Below are positions 1-64,000 of a DNA stretch of 64,000 bases, piece by piece (the stretch's first letter is position 1; each line of letters starts with the position of its first letter). The stretch is from Gynuella sunshinyii YC6258. GTDB taxonomy: Bacteria; Pseudomonadota; Gammaproteobacteria; Pseudomonadales; Natronospirillaceae. The stretch lies in assembly GCF_000940805.1 (NCBI RefSeq), contig NZ_CP007142.1:4006593-4070592 (forward strand), in the 5' to 3' direction. The notes below the pieces were generated by a model that worked only from the letters and a program-made list of their open reading frames with translations, searched no databases and was not told the origin of the DNA. The translations under genes and the position numbers were made by a program.

Positions 1-358
1 CTGCTGTTCTGCCGGTGAGAAGGCATCACCTTTCAGAAACCGGTGGCTGAGTGCTGAGCCTTTGTACAGACGATGCCAGCGCATCACAACGTCTTCTGCT
101 GACCATTGCCGGCTTTGGAGCACATTGATATGCAGCACCACAGGACATGGTTAGACATGACGGCATAAGCGCAGATATCGATGGCGAATATCTCACCCAG
201 CCACAACAGTCTATCCTCAACCCACTGGCGGCGATGTTCGTAGCTAATCCGGGTGAGGGCATCAACTCCACACAGAAACGCCCGACGGACACAACGGGAA
301 CACAGTGATAATAAGGCGTGGCTTCAAGTGAGATTTGCGACTTCCTTGATCGGGTCAT
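1..358 (-). pseudogene. REP-associated (Y1/IS200-like) transposase, frameshifted, cut by window edge
   Basis: A single-strand HUH-family transposase remnant. On the minus strand the start at 358 reads [19 protein letters not shown]. One base appears to be missing near 298-300; the next frame then continues [51 protein letters not shown] second indel near 141-147 falls in the expected HxH metal site (normally SNHxHVVL), and the third frame resumes [46 protein letters not shown]. That order and content match the N-terminal half of REP-associated tyrosine transposases. The gene is broken at two places and its catalytic motif is damaged, so it is probably inactive. The rest lies beyond the left edge. 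Family call from recalled motifs; frameshifts read directly. Confidence 0.8.
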
Positions 359-558
359 GATCATACATCCTTATACTGATAAATATACAGTATCGAATAA
401 TGCCGGTTGTTGGCGTGAATATCAATAGTTAAGATGGGTGTCCTGTGTTATTTGATCGGGTCATACTCATACATCTTTATACTGATAAATATACAGTATC
501 GAATAATGCCGGCTGTTGGCGTGAATATCAATAGTTAAGGTGGGTGTCCTGTGTTATT
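348..558. repeat. Two-copy tandem direct repeat (106-bp period) upstream of the transposase remnant
   Basis: Unit 1 (348-453) and unit 2 (454-558) differ at only a few positions. Each contains the transposase start region (cat-gaccc on the minus strand) and the imperfect palindrome ACTGATAAATATACAGT (about 375-396 and 479-500). The palindrome resembles a LexA box, but the half-sites are one base too close (CTG-N8-ACAG rather than CTGT-N8-ACAG). The transposase promoter/start region has therefore been duplicated in tandem. It could be replication slippage or a trace of transposase activity. Confidence 0.9.
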
Positions 559-662
559 CATTTGGCAAACCCAATTCTTTGGTAACTTGGCACCCAGTTT
601 AACGATTGGATGCCACCTGATTTTAACTATAAATAAGAAGGCAGACACTGTGGACCGGGCTT

Positions 663-717
663 GTTCAACAATGGAATATGTCGCGGCTATCGCGCGACAT
701 ATTCTTATTTGTTAGGC
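663..717 (-). other. attC-like recombination site, 3' end of the DUF3800 cassette
   Basis: GTTCAAC (663-669) and GTTAGGC (711-717) flank a near-perfect inverted repeat (AATATGTCGCG / CGCGACATATT), giving the hairpin typical of integron attC sites. The DUF3800 stop codon lies inside the GTTAGGC core. This is the last cassette boundary at the low-coordinate end of the array, so it marks the distal end. It closely resembles the isolated site at 9573-9631. Confidence 0.8.
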
Positions 718-1725
718 ATTGGTCAAAATTCCCTTTGATGTACGCTCAAAACCTGCCATCACCCGTGCCACTTTATCATCTACAGTTTCCTCCCCCTTAC
801 CAAAGCCAACAAACTGGATTGGATACTTGCCCTTAATATTACCTAGCATTAATCTTCCAAGCAGCTTAGACGCCATTGAATTGTCACTGAATTCTAACCT
901 TAAGCATCTTCGAATTCCTGCAGCCAGTAGGTCCGCTATTTGTACTGACATGTCTAATTTTGAGTTCGGAAAATCAATGTCATCTCTTATCATTTTCCCA
1001 ATATTAACGCCGCTCGATAATTTTTTGCCATACGCCTCTTCGATATACTCAGGAACTTCACCATCAGAATATATAAATGGATTCATATGATTATAATCTG
1101 CCCCTTCAAGAAATATCATAGGTTCGCTAAATGATATTGATTGCAGTATCGGACATATGACTTTCTCGAATGATTTCTCATATACTGATTTTGTGGTGTT
1201 CTTTTGATCAATTCTCCATTTGTATTTCCGTAAGGTATAGGGATCACGTTGAACATAGTATAGAATTGCCCGATGAAAAATGTCGCCAAATAGAGCAATT
1301 TGACATTGGAGCTGGGCATATAACTGCGGTGAAAGAGACTCTATTTCATCAGCCAGGATAGTTATACCTTTTTTCCCTTCCTCGTATATCATCCTAGGTA
1401 CATTTTCACGTATTTTATTTGCTTGCACTGTGCGATGCTCTATCAGAGCATCATTGGTATTGATATGTGAATCAGTGGCTACCGCAAAAAGCACTCCATT
1501 AAGCTTGGAAAGATCAATTAAAAATTGAAAATAGTTTCTTTCCGTTACATTTTTCAATTTAATTTCTTCATAGTCATAAACACCATTGGCTCGCTTTAAT
1601 TTCTTAAGAGCAGCGAACGAACGGGACTTAATTCTTTCCGAGAATACATAAGCAGCCACTACACACCATGAGTTTGTAGTATTTGAACTTACAAATGAAC
1701 CTGATTCATCAATTGCAATTATCAT
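712..1725 (-). CDS. DUF3800 domain protein (gene cassette)
   Basis: 337 aa. The N-terminus MIIAIDESGSF with the acidic IDESG motif, a central acidic ADEIESLS segment, and LDMSVQIADLLAAGIRR near the C-terminus match the DUF3800 family, predicted to have an RNase H-like fold with acidic metal-binding residues. A longer frame starts at 1758, but its first 11 codons run into the upstream attC, so the ATG at 1725 was chosen. It is carried as a cassette: the attC at 1741-1824 lies directly upstream and its own attC at 663-717 overlaps the stop. DUF3800 proteins are common in mobile DNA and defence islands, but their activity is poorly known. No function beyond a probable nucleic-acid-related enzyme is claimed. 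Confidence 0.8.
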   Translation of the reverse strand: MIIAIDESGSFVSSNTTNSWCVVAAYVFSERIKSRSFAALKKLKRANGVYDYEEIKLKNVTERNYFQFLIDLSKLNGVLFAVATDSHINTNDALIEHRTVQANKIRENVPRMIYEEGKKGITILADEIESLSPQLYAQLQCQIALFGDIFHRAILYYVQRDPYTLRKYKWRIDQKNTTKSVYEKSFEKVICPILQSISFSEPMIFLEGADYNHMNPFIYSDGEVPEYIEEAYGKKLSSGVNIGKMIRDDIDFPNSKLDMSVQIADLLAAGIRRCLRLEFSDNSMASKLLGRLMLGNIKGKYPIQFVGFGKGEETVDDKVARVMAGFERTSKGILTNA

Positions 1726-1740
1726 CGTGTATATGTATAT

Positions 1741-1824
1741 GCCTAACGCCCGCAGCATGCGCGGCTTTGAAATGGAAGCGAAGCCGCAATGGAAAAGTCG
1801 TCGCCGTGCCTGCGATTGTTATGT
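1741..1824 (-). other. attC-like site
   Basis: Bounded by GCCTAAC (1741-1747) and GTTATGT (1818-1824), 84 bp, with internal imperfect inverted repeats (GCGGCTT / AAGCCGC and CGCGGC-type arms). It is the 3' attC of the cassette carrying the 115-aa hydrophobic protein, whose stop codon at 1819-1821 lies in the core. It separates that gene from the DUF3800 cassette. Confidence 0.8.
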
Positions 1825-2166
1825 TTTCTTACGCTTCATTTTTATTCCGCCGGCTCCGATCTCGACATACTCCCAGTCGGAAAACAGGCTGATCGCGATC
1901 GTTCCACCAACAGCTACTATCAAAGTCACAATGGTTGACGTTGCTACACCAGCAAATGCTGCGACCGCCCCCGCACCAACTGGACCAGTTGTAATCACAA
2001 GAGGAACGGAGGCGATAATTCCTCCTACCGCGGCAGGCCCCCAAGATTTGGCCAGCTTTACAGCCTTTAGCTTTTTGACCAGATCACCATCACGCGTGAT
2101 TATCTCGTTAGCATCAGACTTCATTGCTGCTTTCAATTCACTAATACTGGACACTTCTTTGGTCAT
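1819..2166 (-). CDS. Small glycine-rich membrane protein, unknown function (gene cassette)
   Basis: 115 aa from the ATG at 2166. An in-frame ATG at 2205 lies inside the neighbouring attC and was rejected. Residues 1-35 are a charged segment (MTKEVSSISELKAAM..). Then come about 60 hydrophobic Gly/Ala/Val-rich residues that could form two membrane helices, and a basic tail ending KMKRKKT. The overall look is of a small pore-like or bacteriocin-like membrane protein, but there is no recognisable family signature, so function is not assigned. The stop codon lies within the attC core, as with most cassettes here, so the reading frame is tightly packed against the recombination site. Confidence 0.65.
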   Translation of the reverse strand: MTKEVSSISELKAAMKSDANEIITRDGDLVKKLKAVKLAKSWGPAAVGGIIASVPLVITTGPVGAGAVAAFAGVATSTIVTLIVAVGGTIAISLFSDWEYVEIGAGGIKMKRKKT

Positions 2167-2187
2167 TTTCTTAGCTCTCCGACAAGA

Positions 2188-2291
2188 ACATAACGCCCGG
2201 CTCACCGAGCAAATTTTTGATGGCGACTTTTTTGCGTGTTTTTGAAAAAAGGTGACCGCGGAAATTTGTCCGGTGCAGCCGTTTGTTAGGT
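2188..2291 (-). other. attC-like site
   Basis: 104 bp between ACATAAC (2188-2194) and GTTAGGT (2285-2291). The outer parts pair as CGCCCGGCTCACC against GGTGCAGCCG, with an inner stem around CAAATTTT / AAATTTG. It ends the cassette encoding the 114-aa membrane protein, whose stop is at 2286-2288 inside the core. Confidence 0.75.
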
Positions 2292-2630
2292 TTCACGCTC
2301 TAGGTATCCCGCTGCCATGAAGTTACCACCAACCCCTGCACCAACTAAAACCATAATATTGGCAAGTAATTCGATACCCCATAGAAACTCTGGATTTTTT
2401 ACTTTGCAGTAAGCAACACCCAATGCCGCTAGGCCAGCAGACATTACGAGTAAAAATAGGCCTCTATTTTCTCTGCGCCAAGACACCTGCAAAAAGGTTG
2501 TAAAAACACACCACCAAATGATGAGCCAAGCCCAGAACGGTGTGGTGAGATTCAAAAACACACCAGCAACGGGAAAAAGAAACAACCCGAGAACTACGCT
2601 TGCAAACCATTTCGTTTGATTTTGAGTCAT
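2286..2630 (-). CDS. Small integral membrane protein, unknown function (gene cassette)
   Basis: 114 aa starting MTQNQTKWFASVVLG. The hydrophobicity pattern suggests four membrane helices: about 8-28, 32-49, 57-74 and 85-108. A basic loop (SWRRENRG) follows helix two, which would place it on the cytoplasmic side. The C-terminus LERET is short and charged. No enzymatic motif is visible and no family is recognised. The gene fills its cassette almost completely, between the attC sites at 2188-2291 and 2649-2717. Confidence 0.65.
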   Translation of the reverse strand: MTQNQTKWFASVVLGLFLFPVAGVFLNLTTPFWAWLIIWWCVFTTFLQVSWRRENRGLFLLVMSAGLAALGVAYCKVKNPEFLWGIELLANIMVLVGAGVGGNFMAAGYLERET

Positions 2631-2648
2631 TCGATATCCTTGATAAAA

Positions 2649-2717
2649 ACCTAACGCTTCCGTTTGCGGTTGGTTGGCGCGGAGCAGAAACCAATCCGAA
2701 ACACGGTTTTGTTAGTT
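2649..2717 (-). other. attC-like site
   Basis: 69 bp between ACCTAAC (2649-2655) and GTTAGTT (2711-2717). The arms CGTTTGCGGTTGGTT and AACCAATCCGAAACACG pair imperfectly to form the expected hairpin. Here the stop codon of the adjacent gene (2718-2720) lies just outside the core. Confidence 0.75.
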
Positions 2718-3080
2718 TTAGTCCACCCACGCCGCAGACTCTAAAAATTTACAGTAACGAGCCGTTGCTCCTGCATCCAATATACTACCTTCTCTTTCCC
2801 TATGAGCTTCAACTCGGAGAAAATAGCCTTCCAGTATTTGGAGCGCGTTTAGACGAGCAATATCTTTTAGAAAATCTGATTCCAAATCAATATCATCAGT
2901 CACTATTGCCGTTAACTGCTTTAGCGCCCAAAGAGCCGACTCATCATCAAAAGCCTCTTCAGTCATCCAATGATCTAGTTCAACGTTTACATCTAGATCA
3001 GGGCAAAGCTCTTCCGAATACAAGTTCGAAGAAATAAGTAACGCTGATATTAGGATAAGCTTCTTCACATTCACCTTCAA
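2718..3080 (-). CDS. Secreted hypothetical protein (gene cassette)
   Basis: 120 aa. Residues 1-22 (MKVNVKKLILISALLISSNLYS) form a classic Sec signal peptide with a basic N-region, a hydrophobic core and a likely signal peptidase I site after LYS. The mature part is acidic and probably helical, with cysteines at about residues 26 and 109 that could form a disulphide. The likely location is the periplasm. I do not recognise the family. It is one cassette in the array, with attC sites at 2649-2717 and 3082-3168. Confidence 0.65.
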   Translation of the reverse strand: MKVNVKKLILISALLISSNLYSEELCPDLDVNVELDHWMTEEAFDDESALWALKQLTAIVTDDIDLESDFLKDIARLNALQILEGYFLRVEAHREREGSILDAGATARYCKFLESAAWVD

Positions 3081-3081
3081 A

Positions 3082-3168
3082 AACTAACACAAAGCACACG
3101 GGCGGAAAAACGCGTTAGCGTTTGACGTCCCAGCAGCCGCAGGCTGCGAGTGATGCGCCTTGTTAGGG
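3082..3168 (-). other. attC-like site
   Basis: 87 bp between AACTAAC (3082-3088) and GTTAGGG (3162-3168). It has a strong inner hairpin GCAGCCGCAGGCTGC (3133-3147) and outer arms around AAGCACACGGGC / GTGATGCGCCTT. The stop codon of the 93-aa gene lies in the core (3163-3165). Confidence 0.7.
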
Positions 3169-3444
3169 ATTGGCTGAATGCTGCTGTTTAATTATTGCAT
3201 AACAAAACTCGCAAACCAGACTGAAATTATTAAATGCTCTGAACGCCTCAGTCATTTCACCTTCGTTAAGAAAAAACTCCTCACAGGCACCACACCAAGC
3301 TTGTAAGTCATCAGGTTCGGAGCTGTTTTCAATGAAACCCAAAACACATTCTGTTTTTTGCAATAAATGGCAACATACGACGGCAGAGTTTACCGTACCA
3401 TGTGTACCACATTTTATAGTTGAATTATCAGCCTGAGCCATCAT
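3163..3444 (-). CDS. Small cysteine-rich, probably zinc-binding protein (gene cassette)
   Basis: 93 aa. Three Cys/His clusters are visible: an N-terminal C-x2-H..CCH group (KCGTHGTVNSAVVCCHL), a central WCGACEEFF, and a C-terminal CEFC. The spacing suggests one or two structural zinc sites. There is no signal peptide, so it is probably cytoplasmic. It resembles short uncharacterised proteins often found as cassettes or as immunity-type proteins, but no role is assigned. Two start codons in tandem (MMAQ) make the first residue uncertain. The stop lies in the attC core. Confidence 0.65.
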   Translation of the reverse strand: MMAQADNSTIKCGTHGTVNSAVVCCHLLQKTECVLGFIENSSEPDDLQAWCGACEEFFLNEGEMTEAFRAFNNFSLVCEFCYAIIKQQHSANP

Positions 3445-3447
3445 GAA

Positions 3448-3516
3448 CCCTAACGCCCAACTCAGCGGGCAATTGAAGCGCAGCGCAAATTGATCCGCTG
3501 CAGTTGTTTGTTATGC
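3448..3516 (-). other. attC-like site, most canonical of the array
   Basis: 69 bp ending in GTTATGC (3510-3516), with CCCTAAC at 3448-3454. The arms CCCAACTCAGCGG and CCGCTGCAGTTG match the conserved left and right halves of classical 59-base elements. A stem around CAATTGAAGCGC / GCGCAAATTG sits in the middle. The nuclease stop codon at 3511-3513 lies in the core. Confidence 0.85.
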
Positions 3517-4431
3517 ACTCGCACCCACAATTACGACTCTTACGCTAATGCATCCCTCTGGAGTTACTCTTTCTCCTTCCAGATCACTCACCATCCCTTC
3601 AGGATTTGAAATATACAAATCAGGATCATAAATAACACACCAAAGGTGGTTAGCATTCTTGTGTTTACGATAATGTTCAATATCAATTATCAATTCATCA
3701 CCGACTTTAGACGCGTGATTCTTATTTCTTACTCTCTTTGTCTCAATGACAAGATTATGCGCTGGCAATAGAAAGTCCATTCGAGTATTTGAACCAGCAT
3801 AACTTGGACAAAACTCCTCTGGACGTATATCAGATATCCATGGGCGCAACAATGCATGCAGCAAATCTTGAATGTCATATTCAGAGGCGAACACCAAAGG
3901 CTGAGCACCTTTTCTTCTATGTATTAATGGCTGCATTGCTCTCGGAAGCCCCCTAATAATTATTCTTAGGAGCTCTTCTAACGAAGAGGGTTTTCGACCT
4001 TCTATTTCACTTCCCCTGATCGGCTCAACATCGATAGGTTCCGCCTGTCCAATTTGAATTACTCTGCCACCCCTAAAATAGCGAAAACCATGCTCTTCAA
4101 GCACATTTACTAAACGTTCTTTTCGCTTGTTGTACTCCTCGACTGGATCACGTGTTTCAATTCCATGAACGTTACTAAGTGAATCCGAGCTCGACGAGGG
4201 CGGAAGATCCATGAATTCCTCTATTAGATTCCCAAGAACTTTTAAACTATTAACCTCTGGGTCGTTGCCAGCTCGTTGCAACCATGTTTTCCATTTTGTT
4301 TGGTGAGCGAGATCAGGCGGAGGACCAGGAGCCCCTGCAGTTTCAAATAAAGCATTCAATGAGTCATGCGACCCATTCAAAACTTCTGCTACTGCGGCAC
4401 AAACTGCTACTGGAAGTCGAACATTGGACAT
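3511..4431 (-). CDS. PD-(D/E)XK nuclease-fold protein (gene cassette)
   Basis: 306 aa. The C-terminal third (about 195-290) carries a restriction-endonuclease-type core: a SEYDIQDLLHALL helix, then MDFLL with D219, ten residues, then IETKR giving E230 and K232. That is the D-x10-ExK arrangement of PD-(D/E)XK nucleases, here similar to DpnII/MboI-like DNases. The N-terminal part (1-75) looks like a small helical domain and residues 75-190 a charged linker region. Such stand-alone nuclease proteins are often part of phage defence, acting as the DNA-cutting effector; that role is inferred. It is the cassette closest to the presumed attachment end (4454-4460), so it would be the most recently acquired. 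Confidence 0.75.
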   Translation of the reverse strand: MSNVRLPVAVCAAVAEVLNGSHDSLNALFETAGAPGPPPDLAHQTKWKTWLQRAGNDPEVNSLKVLGNLIEEFMDLPPSSSSDSLSNVHGIETRDPVEEYNKRKERLVNVLEEHGFRYFRGGRVIQIGQAEPIDVEPIRGSEIEGRKPSSLEELLRIIIRGLPRAMQPLIHRRKGAQPLVFASEYDIQDLLHALLRPWISDIRPEEFCPSYAGSNTRMDFLLPAHNLVIETKRVRNKNHASKVGDELIIDIEHYRKHKNANHLWCVIYDPDLYISNPEGMVSDLEGERVTPEGCISVRVVIVGASA

Positions 4432-4453
4432 ATTTCTACGATCTCATTCTTTT

Positions 4454-4460
4454 GCATAAC
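4454..4460 (-). other. Cassette boundary core (attI-like end of the array)
   Basis: GCATAAC on the plus strand (GTTATGC on the minus strand), 23 bp upstream of the nuclease start at 4431. No partner core or hairpin follows within about 140 bp to the right, so this looks like the attI-type junction rather than another attC. In a standard integron the integrase gene would lie to the right of it and point right. None is found. Confidence 0.5.
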
Positions 4461-4584
4461 AGTTATTCCACGTCATCTGACAAAATATCCAGAAGACGCT
4501 TTTTCCTGAGCCACCAAACTCACTCAGTCTCATCAAACCTCATCAACATAGGCACACAGCCCATTTCTGTCAATTTCGCTCGTC

Positions 4585-4741
4585 GGATATTCGGTCTGGA
4601 GACGCAGTATCCGGAAAAATCGGTCGCCTACAGGCCACTGAATTCATGGCTTTATAGAATATCCATGATACTTAACCAACCAGACAAGTATCGTATTTTC
4701 AGCTCATTATTCCGGAGATTATGTCTTCAGACCGAGTATCC
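4585..4741. repeat. Imperfect inverted repeat, about 30-bp arms
   Basis: The arm at 4585-4616 (GGATATTCGGTCTGGAGAC..TATCCGGAA) is an imperfect reverse complement of 4709-4741 (TTCCGGA..GTCTTCAGACCGAGTATCC), with about 90 bp between them. Further GATA-TATCC/GGATACT motifs occur between 4485 and 4762. The block fills the gene-free stretch between the cassette array and the LexA box. It could be part of an attI region or a small non-autonomous element; neither is proven. Confidence 0.6.
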
Positions 4742-4820
4742 AGCGAATATCTGGATACTGAGTTTTAAAGCATGATTATTTATGACATTTATCGCAAAAA
4801 AACAGGTGTTATTTTATACA

Positions 4821-4840
4821 CACTGTTTATGAATACAGTA
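4821..4840. promoter_or_regulatory. LexA (SOS) box
   Basis: CTGTTTATGAATACAG (4823-4838) has the exact CTGT-N8-ACAG form of a gammaproteobacterial LexA operator. Thirty-two bases downstream a short ORF (4873-5004, 43 codons) begins, followed by the MNT-HEPN gene at 5042. Integron integrase promoters typically carry such a box facing away from the array, which is the layout seen here except that no integrase follows. It could instead make the MNT-HEPN gene damage-inducible. Confidence 0.65.
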
Positions 4841-5041
4841 TCGTGTAAATCATGCTGACAGGGACGTGTAAAATGCAAACAATCGATACCCGAAAAACTA
4901 TTCACAACGCTGTTATTTGTCACAGGCTCAATCACTGGTTTCGCCCCCTATACACCCCTCCAACCAGCACTGCCCCCGCCCGGCCCTATCAACCCTCACA
5001 CTAAGCCGCTTGTATGTATTCAAGAATTTGTCACTATCACC

Positions 5042-5917
5042 ATGAAAACCAGCCTTGATCATCTGCCGAAAGCCAAGCAGCACGAGCTCCAGACCATTTC
5101 CACCATCCTGCGTGATACTCTGGAGGATTTTCTGCAAGGCAAGACCGGGCGTAGAACCGAGTACCGGATTTTGAAAATCATTCTCTTTGGCAGTCACGCC
5201 AAGGGTACCTGGGTGAATGATCCGGAGAATGGTTATATCAGTGATTACGATATTCTGGTGGTGGTGAACAAGCCGACGCTGGTGGATGAGGATATCGTCT
5301 GGCAACGGGCAGAAGAACAGATCAACCGCAAGGTCACTTCTGCGCCGCTGGGGTTGATTGTGCATGACCTGGAAGACGTGAATAAACGCCTGCTTCAGGG
5401 CCATTATTTTTTTAAGGATATCCGTGAGGAAGGCATTGAGTTGTTTGCGGCAACCCCCAGGCCGCTGGCACTACCGGGAAATTTAACCGAAGCAGAACGC
5501 CGCGAGATTGCGCAGAAGCATTATGATCAACGGATGACGAAGGCAGAAAACAGCTTTGTAAAATTCCAATTTTCATTTGAAGCGTCAATGATTGATGAAG
5601 CTGCGTTCGATCTTCATCAGACAACAGAGCGCCTCTATTCCTGCGTACTCCTCACCTGCTCCAACTACCTGCCCAAAACCCACAATATCGAAAAGCTACA
5701 ACACTTTTGCATACAGATTGACCATGAATTTACCGGTATTTTTCCGCTCGATAGCAAATTTCATCGACGCTGTTTTCGCCGCTTGCAACGTGCCTACATC
5801 GACGCTCGTTATTCGGAGCATTACGAAATTACAGAAGAGGAATTAAAGTATCTGGAATCAGAAGTGATCAAGCTGAAGGCACTGGTGGAAAAAACTTGTC
5901 AGGCCAGGTTGGTTTGA
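5042..5917 (+). CDS. Fused MNT nucleotidyltransferase-HEPN domain protein
   Basis: 291 aa. The N-terminal half is a minimal nucleotidyltransferase: FGSHAKG (G50-S51) followed by SDYDILVVV (D68 and D70), the GS..DxD metal site of the pol-beta superfamily. The C-terminal half (about 160-285) is a helical HEPN domain, with a basic/His patch (ARYSEHYEI, near 260) where HEPN RNases carry R-x(n)-H. In two-gene MNT/HEPN modules the HEPN protein is an RNase toxin and the MNT enzyme inactivates it by adding nucleotides. In fused forms the balance is unclear, so toxin-antitoxin or defence is an inference. No strong Shine-Dalgarno is seen before the ATG. It lies on the opposite strand to the cassettes and downstream of the LexA box. 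Confidence 0.75.
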   Translation: MKTSLDHLPKAKQHELQTISTILRDTLEDFLQGKTGRRTEYRILKIILFGSHAKGTWVNDPENGYISDYDILVVVNKPTLVDEDIVWQRAEEQINRKVTSAPLGLIVHDLEDVNKRLLQGHYFFKDIREEGIELFAATPRPLALPGNLTEAERREIAQKHYDQRMTKAENSFVKFQFSFEASMIDEAAFDLHQTTERLYSCVLLTCSNYLPKTHNIEKLQHFCIQIDHEFTGIFPLDSKFHRRCFRRLQRAYIDARYSEHYEITEEELKYLESEVIKLKALVEKTCQARLV

Positions 5918-6049
5918 TCTGTTTGTAGCAGTGCAAATCAACCTGAAAGCCAATCAAGTTTGTATTGAACAGTCGCGCATACCAGTTTGGACATTCATGG
6001 CCGGAATGATGTTGATGGATCTTTCTGCTGCCATATTCCCAAAATACAG

Positions 6050-6085
6050 GCGATAGCATTTTATATGGGCCCAAAATGATATCGC
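6050..6085. terminator. Stable hairpin between convergent genes, possible bidirectional terminator
   Basis: GCGATA-g-CATTTT (6050-6062) pairs with AAAATG-a-TATCGC (6073-6085) around a 10-nt loop, giving 12 paired bases with one internal mismatch. It lies between the ends of the MNT-HEPN gene (5917) and the leftward gene ending at 6136. Only loosely U-rich tracts follow, so efficient Rho-independent termination is not certain. Confidence 0.4.
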
Positions 6086-6135
6086 TATATTGAATATATG
6101 AGCGCTTGGTTTTTTATCAGCGTCTGTGTTAGCAA

Positions 6136-6825
6136 TCAAAACTGATAAGTGAATAAATAGGTAGACTCTGCTTTACGGCTTAATTGATCGGCGATCTGCT
6201 CCATACCTTCCATGCCAAAACCACCTAAGGTCTCATTAAAGCCGTATTGGTAGTGTTCTTTCAAATCAATAATTTCAGCAAAGTTACTGCGCGTTAAATC
6301 ATACTGGCCGATATTGTTACTATAGCCATCAGATCCCCGATCCGCTTCAAGAAAAGCAACCATATCATCAGCAAATATACTCGCTGCGCGGGCAGCGCCA
6401 AATTTGTTGAGCTTGTCCAAAATCAATTGCTGTTGATCTGTCGTTAGCGATTCGGCATTCGTCAACATTAACTCTCCATCTTCATCAACGCTGAACCCCC
6501 ACCTTGCCTGACTCAGACCAGGGCTTTCTTCTTCAATAGCTGCCATAGCCCTGCCGATTCGAGCACCTAACTTATTCGCCGGGCTATCGTCCTGGAGCTG
6601 AATTCCAATAGCTTCACCTAGTGCAAAACCATCAGCACTCACCTGCGCGCTGTCCTTCCAAAACATGCCCGAAGGGTAAGGGCTTTTTCTTATTTCAAAT
6701 TCATCAGTAGAGGCTGCTACCTCCGGGTGCTGATGTATTTCTGAGGAGACGGGGCTTTCCACTGCGTTGCCTGAGGTTGAATTTAATGATTGCGCCTGAA
6801 TCGATGCAGAGATCTCGATGCTCAC
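6136..6825 (-). CDS. Hypothetical protein, unknown
   Basis: 229 aa. It starts at a GTG (6825) with a good Shine-Dalgarno (AAAGGAG) 6 nt upstream. The protein is soluble and acidic with no signal peptide or membrane segment. Residues 1-45 are Ser/Thr/Gln-rich and probably disordered. From about 65 it is predominantly helical, with EAIGIQLQDDSPANKLGARIGRAMAAIEEE and LTTDQQQLILDKLNKFGAARAASIFADDMV. The C-terminus YLFTYQF is aromatic. I do not recognise the family. The disordered N-terminus followed by helical repeats would be compatible with a secreted or structural protein, but nothing shows this directly. It stands alone between the MNT-HEPN gene and the cytochrome. Confidence 0.6.
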   Translation of the reverse strand: MSIEISASIQAQSLNSTSGNAVESPVSSEIHQHPEVAASTDEFEIRKSPYPSGMFWKDSAQVSADGFALGEAIGIQLQDDSPANKLGARIGRAMAAIEEESPGLSQARWGFSVDEDGELMLTNAESLTTDQQQLILDKLNKFGAARAASIFADDMVAFLEADRGSDGYSNNIGQYDLTRSNFAEIIDLKEHYQYGFNETLGGFGMEGMEQIADQLSRKAESTYLFTYQF

Positions 6826-7325
6826 GTTATTGCTCCTTTATACAACGTCATGTCGTTTGTTGTGAAAAGCATATCGGCAAATACGTGAAATTCTTCAGTG
6901 CATTTGAAATGACTGATTCAAAAATGCCCAACTGTAGGTTATATGGTGAAACGGGCCAACGAGAGTAGCGAGCTTATCCTTAAAAAAATATCCATACCCC
7001 GATATTTGTATCGTCATAACAAAATATCAATAAGCTATTGAAGATAATCAGAGGCATCTTAATTTAAAGATCGATATTTCAACATACGCAAAGAACTTAG
7101 CAGGATCTTTCATTAATACAAATTCCAGAACGCCCCAGCCCCCAACCACCAAAACCAAACCAAAATGGTTATCTTGCATACATTTATTTTAGAACTATTC
7201 TTATCTTTCGTACGTATGCTGGAATCCATTTCCAACTGACAATACAACAACATTCCGACAGTATTGCCATCTCTTGATGACTTTTCGGACCCAGGAACAG
7301 GTTATTCAATCAAGGGAGTCTGCCC
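6826..7325. other. 500-bp intergenic region between divergent genes
   Basis: It separates the leftward unknown gene from the rightward cytochrome gene, so it must contain both promoters. It is AT-rich, with several short GATATTT/AAATATC inverted motifs around 6985-7030. I see no gene, operator or RNA that I can support. A Shine-Dalgarno (GGGAG) lies 8 nt before the cytochrome ATG at 7326. Confidence 0.6.
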
Positions 7326-9485
7326 ATGCAGCATCATGTAACTTTTGTTCGGCGAATTCTTTCCTTTTTATTTGTCCATAAGCGATCACTGTTTTATCTG
7401 CTCGTGACCATCATCACTATTCACCTCCTGTTACTGCTGGGAGGGAAAATCTATCAGCACCTGGATCGTGATCCGGACCGTGGCGCTATTGCCATAGCGG
7501 ACGGGGCATTTGGTGAGAGCTACAGCACTCCCATTTATTTGGAAGATGATGAAAGCACTGCTGTAGATGAAAGCCAGGGCTGGTCACACTCTGACAGTCT
7601 CTGGTTTTATAACATTACTCAGGGTTCGGCTTTGTTACCTTATGACTTTTACCTGAGTCTGGAGAGTGCTGATTCTGAGGAAAAGCTGCGCTCCAATCGC
7701 TTCATTGATTACTATCGTTATCTGCCACAGAAGAAGACTTTTTTTAACCCGGATGCGCTGGCTGTCGGCTTTGTCAAAGATACTTACCAGGGTAAGGATT
7801 ACATGGGTTTTACCTGTGCAGCCTGTCATACCGCTCAAATTAATTATCAGGGTCAGGCGGTGAGAATTGATGGCGGCCCGGCCATGGCCGATATGGTTGG
7901 GTATTTGACCGCCATTGAGAAGGCACTTCATCAGACCCGTTCAGATCCACAGAAGAAAGCACGGTTTATGAGTGCAGTGCTGGCACTGTCGAATGACTAT
8001 AAAAACCAGGAGGCCGTGGAGGCTGATCTGCAAAAATGGACCAATACCATTCAGTTGTATAACACAGTTAATCATAGCCATATTGATTACGGTTACGCCC
8101 GTCTCGATGCGTTTGGCCGAATCTATAATCGGGTGTTGCAGTATGTGCCGAATCGGCAGGATGTCTATGAACTATTAACCCAGGCCACCACCCCTGCCGG
8201 CCGCTACCTGATTTCTGATGAGCAAGCTAACAAGGTACTTGAGGGTATCAATGAAACCATCATCGGCAACGATCAGTTTGCATTGATCATTCAACGATTA
8301 ATGTCGCATGAGCCAGGCTATCCCGGCCTGACGCAGCGGCAGATGCTGATCGTCCGTAACGCTCTGTTTAACGAACCCGATGCGCCGGTCAGCTATCCGT
8401 TTCTCTGGGATATCGCGCGTTCGGATTATGTTCAATGGAATGGGCTGGCAGCGAATTCCGGTATAGGTCCGTTGGGCCGTAATACCGGAGAAGTGATCGG
8501 CGTGTTCGGTATTCTTGATTGGACGGCTAAAGACCATGGCTTCAGTATTTCCGCCTATCTCAGTGGCCAGAGGCATAAGCATAAACAGGTTGATTTCAAA
8601 CACTCTATCGATCTGGTGAACCTGAAACGTATTGAAAATCACCTCGGAACTTTGAAATCCCCGCTCTGGCCAGAAGCGCTGTTCGGGAACATTGATGTAG
8701 AAAAAGCCAGGGCCGGACAAAAGCTTTACGCCAGATACTGTGAAAGCTGTCATCAGGTCATTGATAGAAACAACGCCGATCGCATTGCGATTGCCAAGAT
8801 GACATCGGTCAACAGGATAAACACGGATCCCGCCATGGCAGACAATAGCGTCTCCTATCGTGGCAAATCCGGTAACTTCGTGAATACATTCCAGGCTGCC
8901 GGGGTTGGCAATGTTATCATTGCCGAAGATGCTCCCGTAGTACAGCTGTTAACATCGGTTACCAAAGGTGTGGTTGCAACACCCGATCCGGATAAGAATA
9001 TTTTTCGGCGCTGGGGAGACTGGTTATATACATTGGTCGGCTCATTTTTCACCAACCCAATACGCACCAGCAGTGTTAAAGCCGGCAACTATGACCCGGA
9101 TACCACCGCCAATCCCTATGCTTCGTTATTGTCCTACAAGGCCCGACCATTGAACGGTATCTGGGCAACAGCGCCATTTTTGCATAATGGCTCGGTGCCA
9201 TCGCTCTATGATCTGATGTTACCCAAGAAAAAAGCCGGAGATCCTGAAGATGGTGAGTACCGCCCGGATGAGTTCATGGTGGGCAGTCGCGAGTTTGACC
9301 CGGTAAAAGTCGGTTTTCGCAGCGACGGATATGATGGCACGGCCATGAAAACCATTCGTGTGGGTGATCTCAACAGCGGCCACGAATACGCCGCCGGACA
9401 CACGCCACAACCCGATGGCTCACTACCTCCTGCGCTGACGACAGAACAACGCTGGCAACTGTTGGAGTATCTGAAAACGTTATGA
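7326..9485 (+). CDS. RoxA-like di-haem cytochrome c (peroxidase/oxygenase superfamily)
   Basis: 719 aa. Residues 20-40 (LFYLLVTIITIHLLLLLGG) form an N-terminal membrane anchor or uncleaved signal, putting the rest in the periplasm. Two covalent haem sites are clear: C164-A-A-C-H168 and C472-E-S-C-H476. The segment QGWSHSDSLWFYNITQG, the closing LHNGSVPSLYDLMLP and GYDGTAM are characteristic of the large di-haem cytochrome group that includes the rubber oxygenases RoxA/RoxB and the Pseudomonas fatty-acid dioxygenases, rather than small CcpA peroxidases (about 330 aa). The likely activity is oxidative cleavage or dioxygenation of a hydrophobic unsaturated substrate; which one is unknown. It stands alone, so context gives no substrate. 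Confidence 0.8.
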   Translation: MQHHVTFVRRILSFLFVHKRSLFYLLVTIITIHLLLLLGGKIYQHLDRDPDRGAIAIADGAFGESYSTPIYLEDDESTAVDESQGWSHSDSLWFYNITQGSALLPYDFYLSLESADSEEKLRSNRFIDYYRYLPQKKTFFNPDALAVGFVKDTYQGKDYMGFTCAACHTAQINYQGQAVRIDGGPAMADMVGYLTAIEKALHQTRSDPQKKARFMSAVLALSNDYKNQEAVEADLQKWTNTIQLYNTVNHSHIDYGYARLDAFGRIYNRVLQYVPNRQDVYELLTQATTPAGRYLISDEQANKVLEGINETIIGNDQFALIIQRLMSHEPGYPGLTQRQMLIVRNALFNEPDAPVSYPFLWDIARSDYVQWNGLAANSGIGPLGRNTGEVIGVFGILDWTAKDHGFSISAYLSGQRHKHKQVDFKHSIDLVNLKRIENHLGTLKSPLWPEALFGNIDVEKARAGQKLYARYCESCHQVIDRNNADRIAIAKMTSVNRINTDPAMADNSVSYRGKSGNFVNTFQAAGVGNVIIAEDAPVVQLLTSVTKGVVATPDPDKNIFRRWGDWLYTLVGSFFTNPIRTSSVKAGNYDPDTTANPYASLLSYKARPLNGIWATAPFLHNGSVPSLYDLMLPKKKAGDPEDGEYRPDEFMVGSREFDPVKVGFRSDGYDGTAMKTIRVGDLNSGHEYAAGHTPQPDGSLPPALTTEQRWQLLEYLKTL

Positions 9486-9517
9486 TCCATCAAAGAAGAT
9501 TTGGGGGACGACTGGAT

Positions 9518-9540
9518 GATCACATGCTGCTGTGATCTTT
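9518..9540 (+). terminator. Possible Rho-independent terminator after the cytochrome gene
   Basis: GATCACA-TGCTGC-TGTGATC, a perfect 7-bp stem with a 6-nt loop, then TTT, 33 bp after the stop codon at 9485. The U-tract is short. Confidence 0.45.
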
Positions 9541-9572
9541 AGCTGACACAGAATTTTGAACACCCTCGGCTT

Positions 9573-9631
9573 GTCCAACAATAGGATATGTCGTGGCTCG
9601 GCCGCGCGCGATATATCCTTATTTGTTATAT
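9573..9631 (-). other. Isolated attC-like site, 3' end of the GIY-YIG cassette
   Basis: GTCCAAC (9573-9579) and GTTATAT (9625-9631) enclose GGATATGTCG..CGCGCGATATATCC, an imperfect hairpin. It aligns over its whole length to the attC at 663-717, sharing CTTG-YYCAACAAT, ATATGTCG-GGCT and CTTATTTGTTA. The stop codon of the adjacent gene (9626-9628) lies in the core, as in the main array. It is about 5 kb from the array's attI-like end and 8.9 kb from its sister site. Confidence 0.65.
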
Positions 9632-10312
9632 TTTTTCATTTTGTACATAAGGCCTAAAGGCATAGTTATACTTCCATGCCATATGGCCCTTGTGATAATA
9701 CAATTGATCAAATATTTTTCCTGTATCACCGCTTTGACTAACAAATTGTATATCACTACAAGAAGTACAGAACTTTCTCATAGTGGTCATCATTGACTTT
9801 ACTTTAACTCCGAACAGCTCTGAAAGAGCTAAAGCGCTTGCAAAACCAGAGACGATATTGTCTGTATAACCAAATAGATGGTGGTCAATGGTTTGTCCGA
9901 TAGAGAAAGCAATCGTAGAGTCTATAAGCTTACTTTCTTTCAGAGTGACTCTTCTATTATATTTATCCATTTTTAGGTCATTTTGTAACCCAATGTACTC
10001 ACAATAATATTCGTGATTATCTAAGTAGTTCGATATCCACTTTATTAGCTCAATAGCACTACCTAAGTTAACATCAAAAAACTCTTTTTCTTTTCTATAT
10101 CTGAATCTTTCCAACAACATATGCATTCTTATTTCTGCAGCATTTACATCAGATACACTTTTTGAGTACTCCAAAACAAAAACATCGGGTATAGAAGTAC
10201 ACTTACTCAGAGAAGATATCCTTTCTTTGGGGTCGACCTTTGTTAATCCAATTTTAAGAAGTCCTTTCTTCAGAGCGCTGTTGCTTGCAATATATATATG
10301 ACCTTTTCTCAT
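9626..10312 (-). CDS. GIY-YIG superfamily protein (T5orf172/Mug113 type), isolated cassette
   Basis: 228 aa. Residues 1-95 carry the GIY-YIG core in the T5orf172/Mug113 variant: GHIYIAS, then LLKIGLTK (the second strand), DPKERISSLSKCTSIPDVF, an EIRMHMLLERFR helix with conserved E and H, and KEFFDV. Residues 100-228 have no recognised domain. GIY-YIG domains cut DNA or RNA; members of this subgroup occur in phages, mobile elements and defence loci. The gene is more AT-rich than the PKS operon beside it and is followed by an attC-like site, which supports arrival as a cassette. No matching core site was found upstream of its start, so the right-hand cassette boundary is missing or decayed. Confidence 0.75.
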   Translation of the reverse strand: MRKGHIYIASNSALKKGLLKIGLTKVDPKERISSLSKCTSIPDVFVLEYSKSVSDVNAAEIRMHMLLERFRYRKEKEFFDVNLGSAIELIKWISNYLDNHEYYCEYIGLQNDLKMDKYNRRVTLKESKLIDSTIAFSIGQTIDHHLFGYTDNIVSGFASALALSELFGVKVKSMMTTMRKFCTSCSDIQFVSQSGDTGKIFDQLYYHKGHMAWKYNYAFRPYVQNEKI

Positions 10313-10482
10313 AGATGCCGATGATACCTCAATGTAGTTGGAGTTTTTTCAGTATACCTATCACAAAAAAAGTCAATGGAACGAAGGTCGCTTATAGGAC
10401 ACTTGTATGGTTCAATTTCATTGTTCACCGCTATTCCCTCACCCGTTCTATAGATAAGGTAAAGTTTACCCATGCCAATAAA

Positions 10483-10926
10483 TCAGGAACCCTTGTGCTC
10501 ACAAAACCGTTTCAGGCTCAGGTTCATTTGCACAAATCCGTCGGCGGCGTTCTGCGCCAGTTTTGTCCACATAAATCTGATCAGGAAGCCGTCGTATTCT
10601 TCGCGGTTGATCAAACGACAGCGGTGTTCTGAGATACTTTCCAGTTCCAGTGAATGGGTTCCGGCGAAGATGCTCTTCAACAGGAATTTGCCAAACCAAC
10701 GGATGTTTCTGCCTTCTTCTACGGCAAGCACATTGGCTTTGAAATTCATTGAATCCTGATTCGGGAATGTCACGCTGATGTGCAGTTCGCTGCCCACTTG
10801 GGGTTTTCCCTGGATACGGGTTAAAAACGGGTTCCACTGATGATACGTATCGAAATCGAGCAGTACTTTCCAGACTTCCTGAATCGGGGCATCGATTTCA
10901 ATTTCAGTTCTGACTTCACGTCCCAT
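10483..10926 (-). CDS. SRPBCC-family protein (START/polyketide-cyclase-like fold)
   Basis: 147 aa. The N-terminus VRTEIEIDAPIQEVWKVLLDFDTYHQWNPF is the signature of the SRPBCC helix-grip fold, and the length is right for a single domain. Such proteins bind hydrophobic ligands in a deep cavity. Members act as cyclases or dehydratases on polyketides or as simple binding proteins. It is the last gene of the PKS operon, starting 5 nt after the trans-enoylreductase with its Shine-Dalgarno inside that gene. A role in binding, cyclising or modifying the polyketide is inferred from position only; it could equally be a housekeeping lipid-binding protein co-transcribed with the cluster. No terminator was found downstream. 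Confidence 0.75.
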   Translation of the reverse strand: MGREVRTEIEIDAPIQEVWKVLLDFDTYHQWNPFLTRIQGKPQVGSELHISVTFPNQDSMNFKANVLAVEEGRNIRWFGKFLLKSIFAGTHSLELESISEHRCRLINREEYDGFLIRFMWTKLAQNAADGFVQMNLSLKRFCEHKGS

Positions 10927-10931
10927 ACAAC

Positions 10932-12290
10932 TTACACCTCTGTCAGTAAAAACTGGTTAACATGATCCTGAGCGCCCTGCATCAGTTTATGGGCAATATC
11001 CACAACATGTCGGTTGCGCCATGATTCCAGCGCGGTTCCTTTTACCCATTGGTTAAATGCGCCCAGGGCCGGGCCACTTTGCACCTGATAGTTCACCCGC
11101 TGGGATTGTTCTCCCCGCAATGCCATGCGGGTGCCATGCACGAAGTACCATTTAAAGATCAGGGCCATTTTGTGTTTTGGAGAGCTGGCGGCTTTGGTGA
11201 TCTCCTGTGGCCGGTGGCGACGATAGAAGGCTTCAGTTTCTGCCCAGATATCGCTGATCTTACGGGCGAAGATCTGTTCTTCCAGTTTGCTGATAACGTC
11301 TGCCGGAATGCTGTCTATAGCATCGTAATTGCGGTACAGCTCGTACAGTTTATTGGCCCGAACATGGAACAACGTGCCTTTTTTAAGAACCTGAACTTTG
11401 GCACCCAGTTCGAACATGTCACCTGCGGGAACGATGGCCATATCCTGGGGTTGGGCTTTTTCGAGCATGTTTTTAACATCCTCACTGATGCCGGCTTCCA
11501 CGGTACATTGGTTAATGCTGCCGGTAACGACGAAGTCAGCCCCCAGCATAAATGCAGCCGCCAGTGCATGAGGGGTTCCGAGACCGCCGGCGGCCCCTAC
11601 TCTGACCGGGCGCGGATATTCAAAGCGGCGGTTATATTCATCAGCCAGCAGGCGAATGGCTGGAAATAACACCGTCATCACCCCCTGGTCAGTATGGCCA
11701 CCGGAATCGGATTCCACGCAGATATCATCGGCCATGGGAACCTGAGGTGCCAATTGTGCCTGGGCCGGGGTGATCAATCCCTGTTGCAGCAGGGAGGCAA
11801 CTTTGTCATCAGGCGGCGGTGATAAAAACCGGGCTGCCACTTCAGGCCGCGAGACTTTAGCGATGATTCTGTTTCGGCACAGGGGTTTTCCATCCGGGCC
11901 AGCAGTCAATCCCGCCACACGGTAATACACCAGCGCTTCGGAAATACTGATGTATGACGCCGCTTCAATCACACTAATACCATGTTTGAGATACAGCTGA
12001 ATCAGCGCGGTTTCTTTTTCCGGTTCTTCAAAATTACTGAGCATGTTCATCCCAAACGGCTTATCCGCGCCGGCCGCCTGTTTGATGTTGACAATACTGC
12101 GCTCCACTTCGTCGAACTTCATCCCGCCGGTACCCAGAAAACTCAGCATGCCCTGACTGGCCATGGCAATCACCAGTTCGGCCGAGGCAATGCCTTTATA
12201 CATGGCACCTGCCACATACGGATGCCGGACCCGATACTCACGAAGAAATTCCTTACTACCCAAATGAATAAACCGCCCGCGCGAATTCAT
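10932..12290 (-). CDS. PfaD-family trans-acting enoylreductase
   Basis: 452 aa, the usual size for stand-alone trans-ERs of trans-AT PKSs and PUFA synthases. The FMN-binding TIM barrel of the 2-nitropropane-dioxygenase-like superfamily is seen as FLGTGGM near 50, DDICVESDSGGHTDQG (about 188-204) with the conserved SGGHTD segment, VGAAGGLGTPHALAAAFMLGADFVVTGSINQ (about 230-260), and an all-helical C-terminal region. It would reduce alpha,beta-double bonds on ACP-bound intermediates using NAD(P)H. None of the three PKS proteins contains an in-line ER, so this is the only visible source of saturated carbons. Strong ribosome-binding site (GGAAGGGG) 4 nt before the ATG; 20 nt from the ABC permease gene. 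Confidence 0.92.
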   Translation of the reverse strand: MNSRGRFIHLGSKEFLREYRVRHPYVAGAMYKGIASAELVIAMASQGMLSFLGTGGMKFDEVERSIVNIKQAAGADKPFGMNMLSNFEEPEKETALIQLYLKHGISVIEAASYISISEALVYYRVAGLTAGPDGKPLCRNRIIAKVSRPEVAARFLSPPPDDKVASLLQQGLITPAQAQLAPQVPMADDICVESDSGGHTDQGVMTVLFPAIRLLADEYNRRFEYPRPVRVGAAGGLGTPHALAAAFMLGADFVVTGSINQCTVEAGISEDVKNMLEKAQPQDMAIVPAGDMFELGAKVQVLKKGTLFHVRANKLYELYRNYDAIDSIPADVISKLEEQIFARKISDIWAETEAFYRRHRPQEITKAASSPKHKMALIFKWYFVHGTRMALRGEQSQRVNYQVQSGPALGAFNQWVKGTALESWRNRHVVDIAHKLMQGAQDHVNQFLLTEV

Positions 12291-12310
12291 AAAACCCCTT
12301 CCTTTAACAG

Positions 12311-13036
12311 TTATTTCAACGCATTGGATCTGTAGCGTTTTAACAACACCCAGCAGATCACCCAGGAATACACCAAGCCGGTCACCAGGCAGGCCATAAA
12401 TGGAGCTGTTTGTTCAGCCAACCCATACTGATAGGCTTTGATGACCCAGAAAAACGGAAAAATACCGGCAATCCAACTGAGTTTGCTGGCAGCAAAAAAA
12501 TACAGCACCAGCATCGGCACCAACAGCATGAAGCCGGTGCTTTTCATCATCGCAAATCCTTCCAGTGTGTTGCGGGCGATACCGGCAATCATCAATGCCT
12601 GTAACGGAATCTGCCAGGCCGCCACGCATACCAGTAACAACAGGCTGATCGCATTGATTGATACCAGGCCCAGCAGTTGATGCACAAAATAAGTCATTAC
12701 GATGGCAATGATGGCGGTAATCACAAAGCGGTAATAGAGATACCGGTCATTGTTCAATGGCGTTACGGCAATAGCCCGAAAAACTCCCTGCTCTTTTTCC
12801 TCCAGTAACTGAAATCCCAGTACGATGCCCATGTTCATCGGTGTTAGCAGGGCAATGGCCAGGGTTGTAATCCAGGCATATTGTTGCAGTGCGATGTCTG
12901 GATAGTGTTGTCCGCTGTAGACCCAGGCAGCCTTAACGATCAATGCCGTGACCCAGGGAGCGATGTACATGAACACCATAAAAGAGTCACTGATGATGCG
13001 CTTGGCATCGGTTTTGAAAATCTGTGTAATGACCAT
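12311..13036 (-). CDS. ABC-2 type transporter permease
   Basis: 241 aa starting MVITQIFKTDAKRIISD. A frame open to 13081 exists, but the ATG at 13036 has GGAG 8 nt upstream and sits 2 nt after the stop of the preceding gene, so it was chosen. Six hydrophobic segments are visible, with the EEKEQGVFRAIAVTPLNNDRYLYYRF loop between helices two and three, which is typical of ABC-2 permeases contacting the ATPase. With the neighbouring permease and ATPase it forms a heterodimeric exporter in the inner membrane. Position inside the PKS operon argues for export of the polyketide or self-resistance; this is inference. Confidence 0.85.
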   Translation of the reverse strand: MVITQIFKTDAKRIISDSFMVFMYIAPWVTALIVKAAWVYSGQHYPDIALQQYAWITTLAIALLTPMNMGIVLGFQLLEEKEQGVFRAIAVTPLNNDRYLYYRFVITAIIAIVMTYFVHQLLGLVSINAISLLLLVCVAAWQIPLQALMIAGIARNTLEGFAMMKSTGFMLLVPMLVLYFFAASKLSWIAGIFPFFWVIKAYQYGLAEQTAPFMACLVTGLVYSWVICWVLLKRYRSNALK

Positions 13037-13038
13037 GA

Positions 13039-13722
13039 TTATTTCTCCACCATTGCTTTGGGATAGGCATGACGCAACCACAGATAAAACACCACCAGCC
13101 AGAATGCGGCAGTGGCCATATTGACGATGGATAAGCCGCCATACTGGGCATTATCGGAAAACATCATGGTCAGCCCGAACGTCGGCATCAGGTAAAACAG
13201 CGGATGGTAATAAAGCTCAAAATAAGAAAGATATGGCAGCAACCATAGTGGACTGACCAAGCCGATGCGAACGATGAGCCGGCTGACATTCGGCGCATAA
13301 ATAACCAGCAGATAACCGATGATGGCATAAATGGCGGAATTCAAAGCGCAGATGAACAATAGCTCCAGCAGTTCTGTCCACGGCACATACAACACCACGA
13401 TCAGACAACTGATAACCGTTGTCACCAGGCAGATCAGAATCACCCGGGTCCATACTTTGAGGGTAAAGTTAAGCGGTGTTACCCCAAAAGCCAACAGCAC
13501 TTTCTGACGGTTTTCGAGCAGATGCAGGCCCATACAGAACAGCAACGCCACCGAGGCCACATCCATGGATAACACCAGTCCCAGCACTTTCATGGAATAA
13601 CTTTGCGGGACAAACGCCAGCACGCTGAACCAGAGCACAGTCACGATGGCCGCCACCACCAGAAAACCCGAGCGTGCCTGGAACAGAATTTCAGCTTTTG
13701 ACAGAGCAAGCCACTGATTCAT
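13039..13722 (-). CDS. ABC-2 type transporter permease
   Basis: 227 aa with about six membrane helices (strongest at 17-37, 43-65, 93-117, 121-144, 146-170 and 196-217). HLLENRQKVLLAFGVTPLNFTLKVWTR is a cytoplasmic loop with the TPLN motif shared with the second permease (ITPLNNDRYL there), suggesting the two arose by duplication. The start codon overlaps the ATPase stop (ATGA, 13719-13722), so translation is probably coupled. Partner of the genes on both sides in an exporter of the small-molecule type. Confidence 0.85.
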   Translation of the reverse strand: MNQWLALSKAEILFQARSGFLVVAAIVTVLWFSVLAFVPQSYSMKVLGLVLSMDVASVALLFCMGLHLLENRQKVLLAFGVTPLNFTLKVWTRVILICLVTTVISCLIVVLYVPWTELLELLFICALNSAIYAIIGYLLVIYAPNVSRLIVRIGLVSPLWLLPYLSYFELYYHPLFYLMPTFGLTMMFSDNAQYGGLSIVNMATAAFWLVVFYLWLRHAYPKAMVEK

Positions 13723-14570
13723 GTCAGACGCACTCCTGTCAGTTCGATGAATACCTGTTCGAGGCTGGCTTCCAGACTGTGAATGGTCTGGATATCGTGT
13801 TGTTTCAGCAGTTCAGTAAAGTCAGCGTTGTGACCAATGTCGGTCAGATCGAACACCTGTTTACGAACACTGTCCCGTTCTTTGTATGTGACTTCCACCT
13901 GACCTTTACCGTACTGCTGTTTCATCTGATACGGCGAGTCGATGTTACGGATCTCACCGCCAGCGATAAAACCTACGGTGTCACACAGCTCCTCAGCATC
14001 ATGCATGTTGTGGGTGGTGATAAAGATGGTAACCCCTTGCTCCCTAAGCTCTTTGATGTAGTCCTTGAGCTTCATGCTGTTGGTGGGGTCGAGTCCGGAG
14101 GTGGGTTCGTCCAGAAACAACAGATCAGGTTTGCCCAGCAACGAACGGGCGAAATTAAGGCGCATTTTCATGCCTTTGGAAAAACTCGAAACCCGTTTAT
14201 CTTTATCTTCCAGCAGCCCTACCCGCTCAAGCAGATATTCCGGTGAATTGGAGGTCGCATACATGGCCGCAAACAGGCGCAGGTTTTCCAGCGCGGTCAG
14301 CGATTCATAGTGGTTAGGCAGCTCGAAGCCCACGCCGATTTTTTCGTAGAGGTTACGCCCCCAGTCATACACCTCTTTGTCGTGAACTTTTACCTGCCCC
14401 TGGTAGCCTTTGAGCAGCCCGCACAGAATTTTTTGAGTGGTGCTTTTGCCAGAACCGGAAGGTCCGAGGAAGCCGAAAATTTCGCCCTTGGAAATATCAA
14501 AACTCAAGGATTTCAAAACCTCTGCCTGTCCTGTCTGATAGGAAAAACGCAAATCTTTAACTGATATCAT
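13719..14570 (-). CDS. ABC transporter ATP-binding protein
   Basis: 283 aa. Walker A GPSGSGKST (about 36-44), signature SSFSKGMKMRLNFARSL (about 134-150), Walker B LLFLDEPTSGLDP, and switch histidine in FITTHNMHDAEE are all present, so it should hydrolyse ATP. The C-terminal 60 residues form the extra domain common in drug- and antibiotic-exporting ABC-2 systems. It lies 60 nt downstream of the thioesterase, the largest gap in the operon, with only a weak Shine-Dalgarno. It energises the two permeases encoded immediately after it. Confidence 0.92.
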   Translation of the reverse strand: MISVKDLRFSYQTGQAEVLKSLSFDISKGEIFGFLGPSGSGKSTTQKILCGLLKGYQGQVKVHDKEVYDWGRNLYEKIGVGFELPNHYESLTALENLRLFAAMYATSNSPEYLLERVGLLEDKDKRVSSFSKGMKMRLNFARSLLGKPDLLFLDEPTSGLDPTNSMKLKDYIKELREQGVTIFITTHNMHDAEELCDTVGFIAGGEIRNIDSPYQMKQQYGKGQVEVTYKERDSVRKQVFDLTDIGHNADFTELLKQHDIQTIHSLEASLEQVFIELTGVRLT

Positions 14571-14630
14571 TAAGTTAGCTGTCCGTTAGGTAATTTGAAT
14601 CAATAATGGTCTGCATCAGCATCGAAACAT

Positions 14631-15419
14631 TTACGATACCTGCCCTCTGACCATCGAATATCGTTCCATTGAATCACGAACATGAGTGACTATTCCTTTC
14701 GCGACAGCATCAATAGACTGGTTAATATAAAAGTGCCCTCCTGGCCAGGACCTGAACTCTTTCTGAATTGCAAAAAAGCGATTCCAGCCGACCACATCCT
14801 GTAATGGTGAGTAGCTGTCATCCGCCCCGCCCCAGATCACTACAGGTGTCATCAATGGCCGATCAGGCTCACACTGATAAGATTCGAAAACCCGCATATC
14901 GGTTTTGATGGCTGGCAGAAACAGTTCCATCATTGCGTCATTCTCCAGGATCTCGGCAGGGATACCATCGTAAATTCTCAGGCGTTGCAGAAAATCACGA
15001 TCAGGCAGATGAGACATGGGGTTGTGATTGGCGATGTCCGGTGGACGGCTGGCCGACATGATGACCATACGTGGCAATGCCTGTTTGAGAGTTTGCAGTT
15101 GCCGGCACAGCGCATGCGCCACTCTGCCGCCCAAACTATGGCCAAAGAGGTACAGAGGTTTGTCAGTCAGCATCGGCAAAAACTCACAGATATCCTCGAT
15201 CAGTTCCGCCACCGACTGACACAAAGGCTCCGAAAATCTCGTCCCGTGGCCAGGCATCTGATACACCAGCACATCGATATCGTCCGGCATGCGTTTCAGT
15301 AACGGCTGATAAGCCGCAGCGCTGCCGCCGGCAAATGGAAACATCAATAATCGGGCATCGGCCTGATCATTTAACTGCATCCGGAAAAACCGGCGGCGCA
15401 TGGCGTGTTCCGTACTCAT
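14631..15419 (-). CDS. Type II thioesterase
   Basis: 262 aa alpha/beta-hydrolase. Markers are LLMFPFAGGSAAAYQPL, YQMPGHGTR, the nucleophile elbow FGHSLGG with S95, the acid region WGGADDSYSPL, and the histidine in PGGHFYINQ. This is the RifR/GrsT-like editing thioesterase family, which removes stalled or wrong acyl groups from carrier proteins. Its start overlaps the monooxygenase stop (ATGA, 15416-15419). Distinct from the thioesterase domains at the end of the third PKS. Confidence 0.92.
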   Translation of the reverse strand: MSTEHAMRRRFFRMQLNDQADARLLMFPFAGGSAAAYQPLLKRMPDDIDVLVYQMPGHGTRFSEPLCQSVAELIEDICEFLPMLTDKPLYLFGHSLGGRVAHALCRQLQTLKQALPRMVIMSASRPPDIANHNPMSHLPDRDFLQRLRIYDGIPAEILENDAMMELFLPAIKTDMRVFESYQCEPDRPLMTPVVIWGGADDSYSPLQDVVGWNRFFAIQKEFRSWPGGHFYINQSIDAVAKGIVTHVRDSMERYSMVRGQVS

Positions 15420-16534
15420 ACGCCCATGGATTCCCGCTGGTAATACCAGGAAAGCGGATGTTTCGGTTGTCGTACCGGTTGCGCCTGTGCGACCGGCTGG
15501 TCACTGGTAAACACCGCTTTGACTTCGTCCAGTTTCGGCAGCGCTGCGAGTACCTGATCAAAATCCAGACCAAAATCGATAAAGCAGGCCACCTCATCGG
15601 TGCCGACTTTTTGCAGCCGACGGGCAAACTCGACACATTTTTCCACGGTGCCGAACATGGCCCGTTTTTCAAACATATCGTCAAACACGGCCTGCAACAG
15701 AATTTCTTTTTCTTCACTGCTGACGACCCGGGCCTGATTGCCGCTGATGCTCTTGTCATCGTTGGTGGCCTTTACGAACTCGGACAGATACTGCTTCATT
15801 GGTTTTTCCACCAATGCTTTGACTTCGGCATTACTGTCACCCACAAACGTATGCACCGCCGTCGTCACGATGCCGGCCGCCGGATCCAGGCCGGCATCGG
15901 CCCTGGCCTGCCGGTAGGCAACGATGTTGCTCTCCAGTGCTTCCCAGTTATTCAACAATGACAGGATATTCAGACCCAGCCGGCCGGCATCTTTCCAGAC
16001 CTCGGGACTGGAGCTGGATACCAGCCATATCGGTATCTCCATCTGAATCGGCCGCGGATGCACCGTGACTTGAGTCATTTCACCATCAACACCCTTGAAC
16101 TCCATGGCGTCGCCAGCCCATAAACGGCGCAGATCGGCGATTCCCTGCAAGGTGATGGCTTTACGATCCTGATAATTTTCAGGAAAGAACACAAAATCAC
16201 GTTTATGCCAGCCGGAAGCAATGCCAACACCGGTACGGCCATTGGAAAGCTGATCCACCATGGCCCACTCCTCTGCCACCCGTACCGGATGGTGATGCGG
16301 CAGCACCACACAACCGGAACGCAGATGCAACCGTGAAGTTGCCTGAGCCAGCGCGGCGGACAACACGGAAGGATTGGGAAAGGAGCCGCCAAATTCCTGA
16401 AAATGACGTTCCGGTGTCCACAATGCCTGGTAACCATGTTCATCCAGATAACGCGCGGCATCGGTAATAAAACGGTATCGCTGCTGTACGGAAAAGCTGT
16501 CTTCGGCTGAGAACACAAATCCACTGAATTCCAT
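15416..16534 (-). CDS. Luciferase-like (LLM) flavin monooxygenase of the natural-product type
   Basis: 372 aa. The sequence (FVFSAEDSF, LWTPERHFQEFGGSFPNPS, SGCVVLPHHHPVRVAEEW, GRTGVGIASGWHKRDFVF) matches the MupA/Atu3671 group of FMN-dependent luciferase-like monooxygenases, which occur as free enzymes or in-line domains in PKS and NRPS systems. It would use reduced FMN and O2 to oxidise a carrier-bound intermediate, commonly by hydroxylation next to a thioester or by oxygen insertion. The exact reaction cannot be read from sequence. A strong Shine-Dalgarno (GAGGAG) lies 6 nt before the ATG, 14 nt after the third PKS gene. The C-terminal 30 residues look like a flexible tail. Confidence 0.9.
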   Translation of the reverse strand: MEFSGFVFSAEDSFSVQQRYRFITDAARYLDEHGYQALWTPERHFQEFGGSFPNPSVLSAALAQATSRLHLRSGCVVLPHHHPVRVAEEWAMVDQLSNGRTGVGIASGWHKRDFVFFPENYQDRKAITLQGIADLRRLWAGDAMEFKGVDGEMTQVTVHPRPIQMEIPIWLVSSSSPEVWKDAGRLGLNILSLLNNWEALESNIVAYRQARADAGLDPAAGIVTTAVHTFVGDSNAEVKALVEKPMKQYLSEFVKATNDDKSISGNQARVVSSEEKEILLQAVFDDMFEKRAMFGTVEKCVEFARRLQKVGTDEVACFIDFGLDFDQVLAALPKLDEVKAVFTSDQPVAQAQPVRQPKHPLSWYYQRESMGV

Positions 16535-16548
16535 CGTCGACTCCTCGT

Positions 16549-19500
16549 TTATCGATTTTGACCGGAAGACCGGGCAGAACGTGCATCTGCCATGTCATCC
16601 AGTATGGTTTTGGAAATCTCAATCAGTTTGCGGTCGTGGCAGATGGAATAATGATCCGCCTCCACATCAATGATATGCATGTTGCCACTCACATATGACG
16701 CAAACCCGTTGGTACGATCCTCTACGTTGATGCGCACCTCCGGCATGCCATAGATATTGTCTTTGGCGATAAATCCTTGTGTGGCATGAAACATCAACAC
16801 CTCGACAGAATCTGCCAGCGGCTTGGGCTGATAGGACAACAATGCGTCATTATTGGTCAGAATGGTGTTGTAGTTGTTTTCCACCAACTGGTAAATCTCC
16901 TGGTAACCGAGATTGGTTTTACCGGTTTGCAGAAAGCGACTGACTACATCGATCTGTTGACTCAGGGGCATGCCATCGACGTGTTCCAGTTTCAGTTCTG
17001 CATCGATCTTGAATCGACGGCCAAAGTTATTGGCAACCAGCAGCAACGCCATGACATCAAAATTTTCCACTTCGACATTGGAAATATCGATGGCATTGAA
17101 GGTATCCGTATTCGGCATAAACGAATCGATCATGATCAGTTTCTCTACGGCTTTTCCTTGTGCGGTCAGCTGCCGGCACATTTCATAGGCCACCACCCCG
17201 CCAAAGGAATATCCACCGATGATATAAGGGCCTTTGGGGCGTTCGGTCTGAATGCTTTCAATGTAGTGAGAGGCCATCTGTTCAATGGTCGGCAGCAAGT
17301 GCAACTCCCCTTCCACGGTAAACTGTTCGATGCCGAGCACCGGACAGGCCTTGCCCAGATGGTGGGCCAGGTTCAGGGTAAAAGACACATCACCGAACAA
17401 GGTATGGACCCAGAATGTGGGCGTATGCGTGCCTTCGCGGTTGACAAATACCAGCGGGAAATCATGTTGCTGCGACGGCGGCTGAACAGTGTAGATCTGC
17501 TGATACTGCTCCACTGCCAGCATGCTCAGGCATTCTGTGGTATTCAGCCGCAATACAATGGCCGGCGGAACCAATACCTTGGCGAGATTGATTTCTTCAG
17601 CCTCGTAAGACAGCACGATCTCGCTGTCATGGGCATTGACCCAGACCGGGGGCTGATACTGTCTCAACAGGGGTAACGACCACTGCACCGTGGTCATCAG
17701 ACCATCGAACCAGCCATCAAATGCGGTTCGCGGCATTACCTCTTCAGCCATCCGCTGAATTTCATGAATCAGCTGCGCCTCATTCAGAGTCGCCAGTTGT
17801 TCATTCAGACGGCCGGTCCAGACCACCGCGCAGGTATTCGCGAGTTCCGCCAGATAAGTAGTCTGTTCCAGTCCGGAGACGTTTTTGGGATCAATAAATT
17901 TCAGATGAATAGCACTATCCAACTGCTGCTGAATGGTCTGTGCCAGTCCGACGGCAAAACCGGCCATATGGCCTTTGGTCAGGATCACCAGTTCGTCAGC
18001 CTGAATCGCGCTGACATTGTTGGTAATGGCCGTCAGCAACTCCGCCATCGAACCGATGCGATCATTGAGTCGCCATTCCAGTCCGAACATCTGCACATCC
18101 TGAGAATGATTCATCCAGTTCAGAGCCCAGGTCAGTTCACCACTGACATCCGGTAAAAACAACCACACGGTGTTGCTGGCAGAGGTGCCGAAACGGGTGA
18201 GCCGGACATTGATGACTTCACGTTTGCCGGCCACGGCCGGAACCTCCGAACGGTCTGCCTCGACGGTGGTATGCTCTTCGATGTAGGCACTCAGACGTGC
18301 TACGGTCGGCTCTTCGATGATTGCCGACATCGAAATGTTATCACCGTAACGCTGCTGCACTTTCTGCATGATGCGCAGGCCGATGATGGAATCGATACCA
18401 TATTCCGGAAACGCCTTGTCAGCCCGCATGGCCTCGCTGCTGATATCCAGGGCCTCGCGGATGATGGTGCTCAACTGCTGTTCGATCTGCTGCCGGAAAC
18501 TCAAGGGCGATGCCGGTTCTGAGGCGCTGACAATCACAGCAGCAGCAACAGGAGCGGGCTCCGCCGGCTCGACAGTAACATTTGCAACCGCCGGGACCGG
18601 CTGACTGGATTCCACGGCGGCCACCGGTGCAGGTGCTGCCACTTCGGGCGCACTTTGCCGGGCTGGCTCAACCGTCTCCGGTGCGGCTGTGCTGTTCTGC
18701 TTACCAATACTGCTCTGTTTGCCGGCAGGATTCGGCCAATAGGATTTCTCCTCAAACGGGACCGCCGGAATGGAGATGCGCCGGCCATCATTCTGACACG
18801 GCAATGCGACCGGTACCTGGCTGACCCACAGACGCGCCAGTTTATCCCAGTTCTGTTGCCGCACTACGTTATCGACCACAGAGCTCAGATCAGCCGGATC
18901 CAGCAGCCGGTTCAGAGCGGTTTGATCCGTACCACTGACATATACTCCGGTCATTTCATCATGTTGCCCTTGCAGATAACTGTCCATCGCGGCCACCAGC
19001 TCATGTACATCGCAGACGACACAGGCCAGCCGGCATGGGTCCTGGCTGCGGGCGCTTTGCAGAGTAAAACAGATATCCGCCAGCCGGATCTGTTGCTGAT
19101 GACCCAGCCACGTCCTGAAATGCTGTACAAAGGCTCGTAACCGGGTATCCGACAGCGCGCTGAACGTGGCAATGCAGGGGCCTTCAAAACCGCTGTATTC
19201 GGGGATTTCCGGTAGCGCTGCTTCCGTCACGATGACATGGGCATTAACACCACCAAAACCGAATGAGCTGATACCCGCTGTGCGTGGCAACCCTGGTGCG
19301 GTACGCCAATGCGTCAAGGACTGGTTGAGATACAGCGAGGAACGACTTAAGTCCACCAGCGGATTGACTTCCTTCAGTCCGCTGATTGCCGGGATCAGCT
19401 GATGCTGCAGGCACAGCACGGTTTTAATGAGTCCGGCAATACCGGCGGCGGTTTCAAGGTGGCCGATATTGGTTTTGACCGCGCCAATGGCACAGGGCAT

Positions 19501-22500
19501 ATCGCTGTCACCAAACACCGTTTTCAGCGCATTGATCTCGACCGGATCCCCCAGCGCGGTGCCGGTGCCATGGGTTTCGACGTAGCTGACCTGATCGGCA
19601 GTGATGCGGGCGTCCTGCAAGGCCTGACGGATGACTCTGGCCTGAGCGTGAAGATTGGGCGCGGTCAGCGATGTGGCCCGACCACCATGACCGACAGCGC
19701 TGCCTTTGATACAGGCATAAACGTGGTCACCGTCCGCCAGCGCCTGCGCCAAGGGCTTCAGCCACAAGGCAGCGCAACCCTCGCCGCGGGTATAACCATC
19801 AGCACGGGCATCGAAGGTATGGCATTGGCCACTGGCCGAGAGCATGCCGCTCTTGGCAAATGCTTCATGACCGGTCGAATCCATAATCAGATTGACTCCG
19901 CCGACCAGGGCCGACTGACACTCACCATTGCGAATCGCCTGAACCGCCCGATGCACCGCCACCAACGAACTCGAACAGGCGGTATTCACCGGCTCACTCG
20001 GACCATTGATATCCAGCAGAAAGGAAATCCGGTTGACCAGCACACTGTGGACATTACCGGTGGCCAGCAGACCATCCACCTCTTCACCGCAATCCATCAG
20101 CAGCTGACCATAACTGTTGGCACCAACGCCGACAAAAATACCGGTATCACTGCCGGCCAGATGTTTATGGTGATAACCGGCATCGGCAATCACTTGATAA
20201 ACGGTTTGCAACATCAACCGGTGCTGCGGGTCCATCAGTCGCGCTTCACGCGGGGAAATCTGGAAGAATTCATTATCAAATTGATCGATATGATCCAGAA
20301 AACCGCCGCTGTTATACGTAGTGCCGGTTTCGTCCACGCGGATGCCACTGGCATCAAAACGACTGTCAGGGATGGCGGTGACCAATTGATCACCGCTGAG
20401 CAGATGCTGCCAGAAAGCTTCCAGATCCTCGCTACCCGGAAATCTGCCGGACATGCCGATAATGGCGATATCCCGCTCATTGGTCTGAGATTGTGTCGGC
20501 ACAGACACAGCTGACACCTCAGGCATTGGTGGTTTAACAGCCTCCGCAGCGGCCGGCAGCGGCGGCGAAACAACCACTTGATCCGGTTGCTGATCCGCCA
20601 GCCAGCGGCTCAGTTGCGGAATGTTGGTGCATTGATAAAACACCGTGGCATCCACGTTCAGTTGCAATGCCTGTTGCAGTTTCTCCGCCAGTTCGACATA
20701 AGAAATGGAATCAAAACCAAACTCCTCGAAACGGCCATCCGGCTCAATCTCAGCCAGCGGAATACTCTGTTGTTCGGCAATCAGTGTCATGATTGTCCGG
20801 GTCATACGGGATTGATCTGCTGCGTTCACCATGGGACTCGCTTGTTGAGAGGTTGAGAGAACAGGTTGTGAATGTGATTGCTGGTCGTGCACAGATGCAC
20901 TCTGCGGCACAGACGTTTCCGGCGTTAACCAATATGACTGGCGGGCAAATGGGTAGCCAGGTAACGGCAACACCCCCGGCACAGAACCGGAATAATGCCG
21001 CAGCCAATTGATCTCTGCCCCTGCCAGCCATTGTTGCGCATCGGTCTGCAACGATCCGCTCAACACCGAAACATCGGTCTGCGCAGATTGTTTTTGGGCT
21101 AACCATATTTCGGCCTGGCGCAGCAGGTCGTTGACGGAGTCGGCCACGAACAACACCCGATACTTGAACGAACGCCGGCCCCGTTGCAGAGTAAAGGCGA
21201 CTTTGGCGATATCCTGGATATCCTGACCTTGCAACCGTTCACACAAGCGCTGCACCATCGTTTGTAGTTGTTCCGGTTTGCGCGCGGATAATGGAATCAC
21301 CCGGTTAATATCATCGTGGTGACCACTGTCGGCGGTGGCCGTAACTTCACTGCGCAGGATCAGGTGGACATTACTGCCACCGGCGGCAAAGGCATTGATG
21401 GCGGCATAACAGGGGCGGTCCGGGTGTTCCCAGTCGCGCAGACGGTCATTGAAATGACACTGCCGCTGCGCCAGTTCCGGCGGCACCTGAGCACCGGGGC
21501 TGGGCAGCCACTGGCGATGCTCAAACTGCAACAACACCCTGCTCAGCTGAGCCATGCCGGATGCCGCTTCCAGATGGCCGTACTGGCGTTTGACCGTGCC
21601 AAGCATGGTCGGGGTACGCTTGCCACTGACATCGACAAAACGGGCAATGGCCTCGCTTTCTGCGGCGTCGCCGCGTGGCACTCCGGTTGCAGATACTTCG
21701 AGATAATCGAGCCGGTCAATATCGATACCGGCACGCGCAAGTGCCTGGCTCATCAGGGCCGATTCGGCAGCACTGTCAGGCGCGGCAAAACCGTCATGGG
21801 TCTGGCCTTTGAAATTACTGGCAGCGGCGACAATGACCCCATAAATATGATCGCCATCGGCAACCGCCTGCTGATAGGGTTTCAGCAATACCGCACCGGC
21901 TCCCTCTCCCGTCAACATGCCGCTGCCGGCACTTGAATCAAACGGATGACATTCCATTCCCTCCGCCAGCATGCGCGCCTGTTGCAGGCCCTGATGATGG
22001 CCGGGATGCAGAATCAGATTAACACCTCCGGCAATGGCCGCCGCACACTCGCCCGAACGAATGGCATCACAGGCCAGTTTGATCGCCGACAACGCCCCGG
22101 AACAGGCGCTGTCAACGCCCATGGAAGGACCCGTCAAACCAAGACTGTGAGACACCCGGTTAGCCAGGGCCCATAACCCGGATTCCGCTGCCACGGGTTT
22201 TCCCTGGGCCCAGTAACCGGCCGCCAGCTGACCGTAGTGCTGGTACATGGAGGCCATAAAAACACCTACTGCCGACTGCCCGCCGAAGTGATTTTTACCG
22301 GCCGCCAAGGTATCGGGGTGATAGCCGGCGTCCTCAAGGGCGTGCCAGCAGACCTCCAGCATTAACCGCTGCTGCGGATCGAGCTGCGGAGCCTCGCGTG
22401 GCGAAATACCGAAAAACAGACTGTCAAATTCATCCACCCCGGTCAGCCAGGTGGCGTAGTGATCGTGGTTGTTATGGCCTGCGTACCCGGCATCAGAATG

Positions 22501-25500
22501 TCGCCGGGCAGCCGGCATCGGCCCCCCCAGGGGACCGGACTGGCAGAGCTGCTGCCAGAAAGCCGGCATGTCATCGGCGTGCGGGTAATAACCGGCCAGA
22601 CCGACAATCGCCACCTGCTGCTCAGGCACCCGATCCGGCATTGGTGAGGGCGTGACGACAGGTTGCTGAACGACGGGCAACGGCTCGCTGCGAAGCACCT
22701 CTGTGCGCTGAATGCTTTGTTGCGCATAAGTATTCTGCTGAGGTTGTTGGGCGGCGGGCGTCACTGGAGTGGTGTCAGAAATCGAAGCGCCGATCATGGC
22801 AGCCACTTCGGCGATGGAATCGATACCCGCAAGCTGTTCCAGTGTCAGCTGTGGATAGCGTTCCTGTAACCCGTTCAGGATTTCCGGCAGGATGATCGAA
22901 TCCAGCCCAAAGGCCTGGAAGCTCTCGTGCTCATCCAGTTCATCGACCGGAATCTTCAGTACCTTGGCAAATGTGCTCAACAGATACTGCCGTAAGCCAT
23001 CGTCCACTACGGCGTTCACCGCTGCCCGGCTGGATGACGCTTCTGCGGCGGTCGAGACAGTTACAGCTGCGGTCGCAGCGACCATTTCGGACACTTCCGC
23101 TACCATCACGGTCTGCCCGAGAGCTTCCTGTTCGGCACTGGAAAACGCTGCTCCCCCACCAAAAAACTGCAATTGCTTCAGCCCGCAACGCGACAGCGCC
23201 TGCTGCCACATGTCACAGGACAACAACGGTGAATGCGGCATTCGCCGCTCACCATCGCGGTACAGCCACCAGCCTTTGGTCAGACCGAAAGTCATGGTGA
23301 CAAAGTCCCAGTTTTCGGTCACTTCATTGATGATGAGCCGCGCGCCAGTGGTCAGAATCCGGGTGCAGTTGCGCAGAGTGCTATCGATATCGGCAGTGGC
23401 ATGCAACACATTCGAAGCCAGCAGAATGTCGCAACGTTCAATACCGGCGCGCTGGCGTTCCTGTTCGATGTCTGCCGCAGCCACGTCAAATATTCCGGCC
23501 TGAACGAAGGGATACTCCGGCACCAGGGTGCGCCGGGCCTGGGCCACGAAATGTGATGACAAATCGGTAAAGTGATAAACCAGGCGATGCTGATGCCCAC
23601 GGATACGGGCCAGCACCCGCTGCGTGGTGGAGCCGGTTCCGGCACCAATCTCAATGATATGAATACGTTCCTGACCCGCCGCCAGCAACGCTTCGATCTG
23701 CTGATTGACCGCTTCGGCGACCATTTCGTTGCAGGCATCGGAGATGGGATTATCACGATACAGCGCCTGAACCAGCTCTGCGGATCCGCCCGGAAACAAT
23801 ATTTCGGTATCGGACTTATGGCCGGCCAGTAACTCTGGCAGCTGTTGCAGGCAATGGTCCAGCAGGCGGATATGTCCCTGGGCATGGGGATTCACCGCCA
23901 GCACTTGTTCACGACTGATGGCTTGCATATCGGTGGCCGCCAGTGCCCAGCCACCGCCTTCGGCGACAAGAATGCCACCCCGTTCCAGCATCGCCAGCAT
24001 GGCGCGCAGCAACGACTCAAAACCGGGCTGCATCGACAAGGCCTGACAAATCTGCGCCTCGCTGAATACCTGACCGGCATGCAGAAACAGCTGCTGTTGT
24101 TGCAGCAATGCCAGCATCCGGGCATGGCAATAACGATTGAGTAACAATGCCTTCTGATAATTGAATTCCGGCTTCAGGGACGCCCAGATAGCCGTCAGTG
24201 ACTGTCCATTTCCTTCTCTGTTCTGATGTGGTTCCACAACAACCTCCTGCGCCACGTTCGTTAAGTAGGGCTGCCATTTATCCATGCCCTGCTGATTGAG
24301 TTTTAACGCCACAATTTGCGGCTCATCACCACTGAGTATCCGATTCAGCACCACCAGACCTTCGTCCAGGTCGATGCCGATCAGCCCTTTCCGGCTCATT
24401 CTCTGGCGATAGAATTCATCGGCCACCACGCCAATCTGGTGCCAGAAGCCCCAGTTGATCACCCGAATGCCATCGAGCATCCGGCTGTAATATCCGGCCA
24501 GCGCATCCTGCATCAGTGACCCGGCCGCATAATTGGCCTGGCCCGGACCGCAGGTCTGGGAGATGGATGAGGAGTAAAACAGGATGAAATCCAGGGCCAC
24601 CGGAATCAGAGCCTCCATCAGATGAATGGTTCCGGTCACTTTGACAGACAGCGCTGCCTGCAGATCATCGGCGCTCATATTGGCAATCGTGGTGTCATTC
24701 AGAATCAGTGCTGAATGAATCACCCCATGCAGCTCGCCGTAATCACGCAATACCGACTGAATCAACGCTTTGGTGCTGTCGGGCTGATTGATATCGCACT
24801 GGCGATAATCAAAATCACCCACAATGCCGGCATCGATGCTGGCATGGCTGCGACGCCCTGCCAGAATCACCCGGGCCTGACAGTGCTGTTGCAGATACCG
24901 GGCGGTTGCCAATCCCAGACCACCGGCACCACCGATGATCAGATAGACTCCGTGATGGCGGAAAGCTGGCGGTAGTGAGCTGGTGGTGGCGTGTTGTTCA
25001 AACGGGGCAAATTTTTCGGCATAGAAACGCCCCTGCCGCAGAGCCGCCGTACAGGCATGCAAGCGGCTGTCGGCCAGAAACAATTGATCAGGCTCGACGG
25101 TGGTGTTCGGTTCATCAGCACAGATATCCAGCTGATACAGATGCAAATGGCCGGCTTCATTGGAAAGCGACTTGGCAAAGGCCACCAGACCCGCGGCCAG
25201 CGGATTGAAATTGACCTCATTGTCGAGCACCCGGAAGGCATTATTGGTCAGCAGCAACAGCGTCTGCTCGCGACCTCGATGCCGTAACAGCGCCTGAGTC
25301 AGCGTCAGAAACCCAAACAGTGATGCCTGCAAGCGGTCCTGCACAAACTCACCATCGGCCAGGCAATAGCGTTTGGGATACAGCCCGGCCAGAAACCAGA
25401 TGTGGTCGGCCTGTTGTAATGACTCGTTGGCAGTGGTCAGTTGATGCAGGGGCACTGTGTGCAATGACTGAATGAGCTGGTGTTGATATGCGCGGGTCAG

Positions 25501-28500
25501 GGCTGTCAGCAATTCTGTCTGAGCAACGCTGTCATCATCACTGCGCACCACCACATGGCGGCTACCCGGCCTGAGCACTTTCAGCATCTCCGGCTGTGTC
25601 TGCGCAACCCAGGTCGGCAGATAGCAATGCGCCAGAATACCGGTGCCCGTCTGATCGTCCGGCTGATCAACCGAGCGCGACACAAAGCGGTCAAATTCAA
25701 TACCTGTCTGCCCGCCTTCCGTCACTCCGGAAATATGGTAAACATGTTCACCATTCTGCTCGGAAGAGGATTGCGGGGACAACACCGAAACCGTTCCGGC
25801 AACCACCGATGACGGCTTTTGCCAGACCCGGATACGGGCCGCCTTGAATGGAATCGCCGGCGTGGTATCGCGCTGGCGATGCAGAGTAAAAATACCCTGT
25901 AGCATGGAATCGATATAACCGGCCGGAAACGCATCCGGCTGCGTCACAGAAGCCAGTTCAAAACGCACGTTCCGGGTACCGAAATGAAGTTGCTTCAGGC
26001 CCTGATAGTAAGGACCATAATTAAATCCGACAGCCGCCATATCGCGATAAAGCTCAGCACCGGAACAGTGCTGTTGCTGACTGTCTACCGGTTGATCGCT
26101 GACAGATGATTCGTTGTTGGGCATTGCATCTGCCAGCAGGGAAAAGCGTCCAAATGAAGCCAGTTCATCAGCAGCATTTTTGATCCGGAAATGAATTTCT
26201 TCAGCTTGTTGCCGCAGTTCAACGGTAAATTCCAGAGCGCCGCTTTTGGCCGCGAGGGGACGCAACCAGTGCACCGCTGTGAACTGGTAGCCAGCATCAA
26301 GATCGGCAGCCACCATTCGCAATTGTTTGAGCGACGCCAGCACCATGGACAGATGACCCATGCCGCTCAGAATGGCACGTCCCTGAATCACATGATCTGC
26401 CAGTACCGGCGTATTTAATGGCAACTGCCAACGCAGTTGCTGATCGTCAACAGGTTCACACGAAGGCACTCCGGCCGTCGGTTCTGCCATCTCAGGTTCT
26501 GCCATCTCAGGACGTGGGCGATACCACAGTTTAAGCCGGGCGAATGGATACAACGGCAACGTCATGAACTCAGCTCCACTGTCCTGCCACAACGAGGACC
26601 AGCGCAGACAGCTGCCCTGCAACCATTGTCGGGCCAGCTCTTCAGGTACGTTGGTGTCCGGTGCCACAGCCTCATCGTCGATCTCATGATCCAGCAGCCG
26701 CTTGACCCTGGCATCCTGTTTGAGGCCGTTTTGCTGTATCTCCCGTAACTGTTCGATCAGTTGTTCGACCGACTGCGCCGGCAGCGCCAGCCGGGTCGAT
26801 AATGCCGCCCGACCGACTTGCAGACTGTACAGATAATCGGCCAGTGACCATTGCGGCGATGGAGCTTGTAAACATTCAAGATGAGCCCGGCAGAGTCGTT
26901 CCAGCCCGGCGGGATTATTGGCGGAATACAGCGCCAGCGGAACCGCAACGGTTTTGCTGCGTGCAGTGGTTATCCGCTCCGGAGCCTGCTGCACAATCAG
27001 ATGCGCATTGCTGCCACCGGCCCCAAATGAAGAAAGCCCGGCGGTGCGTAGCTGCTGCCCGGAAGCCGGCCACGGTTGACAACGGGTCTGCACCGTAAAC
27101 GGTGTTGCGGCCAGATTCAGCGCCGGATTCAACGGTTGACTGTGCAACGATGGCACCAACGTTTGGTGGTGCAGCTGCAACGCCAGTTTGGTTAATCCGG
27201 CAATGCCGGCCGCCGATTCCAGATGACCGATATTGCTTTTGACCGAACTCAGCACACAGTGTCCGGCTGGAATGTCGGGGCTGCTCATTCGAAATGCCTG
27301 GGTCAGCCCTTCCACCTCAATAGGATCACCCAGCGCGGTGCCGGTGCCGTGGGTTTCAATACAACTGATCTGCGACGCCGGGACATTGGCATCCTTGAGC
27401 GCCCGCTGTACCAGCAGTGCCTGTGACTGCGGACTTGGCACCGAATAGCCGTTGGTGGTGCCGCTGTGATTGCTGGCAGCCCCTTTGATAACGGCATAAA
27501 TCCGGTCGTGGTCACGCTGTGCATCGGCCAGCGGTTTCAGAATCGCAGCGCCGATGCCTTCTGCCGGGACAAAACCATCACCGCCCTGTCCAAAGCTGCG
27601 GCATTTACCGTCGGTGGACAAAAATCCCATTTCCGACAACGCCACATAACGGCTGGGATCGATGTTCACATTAACGCCACCGACGATGGCCATTTTGATA
27701 CGTCCGGCAGCCAGCGCCTCATACCCCAGAGTGATGGCCGTGAGCGACGCCGAACAGGCGGTATCCACCGCCAGACTCGGTCCTTGCAGGTTCAAAAAGA
27801 AGGATATCCGGTTGGCCATCGACCAATAAGCCGACGACGACAGCCGCCGCTCTCCCCGCCCCCAGTCCTGCGCACTCAACAGCTGATACTGCCCGGAGGT
27901 CACACCGACATATACGCCGGTCTGATGATCACGGGGCTGCTCGCCACGGCTGCATTCCTGCAATCGCTGCGGGGAATAACCGGCGTCCTCCAGGGCATGC
28001 CAGACTTCCTGTAAAAACAGCCGTTCCTGGGGATCGATGCTTTCCGCTTCCCGCGGCGAAATGGCAAAAAAGAGCGGATCAAAGGCATCGATTTCCTCAA
28101 TAAAACCACCCCATTTGCTGTAACTGAAGCCAGGGGTTTTATCGGGGCGGTAAAAATCCTCCAGCGGCCAGCGGTCGGCTGGAATCTCCGTCACCGAATC
28201 CACGCCATCGAGCAGGTTCTGCCAGAATTCCGATAAATCAGCAGCACCGGGATAACGGCCGGCCAGACCGATAATGGCAACATCGCGTTGATTGACCGTA
28301 CTCGTAACAGTGGCTGGCGGGTTGGCTGCTGTCATCGTCGCCGGTGGCAACACTTCCGCCGTCAACGGACTCACCGGAGAAGCATTCGCCGGCGACTCAG
28401 CCGGGTCTTGCAGCGCGACCCGCGATAACACTGCTGAAGTCAGTTCCGCCACGTTCTGGCAATCAAACAGCAGGGTTTTTGGCAGCGCACCAAACAGTTT

Positions 28501-30171
28501 TTCCAGCGTCACGTTGAGGCGGGTAATAATCATTGAATCAAGCCCCATGGCCTGCAGGCTCAATCTGGGCTTGACCTTATGGGCAGGAAAACGGGTGGCT
28601 TCACACAGGGCTTCGACAATGCGTTGCTCTACCCATTGCGGATCGTGTCCGGCGGTCACGCTGGCGGCTGGTGCCAGCGCATCCTTGCCGGCTATAAATG
28701 CCGTGACCTGTTCTGACAGACCATGGGCAAGCAGATAATTACCGGCTCCGGCCGTCAACATGAACTGCCAGCCCGATGCCTGTGGCATCGGTGTCATGCC
28801 GGTTTCCTGCAACATCAGACGCTTGTCTTCGGCACTGATATCCATACCGCCGCCATCCCACAGCGGCCAGTGAATCGTTTGCAGTGGAATGTCCGCCGCC
28901 AACTGGTGAATCGCTGCCGCCGCCATGGCCCGGTTGGCCAAAGCATAAAAGCTCTGGCCGGAATGTGGCAGATAGGCGGCTATCGACGAAAACAACACCA
29001 CCCCTTGCAGAGAATAAGGTTCGAGCGCGGTCAGCAGCCGGGTAATACCCTGGTATTTGGGTGCCATGACCCGCTGCAATTGTTCCGGCTTGCCGCGACT
29101 GATAAAACTGTCAGCCAGTACCCCGGCACAATGAATCAGTACCAGGCGCGGTCCAAACTGCGCAGTGGCTTCGACCAGGGCCGGTTGCAGTGCCGCGAGA
29201 TCGGTAATATCTGCCTGGACATACCGCAGTCGCTCCGGAAACCGCTGTAACAGTTGTTGAGTCGGCTCGGCCGCCGCAGAACGCCCCAGCAAGGTAATCT
29301 TCACACGACCGTGGGCCAGCAGATGTGATGCCAGCGCCCGGGCCAGCTCACCGTTGCCGCCGGTGATCAATACCTGAACGTCATCCGCGAGCCAGGCAAC
29401 GGACCCGGAAGTATTCACAGCAGCAGGCTGCAACCGCAGTACCTGCCGCTCACGATTCTGATAGCGCACTTCCACCTGATGGGCCTGAAACGCTATTTCC
29501 GTTAGCAGTACTGTGATGGCCGGCGACTCATCGCCCGGCAGCAGTACTGACGCCTCAAACTGCGGATACTCCACCCGGGCGGCACGAACGAAACCGGCCA
29601 GCGCTTCACAACAGGCGGCCCCCCAGGCTCCCGTTACCGACATCACCCAGCGGCTGGGCCGGGCGGATTCAAATGCTGCCAGTCCCTGTACCAGCTGCAA
29701 CAGCGACGTGGCGATAAAGTCGAGGCTCCCGGCAACGGCAGCCGTCATCAGAAAAACGCCGTCGAACCGTTGTGGCAGATCCTCGATCAGCGCCAGTAAT
29801 TCATCCAGTGACGCTCTGCTCTGCCGGACTGTGCCATCAATCTGCTCGAACCATTGCCATTGCGTGCCGTTCCAGAACACCACCTGTGCCGGAGGTTGCT
29901 GGCGACAAGCTTCAAGCTGTTGCCAGTCGTCAGTAATCAACAGCACTGGTCTGGTCTGCTGCCGGGGCTGGCCAGCCACCGCTTGCCACTGTGGCCGGTA
30001 CATGATCGGTTCACCCTGACTGGCATCACCCTGCTGCTGAAGTTGTTTTAGTCGGCTGACAGCCTGTTCCACTGTTAACTCACCCGACTTTACCGCCGCC
30101 AGAATGGCGTCTTTATCGATCATTCCCATAGCTGTACCAATTCTGCTGTTTGCGTGTTCTGAGCGGTTCAT
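16549..30171 (-). CDS. Trans-AT PKS, third and terminal protein (modules 8b-11, tandem TE)
   Basis: 4540 aa. Domain order, with key residues: N-terminal docking helices (about 15-48); KR8 (TGGNGELA at 270, Tyr409); ACP8 (Ser546); KS9 (Cys806, HGTGT and NIGH present); DH9 (His1260, Asp1421, but S replaces P in HxxxGxxxxP); KR9 (GGAGG near 1747, Tyr1881, Ser in place of the usual Asn after it); C-methyltransferase (EIGAGTGS from 2174); ACP9 (Ser2425); KS10 (Cys2690, EVSATG in place of EAHGTG); ACP10 (Ser3155); KS11 (Cys3399, fully canonical); ACP11 (Ser3928); a degenerate TE-like domain (GHMAG, Met4069); active TE (GYSFGG, Ser4322; His4507). There is no AT domain and no ER. It accepts the chain from KS8 of the preceding protein and releases the product. 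The start overlaps the upstream stop (ATGA). The KR9 changes could make that KR weak, though a DH is present for the same module. Confidence 0.95.
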   Translation of the reverse strand: MNRSEHANSRIGTAMGMIDKDAILAAVKSGELTVEQAVSRLKQLQQQGDASQGEPIMYRPQWQAVAGQPRQQTRPVLLITDDWQQLEACRQQPPAQVVFWNGTQWQWFEQIDGTVRQSRASLDELLALIEDLPQRFDGVFLMTAAVAGSLDFIATSLLQLVQGLAAFESARPSRWVMSVTGAWGAACCEALAGFVRAARVEYPQFEASVLLPGDESPAITVLLTEIAFQAHQVEVRYQNRERQVLRLQPAAVNTSGSVAWLADDVQVLITGGNGELARALASHLLAHGRVKITLLGRSAAAEPTQQLLQRFPERLRYVQADITDLAALQPALVEATAQFGPRLVLIHCAGVLADSFISRGKPEQLQRVMAPKYQGITRLLTALEPYSLQGVVLFSSIAAYLPHSGQSFYALANRAMAAAAIHQLAADIPLQTIHWPLWDGGGMDISAEDKRLMLQETGMTPMPQASGWQFMLTAGAGNYLLAHGLSEQVTAFIAGKDALAPAASVTAGHDPQWVEQRIVEALCEATRFPAHKVKPRLSLQAMGLDSMIITRLNVTLEKLFGALPKTLLFDCQNVAELTSAVLSRVALQDPAESPANASPVSPLTAEVLPPATMTAANPPATVTSTVNQRDVAIIGLAGRYPGAADLSEFWQNLLDGVDSVTEIPADRWPLEDFYRPDKTPGFSYSKWGGFIEEIDAFDPLFFAISPREAESIDPQERLFLQEVWHALEDAGYSPQRLQECSRGEQPRDHQTGVYVGVTSGQYQLLSAQDWGRGERRLSSSAYWSMANRISFFLNLQGPSLAVDTACSASLTAITLGYEALAAGRIKMAIVGGVNVNIDPSRYVALSEMGFLSTDGKCRSFGQGGDGFVPAEGIGAAILKPLADAQRDHDRIYAVIKGAASNHSGTTNGYSVPSPQSQALLVQRALKDANVPASQISCIETHGTGTALGDPIEVEGLTQAFRMSSPDIPAGHCVLSSVKSNIGHLESAAGIAGLTKLALQLHHQTLVPSLHSQPLNPALNLAATPFTVQTRCQPWPASGQQLRTAGLSSFGAGGSNAHLIVQQAPERITTARSKTVAVPLALYSANNPAGLERLCRAHLECLQAPSPQWSLADYLYSLQVGRAALSTRLALPAQSVEQLIEQLREIQQNGLKQDARVKRLLDHEIDDEAVAPDTNVPEELARQWLQGSCLRWSSLWQDSGAEFMTLPLYPFARLKLWYRPRPEMAEPEMAEPTAGVPSCEPVDDQQLRWQLPLNTPVLADHVIQGRAILSGMGHLSMVLASLKQLRMVAADLDAGYQFTAVHWLRPLAAKSGALEFTVELRQQAEEIHFRIKNAADELASFGRFSLLADAMPNNESSVSDQPVDSQQQHCSGAELYRDMAAVGFNYGPYYQGLKQLHFGTRNVRFELASVTQPDAFPAGYIDSMLQGIFTLHRQRDTTPAIPFKAARIRVWQKPSSVVAGTVSVLSPQSSSEQNGEHVYHISGVTEGGQTGIEFDRFVSRSVDQPDDQTGTGILAHCYLPTWVAQTQPEMLKVLRPGSRHVVVRSDDDSVAQTELLTALTRAYQHQLIQSLHTVPLHQLTTANESLQQADHIWFLAGLYPKRYCLADGEFVQDRLQASLFGFLTLTQALLRHRGREQTLLLLTNNAFRVLDNEVNFNPLAAGLVAFAKSLSNEAGHLHLYQLDICADEPNTTVEPDQLFLADSRLHACTAALRQGRFYAEKFAPFEQHATTSSLPPAFRHHGVYLIIGGAGGLGLATARYLQQHCQARVILAGRRSHASIDAGIVGDFDYRQCDINQPDSTKALIQSVLRDYGELHGVIHSALILNDTTIANMSADDLQAALSVKVTGTIHLMEALIPVALDFILFYSSSISQTCGPGQANYAAGSLMQDALAGYYSRMLDGIRVINWGFWHQIGVVADEFYRQRMSRKGLIGIDLDEGLVVLNRILSGDEPQIVALKLNQQGMDKWQPYLTNVAQEVVVEPHQNREGNGQSLTAIWASLKPEFNYQKALLLNRYCHARMLALLQQQQLFLHAGQVFSEAQICQALSMQPGFESLLRAMLAMLERGGILVAEGGGWALAATDMQAISREQVLAVNPHAQGHIRLLDHCLQQLPELLAGHKSDTEILFPGGSAELVQALYRDNPISDACNEMVAEAVNQQIEALLAAGQERIHIIEIGAGTGSTTQRVLARIRGHQHRLVYHFTDLSSHFVAQARRTLVPEYPFVQAGIFDVAAADIEQERQRAGIERCDILLASNVLHATADIDSTLRNCTRILTTGARLIINEVTENWDFVTMTFGLTKGWWLYRDGERRMPHSPLLSCDMWQQALSRCGLKQLQFFGGGAAFSSAEQEALGQTVMVAEVSEMVAATAAVTVSTAAEASSSRAAVNAVVDDGLRQYLLSTFAKVLKIPVDELDEHESFQAFGLDSIILPEILNGLQERYPQLTLEQLAGIDSIAEVAAMIGASISDTTPVTPAAQQPQQNTYAQQSIQRTEVLRSEPLPVVQQPVVTPSPMPDRVPEQQVAIVGLAGYYPHADDMPAFWQQLCQSGPLGGPMPAARRHSDAGYAGHNNHDHYATWLTGVDEFDSLFFGISPREAPQLDPQQRLMLEVCWHALEDAGYHPDTLAAGKNHFGGQSAVGVFMASMYQHYGQLAAGYWAQGKPVAAESGLWALANRVSHSLGLTGPSMGVDSACSGALSAIKLACDAIRSGECAAAIAGGVNLILHPGHHQGLQQARMLAEGMECHPFDSSAGSGMLTGEGAGAVLLKPYQQAVADGDHIYGVIVAAASNFKGQTHDGFAAPDSAAESALMSQALARAGIDIDRLDYLEVSATGVPRGDAAESEAIARFVDVSGKRTPTMLGTVKRQYGHLEAASGMAQLSRVLLQFEHRQWLPSPGAQVPPELAQRQCHFNDRLRDWEHPDRPCYAAINAFAAGGSNVHLILRSEVTATADSGHHDDINRVIPLSARKPEQLQTMVQRLCERLQGQDIQDIAKVAFTLQRGRRSFKYRVLFVADSVNDLLRQAEIWLAQKQSAQTDVSVLSGSLQTDAQQWLAGAEINWLRHYSGSVPGVLPLPGYPFARQSYWLTPETSVPQSASVHDQQSHSQPVLSTSQQASPMVNAADQSRMTRTIMTLIAEQQSIPLAEIEPDGRFEEFGFDSISYVELAEKLQQALQLNVDATVFYQCTNIPQLSRWLADQQPDQVVVSPPLPAAAEAVKPPMPEVSAVSVPTQSQTNERDIAIIGMSGRFPGSEDLEAFWQHLLSGDQLVTAIPDSRFDASGIRVDETGTTYNSGGFLDHIDQFDNEFFQISPREARLMDPQHRLMLQTVYQVIADAGYHHKHLAGSDTGIFVGVGANSYGQLLMDCGEEVDGLLATGNVHSVLVNRISFLLDINGPSEPVNTACSSSLVAVHRAVQAIRNGECQSALVGGVNLIMDSTGHEAFAKSGMLSASGQCHTFDARADGYTRGEGCAALWLKPLAQALADGDHVYACIKGSAVGHGGRATSLTAPNLHAQARVIRQALQDARITADQVSYVETHGTGTALGDPVEINALKTVFGDSDMPCAIGAVKTNIGHLETAAGIAGLIKTVLCLQHQLIPAISGLKEVNPLVDLSRSSLYLNQSLTHWRTAPGLPRTAGISSFGFGGVNAHVIVTEAALPEIPEYSGFEGPCIATFSALSDTRLRAFVQHFRTWLGHQQQIRLADICFTLQSARSQDPCRLACVVCDVHELVAAMDSYLQGQHDEMTGVYVSGTDQTALNRLLDPADLSSVVDNVVRQQNWDKLARLWVSQVPVALPCQNDGRRISIPAVPFEEKSYWPNPAGKQSSIGKQNSTAAPETVEPARQSAPEVAAPAPVAAVESSQPVPAVANVTVEPAEPAPVAAAVIVSASEPASPLSFRQQIEQQLSTIIREALDISSEAMRADKAFPEYGIDSIIGLRIMQKVQQRYGDNISMSAIIEEPTVARLSAYIEEHTTVEADRSEVPAVAGKREVINVRLTRFGTSASNTVWLFLPDVSGELTWALNWMNHSQDVQMFGLEWRLNDRIGSMAELLTAITNNVSAIQADELVILTKGHMAGFAVGLAQTIQQQLDSAIHLKFIDPKNVSGLEQTTYLAELANTCAVVWTGRLNEQLATLNEAQLIHEIQRMAEEVMPRTAFDGWFDGLMTTVQWSLPLLRQYQPPVWVNAHDSEIVLSYEAEEINLAKVLVPPAIVLRLNTTECLSMLAVEQYQQIYTVQPPSQQHDFPLVFVNREGTHTPTFWVHTLFGDVSFTLNLAHHLGKACPVLGIEQFTVEGELHLLPTIEQMASHYIESIQTERPKGPYIIGGYSFGGVVAYEMCRQLTAQGKAVEKLIMIDSFMPNTDTFNAIDISNVEVENFDVMALLLVANNFGRRFKIDAELKLEHVDGMPLSQQIDVVSRFLQTGKTNLGYQEIYQLVENNYNTILTNNDALLSYQPKPLADSVEVLMFHATQGFIAKDNIYGMPEVRINVEDRTNGFASYVSGNMHIIDVEADHYSICHDRKLIEISKTILDDMADARSARSSGQNR

Positions 30172-33100
30172 AACTGAATCGCCTCAGAGGATTCGTCCAG
30201 GTCCACTTCTCCGTGGGCCAGACGTTCAAGTACTTCGCGCCAATGCTGTTCTTCGTCAATCGGCTGCGCCTGTATGACCGCATTGACGGCAACGTCATGC
30301 CAGTAACGTTCACCACCAAACGGCCGGCTCGGAACCGTCAGCCGCCGGGCCGGACGCTCAACCCGCAACGCTGACGGCCAGTCGTCGGTCGAACCCTGTA
30401 ACCAGTCCTGCAACCGCGCATCCGTGGCTTCGGTGACACTGTGATCACCGGACAGATACGACGCGAGCTGCCGGCAGAATCCGGCGCAGTCCTGCACTTT
30501 GAACACCACCCGCGACTCACGGGCGTCGTGCACCGATTGCAACACGTAGGCGAGCTGGCTGACCGTCGGCCACTGTGAGGTTGGTAAAGCCATGAAAAAC
30601 CGTTGCAGGGTTTGCAGATACTGTTGCAGCAAGGCATCGTCATGGGCACTGACGGGTAAATAGAAGTCGCCGGATTCAGGCAGCAAATCTGATGGCAGAG
30701 CATCGTCCATGGCCTGAATCACCATGTGCGCATTGGTACCGCCAAAACCAAACGAACTCAGCGCGGCAATGCGCGGACGGTTACTGTCAACCGGCCACGG
30801 CTGTGGCTGATCAAGCAGATACAACGGGCTGTCGGCGAGATCCAGGTAAGGATTGGCACGGGTGAAACCGGCGATGGCGGGCAACTGCTGCTGGCGCATG
30901 CACAGCAGGATCTTGATCAGACCGGCCACTCCGGCAGCACTTTCAAGATGCCCGATATTGGCTTTCAACGCGCCAATACCGATAGAGGGTGTGGTTGCCG
31001 GCGTCGACGACAATTCCCGACAGGCTTTTTTCAGGCCTTCGATCTCGATGGGGTCGCCCAGTGAGGTACCGGTACCGTGGGCTTCGATATAGTCCACATC
31101 CGCTGGCTGCACACCGGCCTGTCGCCAGACCTGTTGTACCAGTGCGGCCTGAGCGGTGGGATTGGGTACGCTCAGAGACCGCACCCGACCGCCGTGATTG
31201 ACCCCGGACGCCCGAATCACTGCCAGCACTTCATCACCGTCCCGGCGGGCCTGCGCCAGAGGCTTCAGCATCACTACGCCGTAACCTTCGCCACGGACAT
31301 AACCATCGGCCTGATCGGAAAAGGAATGACAACGCCCGGTCGGAGATAAAAACCCGGATTGCCCGAACGCCACGAACAATTCTTCGGTCAGGGTCAGATT
31401 GACACCGCCGGCCAGGGCAAAATCGCATTCACCCTGCTGCAACGCCGTCATCGCCCGATGAATGGATACCAGCGAACTGGAACAGGCGGTATCGACGATT
31501 TCACTCGGCCCCGTCAGCCCGAGGAAATAAGACACCCGGTTGGCCACCACGGTATGGGCCAGACCGGAAGCAACATGCATGCTGCGGGACTGACCGGCAC
31601 GATCCGCCACATGGGAATAATCCAGCGCACTGACACCGGCAAACACACCACCACGCTGACCATTCAGCGCCGCAGGAGAATAACCGGCGTGCTCCAGGGC
31701 CTGATAACAACCGACCAGGAACAGCCGCTGCTGTGGGTCCATGGCCTCTGCTTCACGCGGGGAAATACCAAAAAAGGTTGGATCAAAACGCGCCACATGA
31801 TCGATAAAACCGCCCCATTTGCAGTTGGTTTTGCCGTCATCAAGGGTCGGATCACCGTAAATCTGACGCCAGTCGAACCGTTCCGCCGGCACTTCCCGGA
31901 CGCCACACTCACCAGCCTGAATCAGCTGCCACAGCGCCTCGACATCTGCCGCCGTGGCAAACTGGCCGGCCATGCCGATGATCGCTATTGATCGCTCATC
32001 GGCATGGTTGTCGGTCGCATCCGGCTGTTGTTCAACAGCGCCGGCCTGAGCAGACTCACCGCGACTGACAAAATAGGCAGTCAACTCGGCAATGGTCTTG
32101 TATTCATACAGCAAGGTTTTGCTGACCGGACCGAAATGGTCCGCGAGGCGGTCCACTAAGGCCAGTCCGGTAATCGAATCGATGAGCATCTCATCAAAGT
32201 AACGGTCCGGGGTCTCAGCTGTGACCGGTTGCCGGGTGACTTCGGCAAATACCTGTCTGATCACCTGCCGGACATCGGCGTCGTTCATGACAGCAGTCAA
32301 CGTGGCGGCAGCTGCCGGTGCGGCCACCTGCCGGGGGATTGCATCTGCTGCCGGGGATACCGCCGCACCGTCATCGGGCCAGCAACGGGTCGGCGCAAAG
32401 GCATATCCGGGCAGATGCAGAATGCGATGGCCAGTGGCCGGCAGCAGAGCCCGGATGGCCTCTCCGTGCAACCACTTCGCAGCGACATCGGCATGCTGCC
32501 AGCCGCTGACGTCAATCGGCTGATCAGAACTCTGTAGCGGACCGGAACGGTCGGTCAGCCATTGCTGCAAGGCCTGCTGCAACGACTGCGCATCCCCGGC
32601 TTCAACCACCGCGCGATCATCATGGACATGGCGATGGTGCAGCAGTGTCATGGCCACATCGTGCAGATTGAGGCTGGACGGTTGCTGCTCCAGCCACTGG
32701 CTGAATCGACCAATGGTCTGTTGCAGGCTCTCAGTCGTGGCCGCCGACCAGACAAACAGCAATGGTCCTTGAGATGCCAGGGCTGTCGCCGGTAACGGCG
32801 GACGACCAGCAAGCAAGGCATGGGCGTTGACGCCACCGAAACCAAAACTGCTGACCCCGGCAATACGAGCCTGATGCGCCGGCCAGTTTTCGTTGTGCTG
32901 CTGCACGTAAAACGGCGTATCAGCCAGTTTGATGTGTGGATTCAAATGTTTGAAATGAAGGTTGCCAGGGCGTTTTTCGTGATACAGCGCCAGCGCGGTA
33001 CGGATGATACCGGCGATACCGGCAGCCGATTCCAGGTGGCCGATATGGGTTTTCACAGTGCCAAGACCACAGCGCGACGGCCAGCGGCCAAGAGCAGAAA

Positions 33101-36100
33101 ACGCCAGCTTCAGGGCATTGATTTCAATCGGATCACCGAGTTCCGTGGCGGTGCCGTGGCACTCGATATAGTGCAGCGCCTCCAGATCGACATCAGCCTG
33201 GGCATAAATCCGTTGCAGCAACTCACTCTGCGCCACCGCACTCGGTGCCGTCAGGCTCTGACCTTTGCCATTATGATTGATCGCAGTGGTGTTCAAGTTG
33301 GCATAGGGTGCGGCCACCGGCATATCTACGCGGTCACTTTTCAGCAATACCACTCCCACGCCTTCACCGCGCACATAGCCATTGGCCTGCTGATCAAACG
33401 TGAAGCAGCGTTGATCGGGCGACAGCATGCCAGCATCTTCACAGGCTTTGAAACTGTCACGACTCAACAGCAGGTTAACACCCCCGACGATGGCCCAGTC
33501 GCAATCGCCATCGGCCATGGCCTTACGGGCCCGGTGCAGCGCCACCAGCGAACTGGAACAACCGGTATCCACGGTCTCACTCGGCCCGGTCCAGTTAAAG
33601 AAATACGACAGGCTGTTGGCCGCCATGGACATGGACGTACCGCTGACGTTATGGCCGTTATGACGCTTGCAGGCCGCCAGCACCTCGCGATATTCAATAT
33701 TGGAAATGCCGATGAAGACCCCGACTTTGCCACCATTTAACTGCTCAGGCACCACGCCGGCATCTTCCAGGGCATGCCAGCAGCATTGCAGCAGTAACCG
33801 CTGCTGCGGATCGGTCTGCTCTGCCTGACCCTGGGTCATATTGAAAAATGCGGGGTCAAAGCATTCCACCTGATCGATAAAACCACCGCCCTGATGACGA
33901 GGCTGTTGTTGTCCGACCATTCGGGACGGAAACTCAGCGGCAATACAATCCACTCCGGCCAACTGGTTCTGCCAGAACTGTTGCAGCGATTCCGCCCCCG
34001 GAAACCGGGCGGCCATGCCGACAATCTCGACGGCGCCAGCATCACTTCTGACGCTCTCAGTGCTGACGGTGGTATCTGCCCTGGCGGTCGCAGCCGCTGC
34101 CAGATGGACGCTGCGTGGACGATGAGGGGTTTGTCCGTATTGCTGTTGCAGATAGGCCAGATAGTCACCGAGGGTACGATAGCTGTAGAGATCAGCGCCG
34201 GAGACATCGATGCCGAAACGTTGCTGCAACTGCCGGGTCAGTTCGATCACGGTGATGGATTCAAAACCCAGATCGGTCAGGCTGACATCGGGATCAGGAC
34301 GTTGTGACAACTGCAATACCTGCATGATGAGATCCACCAGCTCATCGACCAGGCCATCCACCGTCACTACGGCCGGTGCCTCCGCGGGCTGCATCAGTGC
34401 GGCCACCGCCGGATTCAGACGACAGGAAAACACGGCATCATCCAGCACCGACTGTATTTTTGACTGATCACCGTAAGCAATCAGGGTGACCGGCTGATCC
34501 GGACAGGCAACAACCTGATCGATGGCCCGCAACCCGGCATCGGCGGTCAATGGTTCAAAGCCGGTCTGCTGCATGATGATGCGCAGAGTCACTTCATCAG
34601 TCTGCATGCCGCCTTCCTGCCAGTACGGAAACTGCAGGCTGTACACCTGCATTCCCTGGGCATTGAGGGCTTCGCATTTGGCATCCATGAAGGCATTGGC
34701 CATGGCGTAGTCGGCCAGCTGGGAACTGGGCAGACAGGCGGAAATCGACGAAAACGCAAAAATGGCCGGCGCGGGTTCGAGCTGGCGCACGGCTTCAAGC
34801 AGATGCTCCAGCCCAAGGATCTTGCTGGCACAGATATCACTGAAATTCGCTGCGGTTTTATCCGCCAGCGGTCCTTCATGCAAACTGCCGGCAGCATGCA
34901 GAATGGCGTCGATCTGGCCAAAACGCTGACAACCATAGGTCACCGCACCGATGACCGCTTCGGGGTCGGTTACGTCCACCTGCAAATACACCGCATCGTG
35001 ACCGCTGCCACTGAGCTGACGACAGACCGACTGACTGTGATCACTGACGGCACTGCGGCCGATCATGATCAGATTGGCCTGATACTCACTGGCCAGATAC
35101 TGGCACAGCAACTGGCCGATACTGCCCAGCCCGCCAGTCACCAGATAGCAGCCATGGCGGATAAAACCGTGGGGATTGCGCTGATCATCATGGTTGATCA
35201 GATGTTTATGGACGTATCCGCGCTGGCGGTTGCGGTAGCTGACGCAGGTCGGCGCCTCATCGGCAAACAGTTCACGGCAGATATCGGCATAGGATTTGGT
35301 ACCGAAGACACAGCGCATAGACAAACCCGGACGCGCGCCCGACACGGCATGCGCCAGACCAGACATCATCCGGTGACTGGCCGGCGTCGGCAGCTGCAAA
35401 GAAACATACAGTAGCTCGATGACCGCCTCGCCCATATCGCTCAGCAATCTTTGCAGCATGATCATCACCGGCATCATGTCTCCCTGATCGAGCGCCCGAC
35501 GATCCTGCTCACCGGCCAGATAGAGAATCTTCACCACCTGACCGGCTACCGGCGCGATACCGGACAGAGGCCGTTGCGGATCCAGCACGGAAACCGGCAC
35601 ATTCAGTTTGCGGCCGTTAATCTGATCACGGATGGCGTTAATTGCCTCACCACTGCAAAGCAGTATCGTACCTTCCGCCACACTCATGCTGTCGGTGCGC
35701 AAGGCAACCCATTCATCACGGTATAACGCCAGTTGCGTCTGTCGTGTCACCGGCAATACCGGAGCGGGTGACTCTGCGTGATCATGTTCCTGGTACCAGC
35801 ACAGTTCGCCGTCGAACGCATAACCGGGCAAGCGGCACAGAGGACCGGGCTCCATAGCTACAGGCAGATCTTCGGTCAGCCACCGGCGAGCCTGTTGTTC
35901 CAGTTCGGCCGATCCCTGACCGATCAGCCCGGGAGTCAGGTTCTGATCAACAAACTGTTCCAGCAGCCGGGCCAGCTGCGCGGTTGAATCGGCCATAAAC
36001 ACAACCCGTTCATGAAAGGTCTCACGACCCACAGCCAGAGTCCGGGCAATGGCCGCCAGCGACAGCGGTTCAATGGCCTGTTCAATATGGTGTTGCAGCC

Positions 36101-39100
36101 GCTGAGCCTGCTGATACAAAGACGTCTGCGTTCTGGCGCTCAGCATCAATAATTGTGGTTGACCATCATCCACCGGCAATGGCGGATGGGCCTGTTCGCC
36201 ACGCAACACCACATGGGCATTGGCGCCACCGAAGCCGAAGGAACTGACGGCCGCCACCCGCTGCTCGCGGATCGCTTCCCATGGGTGTCCCGTTAGCGGG
36301 ATAGACAGTGATTCGGGCAGTTGAATTTTCGGGTTCAAATGCTGGAACGCCGGTTGTGCCGGTAACCAGCCATGGTGAATCATCAGTGCGGTTTTGATCA
36401 GTCCGGTCAACCCGGCGGCAGCTTCGGTGTGACCGATACAGGCTTTCACGCTACCGAGCGCGCAAGGCTGATCACGGTGGTCGTACTCCAGCTCGGCCAT
36501 GGCGCGGGCAATGGCATCGACTTCGATGGGATCCCCCATCGGCGTACCGGTGCCGTGGGTTTCAATATAGTCCGGTCGGGTGCCGGCCAATTGCCAGCAA
36601 CGCTGTAGCAGCCGCTGTTGCTGCCCCATGCCCGGCACGGTAATGGAGTTGGTTTTACCGGCATGATTGACCGCACTGGCACTGATCAGCGCATAAGACT
36701 GCGATACCGGCTGATCACTGGCAGCGGCCTGAATCACAATGGCAACGATACCTTCACCCGGTACGTAACCATCGGCCTGGGCATCAAATACGGAACAACG
36801 GCCAGTGGCCGAAAGAGCACCAAGGGCCTCCATATGTTCGAAGTGAAGATGCGACAGCAACAGATTGGCACCGAGCACGATGGCCTGCCGGCACTCACCC
36901 TGACGAATGGCGCTACAGGCCTGATGCAACGCCACCAGCGATGACGAACAGGCGGTATCCACCGCCACCGAAGGCCCTTTCAGGTTAAAACTGTAGGAAA
37001 TGCGGTTGGCGAGCATGCTGGCGGCATTGCCGGTACTTTCATGTGCGGCCACGGCTTCAGCGCCGTGATGGCGCAACAGATGTTCATAATCACGAAACGA
37101 GATACCGGCGAACACACCGGTGTCTGATCCGCGGATATCAGCCGTCAGGTTGGCGTCTTCGAGCGCGTGATACACCGTTTCCAGAGCGAGCCGTAACTGC
37201 GGGTCCATCAGGTTAGCTTCGCGTGGGGAGATCCCGAAAAAACGACCATCAAAATAGCGGACCTCGGCTAACAGCGCCGCCGTACGATCATGCACCGCTC
37301 CGATATTCAGATGCGGACGAGTCGCCGACACCGGCGCAAATACCACCTGACCATCACGGATGATCTGCCAGAACTGATCAAGGGTATCAGCCCCGGGCAG
37401 GCGCACGGCCATGCCGGTAATGGCTATGGTGGTGTCCGGTGGAGAGTCAGACTGCTGCCCGGAATGGCGCTCAAGCGGATGCGGAGGATCAGCTACCGGC
37501 ACATCCTGCCGGGCAACTGTCGGTGGGGTAACCGGCATCGATGCCGGCGGATGTGCTGATTGTGAGGCCACATACGCGGCCAGCGTCCGGACACTCGGAT
37601 TATCGAAAAAGATTGAGGGTGACAAAGTGGTCGCCATGCCCTGCTCGATAAACGTCATCAACTCGGCAATATGGAACGATTCCAGTCCCAGTTGTTCGAA
37701 CGTGGTATCCGCCGATACCGGTTTTTCCAGCCCGAGTTGACGGGTCAGCCACTGGCTCAGGGTTTCGGTCCAGGCGTGTTCGGTCGTGGCGGCCGCTGCC
37801 GGTTCGGCAATGACGGCTTGTGAGCGGTTGGCATCCGGCGTATCCGCAACGACCGGAAATTCCAGTACGCCGCTCCCTTGCTGCAACACGATGTGACCAT
37901 GGGTACCGCCCATGCCCATATTATTGATAACCGCGCAGCGGGGCTGGGAGCCGGCCGGCCAGACAGTGTTCTCCGTCACCGGATAAAAACACTGTTCGGT
38001 GAACGGCAGACGCGCCAGCAGCTGTTGAATATGTGGCTGTCCCGGAATAGCCCCCTGATGCATGGCAGCAATACAACGCAGCAGAGACAGCACGCCACTG
38101 GCCGACAGCGCGGTGCCATAGTGGGATTTGGAGGCCGTCACGACGCAATTGGAGAACGCCTGTCCGGTCTCGTAAACCTGCCGGATGGCTTCCAGTTCGA
38201 GGACATCGATCAACTGATCGCCCACGCCACTGATGTCCACGTAGCCGATATCCGTCGTGCTGATCCGGCTTTGTTCAAGGGTACGGGCCATCAGCCGGCG
38301 CAGGGATTTAACATTCGGCAGCGCCTGGCTCTGGCTTTTGCCTTCATTCTGCAATCCAATCGCCCGAATCACCGCCACAATGTTATCGCCATCGCGACGG
38401 GCCTGATCGAGACGTTTCAATAAAAACAGTCCGGCACCTTCCGATAACCCAAAGCCCCGGGCCTGGCTATCAAACAAGCGTGAAAACCCATCGGTCGCCA
38501 GCATGCCTTTGGCGGCCATGGCGGCAACGATGCGAGCATCGGTGAGCAGGTTCACAGCGCCGGCACAGGCCATGTCCACCTCCCCGCTGCGCAAGGCCAT
38601 ACAGGCCTGATGCAAGGCGGAAACGGACGAGCTACAGGCACTGTCCAATACCAGTGCCGGACCATTCAGTCCCAGCGTGCGGCTGATCCGGCTGGCCAGC
38701 GACGCCGGCAACAGCTGTTCCAGGCTCGTGCCGGTACGGCTCAGGGAACCGGCACCGATGTAGACGCCGACATTCTGTTCCGCCAGCGAGTCTGTGGCAT
38801 AGCCAGACTGGTCGATCAGCTCCTGCATCAATTGCTGCAGAATGGTGAACTCCAGAGCTTCGCTATCGTCGCTGTCAGGCAGTGCCAGCACCGGCAGATC
38901 TGCGACTTCGGCGACACAGTCATACCCGCGTTGCCGGCATAACTCACCGTAGCGGATCGACGCCGCCGGCTGCGGCCGTTGCAATGCTGACCACAGCTCG
39001 GCCACGGAAGTTGCTCCGGGAAACCGACACGCCAGTGAAATAATGGCAATACCGTCATAAGCGTCAGCTGGCTGGAGTGCAACGGTACTACTGACGGCAA

Positions 39101-42100
39101 CACGGTCCGGCCGCACCGCCGGTTGCGCGGTTGCCGGATTCGCCGTCGGTATCGGCGAGGATGGCACCGGCATCTCTGCGGCAAGGTGGCCGGCCAGTTT
39201 TTCCAGAGTGTTCAGGTCAGAAAACTCAGACACCGAGAGAGTCAATTGGAAACGCGCCTCGATCTGTTCCAGCAGGGTGACGGTCTGAACGGAATCGATA
39301 CCGTAGCTTTCAAAGGGTTCATCCACTGAAATATCGTCATCGTCAAGTTTCAGGATGTCTGACAGCAATTGCCGCAGCTGTCGCTGAATCACAGTGCTGT
39401 CGACTCCCCTGTCCGCGATGCTGATGTCAGTGATGCCAATCTCGGCAGTCCCGGTACTGGCCATCTCCGACGTGACCGGCGCGAAGGTCGCCATCGTGGC
39501 AACGGGCGGATTCTGAATCGTATGAGCCGACTCTGCCGGCAGCATCTCTTGACGCTCTACCATGGCCAGCCGTCGGGTCAACACTTCCTGCTGACCGGTC
39601 ATGGCCATGTACTGTGAAGCTCCGCAACTGACGGCATGCTCAAGCATCGCCAGTCCGGTTTCGGTATCCAGTACCGCCAGCCCGGCCTGCTCGATTACGG
39701 CGATATCGCTATCGGCGATCTGCATGCCACCCTCACGCCACAACGGCCAGTTGATGGAAATCCACGGTTGTGCAGGACTGGACACCTGTTCGGCAAAGCC
39801 ATCCATAAAACCATTGGCGGCGGCGTAATCGGCCTGGCCTTTGCTGCCCAGCATGGCGCTGACCGAAGAGCACAGCACAACGCAATCGAGTGTCTGCCCC
39901 TGCAATGCCTGATACAGCTGTTCCACCGCCGTGACCTTGGGTGCCAGCACCTCCTGAATCTGCTGCGGCTGCTTGAATGGCAACAGGGCATCGCGGATTA
40001 CTCCGGCGCAGTGTATCCAGCCATTCAGGTTTCCGGCCTGCCGGGCAGTGGCAATGATCCGTTGCAGATCTGCGGTCTCACAAACATCCGCAGACATATA
40101 CGCAACCGTTCCGCCAAGGGCCTGCAACGACTGGCATTGCATCTGAATCTCCGCGCTGTCAGGACGACGCCCGACCAACACAATACGGGCCTGATAATGC
40201 TGTAGCAGATGTCTCGCAAACAGTATGCCCAGACCGCCCAGTCCTCCACTGATCACGTAACTGCCATGATGTTTGAAGGCACCGTGGGCAACACCCGTCG
40301 GCACCGTGGCCAGGGTGCGTTGTTCGTATCGCCGCTGCCCGTCATAACGGACATGAACGCCACTGCCGGAGGTGGATTCACGCAGACCGTTGGACCAGAT
40401 GTCAGCCGTCTCGCTGACGGCCAGCGCTTTCAGTCGAAACGTCGGCAGCTCCAGCATGGCGGTTTTGGCCAACGCGGTGACCGCACAGGCATCGGCGTAC
40501 TGATCGGCCTGATAGAGAAACAACGCCGTGACCGTGGCCTTCTGTTTCAGTCGATACCAGGCACGCATCAGATCGAGCAGACAAGCAAAGCCATGCCGGC
40601 CATCCGGACCACTGCGAGGTTGATAAAGAATCGTGGATACCGTGGTCTGCCGGGTTTTGCAGATCTCGCGCAGGTATTCCACCAACGCCACATAATGTGA
40701 ATCCTGATGCTCGTCCAGGGTTATGAGCTGCTGTTCAGTGCTGAATGTGGTACCCGGCACCACCCGGTAGATGTTCTGATTATTGTTGATCACGGCATCT
40801 GCCGGCTGATCCACAAATGCCAATATGATGCCTTCACCGCTTCCGTCATCCTGGCTCGCGGAGATCGGTAACGGTGTCTCGCACCAGCGGGATGCAAACT
40901 GCAGCCATGGCTGCCGGTGCTGTTGCGCCAGAGTCTGCTGCACCGTGGCGATCTCGCTGGCAAGCAGCTTGACTTGCTGTAACAGCCCTGTCAGCTGCTG
41001 TTCGGCATCGAAAAAACCGATATCAAAGGTATGGTCAGGGCGACTGATTAGGGTTGCCGCAACGCTCTGTGCCAGCGAGGCCGACAGCCACAGCGACTGC
41101 ACCGCAAACGGTAGTCTGATCTGCTGATCCGCCGCTACAGGCAACAGCAATGCGGTAGCCTGTAGCGCGCCATCGAGCAGCGCCGTGAGCTGCCGCCCGG
41201 TGCCGGACTTGAACTGCACCGTTACGGCCCCGCTGGCGCGCAGGATGCGTTCATGTACCCGCAGGCTGTCGCCATAGGCAATGCCCATCTGCTGTAACTG
41301 CCGATAACAATCCGCCACAACCAGTTCTTGCCGACACTGCTGTGTGGCCGTTACCAGCCTCTGCCGGCAGGCATCCAGATCGATTTCCTCTGCCTCAGCG
41401 GTCATCATCCGGCACAGTAACCGGTCTCCATGACTGATCTGCCACTCGCCATTCTGTTCACTGATGTGCAGTTGTGCTGCGGTGATTTCTGCATCACCGG
41501 ACTGCTGTTCACAGACCAGCGGCAGGAGCCATTTCAACTGACGCGCACACAGCGGTGCATCGCTTTGTTCAATGACGCGACTCAGGTAATACATGCCCGG
41601 TACCACCGGCTCACCCAATAGCTGATGATCCGCCGCGAGTTGCGCCAGACTCAGTGATGCCGGGGTGCGATCGGCGTTGATCCAGTAACGTTTGCGGGTA
41701 AATGGATAACCCGGTAAAAACGGCAGGCAGGGTATCGGGGCATCCGTCGCACGTACCGGCAGTTCACCGGTCAGCCACGCCTGAGCCTCTGCCGGCAACA
41801 GGTGTGCATCGTTTATCTGCGCCGGATGCAACTGTTTGCCATCATAATAAAATCCGGACCGGGCAAATGAATCTTCATTGCCAGCCATCAGCAGACGTTC
41901 ATGCAGCTCGGCCGGATCAGCGGCCAGTACCACCAGCCGATGGGCCAGACGCTTACGTCCCCATTGCAGACTGGCGGCCAGTCGTTCCAGCGCAAATGAC
42001 GGCGACTGAGCACTCAGATACCCGGCAAATTGCCGCATTAATAGCAATAATTGCTGACGGTTCGGGGCCGAAAACGGAATCCATTGCGGACCATGAGAAG

Positions 42101-44765
42101 ATGTCATGACAGCCGCTTGGAGATACTGTTCGATAATCAGATAACTGTTAGCACCACCAGCGCCAAAGGAGGCAATGGCGGCGGTTCTGGCGCGCGCATG
42201 TTTGTCCGGCCAGGATTGCAGTGCCTGCACCGGAATCACCGGCGACTGTTGAAACCTGATCAACGGATTCAGCGTTTCGGTATACAGACTTTTGGGAATC
42301 CGGCCATGGTGCATGGCCAGCACCACCTTGGCCAGACTCGCCATACCGGCGGCGGCTTCGAGGTGACCGACATTGGATTTAACCGAACCGATCAGTAATG
42401 TCGGGGTATCAGCGTCCTGAGCGAACCGATGAAAGGTTTCCTTTATGCCGTTGACCTCGATGGGATCACCGATCCGGGTGCCGGTACCATGGGTTTCCAG
42501 ATAATCGATATCATCAGGTTGCATCCCGGCCGCCTGCAATGCCATGGTAAAGGTATCAGACTGAGCCTTGTGATTGGGCACTGAAAATCCGGCAGTCCTG
42601 CCACCGTGGGAAATCGCACTGCCGCGAATCAGTCCGTAAATATGATGACCATCGCGCAGCGCCTGTGCCAGAGGTTTCAGCACGACAGCCCCTACCCCTT
42701 CACCCGGCACATAACCATCGGCGCCCTCGGCAAACGGACGACAGCGGCCGGTGGGCGACAGCATCTGCAAGGTACTCAGTTTGATGTATTTGCTCGGATG
42801 CAGAGACAGATTTACGGCCCCCGCCAGAGCCGCCTGGCATTCTCCCCGACGCAGACTGTCACAGGCCAGATGAATGGCGTGCAAGGCTGAGGAACAGGCG
42901 GTATCTATGGGCAGACTTGGACCGGTGAAATCAAAGCAATAGGACACCCGGTTGGGGATCGATGAGAACCATGAAGATGCCAGTGCCGGATGCCGGTCAA
43001 GCAGCGCCTCATGCCCGAATAACTGATAATCACTCCACATGACACCGCAGAACACTCCGGTATCGCGGACATGATTGACACTGCCCGGTGCCATCGAGGC
43101 ATCTTCCAGGGCATGCCAGGCCGTCTGCATGAACAGGCGCTCCTGTGGATCCATGCGTTCGGCGTCGAGGGGCGAGATAGCAAAAAACAGTGGATCGAAT
43201 TCATCAACCCCTTGAATAAAACTCCCCCAGCGGCTGTTACTTTTTCCACTCTCACCGGTCGCACTGTAAAACCCTGACTGCGACCAGCGGTCAGCAGGAA
43301 TATCGGTGACAAGATCATGCCCTTGCAGCAAGTGCTGCCAGAACTCAGGCAGATCACCGGACTGGGCAAATCGACCGGCAATACCAACCATGGCGATGAC
43401 CTGATCGAGCTGTGGCACTGATGCTATTGTCCCGGCAACCGCCGGTTGAGTATTGAAAGCATTGGCAGCATCAGACGTATCAGAAACGTCCGGTTTTTCG
43501 GTAACCGCAGGCGCTGAATGATGAGTCGTGAATATGGCAGAGTTCTGTACCTGTGGTAACAGATATTCATGCAGCTGAGCCACCGAAGTGTGTTCAAACA
43601 GCAAAGTTGGATACAGCTCCAGATCCAGCCGCTGCTCCAGCTGGGTGACAAAATCGAGCAGATCAACGGAACTTAACCCACTTTCATAAAAGGATTTTTG
43701 CTGATCGACCGACTCACCCGGTTTGCCCAGTTTTTCGCCCAGGATCTGCAGAATCAGCTGCTGCAACTGCACATCGGCACTCTCAGCCGGCAGAGATGGC
43801 TGGGGCTCTGCGTTGGACGGACTGACAGCAGTCGTCGCAGTATTTTTGCCAGTTGTCGGGCTCCTGGCACTTTGGTCATCTGCCATGGGCAACAGAGCAT
43901 GAATCAGATCGCGATTACGAATACGCTTGGCACCAAAGCGTTCAAAGATCAGGGCAATATCGCCGTGTTCGTCGTACAAAAAGATATCATGATAAAGAAT
44001 GTCATCGGATTCCGGGCCACGCTGACTCAGCGGCGCATACACACGGCATTTATCCTGCAATGGCTTGGCGACCTGGATTCGCTCGATGTAAATGGGAATA
44101 TAGGCCTGGGTATAACGCTCGACATCCGGACTGAACGGCACCAGGGTGGCAAAATCCATGAACACCGGCTGTAACAGGAAATTATGCATGGAAGCTTTAG
44201 CCAGCTCCCCGAGTTCAACACTCGCAAAGGTGCCATGATCGAGATGGCAGATGCGCCCCTGGGGTTTCATAAACTCATGGTGCACAATCTCCACCTGACG
44301 GGCGAAGCGATACACTTCATCAGCGTCCATGGTCATCGGCACGCCATCCGGCAATTGCGGATGAAACAGCATTTTGCCGTGTGCGGGGACGATATCAGCC
44401 TTGAGGTGCTGACGGGCCTGATCACGGCTTTGCTGCGCAGCATGGCTGATGACCTGCACACTGATACTTTCCGCGCTGCCATCAAAAATCAGAATGATAC
44501 GACGGGTACTGCTGTCCGGAGCATCATCCAGCCCTAATGAAACCGGCTCCCGGAAGGTAATCTTTTTCAGCAACACATCACGGCATTCCATACCGAACTG
44601 AGTCATCGCCCGGTAGATCAAATCGATGAGAAAAACCCCTGGCAGCAGTCGTACACCATGAACGAGATGATGTGCTACCGGATAATCTTCGGCCGTCAAT
44701 GTTGCCTGCAGTTCCTGGTGGAAGTGATCTTTAAACATTTGTGTTCCCATATCTGTATTGTGCAT
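30168..44765 (-). CDS. Trans-AT PKS, second protein (modules 3b-8a)
   Basis: 4865 aa. Order: DH3 (His33-Gly37-Pro42, Asp204); ACP3 (Ser366 in GLSSV); KS4 (Cys624); DH4 (His1047, Asp1198); KR4 (GGLGGLG at 1507, Tyr1647); ACP4 (Ser1825); KS5 (Cys2044, but the HGTGT His is Ser2179 and the NxGH His is Thr2218: non-elongating); ACP5 (Ser2363 in GLESF); KS6 (Cys2606); KR6 (Thr3210, Tyr3353); ACP6 (Ser3503); KS7 (Cys3736 in DTGCSSS); ACP7 (Ser4197); KS8 (Cys4428); C-terminal helical docking tail (about 4835-4865). No AT in any module. It begins with a DH belonging to KS3 of the upstream protein and ends with a KS whose KR-ACP is on the downstream protein, so two modules are split. It follows the first PKS gene by 9 nt. 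The start codon is uncertain: ATGs at codons 1, 6 and 10 all lack a strong Shine-Dalgarno. Confidence 0.95.
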   Translation of the reverse strand: MHNTDMGTQMFKDHFHQELQATLTAEDYPVAHHLVHGVRLLPGVFLIDLIYRAMTQFGMECRDVLLKKITFREPVSLGLDDAPDSSTRRIILIFDGSAESISVQVISHAAQQSRDQARQHLKADIVPAHGKMLFHPQLPDGVPMTMDADEVYRFARQVEIVHHEFMKPQGRICHLDHGTFASVELGELAKASMHNFLLQPVFMDFATLVPFSPDVERYTQAYIPIYIERIQVAKPLQDKCRVYAPLSQRGPESDDILYHDIFLYDEHGDIALIFERFGAKRIRNRDLIHALLPMADDQSARSPTTGKNTATTAVSPSNAEPQPSLPAESADVQLQQLILQILGEKLGKPGESVDQQKSFYESGLSSVDLLDFVTQLEQRLDLELYPTLLFEHTSVAQLHEYLLPQVQNSAIFTTHHSAPAVTEKPDVSDTSDAANAFNTQPAVAGTIASVPQLDQVIAMVGIAGRFAQSGDLPEFWQHLLQGHDLVTDIPADRWSQSGFYSATGESGKSNSRWGSFIQGVDEFDPLFFAISPLDAERMDPQERLFMQTAWHALEDASMAPGSVNHVRDTGVFCGVMWSDYQLFGHEALLDRHPALASSWFSSIPNRVSYCFDFTGPSLPIDTACSSALHAIHLACDSLRRGECQAALAGAVNLSLHPSKYIKLSTLQMLSPTGRCRPFAEGADGYVPGEGVGAVVLKPLAQALRDGHHIYGLIRGSAISHGGRTAGFSVPNHKAQSDTFTMALQAAGMQPDDIDYLETHGTGTRIGDPIEVNGIKETFHRFAQDADTPTLLIGSVKSNVGHLEAAAGMASLAKVVLAMHHGRIPKSLYTETLNPLIRFQQSPVIPVQALQSWPDKHARARTAAIASFGAGGANSYLIIEQYLQAAVMTSSHGPQWIPFSAPNRQQLLLLMRQFAGYLSAQSPSFALERLAASLQWGRKRLAHRLVVLAADPAELHERLLMAGNEDSFARSGFYYDGKQLHPAQINDAHLLPAEAQAWLTGELPVRATDAPIPCLPFLPGYPFTRKRYWINADRTPASLSLAQLAADHQLLGEPVVPGMYYLSRVIEQSDAPLCARQLKWLLPLVCEQQSGDAEITAAQLHISEQNGEWQISHGDRLLCRMMTAEAEEIDLDACRQRLVTATQQCRQELVVADCYRQLQQMGIAYGDSLRVHERILRASGAVTVQFKSGTGRQLTALLDGALQATALLLPVAADQQIRLPFAVQSLWLSASLAQSVAATLISRPDHTFDIGFFDAEQQLTGLLQQVKLLASEIATVQQTLAQQHRQPWLQFASRWCETPLPISASQDDGSGEGIILAFVDQPADAVINNNQNIYRVVPGTTFSTEQQLITLDEHQDSHYVALVEYLREICKTRQTTVSTILYQPRSGPDGRHGFACLLDLMRAWYRLKQKATVTALFLYQADQYADACAVTALAKTAMLELPTFRLKALAVSETADIWSNGLRESTSGSGVHVRYDGQRRYEQRTLATVPTGVAHGAFKHHGSYVISGGLGGLGILFARHLLQHYQARIVLVGRRPDSAEIQMQCQSLQALGGTVAYMSADVCETADLQRIIATARQAGNLNGWIHCAGVIRDALLPFKQPQQIQEVLAPKVTAVEQLYQALQGQTLDCVVLCSSVSAMLGSKGQADYAAANGFMDGFAEQVSSPAQPWISINWPLWREGGMQIADSDIAVIEQAGLAVLDTETGLAMLEHAVSCGASQYMAMTGQQEVLTRRLAMVERQEMLPAESAHTIQNPPVATMATFAPVTSEMASTGTAEIGITDISIADRGVDSTVIQRQLRQLLSDILKLDDDDISVDEPFESYGIDSVQTVTLLEQIEARFQLTLSVSEFSDLNTLEKLAGHLAAEMPVPSSPIPTANPATAQPAVRPDRVAVSSTVALQPADAYDGIAIISLACRFPGATSVAELWSALQRPQPAASIRYGELCRQRGYDCVAEVADLPVLALPDSDDSEALEFTILQQLMQELIDQSGYATDSLAEQNVGVYIGAGSLSRTGTSLEQLLPASLASRISRTLGLNGPALVLDSACSSSVSALHQACMALRSGEVDMACAGAVNLLTDARIVAAMAAKGMLATDGFSRLFDSQARGFGLSEGAGLFLLKRLDQARRDGDNIVAVIRAIGLQNEGKSQSQALPNVKSLRRLMARTLEQSRISTTDIGYVDISGVGDQLIDVLELEAIRQVYETGQAFSNCVVTASKSHYGTALSASGVLSLLRCIAAMHQGAIPGQPHIQQLLARLPFTEQCFYPVTENTVWPAGSQPRCAVINNMGMGGTHGHIVLQQGSGVLEFPVVADTPDANRSQAVIAEPAAAATTEHAWTETLSQWLTRQLGLEKPVSADTTFEQLGLESFHIAELMTFIEQGMATTLSPSIFFDNPSVRTLAAYVASQSAHPPASMPVTPPTVARQDVPVADPPHPLERHSGQQSDSPPDTTIAITGMAVRLPGADTLDQFWQIIRDGQVVFAPVSATRPHLNIGAVHDRTAALLAEVRYFDGRFFGISPREANLMDPQLRLALETVYHALEDANLTADIRGSDTGVFAGISFRDYEHLLRHHGAEAVAAHESTGNAASMLANRISYSFNLKGPSVAVDTACSSSLVALHQACSAIRQGECRQAIVLGANLLLSHLHFEHMEALGALSATGRCSVFDAQADGYVPGEGIVAIVIQAAASDQPVSQSYALISASAVNHAGKTNSITVPGMGQQQRLLQRCWQLAGTRPDYIETHGTGTPMGDPIEVDAIARAMAELEYDHRDQPCALGSVKACIGHTEAAAGLTGLIKTALMIHHGWLPAQPAFQHLNPKIQLPESLSIPLTGHPWEAIREQRVAAVSSFGFGGANAHVVLRGEQAHPPLPVDDGQPQLLMLSARTQTSLYQQAQRLQHHIEQAIEPLSLAAIARTLAVGRETFHERVVFMADSTAQLARLLEQFVDQNLTPGLIGQGSAELEQQARRWLTEDLPVAMEPGPLCRLPGYAFDGELCWYQEHDHAESPAPVLPVTRQTQLALYRDEWVALRTDSMSVAEGTILLCSGEAINAIRDQINGRKLNVPVSVLDPQRPLSGIAPVAGQVVKILYLAGEQDRRALDQGDMMPVMIMLQRLLSDMGEAVIELLYVSLQLPTPASHRMMSGLAHAVSGARPGLSMRCVFGTKSYADICRELFADEAPTCVSYRNRQRGYVHKHLINHDDQRNPHGFIRHGCYLVTGGLGSIGQLLCQYLASEYQANLIMIGRSAVSDHSQSVCRQLSGSGHDAVYLQVDVTDPEAVIGAVTYGCQRFGQIDAILHAAGSLHEGPLADKTAANFSDICASKILGLEHLLEAVRQLEPAPAIFAFSSISACLPSSQLADYAMANAFMDAKCEALNAQGMQVYSLQFPYWQEGGMQTDEVTLRIIMQQTGFEPLTADAGLRAIDQVVACPDQPVTLIAYGDQSKIQSVLDDAVFSCRLNPAVAALMQPAEAPAVVTVDGLVDELVDLIMQVLQLSQRPDPDVSLTDLGFESITVIELTRQLQQRFGIDVSGADLYSYRTLGDYLAYLQQQYGQTPHRPRSVHLAAAATARADTTVSTESVRSDAGAVEIVGMAARFPGAESLQQFWQNQLAGVDCIAAEFPSRMVGQQQPRHQGGGFIDQVECFDPAFFNMTQGQAEQTDPQQRLLLQCCWHALEDAGVVPEQLNGGKVGVFIGISNIEYREVLAACKRHNGHNVSGTSMSMAANSLSYFFNWTGPSETVDTGCSSSLVALHRARKAMADGDCDWAIVGGVNLLLSRDSFKACEDAGMLSPDQRCFTFDQQANGYVRGEGVGVVLLKSDRVDMPVAAPYANLNTTAINHNGKGQSLTAPSAVAQSELLQRIYAQADVDLEALHYIECHGTATELGDPIEINALKLAFSALGRWPSRCGLGTVKTHIGHLESAAGIAGIIRTALALYHEKRPGNLHFKHLNPHIKLADTPFYVQQHNENWPAHQARIAGVSSFGFGGVNAHALLAGRPPLPATALASQGPLLFVWSAATTESLQQTIGRFSQWLEQQPSSLNLHDVAMTLLHHRHVHDDRAVVEAGDAQSLQQALQQWLTDRSGPLQSSDQPIDVSGWQHADVAAKWLHGEAIRALLPATGHRILHLPGYAFAPTRCWPDDGAAVSPAADAIPRQVAAPAAAATLTAVMNDADVRQVIRQVFAEVTRQPVTAETPDRYFDEMLIDSITGLALVDRLADHFGPVSKTLLYEYKTIAELTAYFVSRGESAQAGAVEQQPDATDNHADERSIAIIGMAGQFATAADVEALWQLIQAGECGVREVPAERFDWRQIYGDPTLDDGKTNCKWGGFIDHVARFDPTFFGISPREAEAMDPQQRLFLVGCYQALEHAGYSPAALNGQRGGVFAGVSALDYSHVADRAGQSRSMHVASGLAHTVVANRVSYFLGLTGPSEIVDTACSSSLVSIHRAMTALQQGECDFALAGGVNLTLTEELFVAFGQSGFLSPTGRCHSFSDQADGYVRGEGYGVVMLKPLAQARRDGDEVLAVIRASGVNHGGRVRSLSVPNPTAQAALVQQVWRQAGVQPADVDYIEAHGTGTSLGDPIEIEGLKKACRELSSTPATTPSIGIGALKANIGHLESAAGVAGLIKILLCMRQQQLPAIAGFTRANPYLDLADSPLYLLDQPQPWPVDSNRPRIAALSSFGFGGTNAHMVIQAMDDALPSDLLPESGDFYLPVSAHDDALLQQYLQTLQRFFMALPTSQWPTVSQLAYVLQSVHDARESRVVFKVQDCAGFCRQLASYLSGDHSVTEATDARLQDWLQGSTDDWPSALRVERPARRLTVPSRPFGGERYWHDVAVNAVIQAQPIDEEQHWREVLERLAHGEVDLDESSEAIQL

Positions 44766-44774
44766 GTCTGGATT

Positions 44775-47700
44775 TCACAACCATTCCAGTTCCAGAATTG
44801 TGTTTGCCTGAGTGATTTTGCTGGCCGTTTCGCCAGTGTTTTCCGTGCGCCCGACGACTGGCGCGTTTTTGCCCTTCAGCCAGAAAGAACGCAGATTGAA
44901 CTGCGGTGCCGGCTGCGGTTTACGCGTTGCCGCAGCAGCCACGTAGTCATTACTGAGACAAATGTGACAATTGGTACCACCAAACCCAAAAGCACTGATG
45001 CCCGCCAGCAAGGGCTGCCCACTGCCGCGCAGGTCAGACGCGATATTGGCCGGAACCAGCGGCGAGGTGGAGAAATTGAACCTGGGGTTAGGTTCATCGC
45101 AATGCAGCGTTGGTGGAATCCGGCGGTGTTTGACGATCAGGGCGGTTTTAATAAAGCTGGCGATTCCGGCCGCGCCCATCAGATGACCCAGATTGGATTT
45201 CACGCTGCCGACAGCCACCTGTGCCGTTGGAATATTCAGCCCGGCAAAGACCGACGCCATGGCCTTGAGTTCAATCGGATCACCGATCATGGTGCCGGTA
45301 CCGTGCGCCTCGATATAACGCAGATGCCCGGAAACATCGTTGCGATGACCATATACACGTTCCAACAAGGCTTTCTGGGCCTCGATGTTGGGGGTTGTCA
45401 GACCCATGGTATGGCCGTCGTTATTGACCTCTGAGGCTTCGATCACGGCGTAAATCGAATCACCGTCCTGCTGTGCCTGAGACAACCGTTTCAGTACCAC
45501 CGTACCAGCTCCCTCGCCCGGCACGAATCCGTTGGCATGGCGCGAAAATGTCTGACACAAACCATCAGGAGACAACGCCCCGGCGGCGCTCAGTTTCAGG
45601 TAAGGCGTCTCATCCAGCAGGACTTCCACCCCACCGGCGAGCGCCAGATCGACATCACCGTGCAACAGATCCCGGACCGCCGAATGAACACTCAACAAGG
45701 AAGACGCACAGGCTGCATCCATGACGTAACACGGTCCGGTCAGATTGAAGATATGGGCCAGATGGGCGGCGATGAAATTCTGGTTCAACCCCGTTGCCGT
45801 TGCGGCCTGATCGACATGATTCAGGCCATAATGACCACGATTCCCGCCCATGTAGACACCACAACGACGACCCCAGATATCCTCGCGGGTATAGCCGGCA
45901 TCAGCGATGGCTTCGGTAGCGACCATCAGACTCAGCCGAGTCAGCGGATCGATGTACGCCGCCTGCTCCTGCGGGATGGAAAAATACTCCGGATCAAACA
46001 AATCCACGCCATCGATAAAGCCACCCCACTTGCTGATGGATTTACCCGGCTGCTGGACCGGGGCATAAATGCGCCCCATGTCGAAACGTTGTTCTGGTAC
46101 TTCGGTGACACTGCAAATCCCCTGCTCCAGGTTGTGCCAGAAACGGGTCACGGACTCCGCGCCGGGAAACCGGCAGGCCATACCGATGACGGCGACTTTA
46201 TCCTCACCATTATCTGCTCCGGGAACCCTGGTCGTTGCAGTGGCGGCAATGGTTCGGGCAGAGGTCTGAGAAGTGCTTGAAACTTGCGGCTCAGCCGGAG
46301 TATCTGGCATATCGATCTCCACCAGTTCGCCCAAATACTCAGTCAATTGCCCCAGACTCGGATACTCAAGAATGGCCGATGGCGGCAAAATGCAGTCAAA
46401 CTCCGACTCAATGGCACGTACCAGATCGGCAATCAGAATCGAATCGATGCCCAATTCATCAAATGGCACACCGGCCTGTAGAGCACTTTCATCCACCAGC
46501 AGTTGCCGTGCAAACAAAGCGGTAAGACGAGTCAGAATAAGCGTTCTGGCAGCGGCCTCATGATGGCCCTTACTGTCCGGTCGCGGTATTTCGCCTGGCA
46601 CTTTGATAGCGGGTTCGAATACGTCCTTGCTGAATAATACCGGCGAACCATCACCGACGTGGGGCAACAAAGTGGAATGTGACAACCGGCCCTGCAAGGC
46701 CAGTGTGATCAGGATCTTCAAAATGTCATCACTCTGCTCACGGGTGAGATTGGCCAGCCCGGTATCACGATACACATCGGACACAACAACCGGCATACCC
46801 CCCTGTTGATGACTGGGCCATTGCACAGATACAAATCCCGACTGTGGATATTGACCGGCCATAGTTGCAACCCATTGATCCAGCGCGGCATTGGCCGGAC
46901 CATAATCACTGCGACCAGCGGTCAATGCGGGAACCACGGTTGATACCGATGAAAAGGCAATGAAGAATGTTAGCGCAGCTGGATCAAGATGAGGCGTTAA
47001 CCGACTGACCAACTGCTCTGCCAGCACCACCTTGGGCGCCAGACAATCAGTAAATGCAGAGACTGGCTTATTCACGAATGCCAGTTCACCCTGGGTATCG
47101 ATACCGGCACAGTGAATCACGCCGGCAATTCTGACCGGCTGTTGCTGCAACCGTTCCGCCAGCGTGGAGAGATCGTGGAAGTATTCGATCTGGGCCGAAC
47201 CGTTCGACAGCATTTGTAATTGTTGGCTGCGGGTTTCATCGGGTTGCCGGCGTCCCAGCAATATCAAATGCTTCGCCCCCAACTGCCGCAGCAATGTGGC
47301 CGCCTGTAATCCCAGGCCGCCAAGTCCACCAGTTACCAGATAAGCAGCCTCACTATCAAGGCCTCTTATTTGTCCGGCCTGAGGCAGATTACACAATTGA
47401 TAACTGAGAATCTGACGCTGACCGTCGCATATGGAAACCGGACGGCTGTCACCCCCTTGCAACTCCCTTTCCAGCAGCGGTTCCAGTTCTGTAAACGGCG
47501 GCGCCTGATCAAACACAACGGATCGACACGATATCTGCCGATACTCCGCCGCCAGACCGGCATACAAAGCAGTAAACCACTGTCGGGTCCGGCTGGATTG
47601 ACGGTCTGATATCTGAAACAGCGCCAGCCCGCTACGACTCCAGGCCCGCACACACAGTTGCAGGAAACGGATCCGGGCCTGCCACTGAGAATCGCTGTCC

Positions 47701-50700
47701 GGACCAAAGTCGCAGACATCGACAATCCAGTCGGGCTGAAGATGGCGTTCGGCACACATGGCCAGCAGATCGTCAAAGGCCTGCTCTGCCCACACGTCAA
47801 TTTCGAGTTCCCGTTTGCTCAGACGTGGCATCAGTCCGGCAAATCGGATGACGTACCAGTCGTGAGCCACGCGATCATCCATGCGCGTGCTCCAGGCCAG
47901 TACTTCCGTTTCCGGGACCAGCAGTAATACGGTTTTACGGGAATTCGATACCGATGCCGTCAGTGTCTGAGGTTGCCAGACCGGCGCAAAGAAACGAATG
48001 TCACCTTGAAGCGGTGTTGGATTCACAATACCGGCGACTGCCGGCTGTAACTGACTAATGGTACAGGGACGGCGATTAAAACGGGTCAGCGGAAACGGCA
48101 TCTTCCGATAAGCACCGGGCTCTTCAATGTCCGGCCAATGAATGTTTTCTCCGGCCTGCCAACGGGCAGCCAGTAGCTGCCAGTCAGCCATCTGTACCAG
48201 AGTTTTGAGATCGACACTCGCATCATCGTGCCGGGCAATGTGCGATTCGCCAGAGCCTAAGGAATCAGCCGCAAGGGTCCGGCCAATAGCATCACTCAGT
48301 TGTGCCAGACTGCTGACGACATAGGCAGCCCGATAACGATAACCACCGCGGCCATGTCGTGATGTCAGCGCCAATGCCGGCAAATCGGCGTCTTTCAGGG
48401 TTGGAATCAGAGCCTGCAGCTCAGTCAGTTGGGCCCGCAGCAATGTCTCGGTCACTGCCGATACCAGCACCAGCTGGTTACCAACTGGCGTTTCTGTGAT
48501 GACTGTAGGCGCGGCAGCCTGTTCCACAATGACATGGGCATTGACGCCACCAAACCCGAACGAACTGACCCCGGCCCGCAATGGCAATGGATGCTGTTGT
48601 TCATCGACCCGGGCTTGCCAGGCGGTTCCATCAGGCAGAAATGTAAACGGCTGTTCCGCCGGATTAACCAGTTTGTTAACCGGCTGACCATGCAGTGACT
48701 TCGGCAGCCACTGCGCTTTGAGCGCCATGATAACTTTAATCAACCCTGCCATACCGGCAGCGGATTCGAGGTGACCGATATTGGTTTTGACGGTGCCGAT
48801 ATAGGCCGGTGGTTGCATCGGAGCGCCACCATATACCTGCCGCAATCCCTCCAGCTCAATAGGATCGCCCAACTGGGTACCGGTGCCGTGGGCCTCGATA
48901 TATCCGATGGCAGACGGACTCACGCGGGCATCTTCCAGCGCCTGTCGTATCACTCTCGCCTGAGCACTGGCGCTGGGAGCGGTCAGCGATTGACCATGCC
49001 CACCATGATTGACCGCAGTGCCTTTGATAATGGCGTGAATATGATCATTGGCGGCAATGGCCTGCGACAAGGGTTTGAGCAGCACCATGCCGCCGCCCTC
49101 ACCTCTGACATAACCATCGGCATGAGCCGAGAAAGTATGACATTTGCCGGTCTTGGAGAGCATGCCGGCTTCGCTGAATGCATTAAACATCACATCGCTG
49201 AGCAGTGCATTGGCACCGCCGACCAGAGCTGTATCACACTCGCCGTCACGCATGGCTTTGACCGCCCGGTTCAGGGCCACCAGAGAACTTGAACAGGCAG
49301 TGTCGACGGCTTCGCTCGGGCCATTGAAATTAAACAGATAAGAAATACGATTGGCGGCCAGACAATGTACATTGCCGGTTGCCAGATGGGATACCGGAGG
49401 CTGGCCGCTCTGATACAGACGCTGTAAATGATCGTGCAAGGTAATGCCGATGAACACTCCGGTTCGGCTGTGAGACAGATTTTTAGGGTGATAACCGGCG
49501 TGTTCGATGGCCTGCCATGACAGCTCCATGAGCAAGCGATGCTGCGGGTCCATCAGTATCGCTTCGCGCCCGGTTATTTTGAAAAATTCGGGATCGAAAT
49601 GTTCCAGCTCCTCCACCAGACCGGCATAGTGCTGTTTATGTCCGCTGGCGAAGCGTGCTTCCGGTACCGCGCTAACCAGATCCCGGCCGTCACAAATATT
49701 TTGCCAGAACTGTTCCGGGCTATCCGCGCCAGGGAACCGACACGACAGGCCGATCACAGCGATGTCATCACGGCTGGCAGATGTAGATGTCATCGCTGTT
49801 GCTGCTTCGCTGACAGTTTCAGTGACGGAGTGTGATTCCGACGAAGTGGATGCCAATGGAGGATTCTCTGTCGGAACCAGCGTCTGACTGACCGCCTCTG
49901 AAAACTCCGGCCGGCGCACTGATTCGGTTATCGTAGTGAGCGTTTGAGCTTGTGATTGCGGAACTGCCAGACAGCGACTGATCTGCTCACCAAAACGCTC
50001 CAACAGGGCGCTGGCCAGACCGCTCAGGGTCGGGTGATCAAAGAACAGCACCGGGCTGATACCCAGATCAAATTCGGCGTTCAAACGATCGGCGAAATCA
50101 GACAGGGAAATGGAATCAAATCCATAACTGGAGAGATCTTCATCCGCCTCCAATACCCCTTCAGGCAACTCCAGCAACTCGTTGGTATGATCAAACAGTC
50201 GTTGCAGTAATTGCTGTGCGACATCGGCCTGATCCAACACCTCGGTCTGCGCGGAGGCAACAGGCTGACCTGAAACGGCTTTCCAAAACGGTGCCAAAGA
50301 TGCATTCATGGCCTGTTGAATTTTCTGTTCGTCTCCCGGCAGATAGACGACCTGACCGTCAATACCTGCATGCTGAATCGCCTGCTCCAGAATGTTCAGA
50401 CCATCATCAGCCTGCAGGTACCCAAAACCGAGGCGCTGATTATGATCAACCAGATGAGCGGCACCGGCGGCCATACCGGTATCACGCCACAATGGCCAGT
50501 TAATTGACATAATTCGCTTGTTAACCGAATGCCGGGCCATGGCATCGAGCCAGGCATTGGCCATGGCATAACTGGTCTGGCCGATATTGCCGACGACAGC
50601 GGCAATGGATGAACACAGAATCAGCCAGGGATCAGAAGGTTGCCGGGTAAACTGACTGAGATGGCGGGCGCCGTTGATCTTGGCTTGCAAGACTGCAGTA

Positions 50701-53700
50701 AAGTCATCCGCACGCTGTTGCATCAAACGTTCATCATGCACAGTTCCGGCGGTATGGATAATGCCGTCAAGCTTGCCAAAACGATCCAGGATCTGTTGCC
50801 GGATCGCCTGACAATCACTCCAGACATTAATATCACCCTGCATGTACAACACGTTTTCCGGTAACGGCTCAGCCTGTACCAATGCAGCTTCCCGTCGACC
50901 ACTGAGAATGACCGTTGCCTGATAACGCTGTTGCAACTGGCCGGCCAGAGCACGGGCAACACCACCGCTGCCGGTGAGCCAGTAGACTCCACCGGATTCA
51001 AACCCCACGGCCGTGCCAGAAGGCACTGGAGACGGTACTGGAGCCAGCGCCTGCCAGCGCAGACATTCAAGCTGGTTATCCGAATAACGGAAACTAATAG
51101 CTCCAGGAGCAGACAGCAGCTCAGTCAGCACCTTGGGAAAATCCGCGAGGTGTTGCAGTCGCAATGTCTGCAACTGAAATTGATCGGTTTCATGCATCAG
51201 CGCCCGGGACAATCCGGCATAGGATTCACCGAGGGCATTTTGAGTAACCTCATTGCGATCTTCCCAGACCACAAGATAGCGGGTATTGACCGGAAACTGC
51301 CGATAGATATCGAGTAGCGGCAGATGATTCTCGAATGATTGACCAGCCGATATCAGATCGATGACCAGTCGCTGTGAATGTTGCAACTGGCGTTCCGTCA
51401 GACGGTTGATATCTGATGATGACAAAACCTGAACCGTGGCACCGGACAAAGATGCCGGTAGCTCTACTGGCAGCTTACCTTCGTCGGTCAGTATCAATAC
51501 ATCAGTGTCGCTGGTGACCGGATCAGCATCAGTCTGACACGCTACTGCCTGCCAGACCGGGCCGTAAAAATCAGCACCCTGCGATTGCGCAGATTTGCCG
51601 GCCAACAGCGTTAAGCCCTGTAGCATTAACAACGCCCGTCCCTGCTCATCGTAAAAACCGATGTCGCAGGTCATGCGCTCATTACCCGCCTGCTGAATAG
51701 TGGCCAGGCTATAGACCGAGTCCGGCCACCGGGTTTCACAGAAGACCACTCGATCACAGGCAAATGGCAGTAATGTTTGTGCTGCCTGATTAAAAATAAT
51801 AGTGGTCTGCAAACCGGCATCCAACAGAGCGGAACACAGCGCCCATGGTTCTGTTCCGGTTGCCGATCGACGGGTCAGATATCCCAACACCTGATGGTCG
51901 TTGTATCGAATCCATTCGACACATTGCAGTCCTGGCCCGTAGTGAAAACCCTGTTGGATCAAACGCTGATAGCATTGATCATGATCGAGCGCTGAAGCGA
52001 ATGTATGCATCAGGTTTTCGGGATTAATCGACGCCGGCGTGGCACTGACGCTATCGTCAAGCCGACATCTGGCGTAAACCGTTGCCGCACTATCCGTTAG
52101 CACGTATCCGTTTTCCAATGCAGAAATATGCAGTGTTTGCTGAGCCTGGACAGAAAAGCTCAATGGCCGCATCCACAGCATTTGTTTCAATGCGAATGAG
52201 CGACCAGGCTGGACTTCATGGCGTAACCGTGACTCTAGTGCCGCCAGATAGCTGACGCCCGGCAGAATGCATTGGTGGTCAACCACATGATCGGCGACAA
52301 AATAATCAGACACCGACAGCGGTATGGCATCATTGGCCACTTCCGGATGCTGGGGAGGTCTGCTGCTCTGCCAACGGGCACCTTCCACCCACTGTCGCGT
52401 TCCCATGAACGGATAGCCCGGTAACCGAATGCGGACGGGAGCCCCGTGTGGTTGCTCATGTATCCGCCATCCCCGGTGCCAATTCAGGCTAGCACCCTTA
52501 ACCCAGATGTCAGCGATTTTTCGGATATTGCCCTGACTCAACCACTGCTGTACGAGGATATCGCAGTCGCTGAAAATATCGGCAACATTCTGATAGTCCT
52601 TGATATCCGCACAGACACATTGGTTGTCATGATTTTTCATGTCTACCCAGGCAGACAATTGTGATACCAACTGTGTAACCGATGCGGCCATGAACGCGGC
52701 GCGATATCTGAACTCATCTCGGCCGGTTTGCAGGGTATAGGCAATGGCGGGCAATGAAAGGTCATTCTCATACCGTAACAAGTGCTCATGCAACTCCCGG
52801 ATCATGGTTGTCAGGGCAGCTTCACTTTGTGCCGACAATGGAATAATGAGCTGTTCTGACGGACCTGTAGCCTCAAGCCTCGACAGCTGCTGATCGGTCT
52901 CATATTCCTCCAGAACAATGTGCGCATTCACACCGCCGGCGCCAAAGGAACTGACTCCGGCGCGCCGAGGATGTTTATCGGATGTCCACGGCGTCAAGGT
53001 ACGAGGTACGTCGATTCGGTACTGATCGAACTCAATACGATGATTGAGTGTCTCAGCATGAAGTGATGGCACTAACATTTTGTGTTGGAATTGCAACACC
53101 ACTTTGGTTAGCCCGGCAATGGCAGCAGCCGGTTCCAGATGCCCGATATTGGATTTGATACTGCCGACAAAACAGGGCGCGGCCGTGCTTTGCTCGCGGT
53201 TCAGGGCACTGGCGATACCTTCCACCTCAATGGGGTCCCCTAGTGGTGTTCCGGTACCATGGGCTTCGATATAACTGATGCTGTCTTTATCGATGGCAGT
53301 TTTGTTCAATGCAGAACGAATCAGCTCTGCCTGTGCCAGCGGATTCGGCACGGTAAAACCGCTGGTACGACCGCCGGAATTAACATGGCTGGATAAAAGT
53401 GTTGCGTATACCTGATCACCATCCAGCAGCGCTTGAGCAAGAGGTTTGAGCAGGACACACCCGACTCCCTCCCCCATCACCATGCCGGAGGCCTGATCGG
53501 AAAAACTGCGACATAATCCATCCTTTGACAGCATTTGCATCTGGGAATATTGAATATGACGCTGAGGATGCAGAATCAGGTTCACACCGCCGGCCAGCGC
53601 CTGGGAACATTCTCCCTTGCGAATAGCCTCACAGGCCATGTGCAATGCCACACCAGAACTGGAACAGGCGGTATCGATGGTGATACTGGGGCCGGACAGG

Positions 53701-56700
53701 TCCATAAAATAGGACACCCGATTGGCGATCTGATACAGATCAGCATACGGAAACGGAACCTTTCCTTCAGCCACCAGACCCGCACACAGGCTCTGATAAT
53801 CTTTGGCCATGGCACCTGCGAATACCCCGGTATCTCTGGCAATCGTTTCGCGATTGTAACCGGCAGACAAAAGGCACTCATAGGCAATGGTCAGAAACCA
53901 GCGCTGCTGGGGATCCATCAGACGGGCATCTTTTGGGGAGATGTTGAACAATGTAGTATCAAACTTGTCCACATCGTCAATCATTCCGGCAGAATTACTG
54001 TAGCTCTGACCAGAACCGGTTTGTTCAGGCACGTAGAGTTCGCGATGGTCCCAGCGCTGTTCAGGAATATCACCAATACAACAACGACCTTCAAGCAGTA
54101 ACTGCCATAACTGATCGACATTGGCTGCACCGGGATAACGACCGGCGATCCCGATGATGGCCACCCGATCATCAGGTGCGACGGTATTTTTTGAAGCCAC
54201 GACAGGTCGGGATGTCGGCTGCGGTATCAAAGGCTCGGGTGTGACAGTTGCGGCTATAGTCACACCCGTATCAGCGTGCTGATCAGCAAGATCCCGGCGG
54301 ATCTTTGTCAGTAAGTCAGTCAATGTTTTCAGCCCGAACAGATACGTACTGGAGAACTTGCAAGCAAACTCCCGGCTCAGCGCGACCGTCAGGTTCACCA
54401 TCATCAGCGAACTCAGAGACAGCCTGTCAAATGGGGTGTTTTCGTTGACCGGACCATCGAGATTTACAACGGTGTCTTCAATCACCGTTTTCAGTCTTGG
54501 CCAAATATCGGCCGCAGGCGTCGGCACGGTGCTGGTAACAGCTGCTGGCTTCATGGGTGAATCTGATGTTTCAAGGGTGTGGCTTGAGACTGACGACAAC
54601 TGCCCCGGCGTGGCTGTTAACAGCCATTGATAGAAACGGTTTTCTGCCAGCACGGAGGTAGTGGACACAAGCGGATTTTTCGAAACCGGTGCAGACGATT
54701 CATCATCCGCCGTGACATCCTGCATCTGCACCATTCGCAGTGCATCGCGTGTCAGTTCAAAATCACCGTCTTGCTGCGCGGTAAATCCTGCCTGGGGAAA
54801 CAGCCGCTGCAAGAACTCCAATGCCGGCACATTTTTGGCCGATGGCCGGTAGCGGATCATCACGTTGGACGCAGGCAATACATCGGATTCGCCCAAATAC
54901 TTCAACAGGGAGTATTCAACCCCACGACCCAGTACCCGACAACTCAACAACAGGTTATCCAGATAAAGAGTGCTATCAGCCCGATGGGCGAACAGAGCGC
55001 CAACCAGGCCATAATCGCCGAATTTATCCCTGACCTGCACCGTCCAGCAGGCTTTGTTGGCATCATCACAATAATCACGTACGGCACTTTCATCGAGCCG
55101 TAACGTGGTCAGATTGAATTGATTGGTTTTATTACTGAGCTGCGAAACTCTCGGTACAGCCGCCAATGTCAGCGGCTGTATATCCAGCTCTATGTCCAAT
55201 GCCTGAATATATTCCAGCAATGAACTTTTGGTGGATTTGATCTGTTGCCGCTGCACCTGTCCCTGATACATTTCCGTACGGCGGCGGTCTTCCTCAGTAA
55301 CGGTCAGACGATCAGCAAACCAGAACCTGTCGAGCAGATCAATAATTTGATCTGAGGCAGGAATGCGGACACATAAAACACCTTCCAGATTTTGCTCTAC
55401 TTCCAGAATTTCGACCGGGTTGTCATCCAGAAATACGAAGCTGTCGAGACCAAGATTCAATTCTGTCGCCAGACTGCGGATGTTGTCTGATTTAGGCTGC
55501 CAGTTGACGCGCTCGCCAGTAATGTGTCTGCGCTGCAACACCATGTCCTTACGACCGGCGAAAACCGCTTCAACGTCTTCGGAGTTGTTCTTACTGCACA
55601 GACACACCAGAAAACCCTGCTCCACCATGGATACCAACCGGGCCTGTAACGCCAGATGTCCGGCATCCAGGATAATGCCGTCAACACCATCTTCACCAAC
55701 CACCCCGGACCACAAAGTATTGTCGCAATCACACACGATTACTTTTTTCGGACTGAATCTGACGGCGCACAATTGCCGGATAATGGCTCGGGATATATCA
55801 GCATAATGGTGATCAAGATAAGGAATGTGAGCCATTTCATTACGCAGCTCATCATCGGGAGGCGGACTGTTATGATCCATGATACGAAAATAGACCGAAG
55901 CCAGCCCGTGGCAGGTCTGTGTCAGACGTTCACTGAAGCGCTGTCTGAACGACGCATATCCTGGCATTTGTTCCCAGCTGGCAGAATCACGACACAACCA
56001 GACAAATAACGGAGCATGTCCATGATACTGACTGATGGCCTCACAACACTGCCCGACATACTGATCAACGGCTTGTGTCAGTGCACTGGAAATATCATTG
56101 TTGTCTGACTCATCGTCATCACGATAATGCACGGCATCTTCCAGCCGTAGCAACAACACATTGGCAATCGAAGTCTGGCGATAAAACGGACTGTCAGGTG
56201 CCAGACAAGTCTGCACCACCTGGCCATAAGGTGCCAGATGCAATTGCAGAGAACGCTGACAGGCATCGTTCAGACGGGTATTGGTTAACCAGATATCCAT
56301 TGCCTCTGCGATGGGATCAAGCGTGAACGATGAAGCGATAGTCATCACACCGGATTCCGGCAGGGTCGATGTCGGCGGCAAATTCCCGATATGAGCTACT
56401 GCTGACTGTTCGAATCGGTCGATCAGGGCATAACACCCTGCTTCAGGTTCGATAGTCTGCAGCGCCGTCAGTACGCTCAGGGCAGCCTGTTCTGGTGCTA
56501 ACAAGCGTTGCTGATTACCCATTGCATACACCAGATCGGTACGCATCTGCGGCAGTCGAACGACATACCATTGTCGCGCGTTGGGTTTTAGTACCAGACT
56601 CGCAATCAGGCTTTCCATTCCACTTTTGGCGGCCACGTAGTGAGGCCACGCTGCGACGGGATGCTCCACTGCAACGGTTGAAATAAAGATGAGTTTTGCC

Positions 56701-57941
56701 TGTTCCGAAAAAAAAGAAGCCAGCTCGGTCAGGGGTGTCAATAGCATTTGAAACGAACGATCGAGATATTCAGAAAATGCAGTCTGATTACCACGGTTCA
56801 GATCCATGCTGTGCAATGCTGGAGTGGCGGAAAAAAACACATAATCGATGTTTTGTTGATTGGCAGCCAGTTCACCTGTTAAATCGGAATAGGTTTGTGG
56901 ATGACTGCAATCCCCTTGCACCGGCACCAATCGATGACGAACAGACTCTGGCAAGACAGCTGCCAATTGTTGCATCCCGGCAACACTTTTGTGGTAAACA
57001 CCGTAAACTGTGGCCCCTGCAAGCAGGCAGGCCGAGGTAAGGCAGGCACCCAGTCCACGACTGGCACCGGTTATCAGGATATTCTTTCCTGCCAAGGCAG
57101 ATCCAAATTCAGCAGCCGCCGTCAAACGGGAAAAATCAGGCAAACTGCTGACCGGACGAAACAATGCTCTCAGCTCGGCATTGACAAATCTGACACCATC
57201 ATGAGAGAGCATGATTTCCTGGTTGATCAGATCAAACTCTCTCTCCAGACTAACGACCCGACTGCTACCGGTCAGGCATTCTATCGGGCATTTCAGGAAT
57301 GACTCGGTAAAAGTCGCATTGAATCCACTGAATAAAGCCTGTTGTCCAGGCAGTCTCATACCTATCCAATAACTGGAGAATGCCATCACAGCGGCCACAT
57401 TGGTCAATGCCACCGTCATTGGCATCTTCAACTGTTCACATAATTCCGAAAGTACGGTCCAGCGTGGCTGATAGTCGATATTGAACTCATCGCCAGTATT
57501 AATCTGTTCTGCATTGACCAACACAGGAACGTCTTCTACATCTGTACCGTACTCGTTATCGGATGCGCTCTCCCGAATGTGATGTTGTATATGTCCGACA
57601 TAATTTAGCTGACATTCCAATAACAAAGAGTCAGCATCAAACAATTGAATGCGGGATTTGTCATCGCTGAGGGCCTGACAACGAAGAGTGTAATTACAAC
57701 CAATACGAACGGCAGATAGAAACTCTGCCTTCAGGGATGTGAGCTTCAGATGTTCAATACCTTCCACTTTGGCCAGCATCGCCATGGCAGCCAGGCCACC
57801 GTAACAGATGGGTGTGGAAAATGGGGTTTTTCGGGCATAGCTTTCATCCAGATGCAAAGGGTTAACATCCCTGCTGAATCTGGCAAATGCGTCAACCATG
57901 TTCTGAGAAAGCAGAATTTCGGTGTCGGATAATTTCATCAT
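44775..57941 (-). CDS. Trans-AT PKS, first protein (loading module, modules 1-3a)
   Basis: 4388 aa. Order: MaoC-like hotdog (1-115; D25-x-N-x2-H30 dyad); probable second hotdog (about 130-270); SDR (TGASRGLG from 291, Tyr435-x3-Lys439); FkbH-like HAD domain (DCDNT 738-742) with its C-terminal NQFN region (about 965); ACP0 (Ser1178 in LSLSSL); KS1 (Cys1426); DH1 (His1885, Asp2041, His for Gly in HxxxGxxxxP); KR1 (TGSGGVA from 2323, Tyr2458); ACP1 (Ser2610); KS2 (Cys2883); KR2 (Thr3537, Tyr3680); ACP2 (Ser3834); KS3 (Cys4078), ending at the C-terminus. FkbH domains dephosphorylate 1,3-bisphosphoglycerate to load glyceryl on an ACP. The hotdog and SDR beside it could convert glyceryl to lactyl. 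Shine-Dalgarno AGGG 7 nt before the first ATG. It is the first gene of the ten-gene operon. Confidence 0.95.
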   Translation of the reverse strand: MMKLSDTEILLSQNMVDAFARFSRDVNPLHLDESYARKTPFSTPICYGGLAAMAMLAKVEGIEHLKLTSLKAEFLSAVRIGCNYTLRCQALSDDKSRIQLFDADSLLLECQLNYVGHIQHHIRESASDNEYGTDVEDVPVLVNAEQINTGDEFNIDYQPRWTVLSELCEQLKMPMTVALTNVAAVMAFSSYWIGMRLPGQQALFSGFNATFTESFLKCPIECLTGSSRVVSLEREFDLINQEIMLSHDGVRFVNAELRALFRPVSSLPDFSRLTAAAEFGSALAGKNILITGASRGLGACLTSACLLAGATVYGVYHKSVAGMQQLAAVLPESVRHRLVPVQGDCSHPQTYSDLTGELAANQQNIDYVFFSATPALHSMDLNRGNQTAFSEYLDRSFQMLLTPLTELASFFSEQAKLIFISTVAVEHPVAAWPHYVAAKSGMESLIASLVLKPNARQWYVVRLPQMRTDLVYAMGNQQRLLAPEQAALSVLTALQTIEPEAGCYALIDRFEQSAVAHIGNLPPTSTLPESGVMTIASSFTLDPIAEAMDIWLTNTRLNDACQRSLQLHLAPYGQVVQTCLAPDSPFYRQTSIANVLLLRLEDAVHYRDDDESDNNDISSALTQAVDQYVGQCCEAISQYHGHAPLFVWLCRDSASWEQMPGYASFRQRFSERLTQTCHGLASVYFRIMDHNSPPPDDELRNEMAHIPYLDHHYADISRAIIRQLCAVRFSPKKVIVCDCDNTLWSGVVGEDGVDGIILDAGHLALQARLVSMVEQGFLVCLCSKNNSEDVEAVFAGRKDMVLQRRHITGERVNWQPKSDNIRSLATELNLGLDSFVFLDDNPVEILEVEQNLEGVLCVRIPASDQIIDLLDRFWFADRLTVTEEDRRRTEMYQGQVQRQQIKSTKSSLLEYIQALDIELDIQPLTLAAVPRVSQLSNKTNQFNLTTLRLDESAVRDYCDDANKACWTVQVRDKFGDYGLVGALFAHRADSTLYLDNLLLSCRVLGRGVEYSLLKYLGESDVLPASNVMIRYRPSAKNVPALEFLQRLFPQAGFTAQQDGDFELTRDALRMVQMQDVTADDESSAPVSKNPLVSTTSVLAENRFYQWLLTATPGQLSSVSSHTLETSDSPMKPAAVTSTVPTPAADIWPRLKTVIEDTVVNLDGPVNENTPFDRLSLSSLMMVNLTVALSREFACKFSSTYLFGLKTLTDLLTKIRRDLADQHADTGVTIAATVTPEPLIPQPTSRPVVASKNTVAPDDRVAIIGIAGRYPGAANVDQLWQLLLEGRCCIGDIPEQRWDHRELYVPEQTGSGQSYSNSAGMIDDVDKFDTTLFNISPKDARLMDPQQRWFLTIAYECLLSAGYNRETIARDTGVFAGAMAKDYQSLCAGLVAEGKVPFPYADLYQIANRVSYFMDLSGPSITIDTACSSSGVALHMACEAIRKGECSQALAGGVNLILHPQRHIQYSQMQMLSKDGLCRSFSDQASGMVMGEGVGCVLLKPLAQALLDGDQVYATLLSSHVNSGGRTSGFTVPNPLAQAELIRSALNKTAIDKDSISYIEAHGTGTPLGDPIEVEGIASALNREQSTAAPCFVGSIKSNIGHLEPAAAIAGLTKVVLQFQHKMLVPSLHAETLNHRIEFDQYRIDVPRTLTPWTSDKHPRRAGVSSFGAGGVNAHIVLEEYETDQQLSRLEATGPSEQLIIPLSAQSEAALTTMIRELHEHLLRYENDLSLPAIAYTLQTGRDEFRYRAAFMAASVTQLVSQLSAWVDMKNHDNQCVCADIKDYQNVADIFSDCDILVQQWLSQGNIRKIADIWVKGASLNWHRGWRIHEQPHGAPVRIRLPGYPFMGTRQWVEGARWQSSRPPQHPEVANDAIPLSVSDYFVADHVVDHQCILPGVSYLAALESRLRHEVQPGRSFALKQMLWMRPLSFSVQAQQTLHISALENGYVLTDSAATVYARCRLDDSVSATPASINPENLMHTFASALDHDQCYQRLIQQGFHYGPGLQCVEWIRYNDHQVLGYLTRRSATGTEPWALCSALLDAGLQTTIIFNQAAQTLLPFACDRVVFCETRWPDSVYSLATIQQAGNERMTCDIGFYDEQGRALLMLQGLTLLAGKSAQSQGADFYGPVWQAVACQTDADPVTSDTDVLILTDEGKLPVELPASLSGATVQVLSSSDINRLTERQLQHSQRLVIDLISAGQSFENHLPLLDIYRQFPVNTRYLVVWEDRNEVTQNALGESYAGLSRALMHETDQFQLQTLRLQHLADFPKVLTELLSAPGAISFRYSDNQLECLRWQALAPVPSPVPSGTAVGFESGGVYWLTGSGGVARALAGQLQQRYQATVILSGRREAALVQAEPLPENVLYMQGDINVWSDCQAIRQQILDRFGKLDGIIHTAGTVHDERLMQQRADDFTAVLQAKINGARHLSQFTRQPSDPWLILCSSIAAVVGNIGQTSYAMANAWLDAMARHSVNKRIMSINWPLWRDTGMAAGAAHLVDHNQRLGFGYLQADDGLNILEQAIQHAGIDGQVVYLPGDEQKIQQAMNASLAPFWKAVSGQPVASAQTEVLDQADVAQQLLQRLFDHTNELLELPEGVLEADEDLSSYGFDSISLSDFADRLNAEFDLGISPVLFFDHPTLSGLASALLERFGEQISRCLAVPQSQAQTLTTITESVRRPEFSEAVSQTLVPTENPPLASTSSESHSVTETVSEAATAMTSTSASRDDIAVIGLSCRFPGADSPEQFWQNICDGRDLVSAVPEARFASGHKQHYAGLVEELEHFDPEFFKITGREAILMDPQHRLLMELSWQAIEHAGYHPKNLSHSRTGVFIGITLHDHLQRLYQSGQPPVSHLATGNVHCLAANRISYLFNFNGPSEAVDTACSSSLVALNRAVKAMRDGECDTALVGGANALLSDVMFNAFSEAGMLSKTGKCHTFSAHADGYVRGEGGGMVLLKPLSQAIAANDHIHAIIKGTAVNHGGHGQSLTAPSASAQARVIRQALEDARVSPSAIGYIEAHGTGTQLGDPIELEGLRQVYGGAPMQPPAYIGTVKTNIGHLESAAGMAGLIKVIMALKAQWLPKSLHGQPVNKLVNPAEQPFTFLPDGTAWQARVDEQQHPLPLRAGVSSFGFGGVNAHVIVEQAAAPTVITETPVGNQLVLVSAVTETLLRAQLTELQALIPTLKDADLPALALTSRHGRGGYRYRAAYVVSSLAQLSDAIGRTLAADSLGSGESHIARHDDASVDLKTLVQMADWQLLAARWQAGENIHWPDIEEPGAYRKMPFPLTRFNRRPCTISQLQPAVAGIVNPTPLQGDIRFFAPVWQPQTLTASVSNSRKTVLLLVPETEVLAWSTRMDDRVAHDWYVIRFAGLMPRLSKRELEIDVWAEQAFDDLLAMCAERHLQPDWIVDVCDFGPDSDSQWQARIRFLQLCVRAWSRSGLALFQISDRQSSRTRQWFTALYAGLAAEYRQISCRSVVFDQAPPFTELEPLLERELQGGDSRPVSICDGQRQILSYQLCNLPQAGQIRGLDSEAAYLVTGGLGGLGLQAATLLRQLGAKHLILLGRRQPDETRSQQLQMLSNGSAQIEYFHDLSTLAERLQQQPVRIAGVIHCAGIDTQGELAFVNKPVSAFTDCLAPKVVLAEQLVSRLTPHLDPAALTFFIAFSSVSTVVPALTAGRSDYGPANAALDQWVATMAGQYPQSGFVSVQWPSHQQGGMPVVVSDVYRDTGLANLTREQSDDILKILITLALQGRLSHSTLLPHVGDGSPVLFSKDVFEPAIKVPGEIPRPDSKGHHEAAARTLILTRLTALFARQLLVDESALQAGVPFDELGIDSILIADLVRAIESEFDCILPPSAILEYPSLGQLTEYLGELVEIDMPDTPAEPQVSSTSQTSARTIAATATTRVPGADNGEDKVAVIGMACRFPGAESVTRFWHNLEQGICSVTEVPEQRFDMGRIYAPVQQPGKSISKWGGFIDGVDLFDPEYFSIPQEQAAYIDPLTRLSLMVATEAIADAGYTREDIWGRRCGVYMGGNRGHYGLNHVDQAATATGLNQNFIAAHLAHIFNLTGPCYVMDAACASSLLSVHSAVRDLLHGDVDLALAGGVEVLLDETPYLKLSAAGALSPDGLCQTFSRHANGFVPGEGAGTVVLKRLSQAQQDGDSIYAVIEASEVNNDGHTMGLTTPNIEAQKALLERVYGHRNDVSGHLRYIEAHGTGTMIGDPIELKAMASVFAGLNIPTAQVAVGSVKSNLGHLMGAAGIASFIKTALIVKHRRIPPTLHCDEPNPRFNFSTSPLVPANIASDLRGSGQPLLAGISAFGFGGTNCHICLSNDYVAAAATRKPQPAPQFNLRSFWLKGKNAPVVGRTENTGETASKITQANTILELEWL

Positions 57942-59188
57942 GATTAGACCCTAAAATCTCCATATCATTGTTCACATTGATATCTGCCAAGAGATTCATA
58001 AGCAGAACAGCAAGTATGTTTGTACAGGTCGACTGACCTCAAAAGACATTTGAGCGAAGGAGGTGCCTATACGATTATCGAGACTGCATAGCACCCATTT
58101 GAGAAACATTCAGGAAAATAGACGACTGGTTTTTTTAAATCCGATCCAGACCGATCAATAACTATTGGCAATCCCTTTTCCATGTAACAGTTGTGAAAAT
58201 CAGATCCAGTTTCACACGATTCAAATCTGCGTGTTTCTTTGAAGTACAAAAATTTGCTTCACCGAAACAGCTCATTTTTACGCCTCAGTTATCAGCACAC
58301 TGAAAACCATCAGAAAAACGTGACACATTAAAACATTAAATCCTGGCGACTACGAGCGACCTGATCACCATGACAGCAAAGTCGTTAGATATGGCGTGAA
58401 ACTATCGTAATTTTCAAAAAATTCCTATGACTTTAATTCCTTTTTTTCCCGCTGTTTTTCTAATTTAGTACCTTGCATAAATGACTAATCGATCACTCAC
58501 CCATCAACTCAATAAACTTAAAATGCAGACTAACCTGCATTTTATTTAACTCCTCACGACCATCTAAACGCACATTAATACGCACTATATTACAAACAAG
58601 TTAAAACCACACCGACATTACAAAAACGCCATAGTTTTTTAATTGTTTGTTATTTTTTTGATGGTATTTCTGAATCAGCCGTCACTTCATTCGAATCACA
58701 TATTACTAACACTAAAGCAACACAATTCCATAAAACTGATCATTGAATATATTAAGAGATGGTTAATATCCCATGCAAACTTAAAGCATGGCAAACGGTA
58801 ACGGAATGTCTCTGACAGGTCACGACTTATATATCTCATTCTTTAGTATGATCGAAAATTTATCTACTTTACTAAAAAATAAGTAACTGCCTGAAATGGC
58901 TTGATTTAACCCAAAAAGGCTATTAATGGCTTCATTGATTTCCTTAAAAAAAAATATTTAACCTTGCTAACCTTAAAAAAAAATGTATGACTATGCGCCT
59001 ATCTGAATAGACCACCTGTTTGACTGTGAGAATTTTCTTCGCTTTCGTGCATTGAAAATTGATTTGTCTGTTATTTGATACAGGAATCTTATTTGTCCCA
59101 CTGACTTGTCAACTTGAAAATTGACCATCTGGTAATTCAGGTATTGCTACATGATAAAATTTGAAACTAACATAGGTATCAAGGAATT
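57942..59188. promoter_or_regulatory. 1.25-kb AT-rich divergent promoter region of the PKS locus
   Basis: It lies between the leftward PKS operon and the rightward lipoprotein-AT pair and must hold both promoters. It is far more AT-rich than the genes on either side. A nine-A tract in the same context (CCTTAAAAAAAAAT) is repeated at 58942-58955 and 58971-58984, 29 bp apart, close to three helical turns, suggesting intrinsically bent DNA or a binding platform for a nucleoid protein. I cannot name a specific operator or assign promoter hexamers with confidence. A 60-codon frame at 58067-58249 has a TTG start and no ribosome-binding site and is not called. Confidence 0.6.
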
Positions 59189-59905
59189 ATGATCGTGAAA
59201 CTCATCAAAACTGCCGTCCCCTTATCTGCCGTCATCGTGCTTTCAGGTTGTCAGATCAGCAGCAAGGCACCGGGAGTATGGTATGGTGTAGCCTATGATC
59301 AGGAATCAGGCGGATACTCAGAAGTTGCCATGTTTGTCACTGAAGCCGGCGAAACCAGGATTTCAACAACGGCCGGTTTGAATATGGCCGGACTGTCAGC
59401 ATTTGATGGCGACATCCTTTATTCACTCCCCTCCAGCAACTATGGTTCCGAAGATCCGTTGAAGATCAATCCGCAAGCCAAACTGCTGATCAGTGGAGAG
59501 TTTTCGGATGCTGCTGTTACGATCGAAGTGATGGACAAAGAAAGCACCATACAAAAGCTTGATCTGGTGAAGAGTTCTGATGCCGCTGCAACACAGGGTG
59601 ATTATGCCGGAATCTGGTATGCCAATCCGCATAATCCAAGTCCGGACTATACCTGGAGCATTGACGACAGTGGCAACATTACAGGAAATGATGAATCGGG
59701 TTGTCAGTACCACGGTACAGTCAGTGCGTCATCGGCTATCAACGTCGCCGATCTCTCCCTGGTGATCAGCGAATGTGACTATTCCGGTTTTTACCTGGGT
59801 GTCATGAGTCTTTTTAATGACCCTTCTTCTGATCGTGTCGGTATTTTTTATAACTACAGTAATCACGAAAACATCTTCGTAAATGGACTTGAAAAAATTC
59901 TGTAG
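59189..59905 (+). CDS. Putative lipoprotein co-transcribed with the PKS acyltransferase
   Basis: 238 aa. The N-terminus MIVKLIKTAVPLSAVIVLSGC is a lipoprotein signal with lipobox LSGC (lipidated Cys21), and Q at +2 predicts the outer membrane. The mature part is beta-rich, Ser/Gly/Asp-rich, with two similar-looking GVWYG.. / GIWYANP segments at about 29 and 142, hinting at a repeated small beta domain. Cys172 and Cys194 could pair. I do not recognise the family. AAGGA lies 3 nt before ATG 59189 and 9 nt before GTG 59195, so either may be the true start. It precedes the acyltransferase gene by 24 nt, so the two form an operon; a role in export, storage or self-protection is possible but unproven. 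Confidence 0.7.
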   Translation: MIVKLIKTAVPLSAVIVLSGCQISSKAPGVWYGVAYDQESGGYSEVAMFVTEAGETRISTTAGLNMAGLSAFDGDILYSLPSSNYGSEDPLKINPQAKLLISGEFSDAAVTIEVMDKESTIQKLDLVKSSDAAATQGDYAGIWYANPHNPSPDYTWSIDDSGNITGNDESGCQYHGTVSASSAINVADLSLVISECDYSGFYLGVMSLFNDPSSDRVGIFYNYSNHENIFVNGLEKIL

Positions 59906-59929
59906 TCAAAAAATAAGAGGTACTTATCA

Positions 59930-60799
59930 ATGACAGATCTATGTTTATTTCCTGGCCAGGGAAGTCAGGCTCCTGGTATGGGAAAGGAGTTGTTTGATCG
60001 TTATCCTCACCTGATCAAAAATGCATCTGATTGTCTGGGGTATGATGTCAAAGATAAATGCCTGACAGCCAGCGCCAGCGATCTGGCGCGTACCGAAGTT
60101 ACTCAACCCCTGCTCTATCTTGTGAGCGCACTCAGTTATTTGCACCATGTACAGGAAACCGGTGTTGTGCCCGAATATCTGGCTGGTCACAGCCTCGGTG
60201 AATACGTGGCATTGTTCGCGGCAGGATGTTTTGATTTCATGAGTGGTCTGGAGATTGTGGCTGAACGCGGACGTTTGATGTCGGAAGTTTCCGGCGGCAG
60301 TATGTTTGCTGTCGTCGGTCTTCCGCCGGAAGACATTATTGATCAATTGAATCAACTATCATTCGATCAATTGACCATTGCCAACTATAACGATCATTCC
60401 CAGACAGTGATTGCGGGTTATTGTCAGGATGCCCAAAAACTTCAGGACAGTTTGTGTGCTGCCGGTGCCAAACATGTTATTCCACTGAAAGTCAGCGCCT
60501 GTTTTCATACTCATTATATGAAAAGTACTGCTGAACAGCTGGCGGCATTTTTGTCCCGCTACCGGTTGTCATCACCACGGATAAAAGTTGTCGCCAATCT
60601 TACCGGCCAACCCTATAAGCCAGGTGATGATGTTGCTGATATCCTGGTCAAACAGGTTTACAGTCCGGTATTGTGGCTGCAGTCAATGGAATATGTGCTG
60701 CCAAAAGTGGACAGCTGGAGCGAACTGGGTCCTGGCAAGGTATTAACCGGCATCGTAACGCGCATTCAGAATTCTCTGACCAGCTCTCCAATCGCCTGA
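59930..60799 (+). CDS. Trans-acting acyltransferase (malonyl-ACP loading) of the PKS
   Basis: 289 aa, typical of FabD-like stand-alone ATs. FPGQGSQ at the N-terminus, nucleophile elbow GHSLGEY (Ser88), the ACFH segment with catalytic His193, and the ELGPGKVLTG tail are present. The AFH-type motif near the histidine indicates malonyl rather than methylmalonyl specificity. None of the three PKSs contains an AT, so this enzyme would charge all their ACPs. Only one AT is present, with no acyl-hydrolase or second AT. It could be the cell's fabD, but its position beside the PKS and divergent from it argues otherwise. Shine-Dalgarno AGAGG 9 nt before the ATG. Confidence 0.92.
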   Translation: MTDLCLFPGQGSQAPGMGKELFDRYPHLIKNASDCLGYDVKDKCLTASASDLARTEVTQPLLYLVSALSYLHHVQETGVVPEYLAGHSLGEYVALFAAGCFDFMSGLEIVAERGRLMSEVSGGSMFAVVGLPPEDIIDQLNQLSFDQLTIANYNDHSQTVIAGYCQDAQKLQDSLCAAGAKHVIPLKVSACFHTHYMKSTAEQLAAFLSRYRLSSPRIKVVANLTGQPYKPGDDVADILVKQVYSPVLWLQSMEYVLPKVDSWSELGPGKVLTGIVTRIQNSLTSSPIA

Positions 60800-60807
60800 T
60801 CTCTTTT

Positions 60808-60840
60808 TTGTCCGCGCCGGTGATTCGCTGGAGCGGACAA
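60808..60840 (+). terminator. Hairpin after the acyltransferase gene
   Basis: TTGTCCGC (60808-60815) pairs perfectly with GCGGACAA (60833-60840) around a 17-nt loop, followed by TTATTT. It lies 8 bp after the AT stop, between convergent genes, so it may end transcription from the left and possibly from the right. Confidence 0.55.
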
Positions 60841-60869
60841 TTATTTCGCACGATATCTTTGCGGGATAT

Positions 60870-62111
60870 TTATAGACGTTCCATTTCCCGAATAACCTCT
60901 TCAGTCCATAAAAATGCCTGATTGAATGCGACGGTCAGTCGCATGTTTGACTTGAAATCCTCACCTTTTAAGACTTGTTGTTCTGTGATCAAAACATGTT
61001 TCAGCACTTTGCCCAGATCGCCTTCCATTCGAGTCAAAGCGCTGCTCATCTCTTCCGAGAGGTCTATCATGTTGATGAATTCCCTGGTTTTTATACCCAG
61101 TAGAATATCTGTTGCACTCAGCAGTCCGATCAAAAATGCTTTTCCTGCGGTTGCTTTAGATAGATTCAGCGAAGCGCAATAAAACTCACAGGTCTTGGCT
61201 CTGGTCATTGCCAGTCTGAAGACTTCTACGGGACTGTCACTGGCGGACATAAATGAAAACAGGATGGCCCAGTACTTTAAGGTTTCCAGCCCCAGATAAA
61301 CAATCGCCTCCTGCAGGCTGTTCACTTGTTTATTCAGGGAATATAAAGAGCTGTTGATTATTCTAAGCAACTGCATGCTCAGTTTTGGGCTGCGACTGAC
61401 CACGTCAGTAATAGAGTCAATATCTGCTGATTCATCATTCAGTATTTTCAATACCTGAACCAGATTGCCCTGTTCCGGACGAATCTTTTTCCCATGGATC
61501 AGTTTCGGTCTGGCCAGAAAATAGCCTTGAAAATATTCAAAACCCATTGCTTTGTAGGTCTGAAACTCTTCATCATTTTCCACTTTCTCAGCCAGCCATT
61601 TGGTATCCAGATAACTGTACTGTTGCTTAAGCGCGCGAACCTGTTCAACGTCCTGTTCCATGATATCAATCTTAATAACCTCGGCCAGTTCAAGCAGCGG
61701 CTGCCAACTTTCATCAAATTCAAAATCATCCAATGCAAAATGAAAACCTTTGCGCTTCCATGCCTTTACCGACCGCACCACCGCTGCATCCACTTCAATA
61801 CGCTCAACCAGTTCAATAAACACCAGATCAGGATTCAATGGAAGAAAGGTTTCTGATAGCAGAAAGTCTTTGGAAATGTTGATAAAAACCGGGCGATTCA
61901 ATTTCTCCATTTGCGTGGAGACACTGGAACAAAGATTCAACACTACCTCACTGGTTGCAAATACTTCACCCACTTCGAGTGCCGACTTTGAATCGGGGTC
62001 ACGATAAAGTAACTCTGATCCAAACAGTGACATGTCATAACGATAAATAGGTTGCGCAGCGAGGAGGATTAAATCCCCTTCAGATTCACTCATACCAACT
62101 GTGACATCCAA
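60870..62111 (-). CDS. EAL-HDOD signalling protein (YuxH-like)
   Basis: 413 aa. Residues 15-205 form an EAL-type domain with degenerate motifs: ELLYRD instead of EAL at the first metal site, DDFEF in place of DDFG, then VIKIDI and FQGYFLARP. Residues 205-400 are an HDOD domain (SRSPKLSMQLLRIINSSLYSL, then LQEAIVYLGLETLKYWAIL). This matches the YuxH/CdgJ family, where the EAL part is often inactive and the protein acts as a c-di-GMP-related or scaffolding regulator of motility or surface behaviour. Catalytic loss is read from the motifs; the cellular role is inferred. Not obviously connected with the PKS. A second ATG (codon 7) is a possible start. Confidence 0.85.
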   Translation of the reverse strand: MDVTVGMSESEGDLILLAAQPIYRYDMSLFGSELLYRDPDSKSALEVGEVFATSEVVLNLCSSVSTQMEKLNRPVFINISKDFLLSETFLPLNPDLVFIELVERIEVDAAVVRSVKAWKRKGFHFALDDFEFDESWQPLLELAEVIKIDIMEQDVEQVRALKQQYSYLDTKWLAEKVENDEEFQTYKAMGFEYFQGYFLARPKLIHGKKIRPEQGNLVQVLKILNDESADIDSITDVVSRSPKLSMQLLRIINSSLYSLNKQVNSLQEAIVYLGLETLKYWAILFSFMSASDSPVEVFRLAMTRAKTCEFYCASLNLSKATAGKAFLIGLLSATDILLGIKTREFINMIDLSEEMSSALTRMEGDLGKVLKHVLITEQQVLKGEDFKSNMRLTVAFNQAFLWTEEVIREMERL

Positions 62112-62367
62112 TTTTAAGTTAATTTCGAAAACTCATTATGATTGCTGTAAGAGTCTGGCAATAACTGTTTTTAGCCAGTTCCAGTCTGCTCGCATTTTAC
62201 ACGCAGACCATTTTTTTTAGATTGGAGGCTAATAACTACTCAGTATAGTTGGCGCGCTGATTGTTTGCGTACAAACAATTTAGAATATTAACCAGCGCGA
62301 TATTGAAAGTGCTGACAGGCAGCTTGATCATGGACCCTGACCGATAAACCAGGCGGACTATAAATGT

Positions 62368-62949
62368 TTAATAACGACCAACGGCTTCCATATAGTGTTT
62401 CCGGCACATGGACACGTATGACTCATTGCCACCGATGACAATTTGCTCACCTTCAGCGATTGCATTTCCGTTCTGATCCATCCTGACCACCATGGAAGCT
62501 TTGCGCCCACAATAACAGATGGTCTTCAATTCAGAAATCTTATCGGCAATGGCCAGTAATCGCTCAGAACCTGGAAACAGCTCTCCCATGAAGTCGGTCC
62601 GGATTCCATAACACAACACCGGCATGTCGTGCAGATCCACTATTCTGGCCAACTGATCAACCTGTACCTTGCTCAGAAACTGCGCTTCATCGATCAGAAT
62701 ACAGGCGTACTGCTCACCCCGATTGATCATGGCCTGAATTTCCTGGTACAGGTCCTGATCACCAAAGGTCAACGCTTCCGATTCCAGGCCGATACGGCTG
62801 CAGATTCTGCCCTTACCAAAACGATCATCGATGGCCGCTGTGTATAACAACACCTGCATCCCGCGCTCGCGGTAGTTGTATGCACTTTGCAATAGAGAAG
62901 TCGACTTACCTGCATTCATGGCTGAATAATAAAAATACAGCTGCGCCAT
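62368..62949 (-). CDS. tdk: Thymidine kinase (class II)
   Basis: 193 aa, the normal size for bacterial Tdk. [12 protein letters not shown] is the P-loop with its lid region (residues 6-17), LIDEAQFL carries the catalytic glutamate, and [10 protein letters not shown] together with a later MCRKHY supplies the zinc-binding cysteines and histidine. It phosphorylates thymidine to dTMP with ATP in the salvage pathway, in the cytosol. Ordinary chromosomal gene. Confidence 0.97.
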
Positions 62950-62970
62950 ATAGATGATGTTCCTGTGGAA

Positions 62971-62999
62971 AATAAAGAAGGCGGCCAGGATTGGCCGCC
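62971..62999 (-). terminator. Rho-independent terminator of the M16 peptidase gene
   Basis: Reading the minus strand, GGCGGCCA-ATCC-TGGCCGCC (a perfect 8-bp stem with 4-nt loop) is followed by TTCTTTATTTT. It begins 10 bp after the peptidase stop at 63010 and also lies just upstream of tdk. Confidence 0.85.
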
Positions 63000-63009
63000 G
63001 AGATTATAA

Positions 63010-64000
63010 CTAAATTTTCAGTACGGTCAGCCCCAACTCTGATATTTGTGACTGCTGGCTGCTCTGGGTAATCACGGCAGTACTGGCAGGTTGATTCAAC
63101 AGGTACTGTTCGGTCACCCGCTTGAGGTCCTCCAGACTGACTGACAGCAACTGTTCACGATACTGGCGACGCTGTTCGGGAGTACGGCCATACAAGCGAT
63201 TATAAAACTCCGATTTTGCTTCACCGGACGGTGATGCCGGTTTGTCCATGGAGCTGATTACGCCCAGCAGAGCTTCTTCAAACATGTCGTAGGTGACTTC
63301 GGTCTCGACAAACCATTGTAACGACTTGTCGAAATCATCCAGCGTACCCTTGAGGCGCGGGTCACGGTAGCTGTAGAAGCGGAATACACCGTTGGAGGAA
63401 TCATGACTCGCACCACCGCCGTAGGCTCCACCTTTCTCACGAATCGCGCTGTGCAGGTAGTGATTGCGCAGTATGCCGGCCAGAATGGTGAAGACCGGAT
63501 TATCAGGATGGTCCGGTGCTACGGTAGGATATGCTTTGGCACAGAAATTCACCTGTGTGTTGGTCATCCAGGCGGTATTGGTATGTTCAAACTGTCCGGC
63601 ATTCAGCTCCACTCCAGGGCTACCCGCCAGCATGGGCTGCCAGCGGGCGACATCGAGATCATGGTCAGCGATTGTCAATACCTGCTTCTCTGTGGAAAGC
63701 AGTTTTCGATGCAGCTGTACCAGTTGCTGTGACAACGACTCTCTACCGGCTTCATCTGCCAAACCATCGTGCATACGTTTAATGTATTGAATGGACTCCA
63801 GACCATTCAACATCAGGTTCAAACGACCTCCCAGAGACCAGCTCGCAGATGCGGCACCCATGGCAAGTGCATGACCATTGCCGGTGATGGACTGCTCCTT
63901 ACGCGTACGGATCTGACTGATCAGTTCGTAAATACGATCCAGCTCGTCAAACCTTGGATTTTGCAGATGCTCCATCATCAAGTCTTCGAGATGGGAAACA
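63010..64000 (-). CDS. M16C metallopeptidase, PreP-like, C-terminal part only
   Basis: About 330 residues are visible; the frame is still open at the right edge and the family runs to about 970 aa, so only the C-terminal third is here. GILRNHYLHSAIREKGGAYGGGASHDSSNGVFRFYSYRDPR is the conserved RxKGGAYG region of the inactive half of M16C peptidases, whose Arg/Tyr residues help bind substrate in the catalytic chamber. The zinc-binding HxxEH motif would be in the missing N-terminal part. It is a peptide-degrading enzyme related to presequence protease and falcilysin. Ordinary chromosomal gene, ending at a strong terminator. Confidence 0.9.
   Translation of the reverse strand, partial: VSHLEDLMMEHLQNPRFDELDRIYELISQIRTRKEQSITGNGHALAMGAASASWSLGGRLNLMLNGLESIQYIKRMHDGLADEAGRESLSQQLVQLHRKLLSTEKQVLTIADHDLDVARWQPMLAGSPGVELNAGQFEHTNTAWMTNTQVNFCAKAYPTVAPDHPDNPVFTILAGILRNHYLHSAIREKGGAYGGGASHDSSNGVFRFYSYRDPRLKGTLDDFDKSLQWFVETEVTYDMFEEALLGVISSMDKPASPSGEAKSEFYNRLYGRTPEQRRQYREQLLSVSLEDLKRVTEQYLLNQPASTAVITQSSQQSQISELGLTVLKI

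Follow-up and report, generated by a model that had tools for sequence, protein, structure and literature searches.

Which product is made by a large trans-AT polyketide synthase (PKS) locus in the genome of Gynuella sunshinyii YC6258? The locus occupies positions 10483-60799 of the window, i.e. of the whole 64,000 nt stretch of DNA that was analysed (NZ_CP007142.1, 4,006,593 to 4,070,592); unless stated otherwise, coordinates are those of the window. The initial annotation, made from the sequence alone, had left the product unassigned and had taken the domain order for that of no known compound. Our answer is that the locus is, almost certainly, the tartrolon biosynthetic cluster of this bacterium.

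Gene content and domain order of the locus

The locus is a complete trans-AT PKS locus with 11 ketosynthases (KSs), in agreement with the initial annotation, and the ORF check found the ORFs where that annotation had placed them. Three adjoining genes, all on the minus strand, encode giant PKS proteins with 3, 5 and 3 KSs: PKS1 (TrtD-like; 44775-57941, 4388 aa), PKS2 (TrtE-like; 30168-44765, 4865 aa) and PKS3 (TrtF-like; 16549-30171, 4540 aa). Over the full length they are 54.6%, 55.9% and 57.7% identical to their counterparts in Teredinibacter turnerae, the species to which the percentages given below for single proteins and domains also refer unless another comparison is named. Domains were called with Pfam and NCBIfam, which were run both on the complete proteins and on the inter-KS segments. 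The order is MaoC-SDR-FkbH-ACP / KS1-DH-KR-ACP / KS2-KR-ACP / KS3 in PKS1, DH-ACP / KS4-DH-KR-ACP / KS5-ACP / KS6-KR-ACP / KS7-ACP / KS8 in PKS2 and KR-ACP / KS9-DH-KR-MT-ACP / KS10-ACP / KS11-ACP-X-TE in PKS3, where X is a unit of ∼240 aa. Modules 3 and 8 are split between proteins: the DH-ACP at the start of PKS2 completes the former and the KR-ACP at the start of PKS3 completes the latter, with KS8 at the end of PKS2. The scans detected no integrated acyltransferase domain in the three PKSs, and the acyltransferase of the cluster is free-standing, as a trans-AT PKS requires. No NRPS condensation domains were found within the window.

The other proteins named in the initial annotation were all borne out by family matches. 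Located 3′ of the PKS genes and co-directional with them (minus strand) are genes for a MupA/Atu3671-family FMN luciferase-like monooxygenase (LLM; 15416-16534, TIGR04020 over cut-off, 81%), a type II thioesterase (TEII; 14631-15419, PF00975, 49%), three components of an ABC exporter, a PfaD-type trans-acting enoyl reductase (trans-ER; 10932-12290, TIGR02814 over cut-off, 76%) and an SRPBCC/polyketide-cyclase-like protein (10483-10926, PF10604 (Polyketide_cyc2), 37%, or 35-37% in Teredinibacter). The ABC genes encode a DrrA-like ATPase (13719-14570, PF00005; drrA is the best NCBIfam match, under cut-off), an FLQE3-like permease (13039-13722, PF24686 under cut-off) and a putative second membrane subunit (12311-13081) that has no family. 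At the other end of the cluster a divergent pair on the plus strand encodes a predicted lipoprotein (59189-59905, no family; 62-64% identical to an orthologue adjoining the acyltransferase gene in both Teredinibacter genomes of our set) and the free malonyl-ACP acyltransferase (59930-60799, PF00698 and TIGR00128 (fabD) over cut-off, 74%).

The loading module (54490-57941, minus strand) had been described as FkbH loading. An FkbH domain is indeed present (aa 732-1046, TIGR01686); it does not stand alone, since the module also has a MaoC-like dehydratase (aa 8-89), an SDR/KR (aa 286-451) and, just past the coordinates given, an ACP (∼aa 1163-1211, 54309-54455). The initial annotation had also ended the line with two thioesterases, one of which holds: the domain at 16612-17454 (minus strand) matches PF00975, carries the nucleophile motif GYSFG and is 82% identical to that of T. 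turnerae. The presumed first thioesterase is a conserved unit of ∼236 aa that follows the last ACP and precedes the TE (17497-18204, minus strand), 57% identical in T. turnerae. Even with E raised to 10 it matches no Pfam family; it has no GxSxG motif (GHMAG in Gynuella and GYMAE in Teredinibacter), and hhalign found no similarity to the TE, which with two sequences a side is weak evidence. An AlphaFold model of the terminal 581 aa, also computed with two sequences as input, had a mean pLDDT of 41.

The remaining features of the module reading stood as well: initiation by FkbH, up to nine extensions, a single C-methyl and TE release. The two KSs called dead proved to be KS5 (37878-39056, minus strand), where the Cys is kept, HGTGT has become SGVGD and NxGH is lost, and KS10 (21355-22626, minus strand), where the Cys is kept and HGTGT has become SATGV. 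Both have the same state in both Teredinibacter genomes, and we thus regard them as ancestral non-elongating KSs. KS3 (PKS1 aa 3913-4329; 44955-46205, minus strand) has an intact triad despite its DH-only split module. KSs of such modules are often, even usually, non-elongating.

The left flank (3511-10312) has a low GC content (45%). It encodes a DpnII-MboI-type REase/Aga helical-REase-like protein, a fusion of HEPN and nucleotidyltransferase and a T5orf172/PDC-S57-like protein, and is possibly a small defence island adjoining the cluster. Beside these defence-like genes lies one for a RoxA-like cytochrome c protein (719 aa; 7326-9485, plus strand).

Orthology with the Teredinibacter cluster and position within the Gynuella genome

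Tartrolon is a boron-binding antibiotic known from shipworm bacteria. T. turnerae is a producer of tartrolon D/E; its tartrolon BGC has been described as a large trans-AT pathway, and production has been ascribed to the trans-AT PKSs encoded by trtDEF (PMC6235255, PMC7329324). One of our two Teredinibacter genomes, G289, was assigned to this species by its LPMO, which over a 204-residue stretch of the catalytic domain is identical to PDB 6RW7; the other is G210. The counterpart locus in T. turnerae lies at G289:C1:2283-2333 kb and presumably comprises the trt genes, whose boundaries we take from later papers. Over 70 kb, both Teredinibacter genomes have orthologues of every cluster gene of the window except the exporter, with order and orientation kept. 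The KR, DH, MT and TE motifs are conserved together in Gynuella and T. turnerae.

The KSs show the one-to-one relation most directly. Each of the 11 KSs in the window has the same-numbered T. turnerae KS as its best match, at 55-77% identity, while no KS outside tartrolon-type clusters exceeds about 55%, and the best of these is often below 51%. In a quick tree of 88 KSs, including 66 from the other five Gynuella trans-AT loci, each of the 11 pairs forms a group of its own with support of 100; KS3 sits on a long isolated branch. The Cys-His-His states agree at 11 of 11 positions.

We also used the loading module as a query against 391 genomes of the order, with about 1150 genomes searched overall, and among these full-length matches occurred only in G210 and G289. 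Among the genomes searched, a match to C3 FkbH loading with MaoC and SDR across the whole loading region, at 47% identity, occurred in Teredinibacter only, and the FkbH motifs agree with those of Teredinibacter. A locus search among genome contigs with PKS3 as the query returned distant trans-AT PKSs only.

The literature points the same way. A Science paper of 2024 names a ‘tartrolon BGC (tar)’ and lcn as ‘both from G. sunshinyii’, citing the TransATor paper; it assigns tar KS10 and KS13 to the minimal type of unit, ACP-KS, and tar KS11 to KR-ACP-KS (PMC11260071). These contexts are those of window KS8 (following KS7-ACP), KS11 (following KS10-ACP) and KS9 (following KR-ACP), with a constant offset of two. 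The statement on tar could cover some domains only; the host, the content and the context all agree with the locus. The view that the product is unassigned and the order novel would fall to a characterised cluster with the same module order, and there is one: T. turnerae, a characterised producer, has this order across its three PKSs, and the tartrolon BGC has been named in G. sunshinyii itself. The cluster is therefore already known, as the tartrolon cluster of G. sunshinyii, and its product is not unassigned.

The genome of G. sunshinyii (6,475,959 bp) contains six trans-AT PKS loci by our count of KS positions, the number also reported earlier (PMC11755721). Condensation domains are present in the loci at 3.76-3.83, 5.40-5.44 and 5.89-5.92 Mb. 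The locus with 17 KSs fits gynuellalide, and the giant locus with ∼25 KSs fits lacunalide by its size. Janustatin, lobatamide, lacunalide and gynuellalide were considered as products of the present locus and rejected: it has no condensation domain, its count of 11 KSs differs and none of its KSs pairs with theirs. The hybrid locus L018-L019 (C1:5403-5436 kb), with four trans-AT-type KSs and several condensation domains, is unmatched to the four named Gynuella trans-AT products and may be a true orphan. The GH46 chitosanase of the genome is the same as PDB 6LWU/6X2Q across the mature chain, bar one E-to-A position; 6LWU is the chitosanase of G. sunshinyii YC6258 (PMC8841797).

Proposed pathway and alternative readings

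From the domain states we infer each chemical step as follows. FkbH, with the MaoC-like dehydratase and the SDR, would load a glycolytic C3 unit in the form of lactyl-ACP. Nine competent KSs would then make nine malonyl additions with units supplied by the free AT, and KS5 and KS10 would hand the chain on with no elongation. The sole C-methyl would come from the methyltransferase of module 9, the trans-ER would reduce one or more double bonds and the LLM oxygenase, judged by its family, would set an alpha-hydroxyl beside the carboxyl end. The terminal TE would join two C22 chains in head-to-tail fashion, giving a macrodiolide whose hydroxyls bind boron, and the ABC genes would probably export the product. 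Tartrolons are symmetrical macrodiolides that complex boron reversibly (PMC7274485). The TE is thus predicted to be a dimerising macrodiolide TE, by analogy with the TEs of elaiophylin and conglobatin, which perform iterative dimerisation on one active site (PMC4504003); the single TE found here fits such a mechanism.

The carbon count agrees with this scheme. On the assumption that KS3, whose triad is intact, elongates, the sum is 3 + 9×2 + 1 = C22, the half expected; with KS3 silent it would be C20. Tartrolon D has the formula C44H68O14. Its monoisotopic mass of 820.461 agrees with the [M+Na]+ of 843.450 reported for tartrolon D (PMC9692312), and the formula equals two C22 halves. We expect the Gynuella product to be tartrolon D/E, not a close congener.

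The reading that competes most seriously accepts the orthology to trt and holds that divergence or extra tailoring has turned the product into a new tartrolon congener. The PKSs are only 55-58% identical, conservation is lowest for the SRPBCC protein (37%) and the TEII (49%), and T. turnerae has been reported to have analogues of tartrolon D that differ by +14, +16 and −2 Da (PMC9692312). Against this, no domain has been gained or lost and no catalytic KS residue changed relative to T. turnerae, and the LLM oxygenase and the trans-ER, at 76-81% identity, are well kept. We consider a new congener unlikely, and tartrolon D/E the better expectation. A related proposal adds the exporter. The three ABC genes (12311-14570) are inserted between the TEII and trans-ER genes in Gynuella only, with a GC content of 49% versus 56% for the PKSs; neither Teredinibacter cluster has counterparts, and the 12311-13081 protein has no homologue anywhere in the G289 or G210 genomes. 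The Listeria ABC transporter TimAB makes its host resistant to tartrolon B, which is a potassium ionophore (PMC11970672). Export of tartrolon or self-protection is a reasonable candidate role for the system. The fuller proposal, in which Gynuella makes an undescribed congener and the system is a dedicated exporter that protects the producer from its own potassium ionophore, strikes us as doubtful.

Two further readings carry far less weight. The lack of the catalytic His in KS5 and KS10 might suggest that the locus is what is left of a decayed or silent tartrolon cluster. Both Teredinibacter genomes lack the His in these two KSs too, so that its absence is ancestral, and none of the three giant ORFs is interrupted or has damaged motifs; a remnant is highly improbable. 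Even less credible, indeed nearly excluded, is the view of the initial annotation that the product is a structurally new polyketide unrelated to known compounds. In its favour we found nothing but the fact that the order had gone unrecognised, and it is opposed by the domain-by-domain match to the locus of a characterised producer, by the carbon count and by the naming of the cluster in the literature.

Relation to known systems

Assignment to tartrolon removes one supposed orphan and makes de novo structure work unneeded. As a second and well-diverged example of the tartrolon line, the locus is still useful for reference: positions that have been conserved point to what the assembly line cannot do without. 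The extra exporter of Gynuella is a candidate, open to experiment, for the efflux of tartrolon in a producer.

The nearest known system is the trtDEF cluster of T. turnerae. It has in common with the present locus the three PKSs, their domain order, the dead KSs, the loading module and the TE, together with the accessory set of AT, trans-ER, LLM oxygenase, TEII and SRPBCC protein and the divergent AT-lipoprotein pair; the divergence of the PKSs and the three-gene ABC exporter set the Gynuella locus apart. The tar BGC described for G. sunshinyii (PMC11260071) differs in numbering, with KS numbers that reach 13 versus 11 KSs in the window. The other trans-AT clusters of the species (gynuellalide, lacunalide, lobatamide and janustatin) share the genome and the enzyme class, with 0 KSs that pair with those of the window. 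An FkbH start is common to the tartrolon-type locus and to trans-AT lines of the gynuellalide/phormidolide type, but the FkbH of the 17-KS Gynuella locus is 39% identical to the one described here, in a match that is limited to residues 629-1072 and lacks the MaoC-SDR part.
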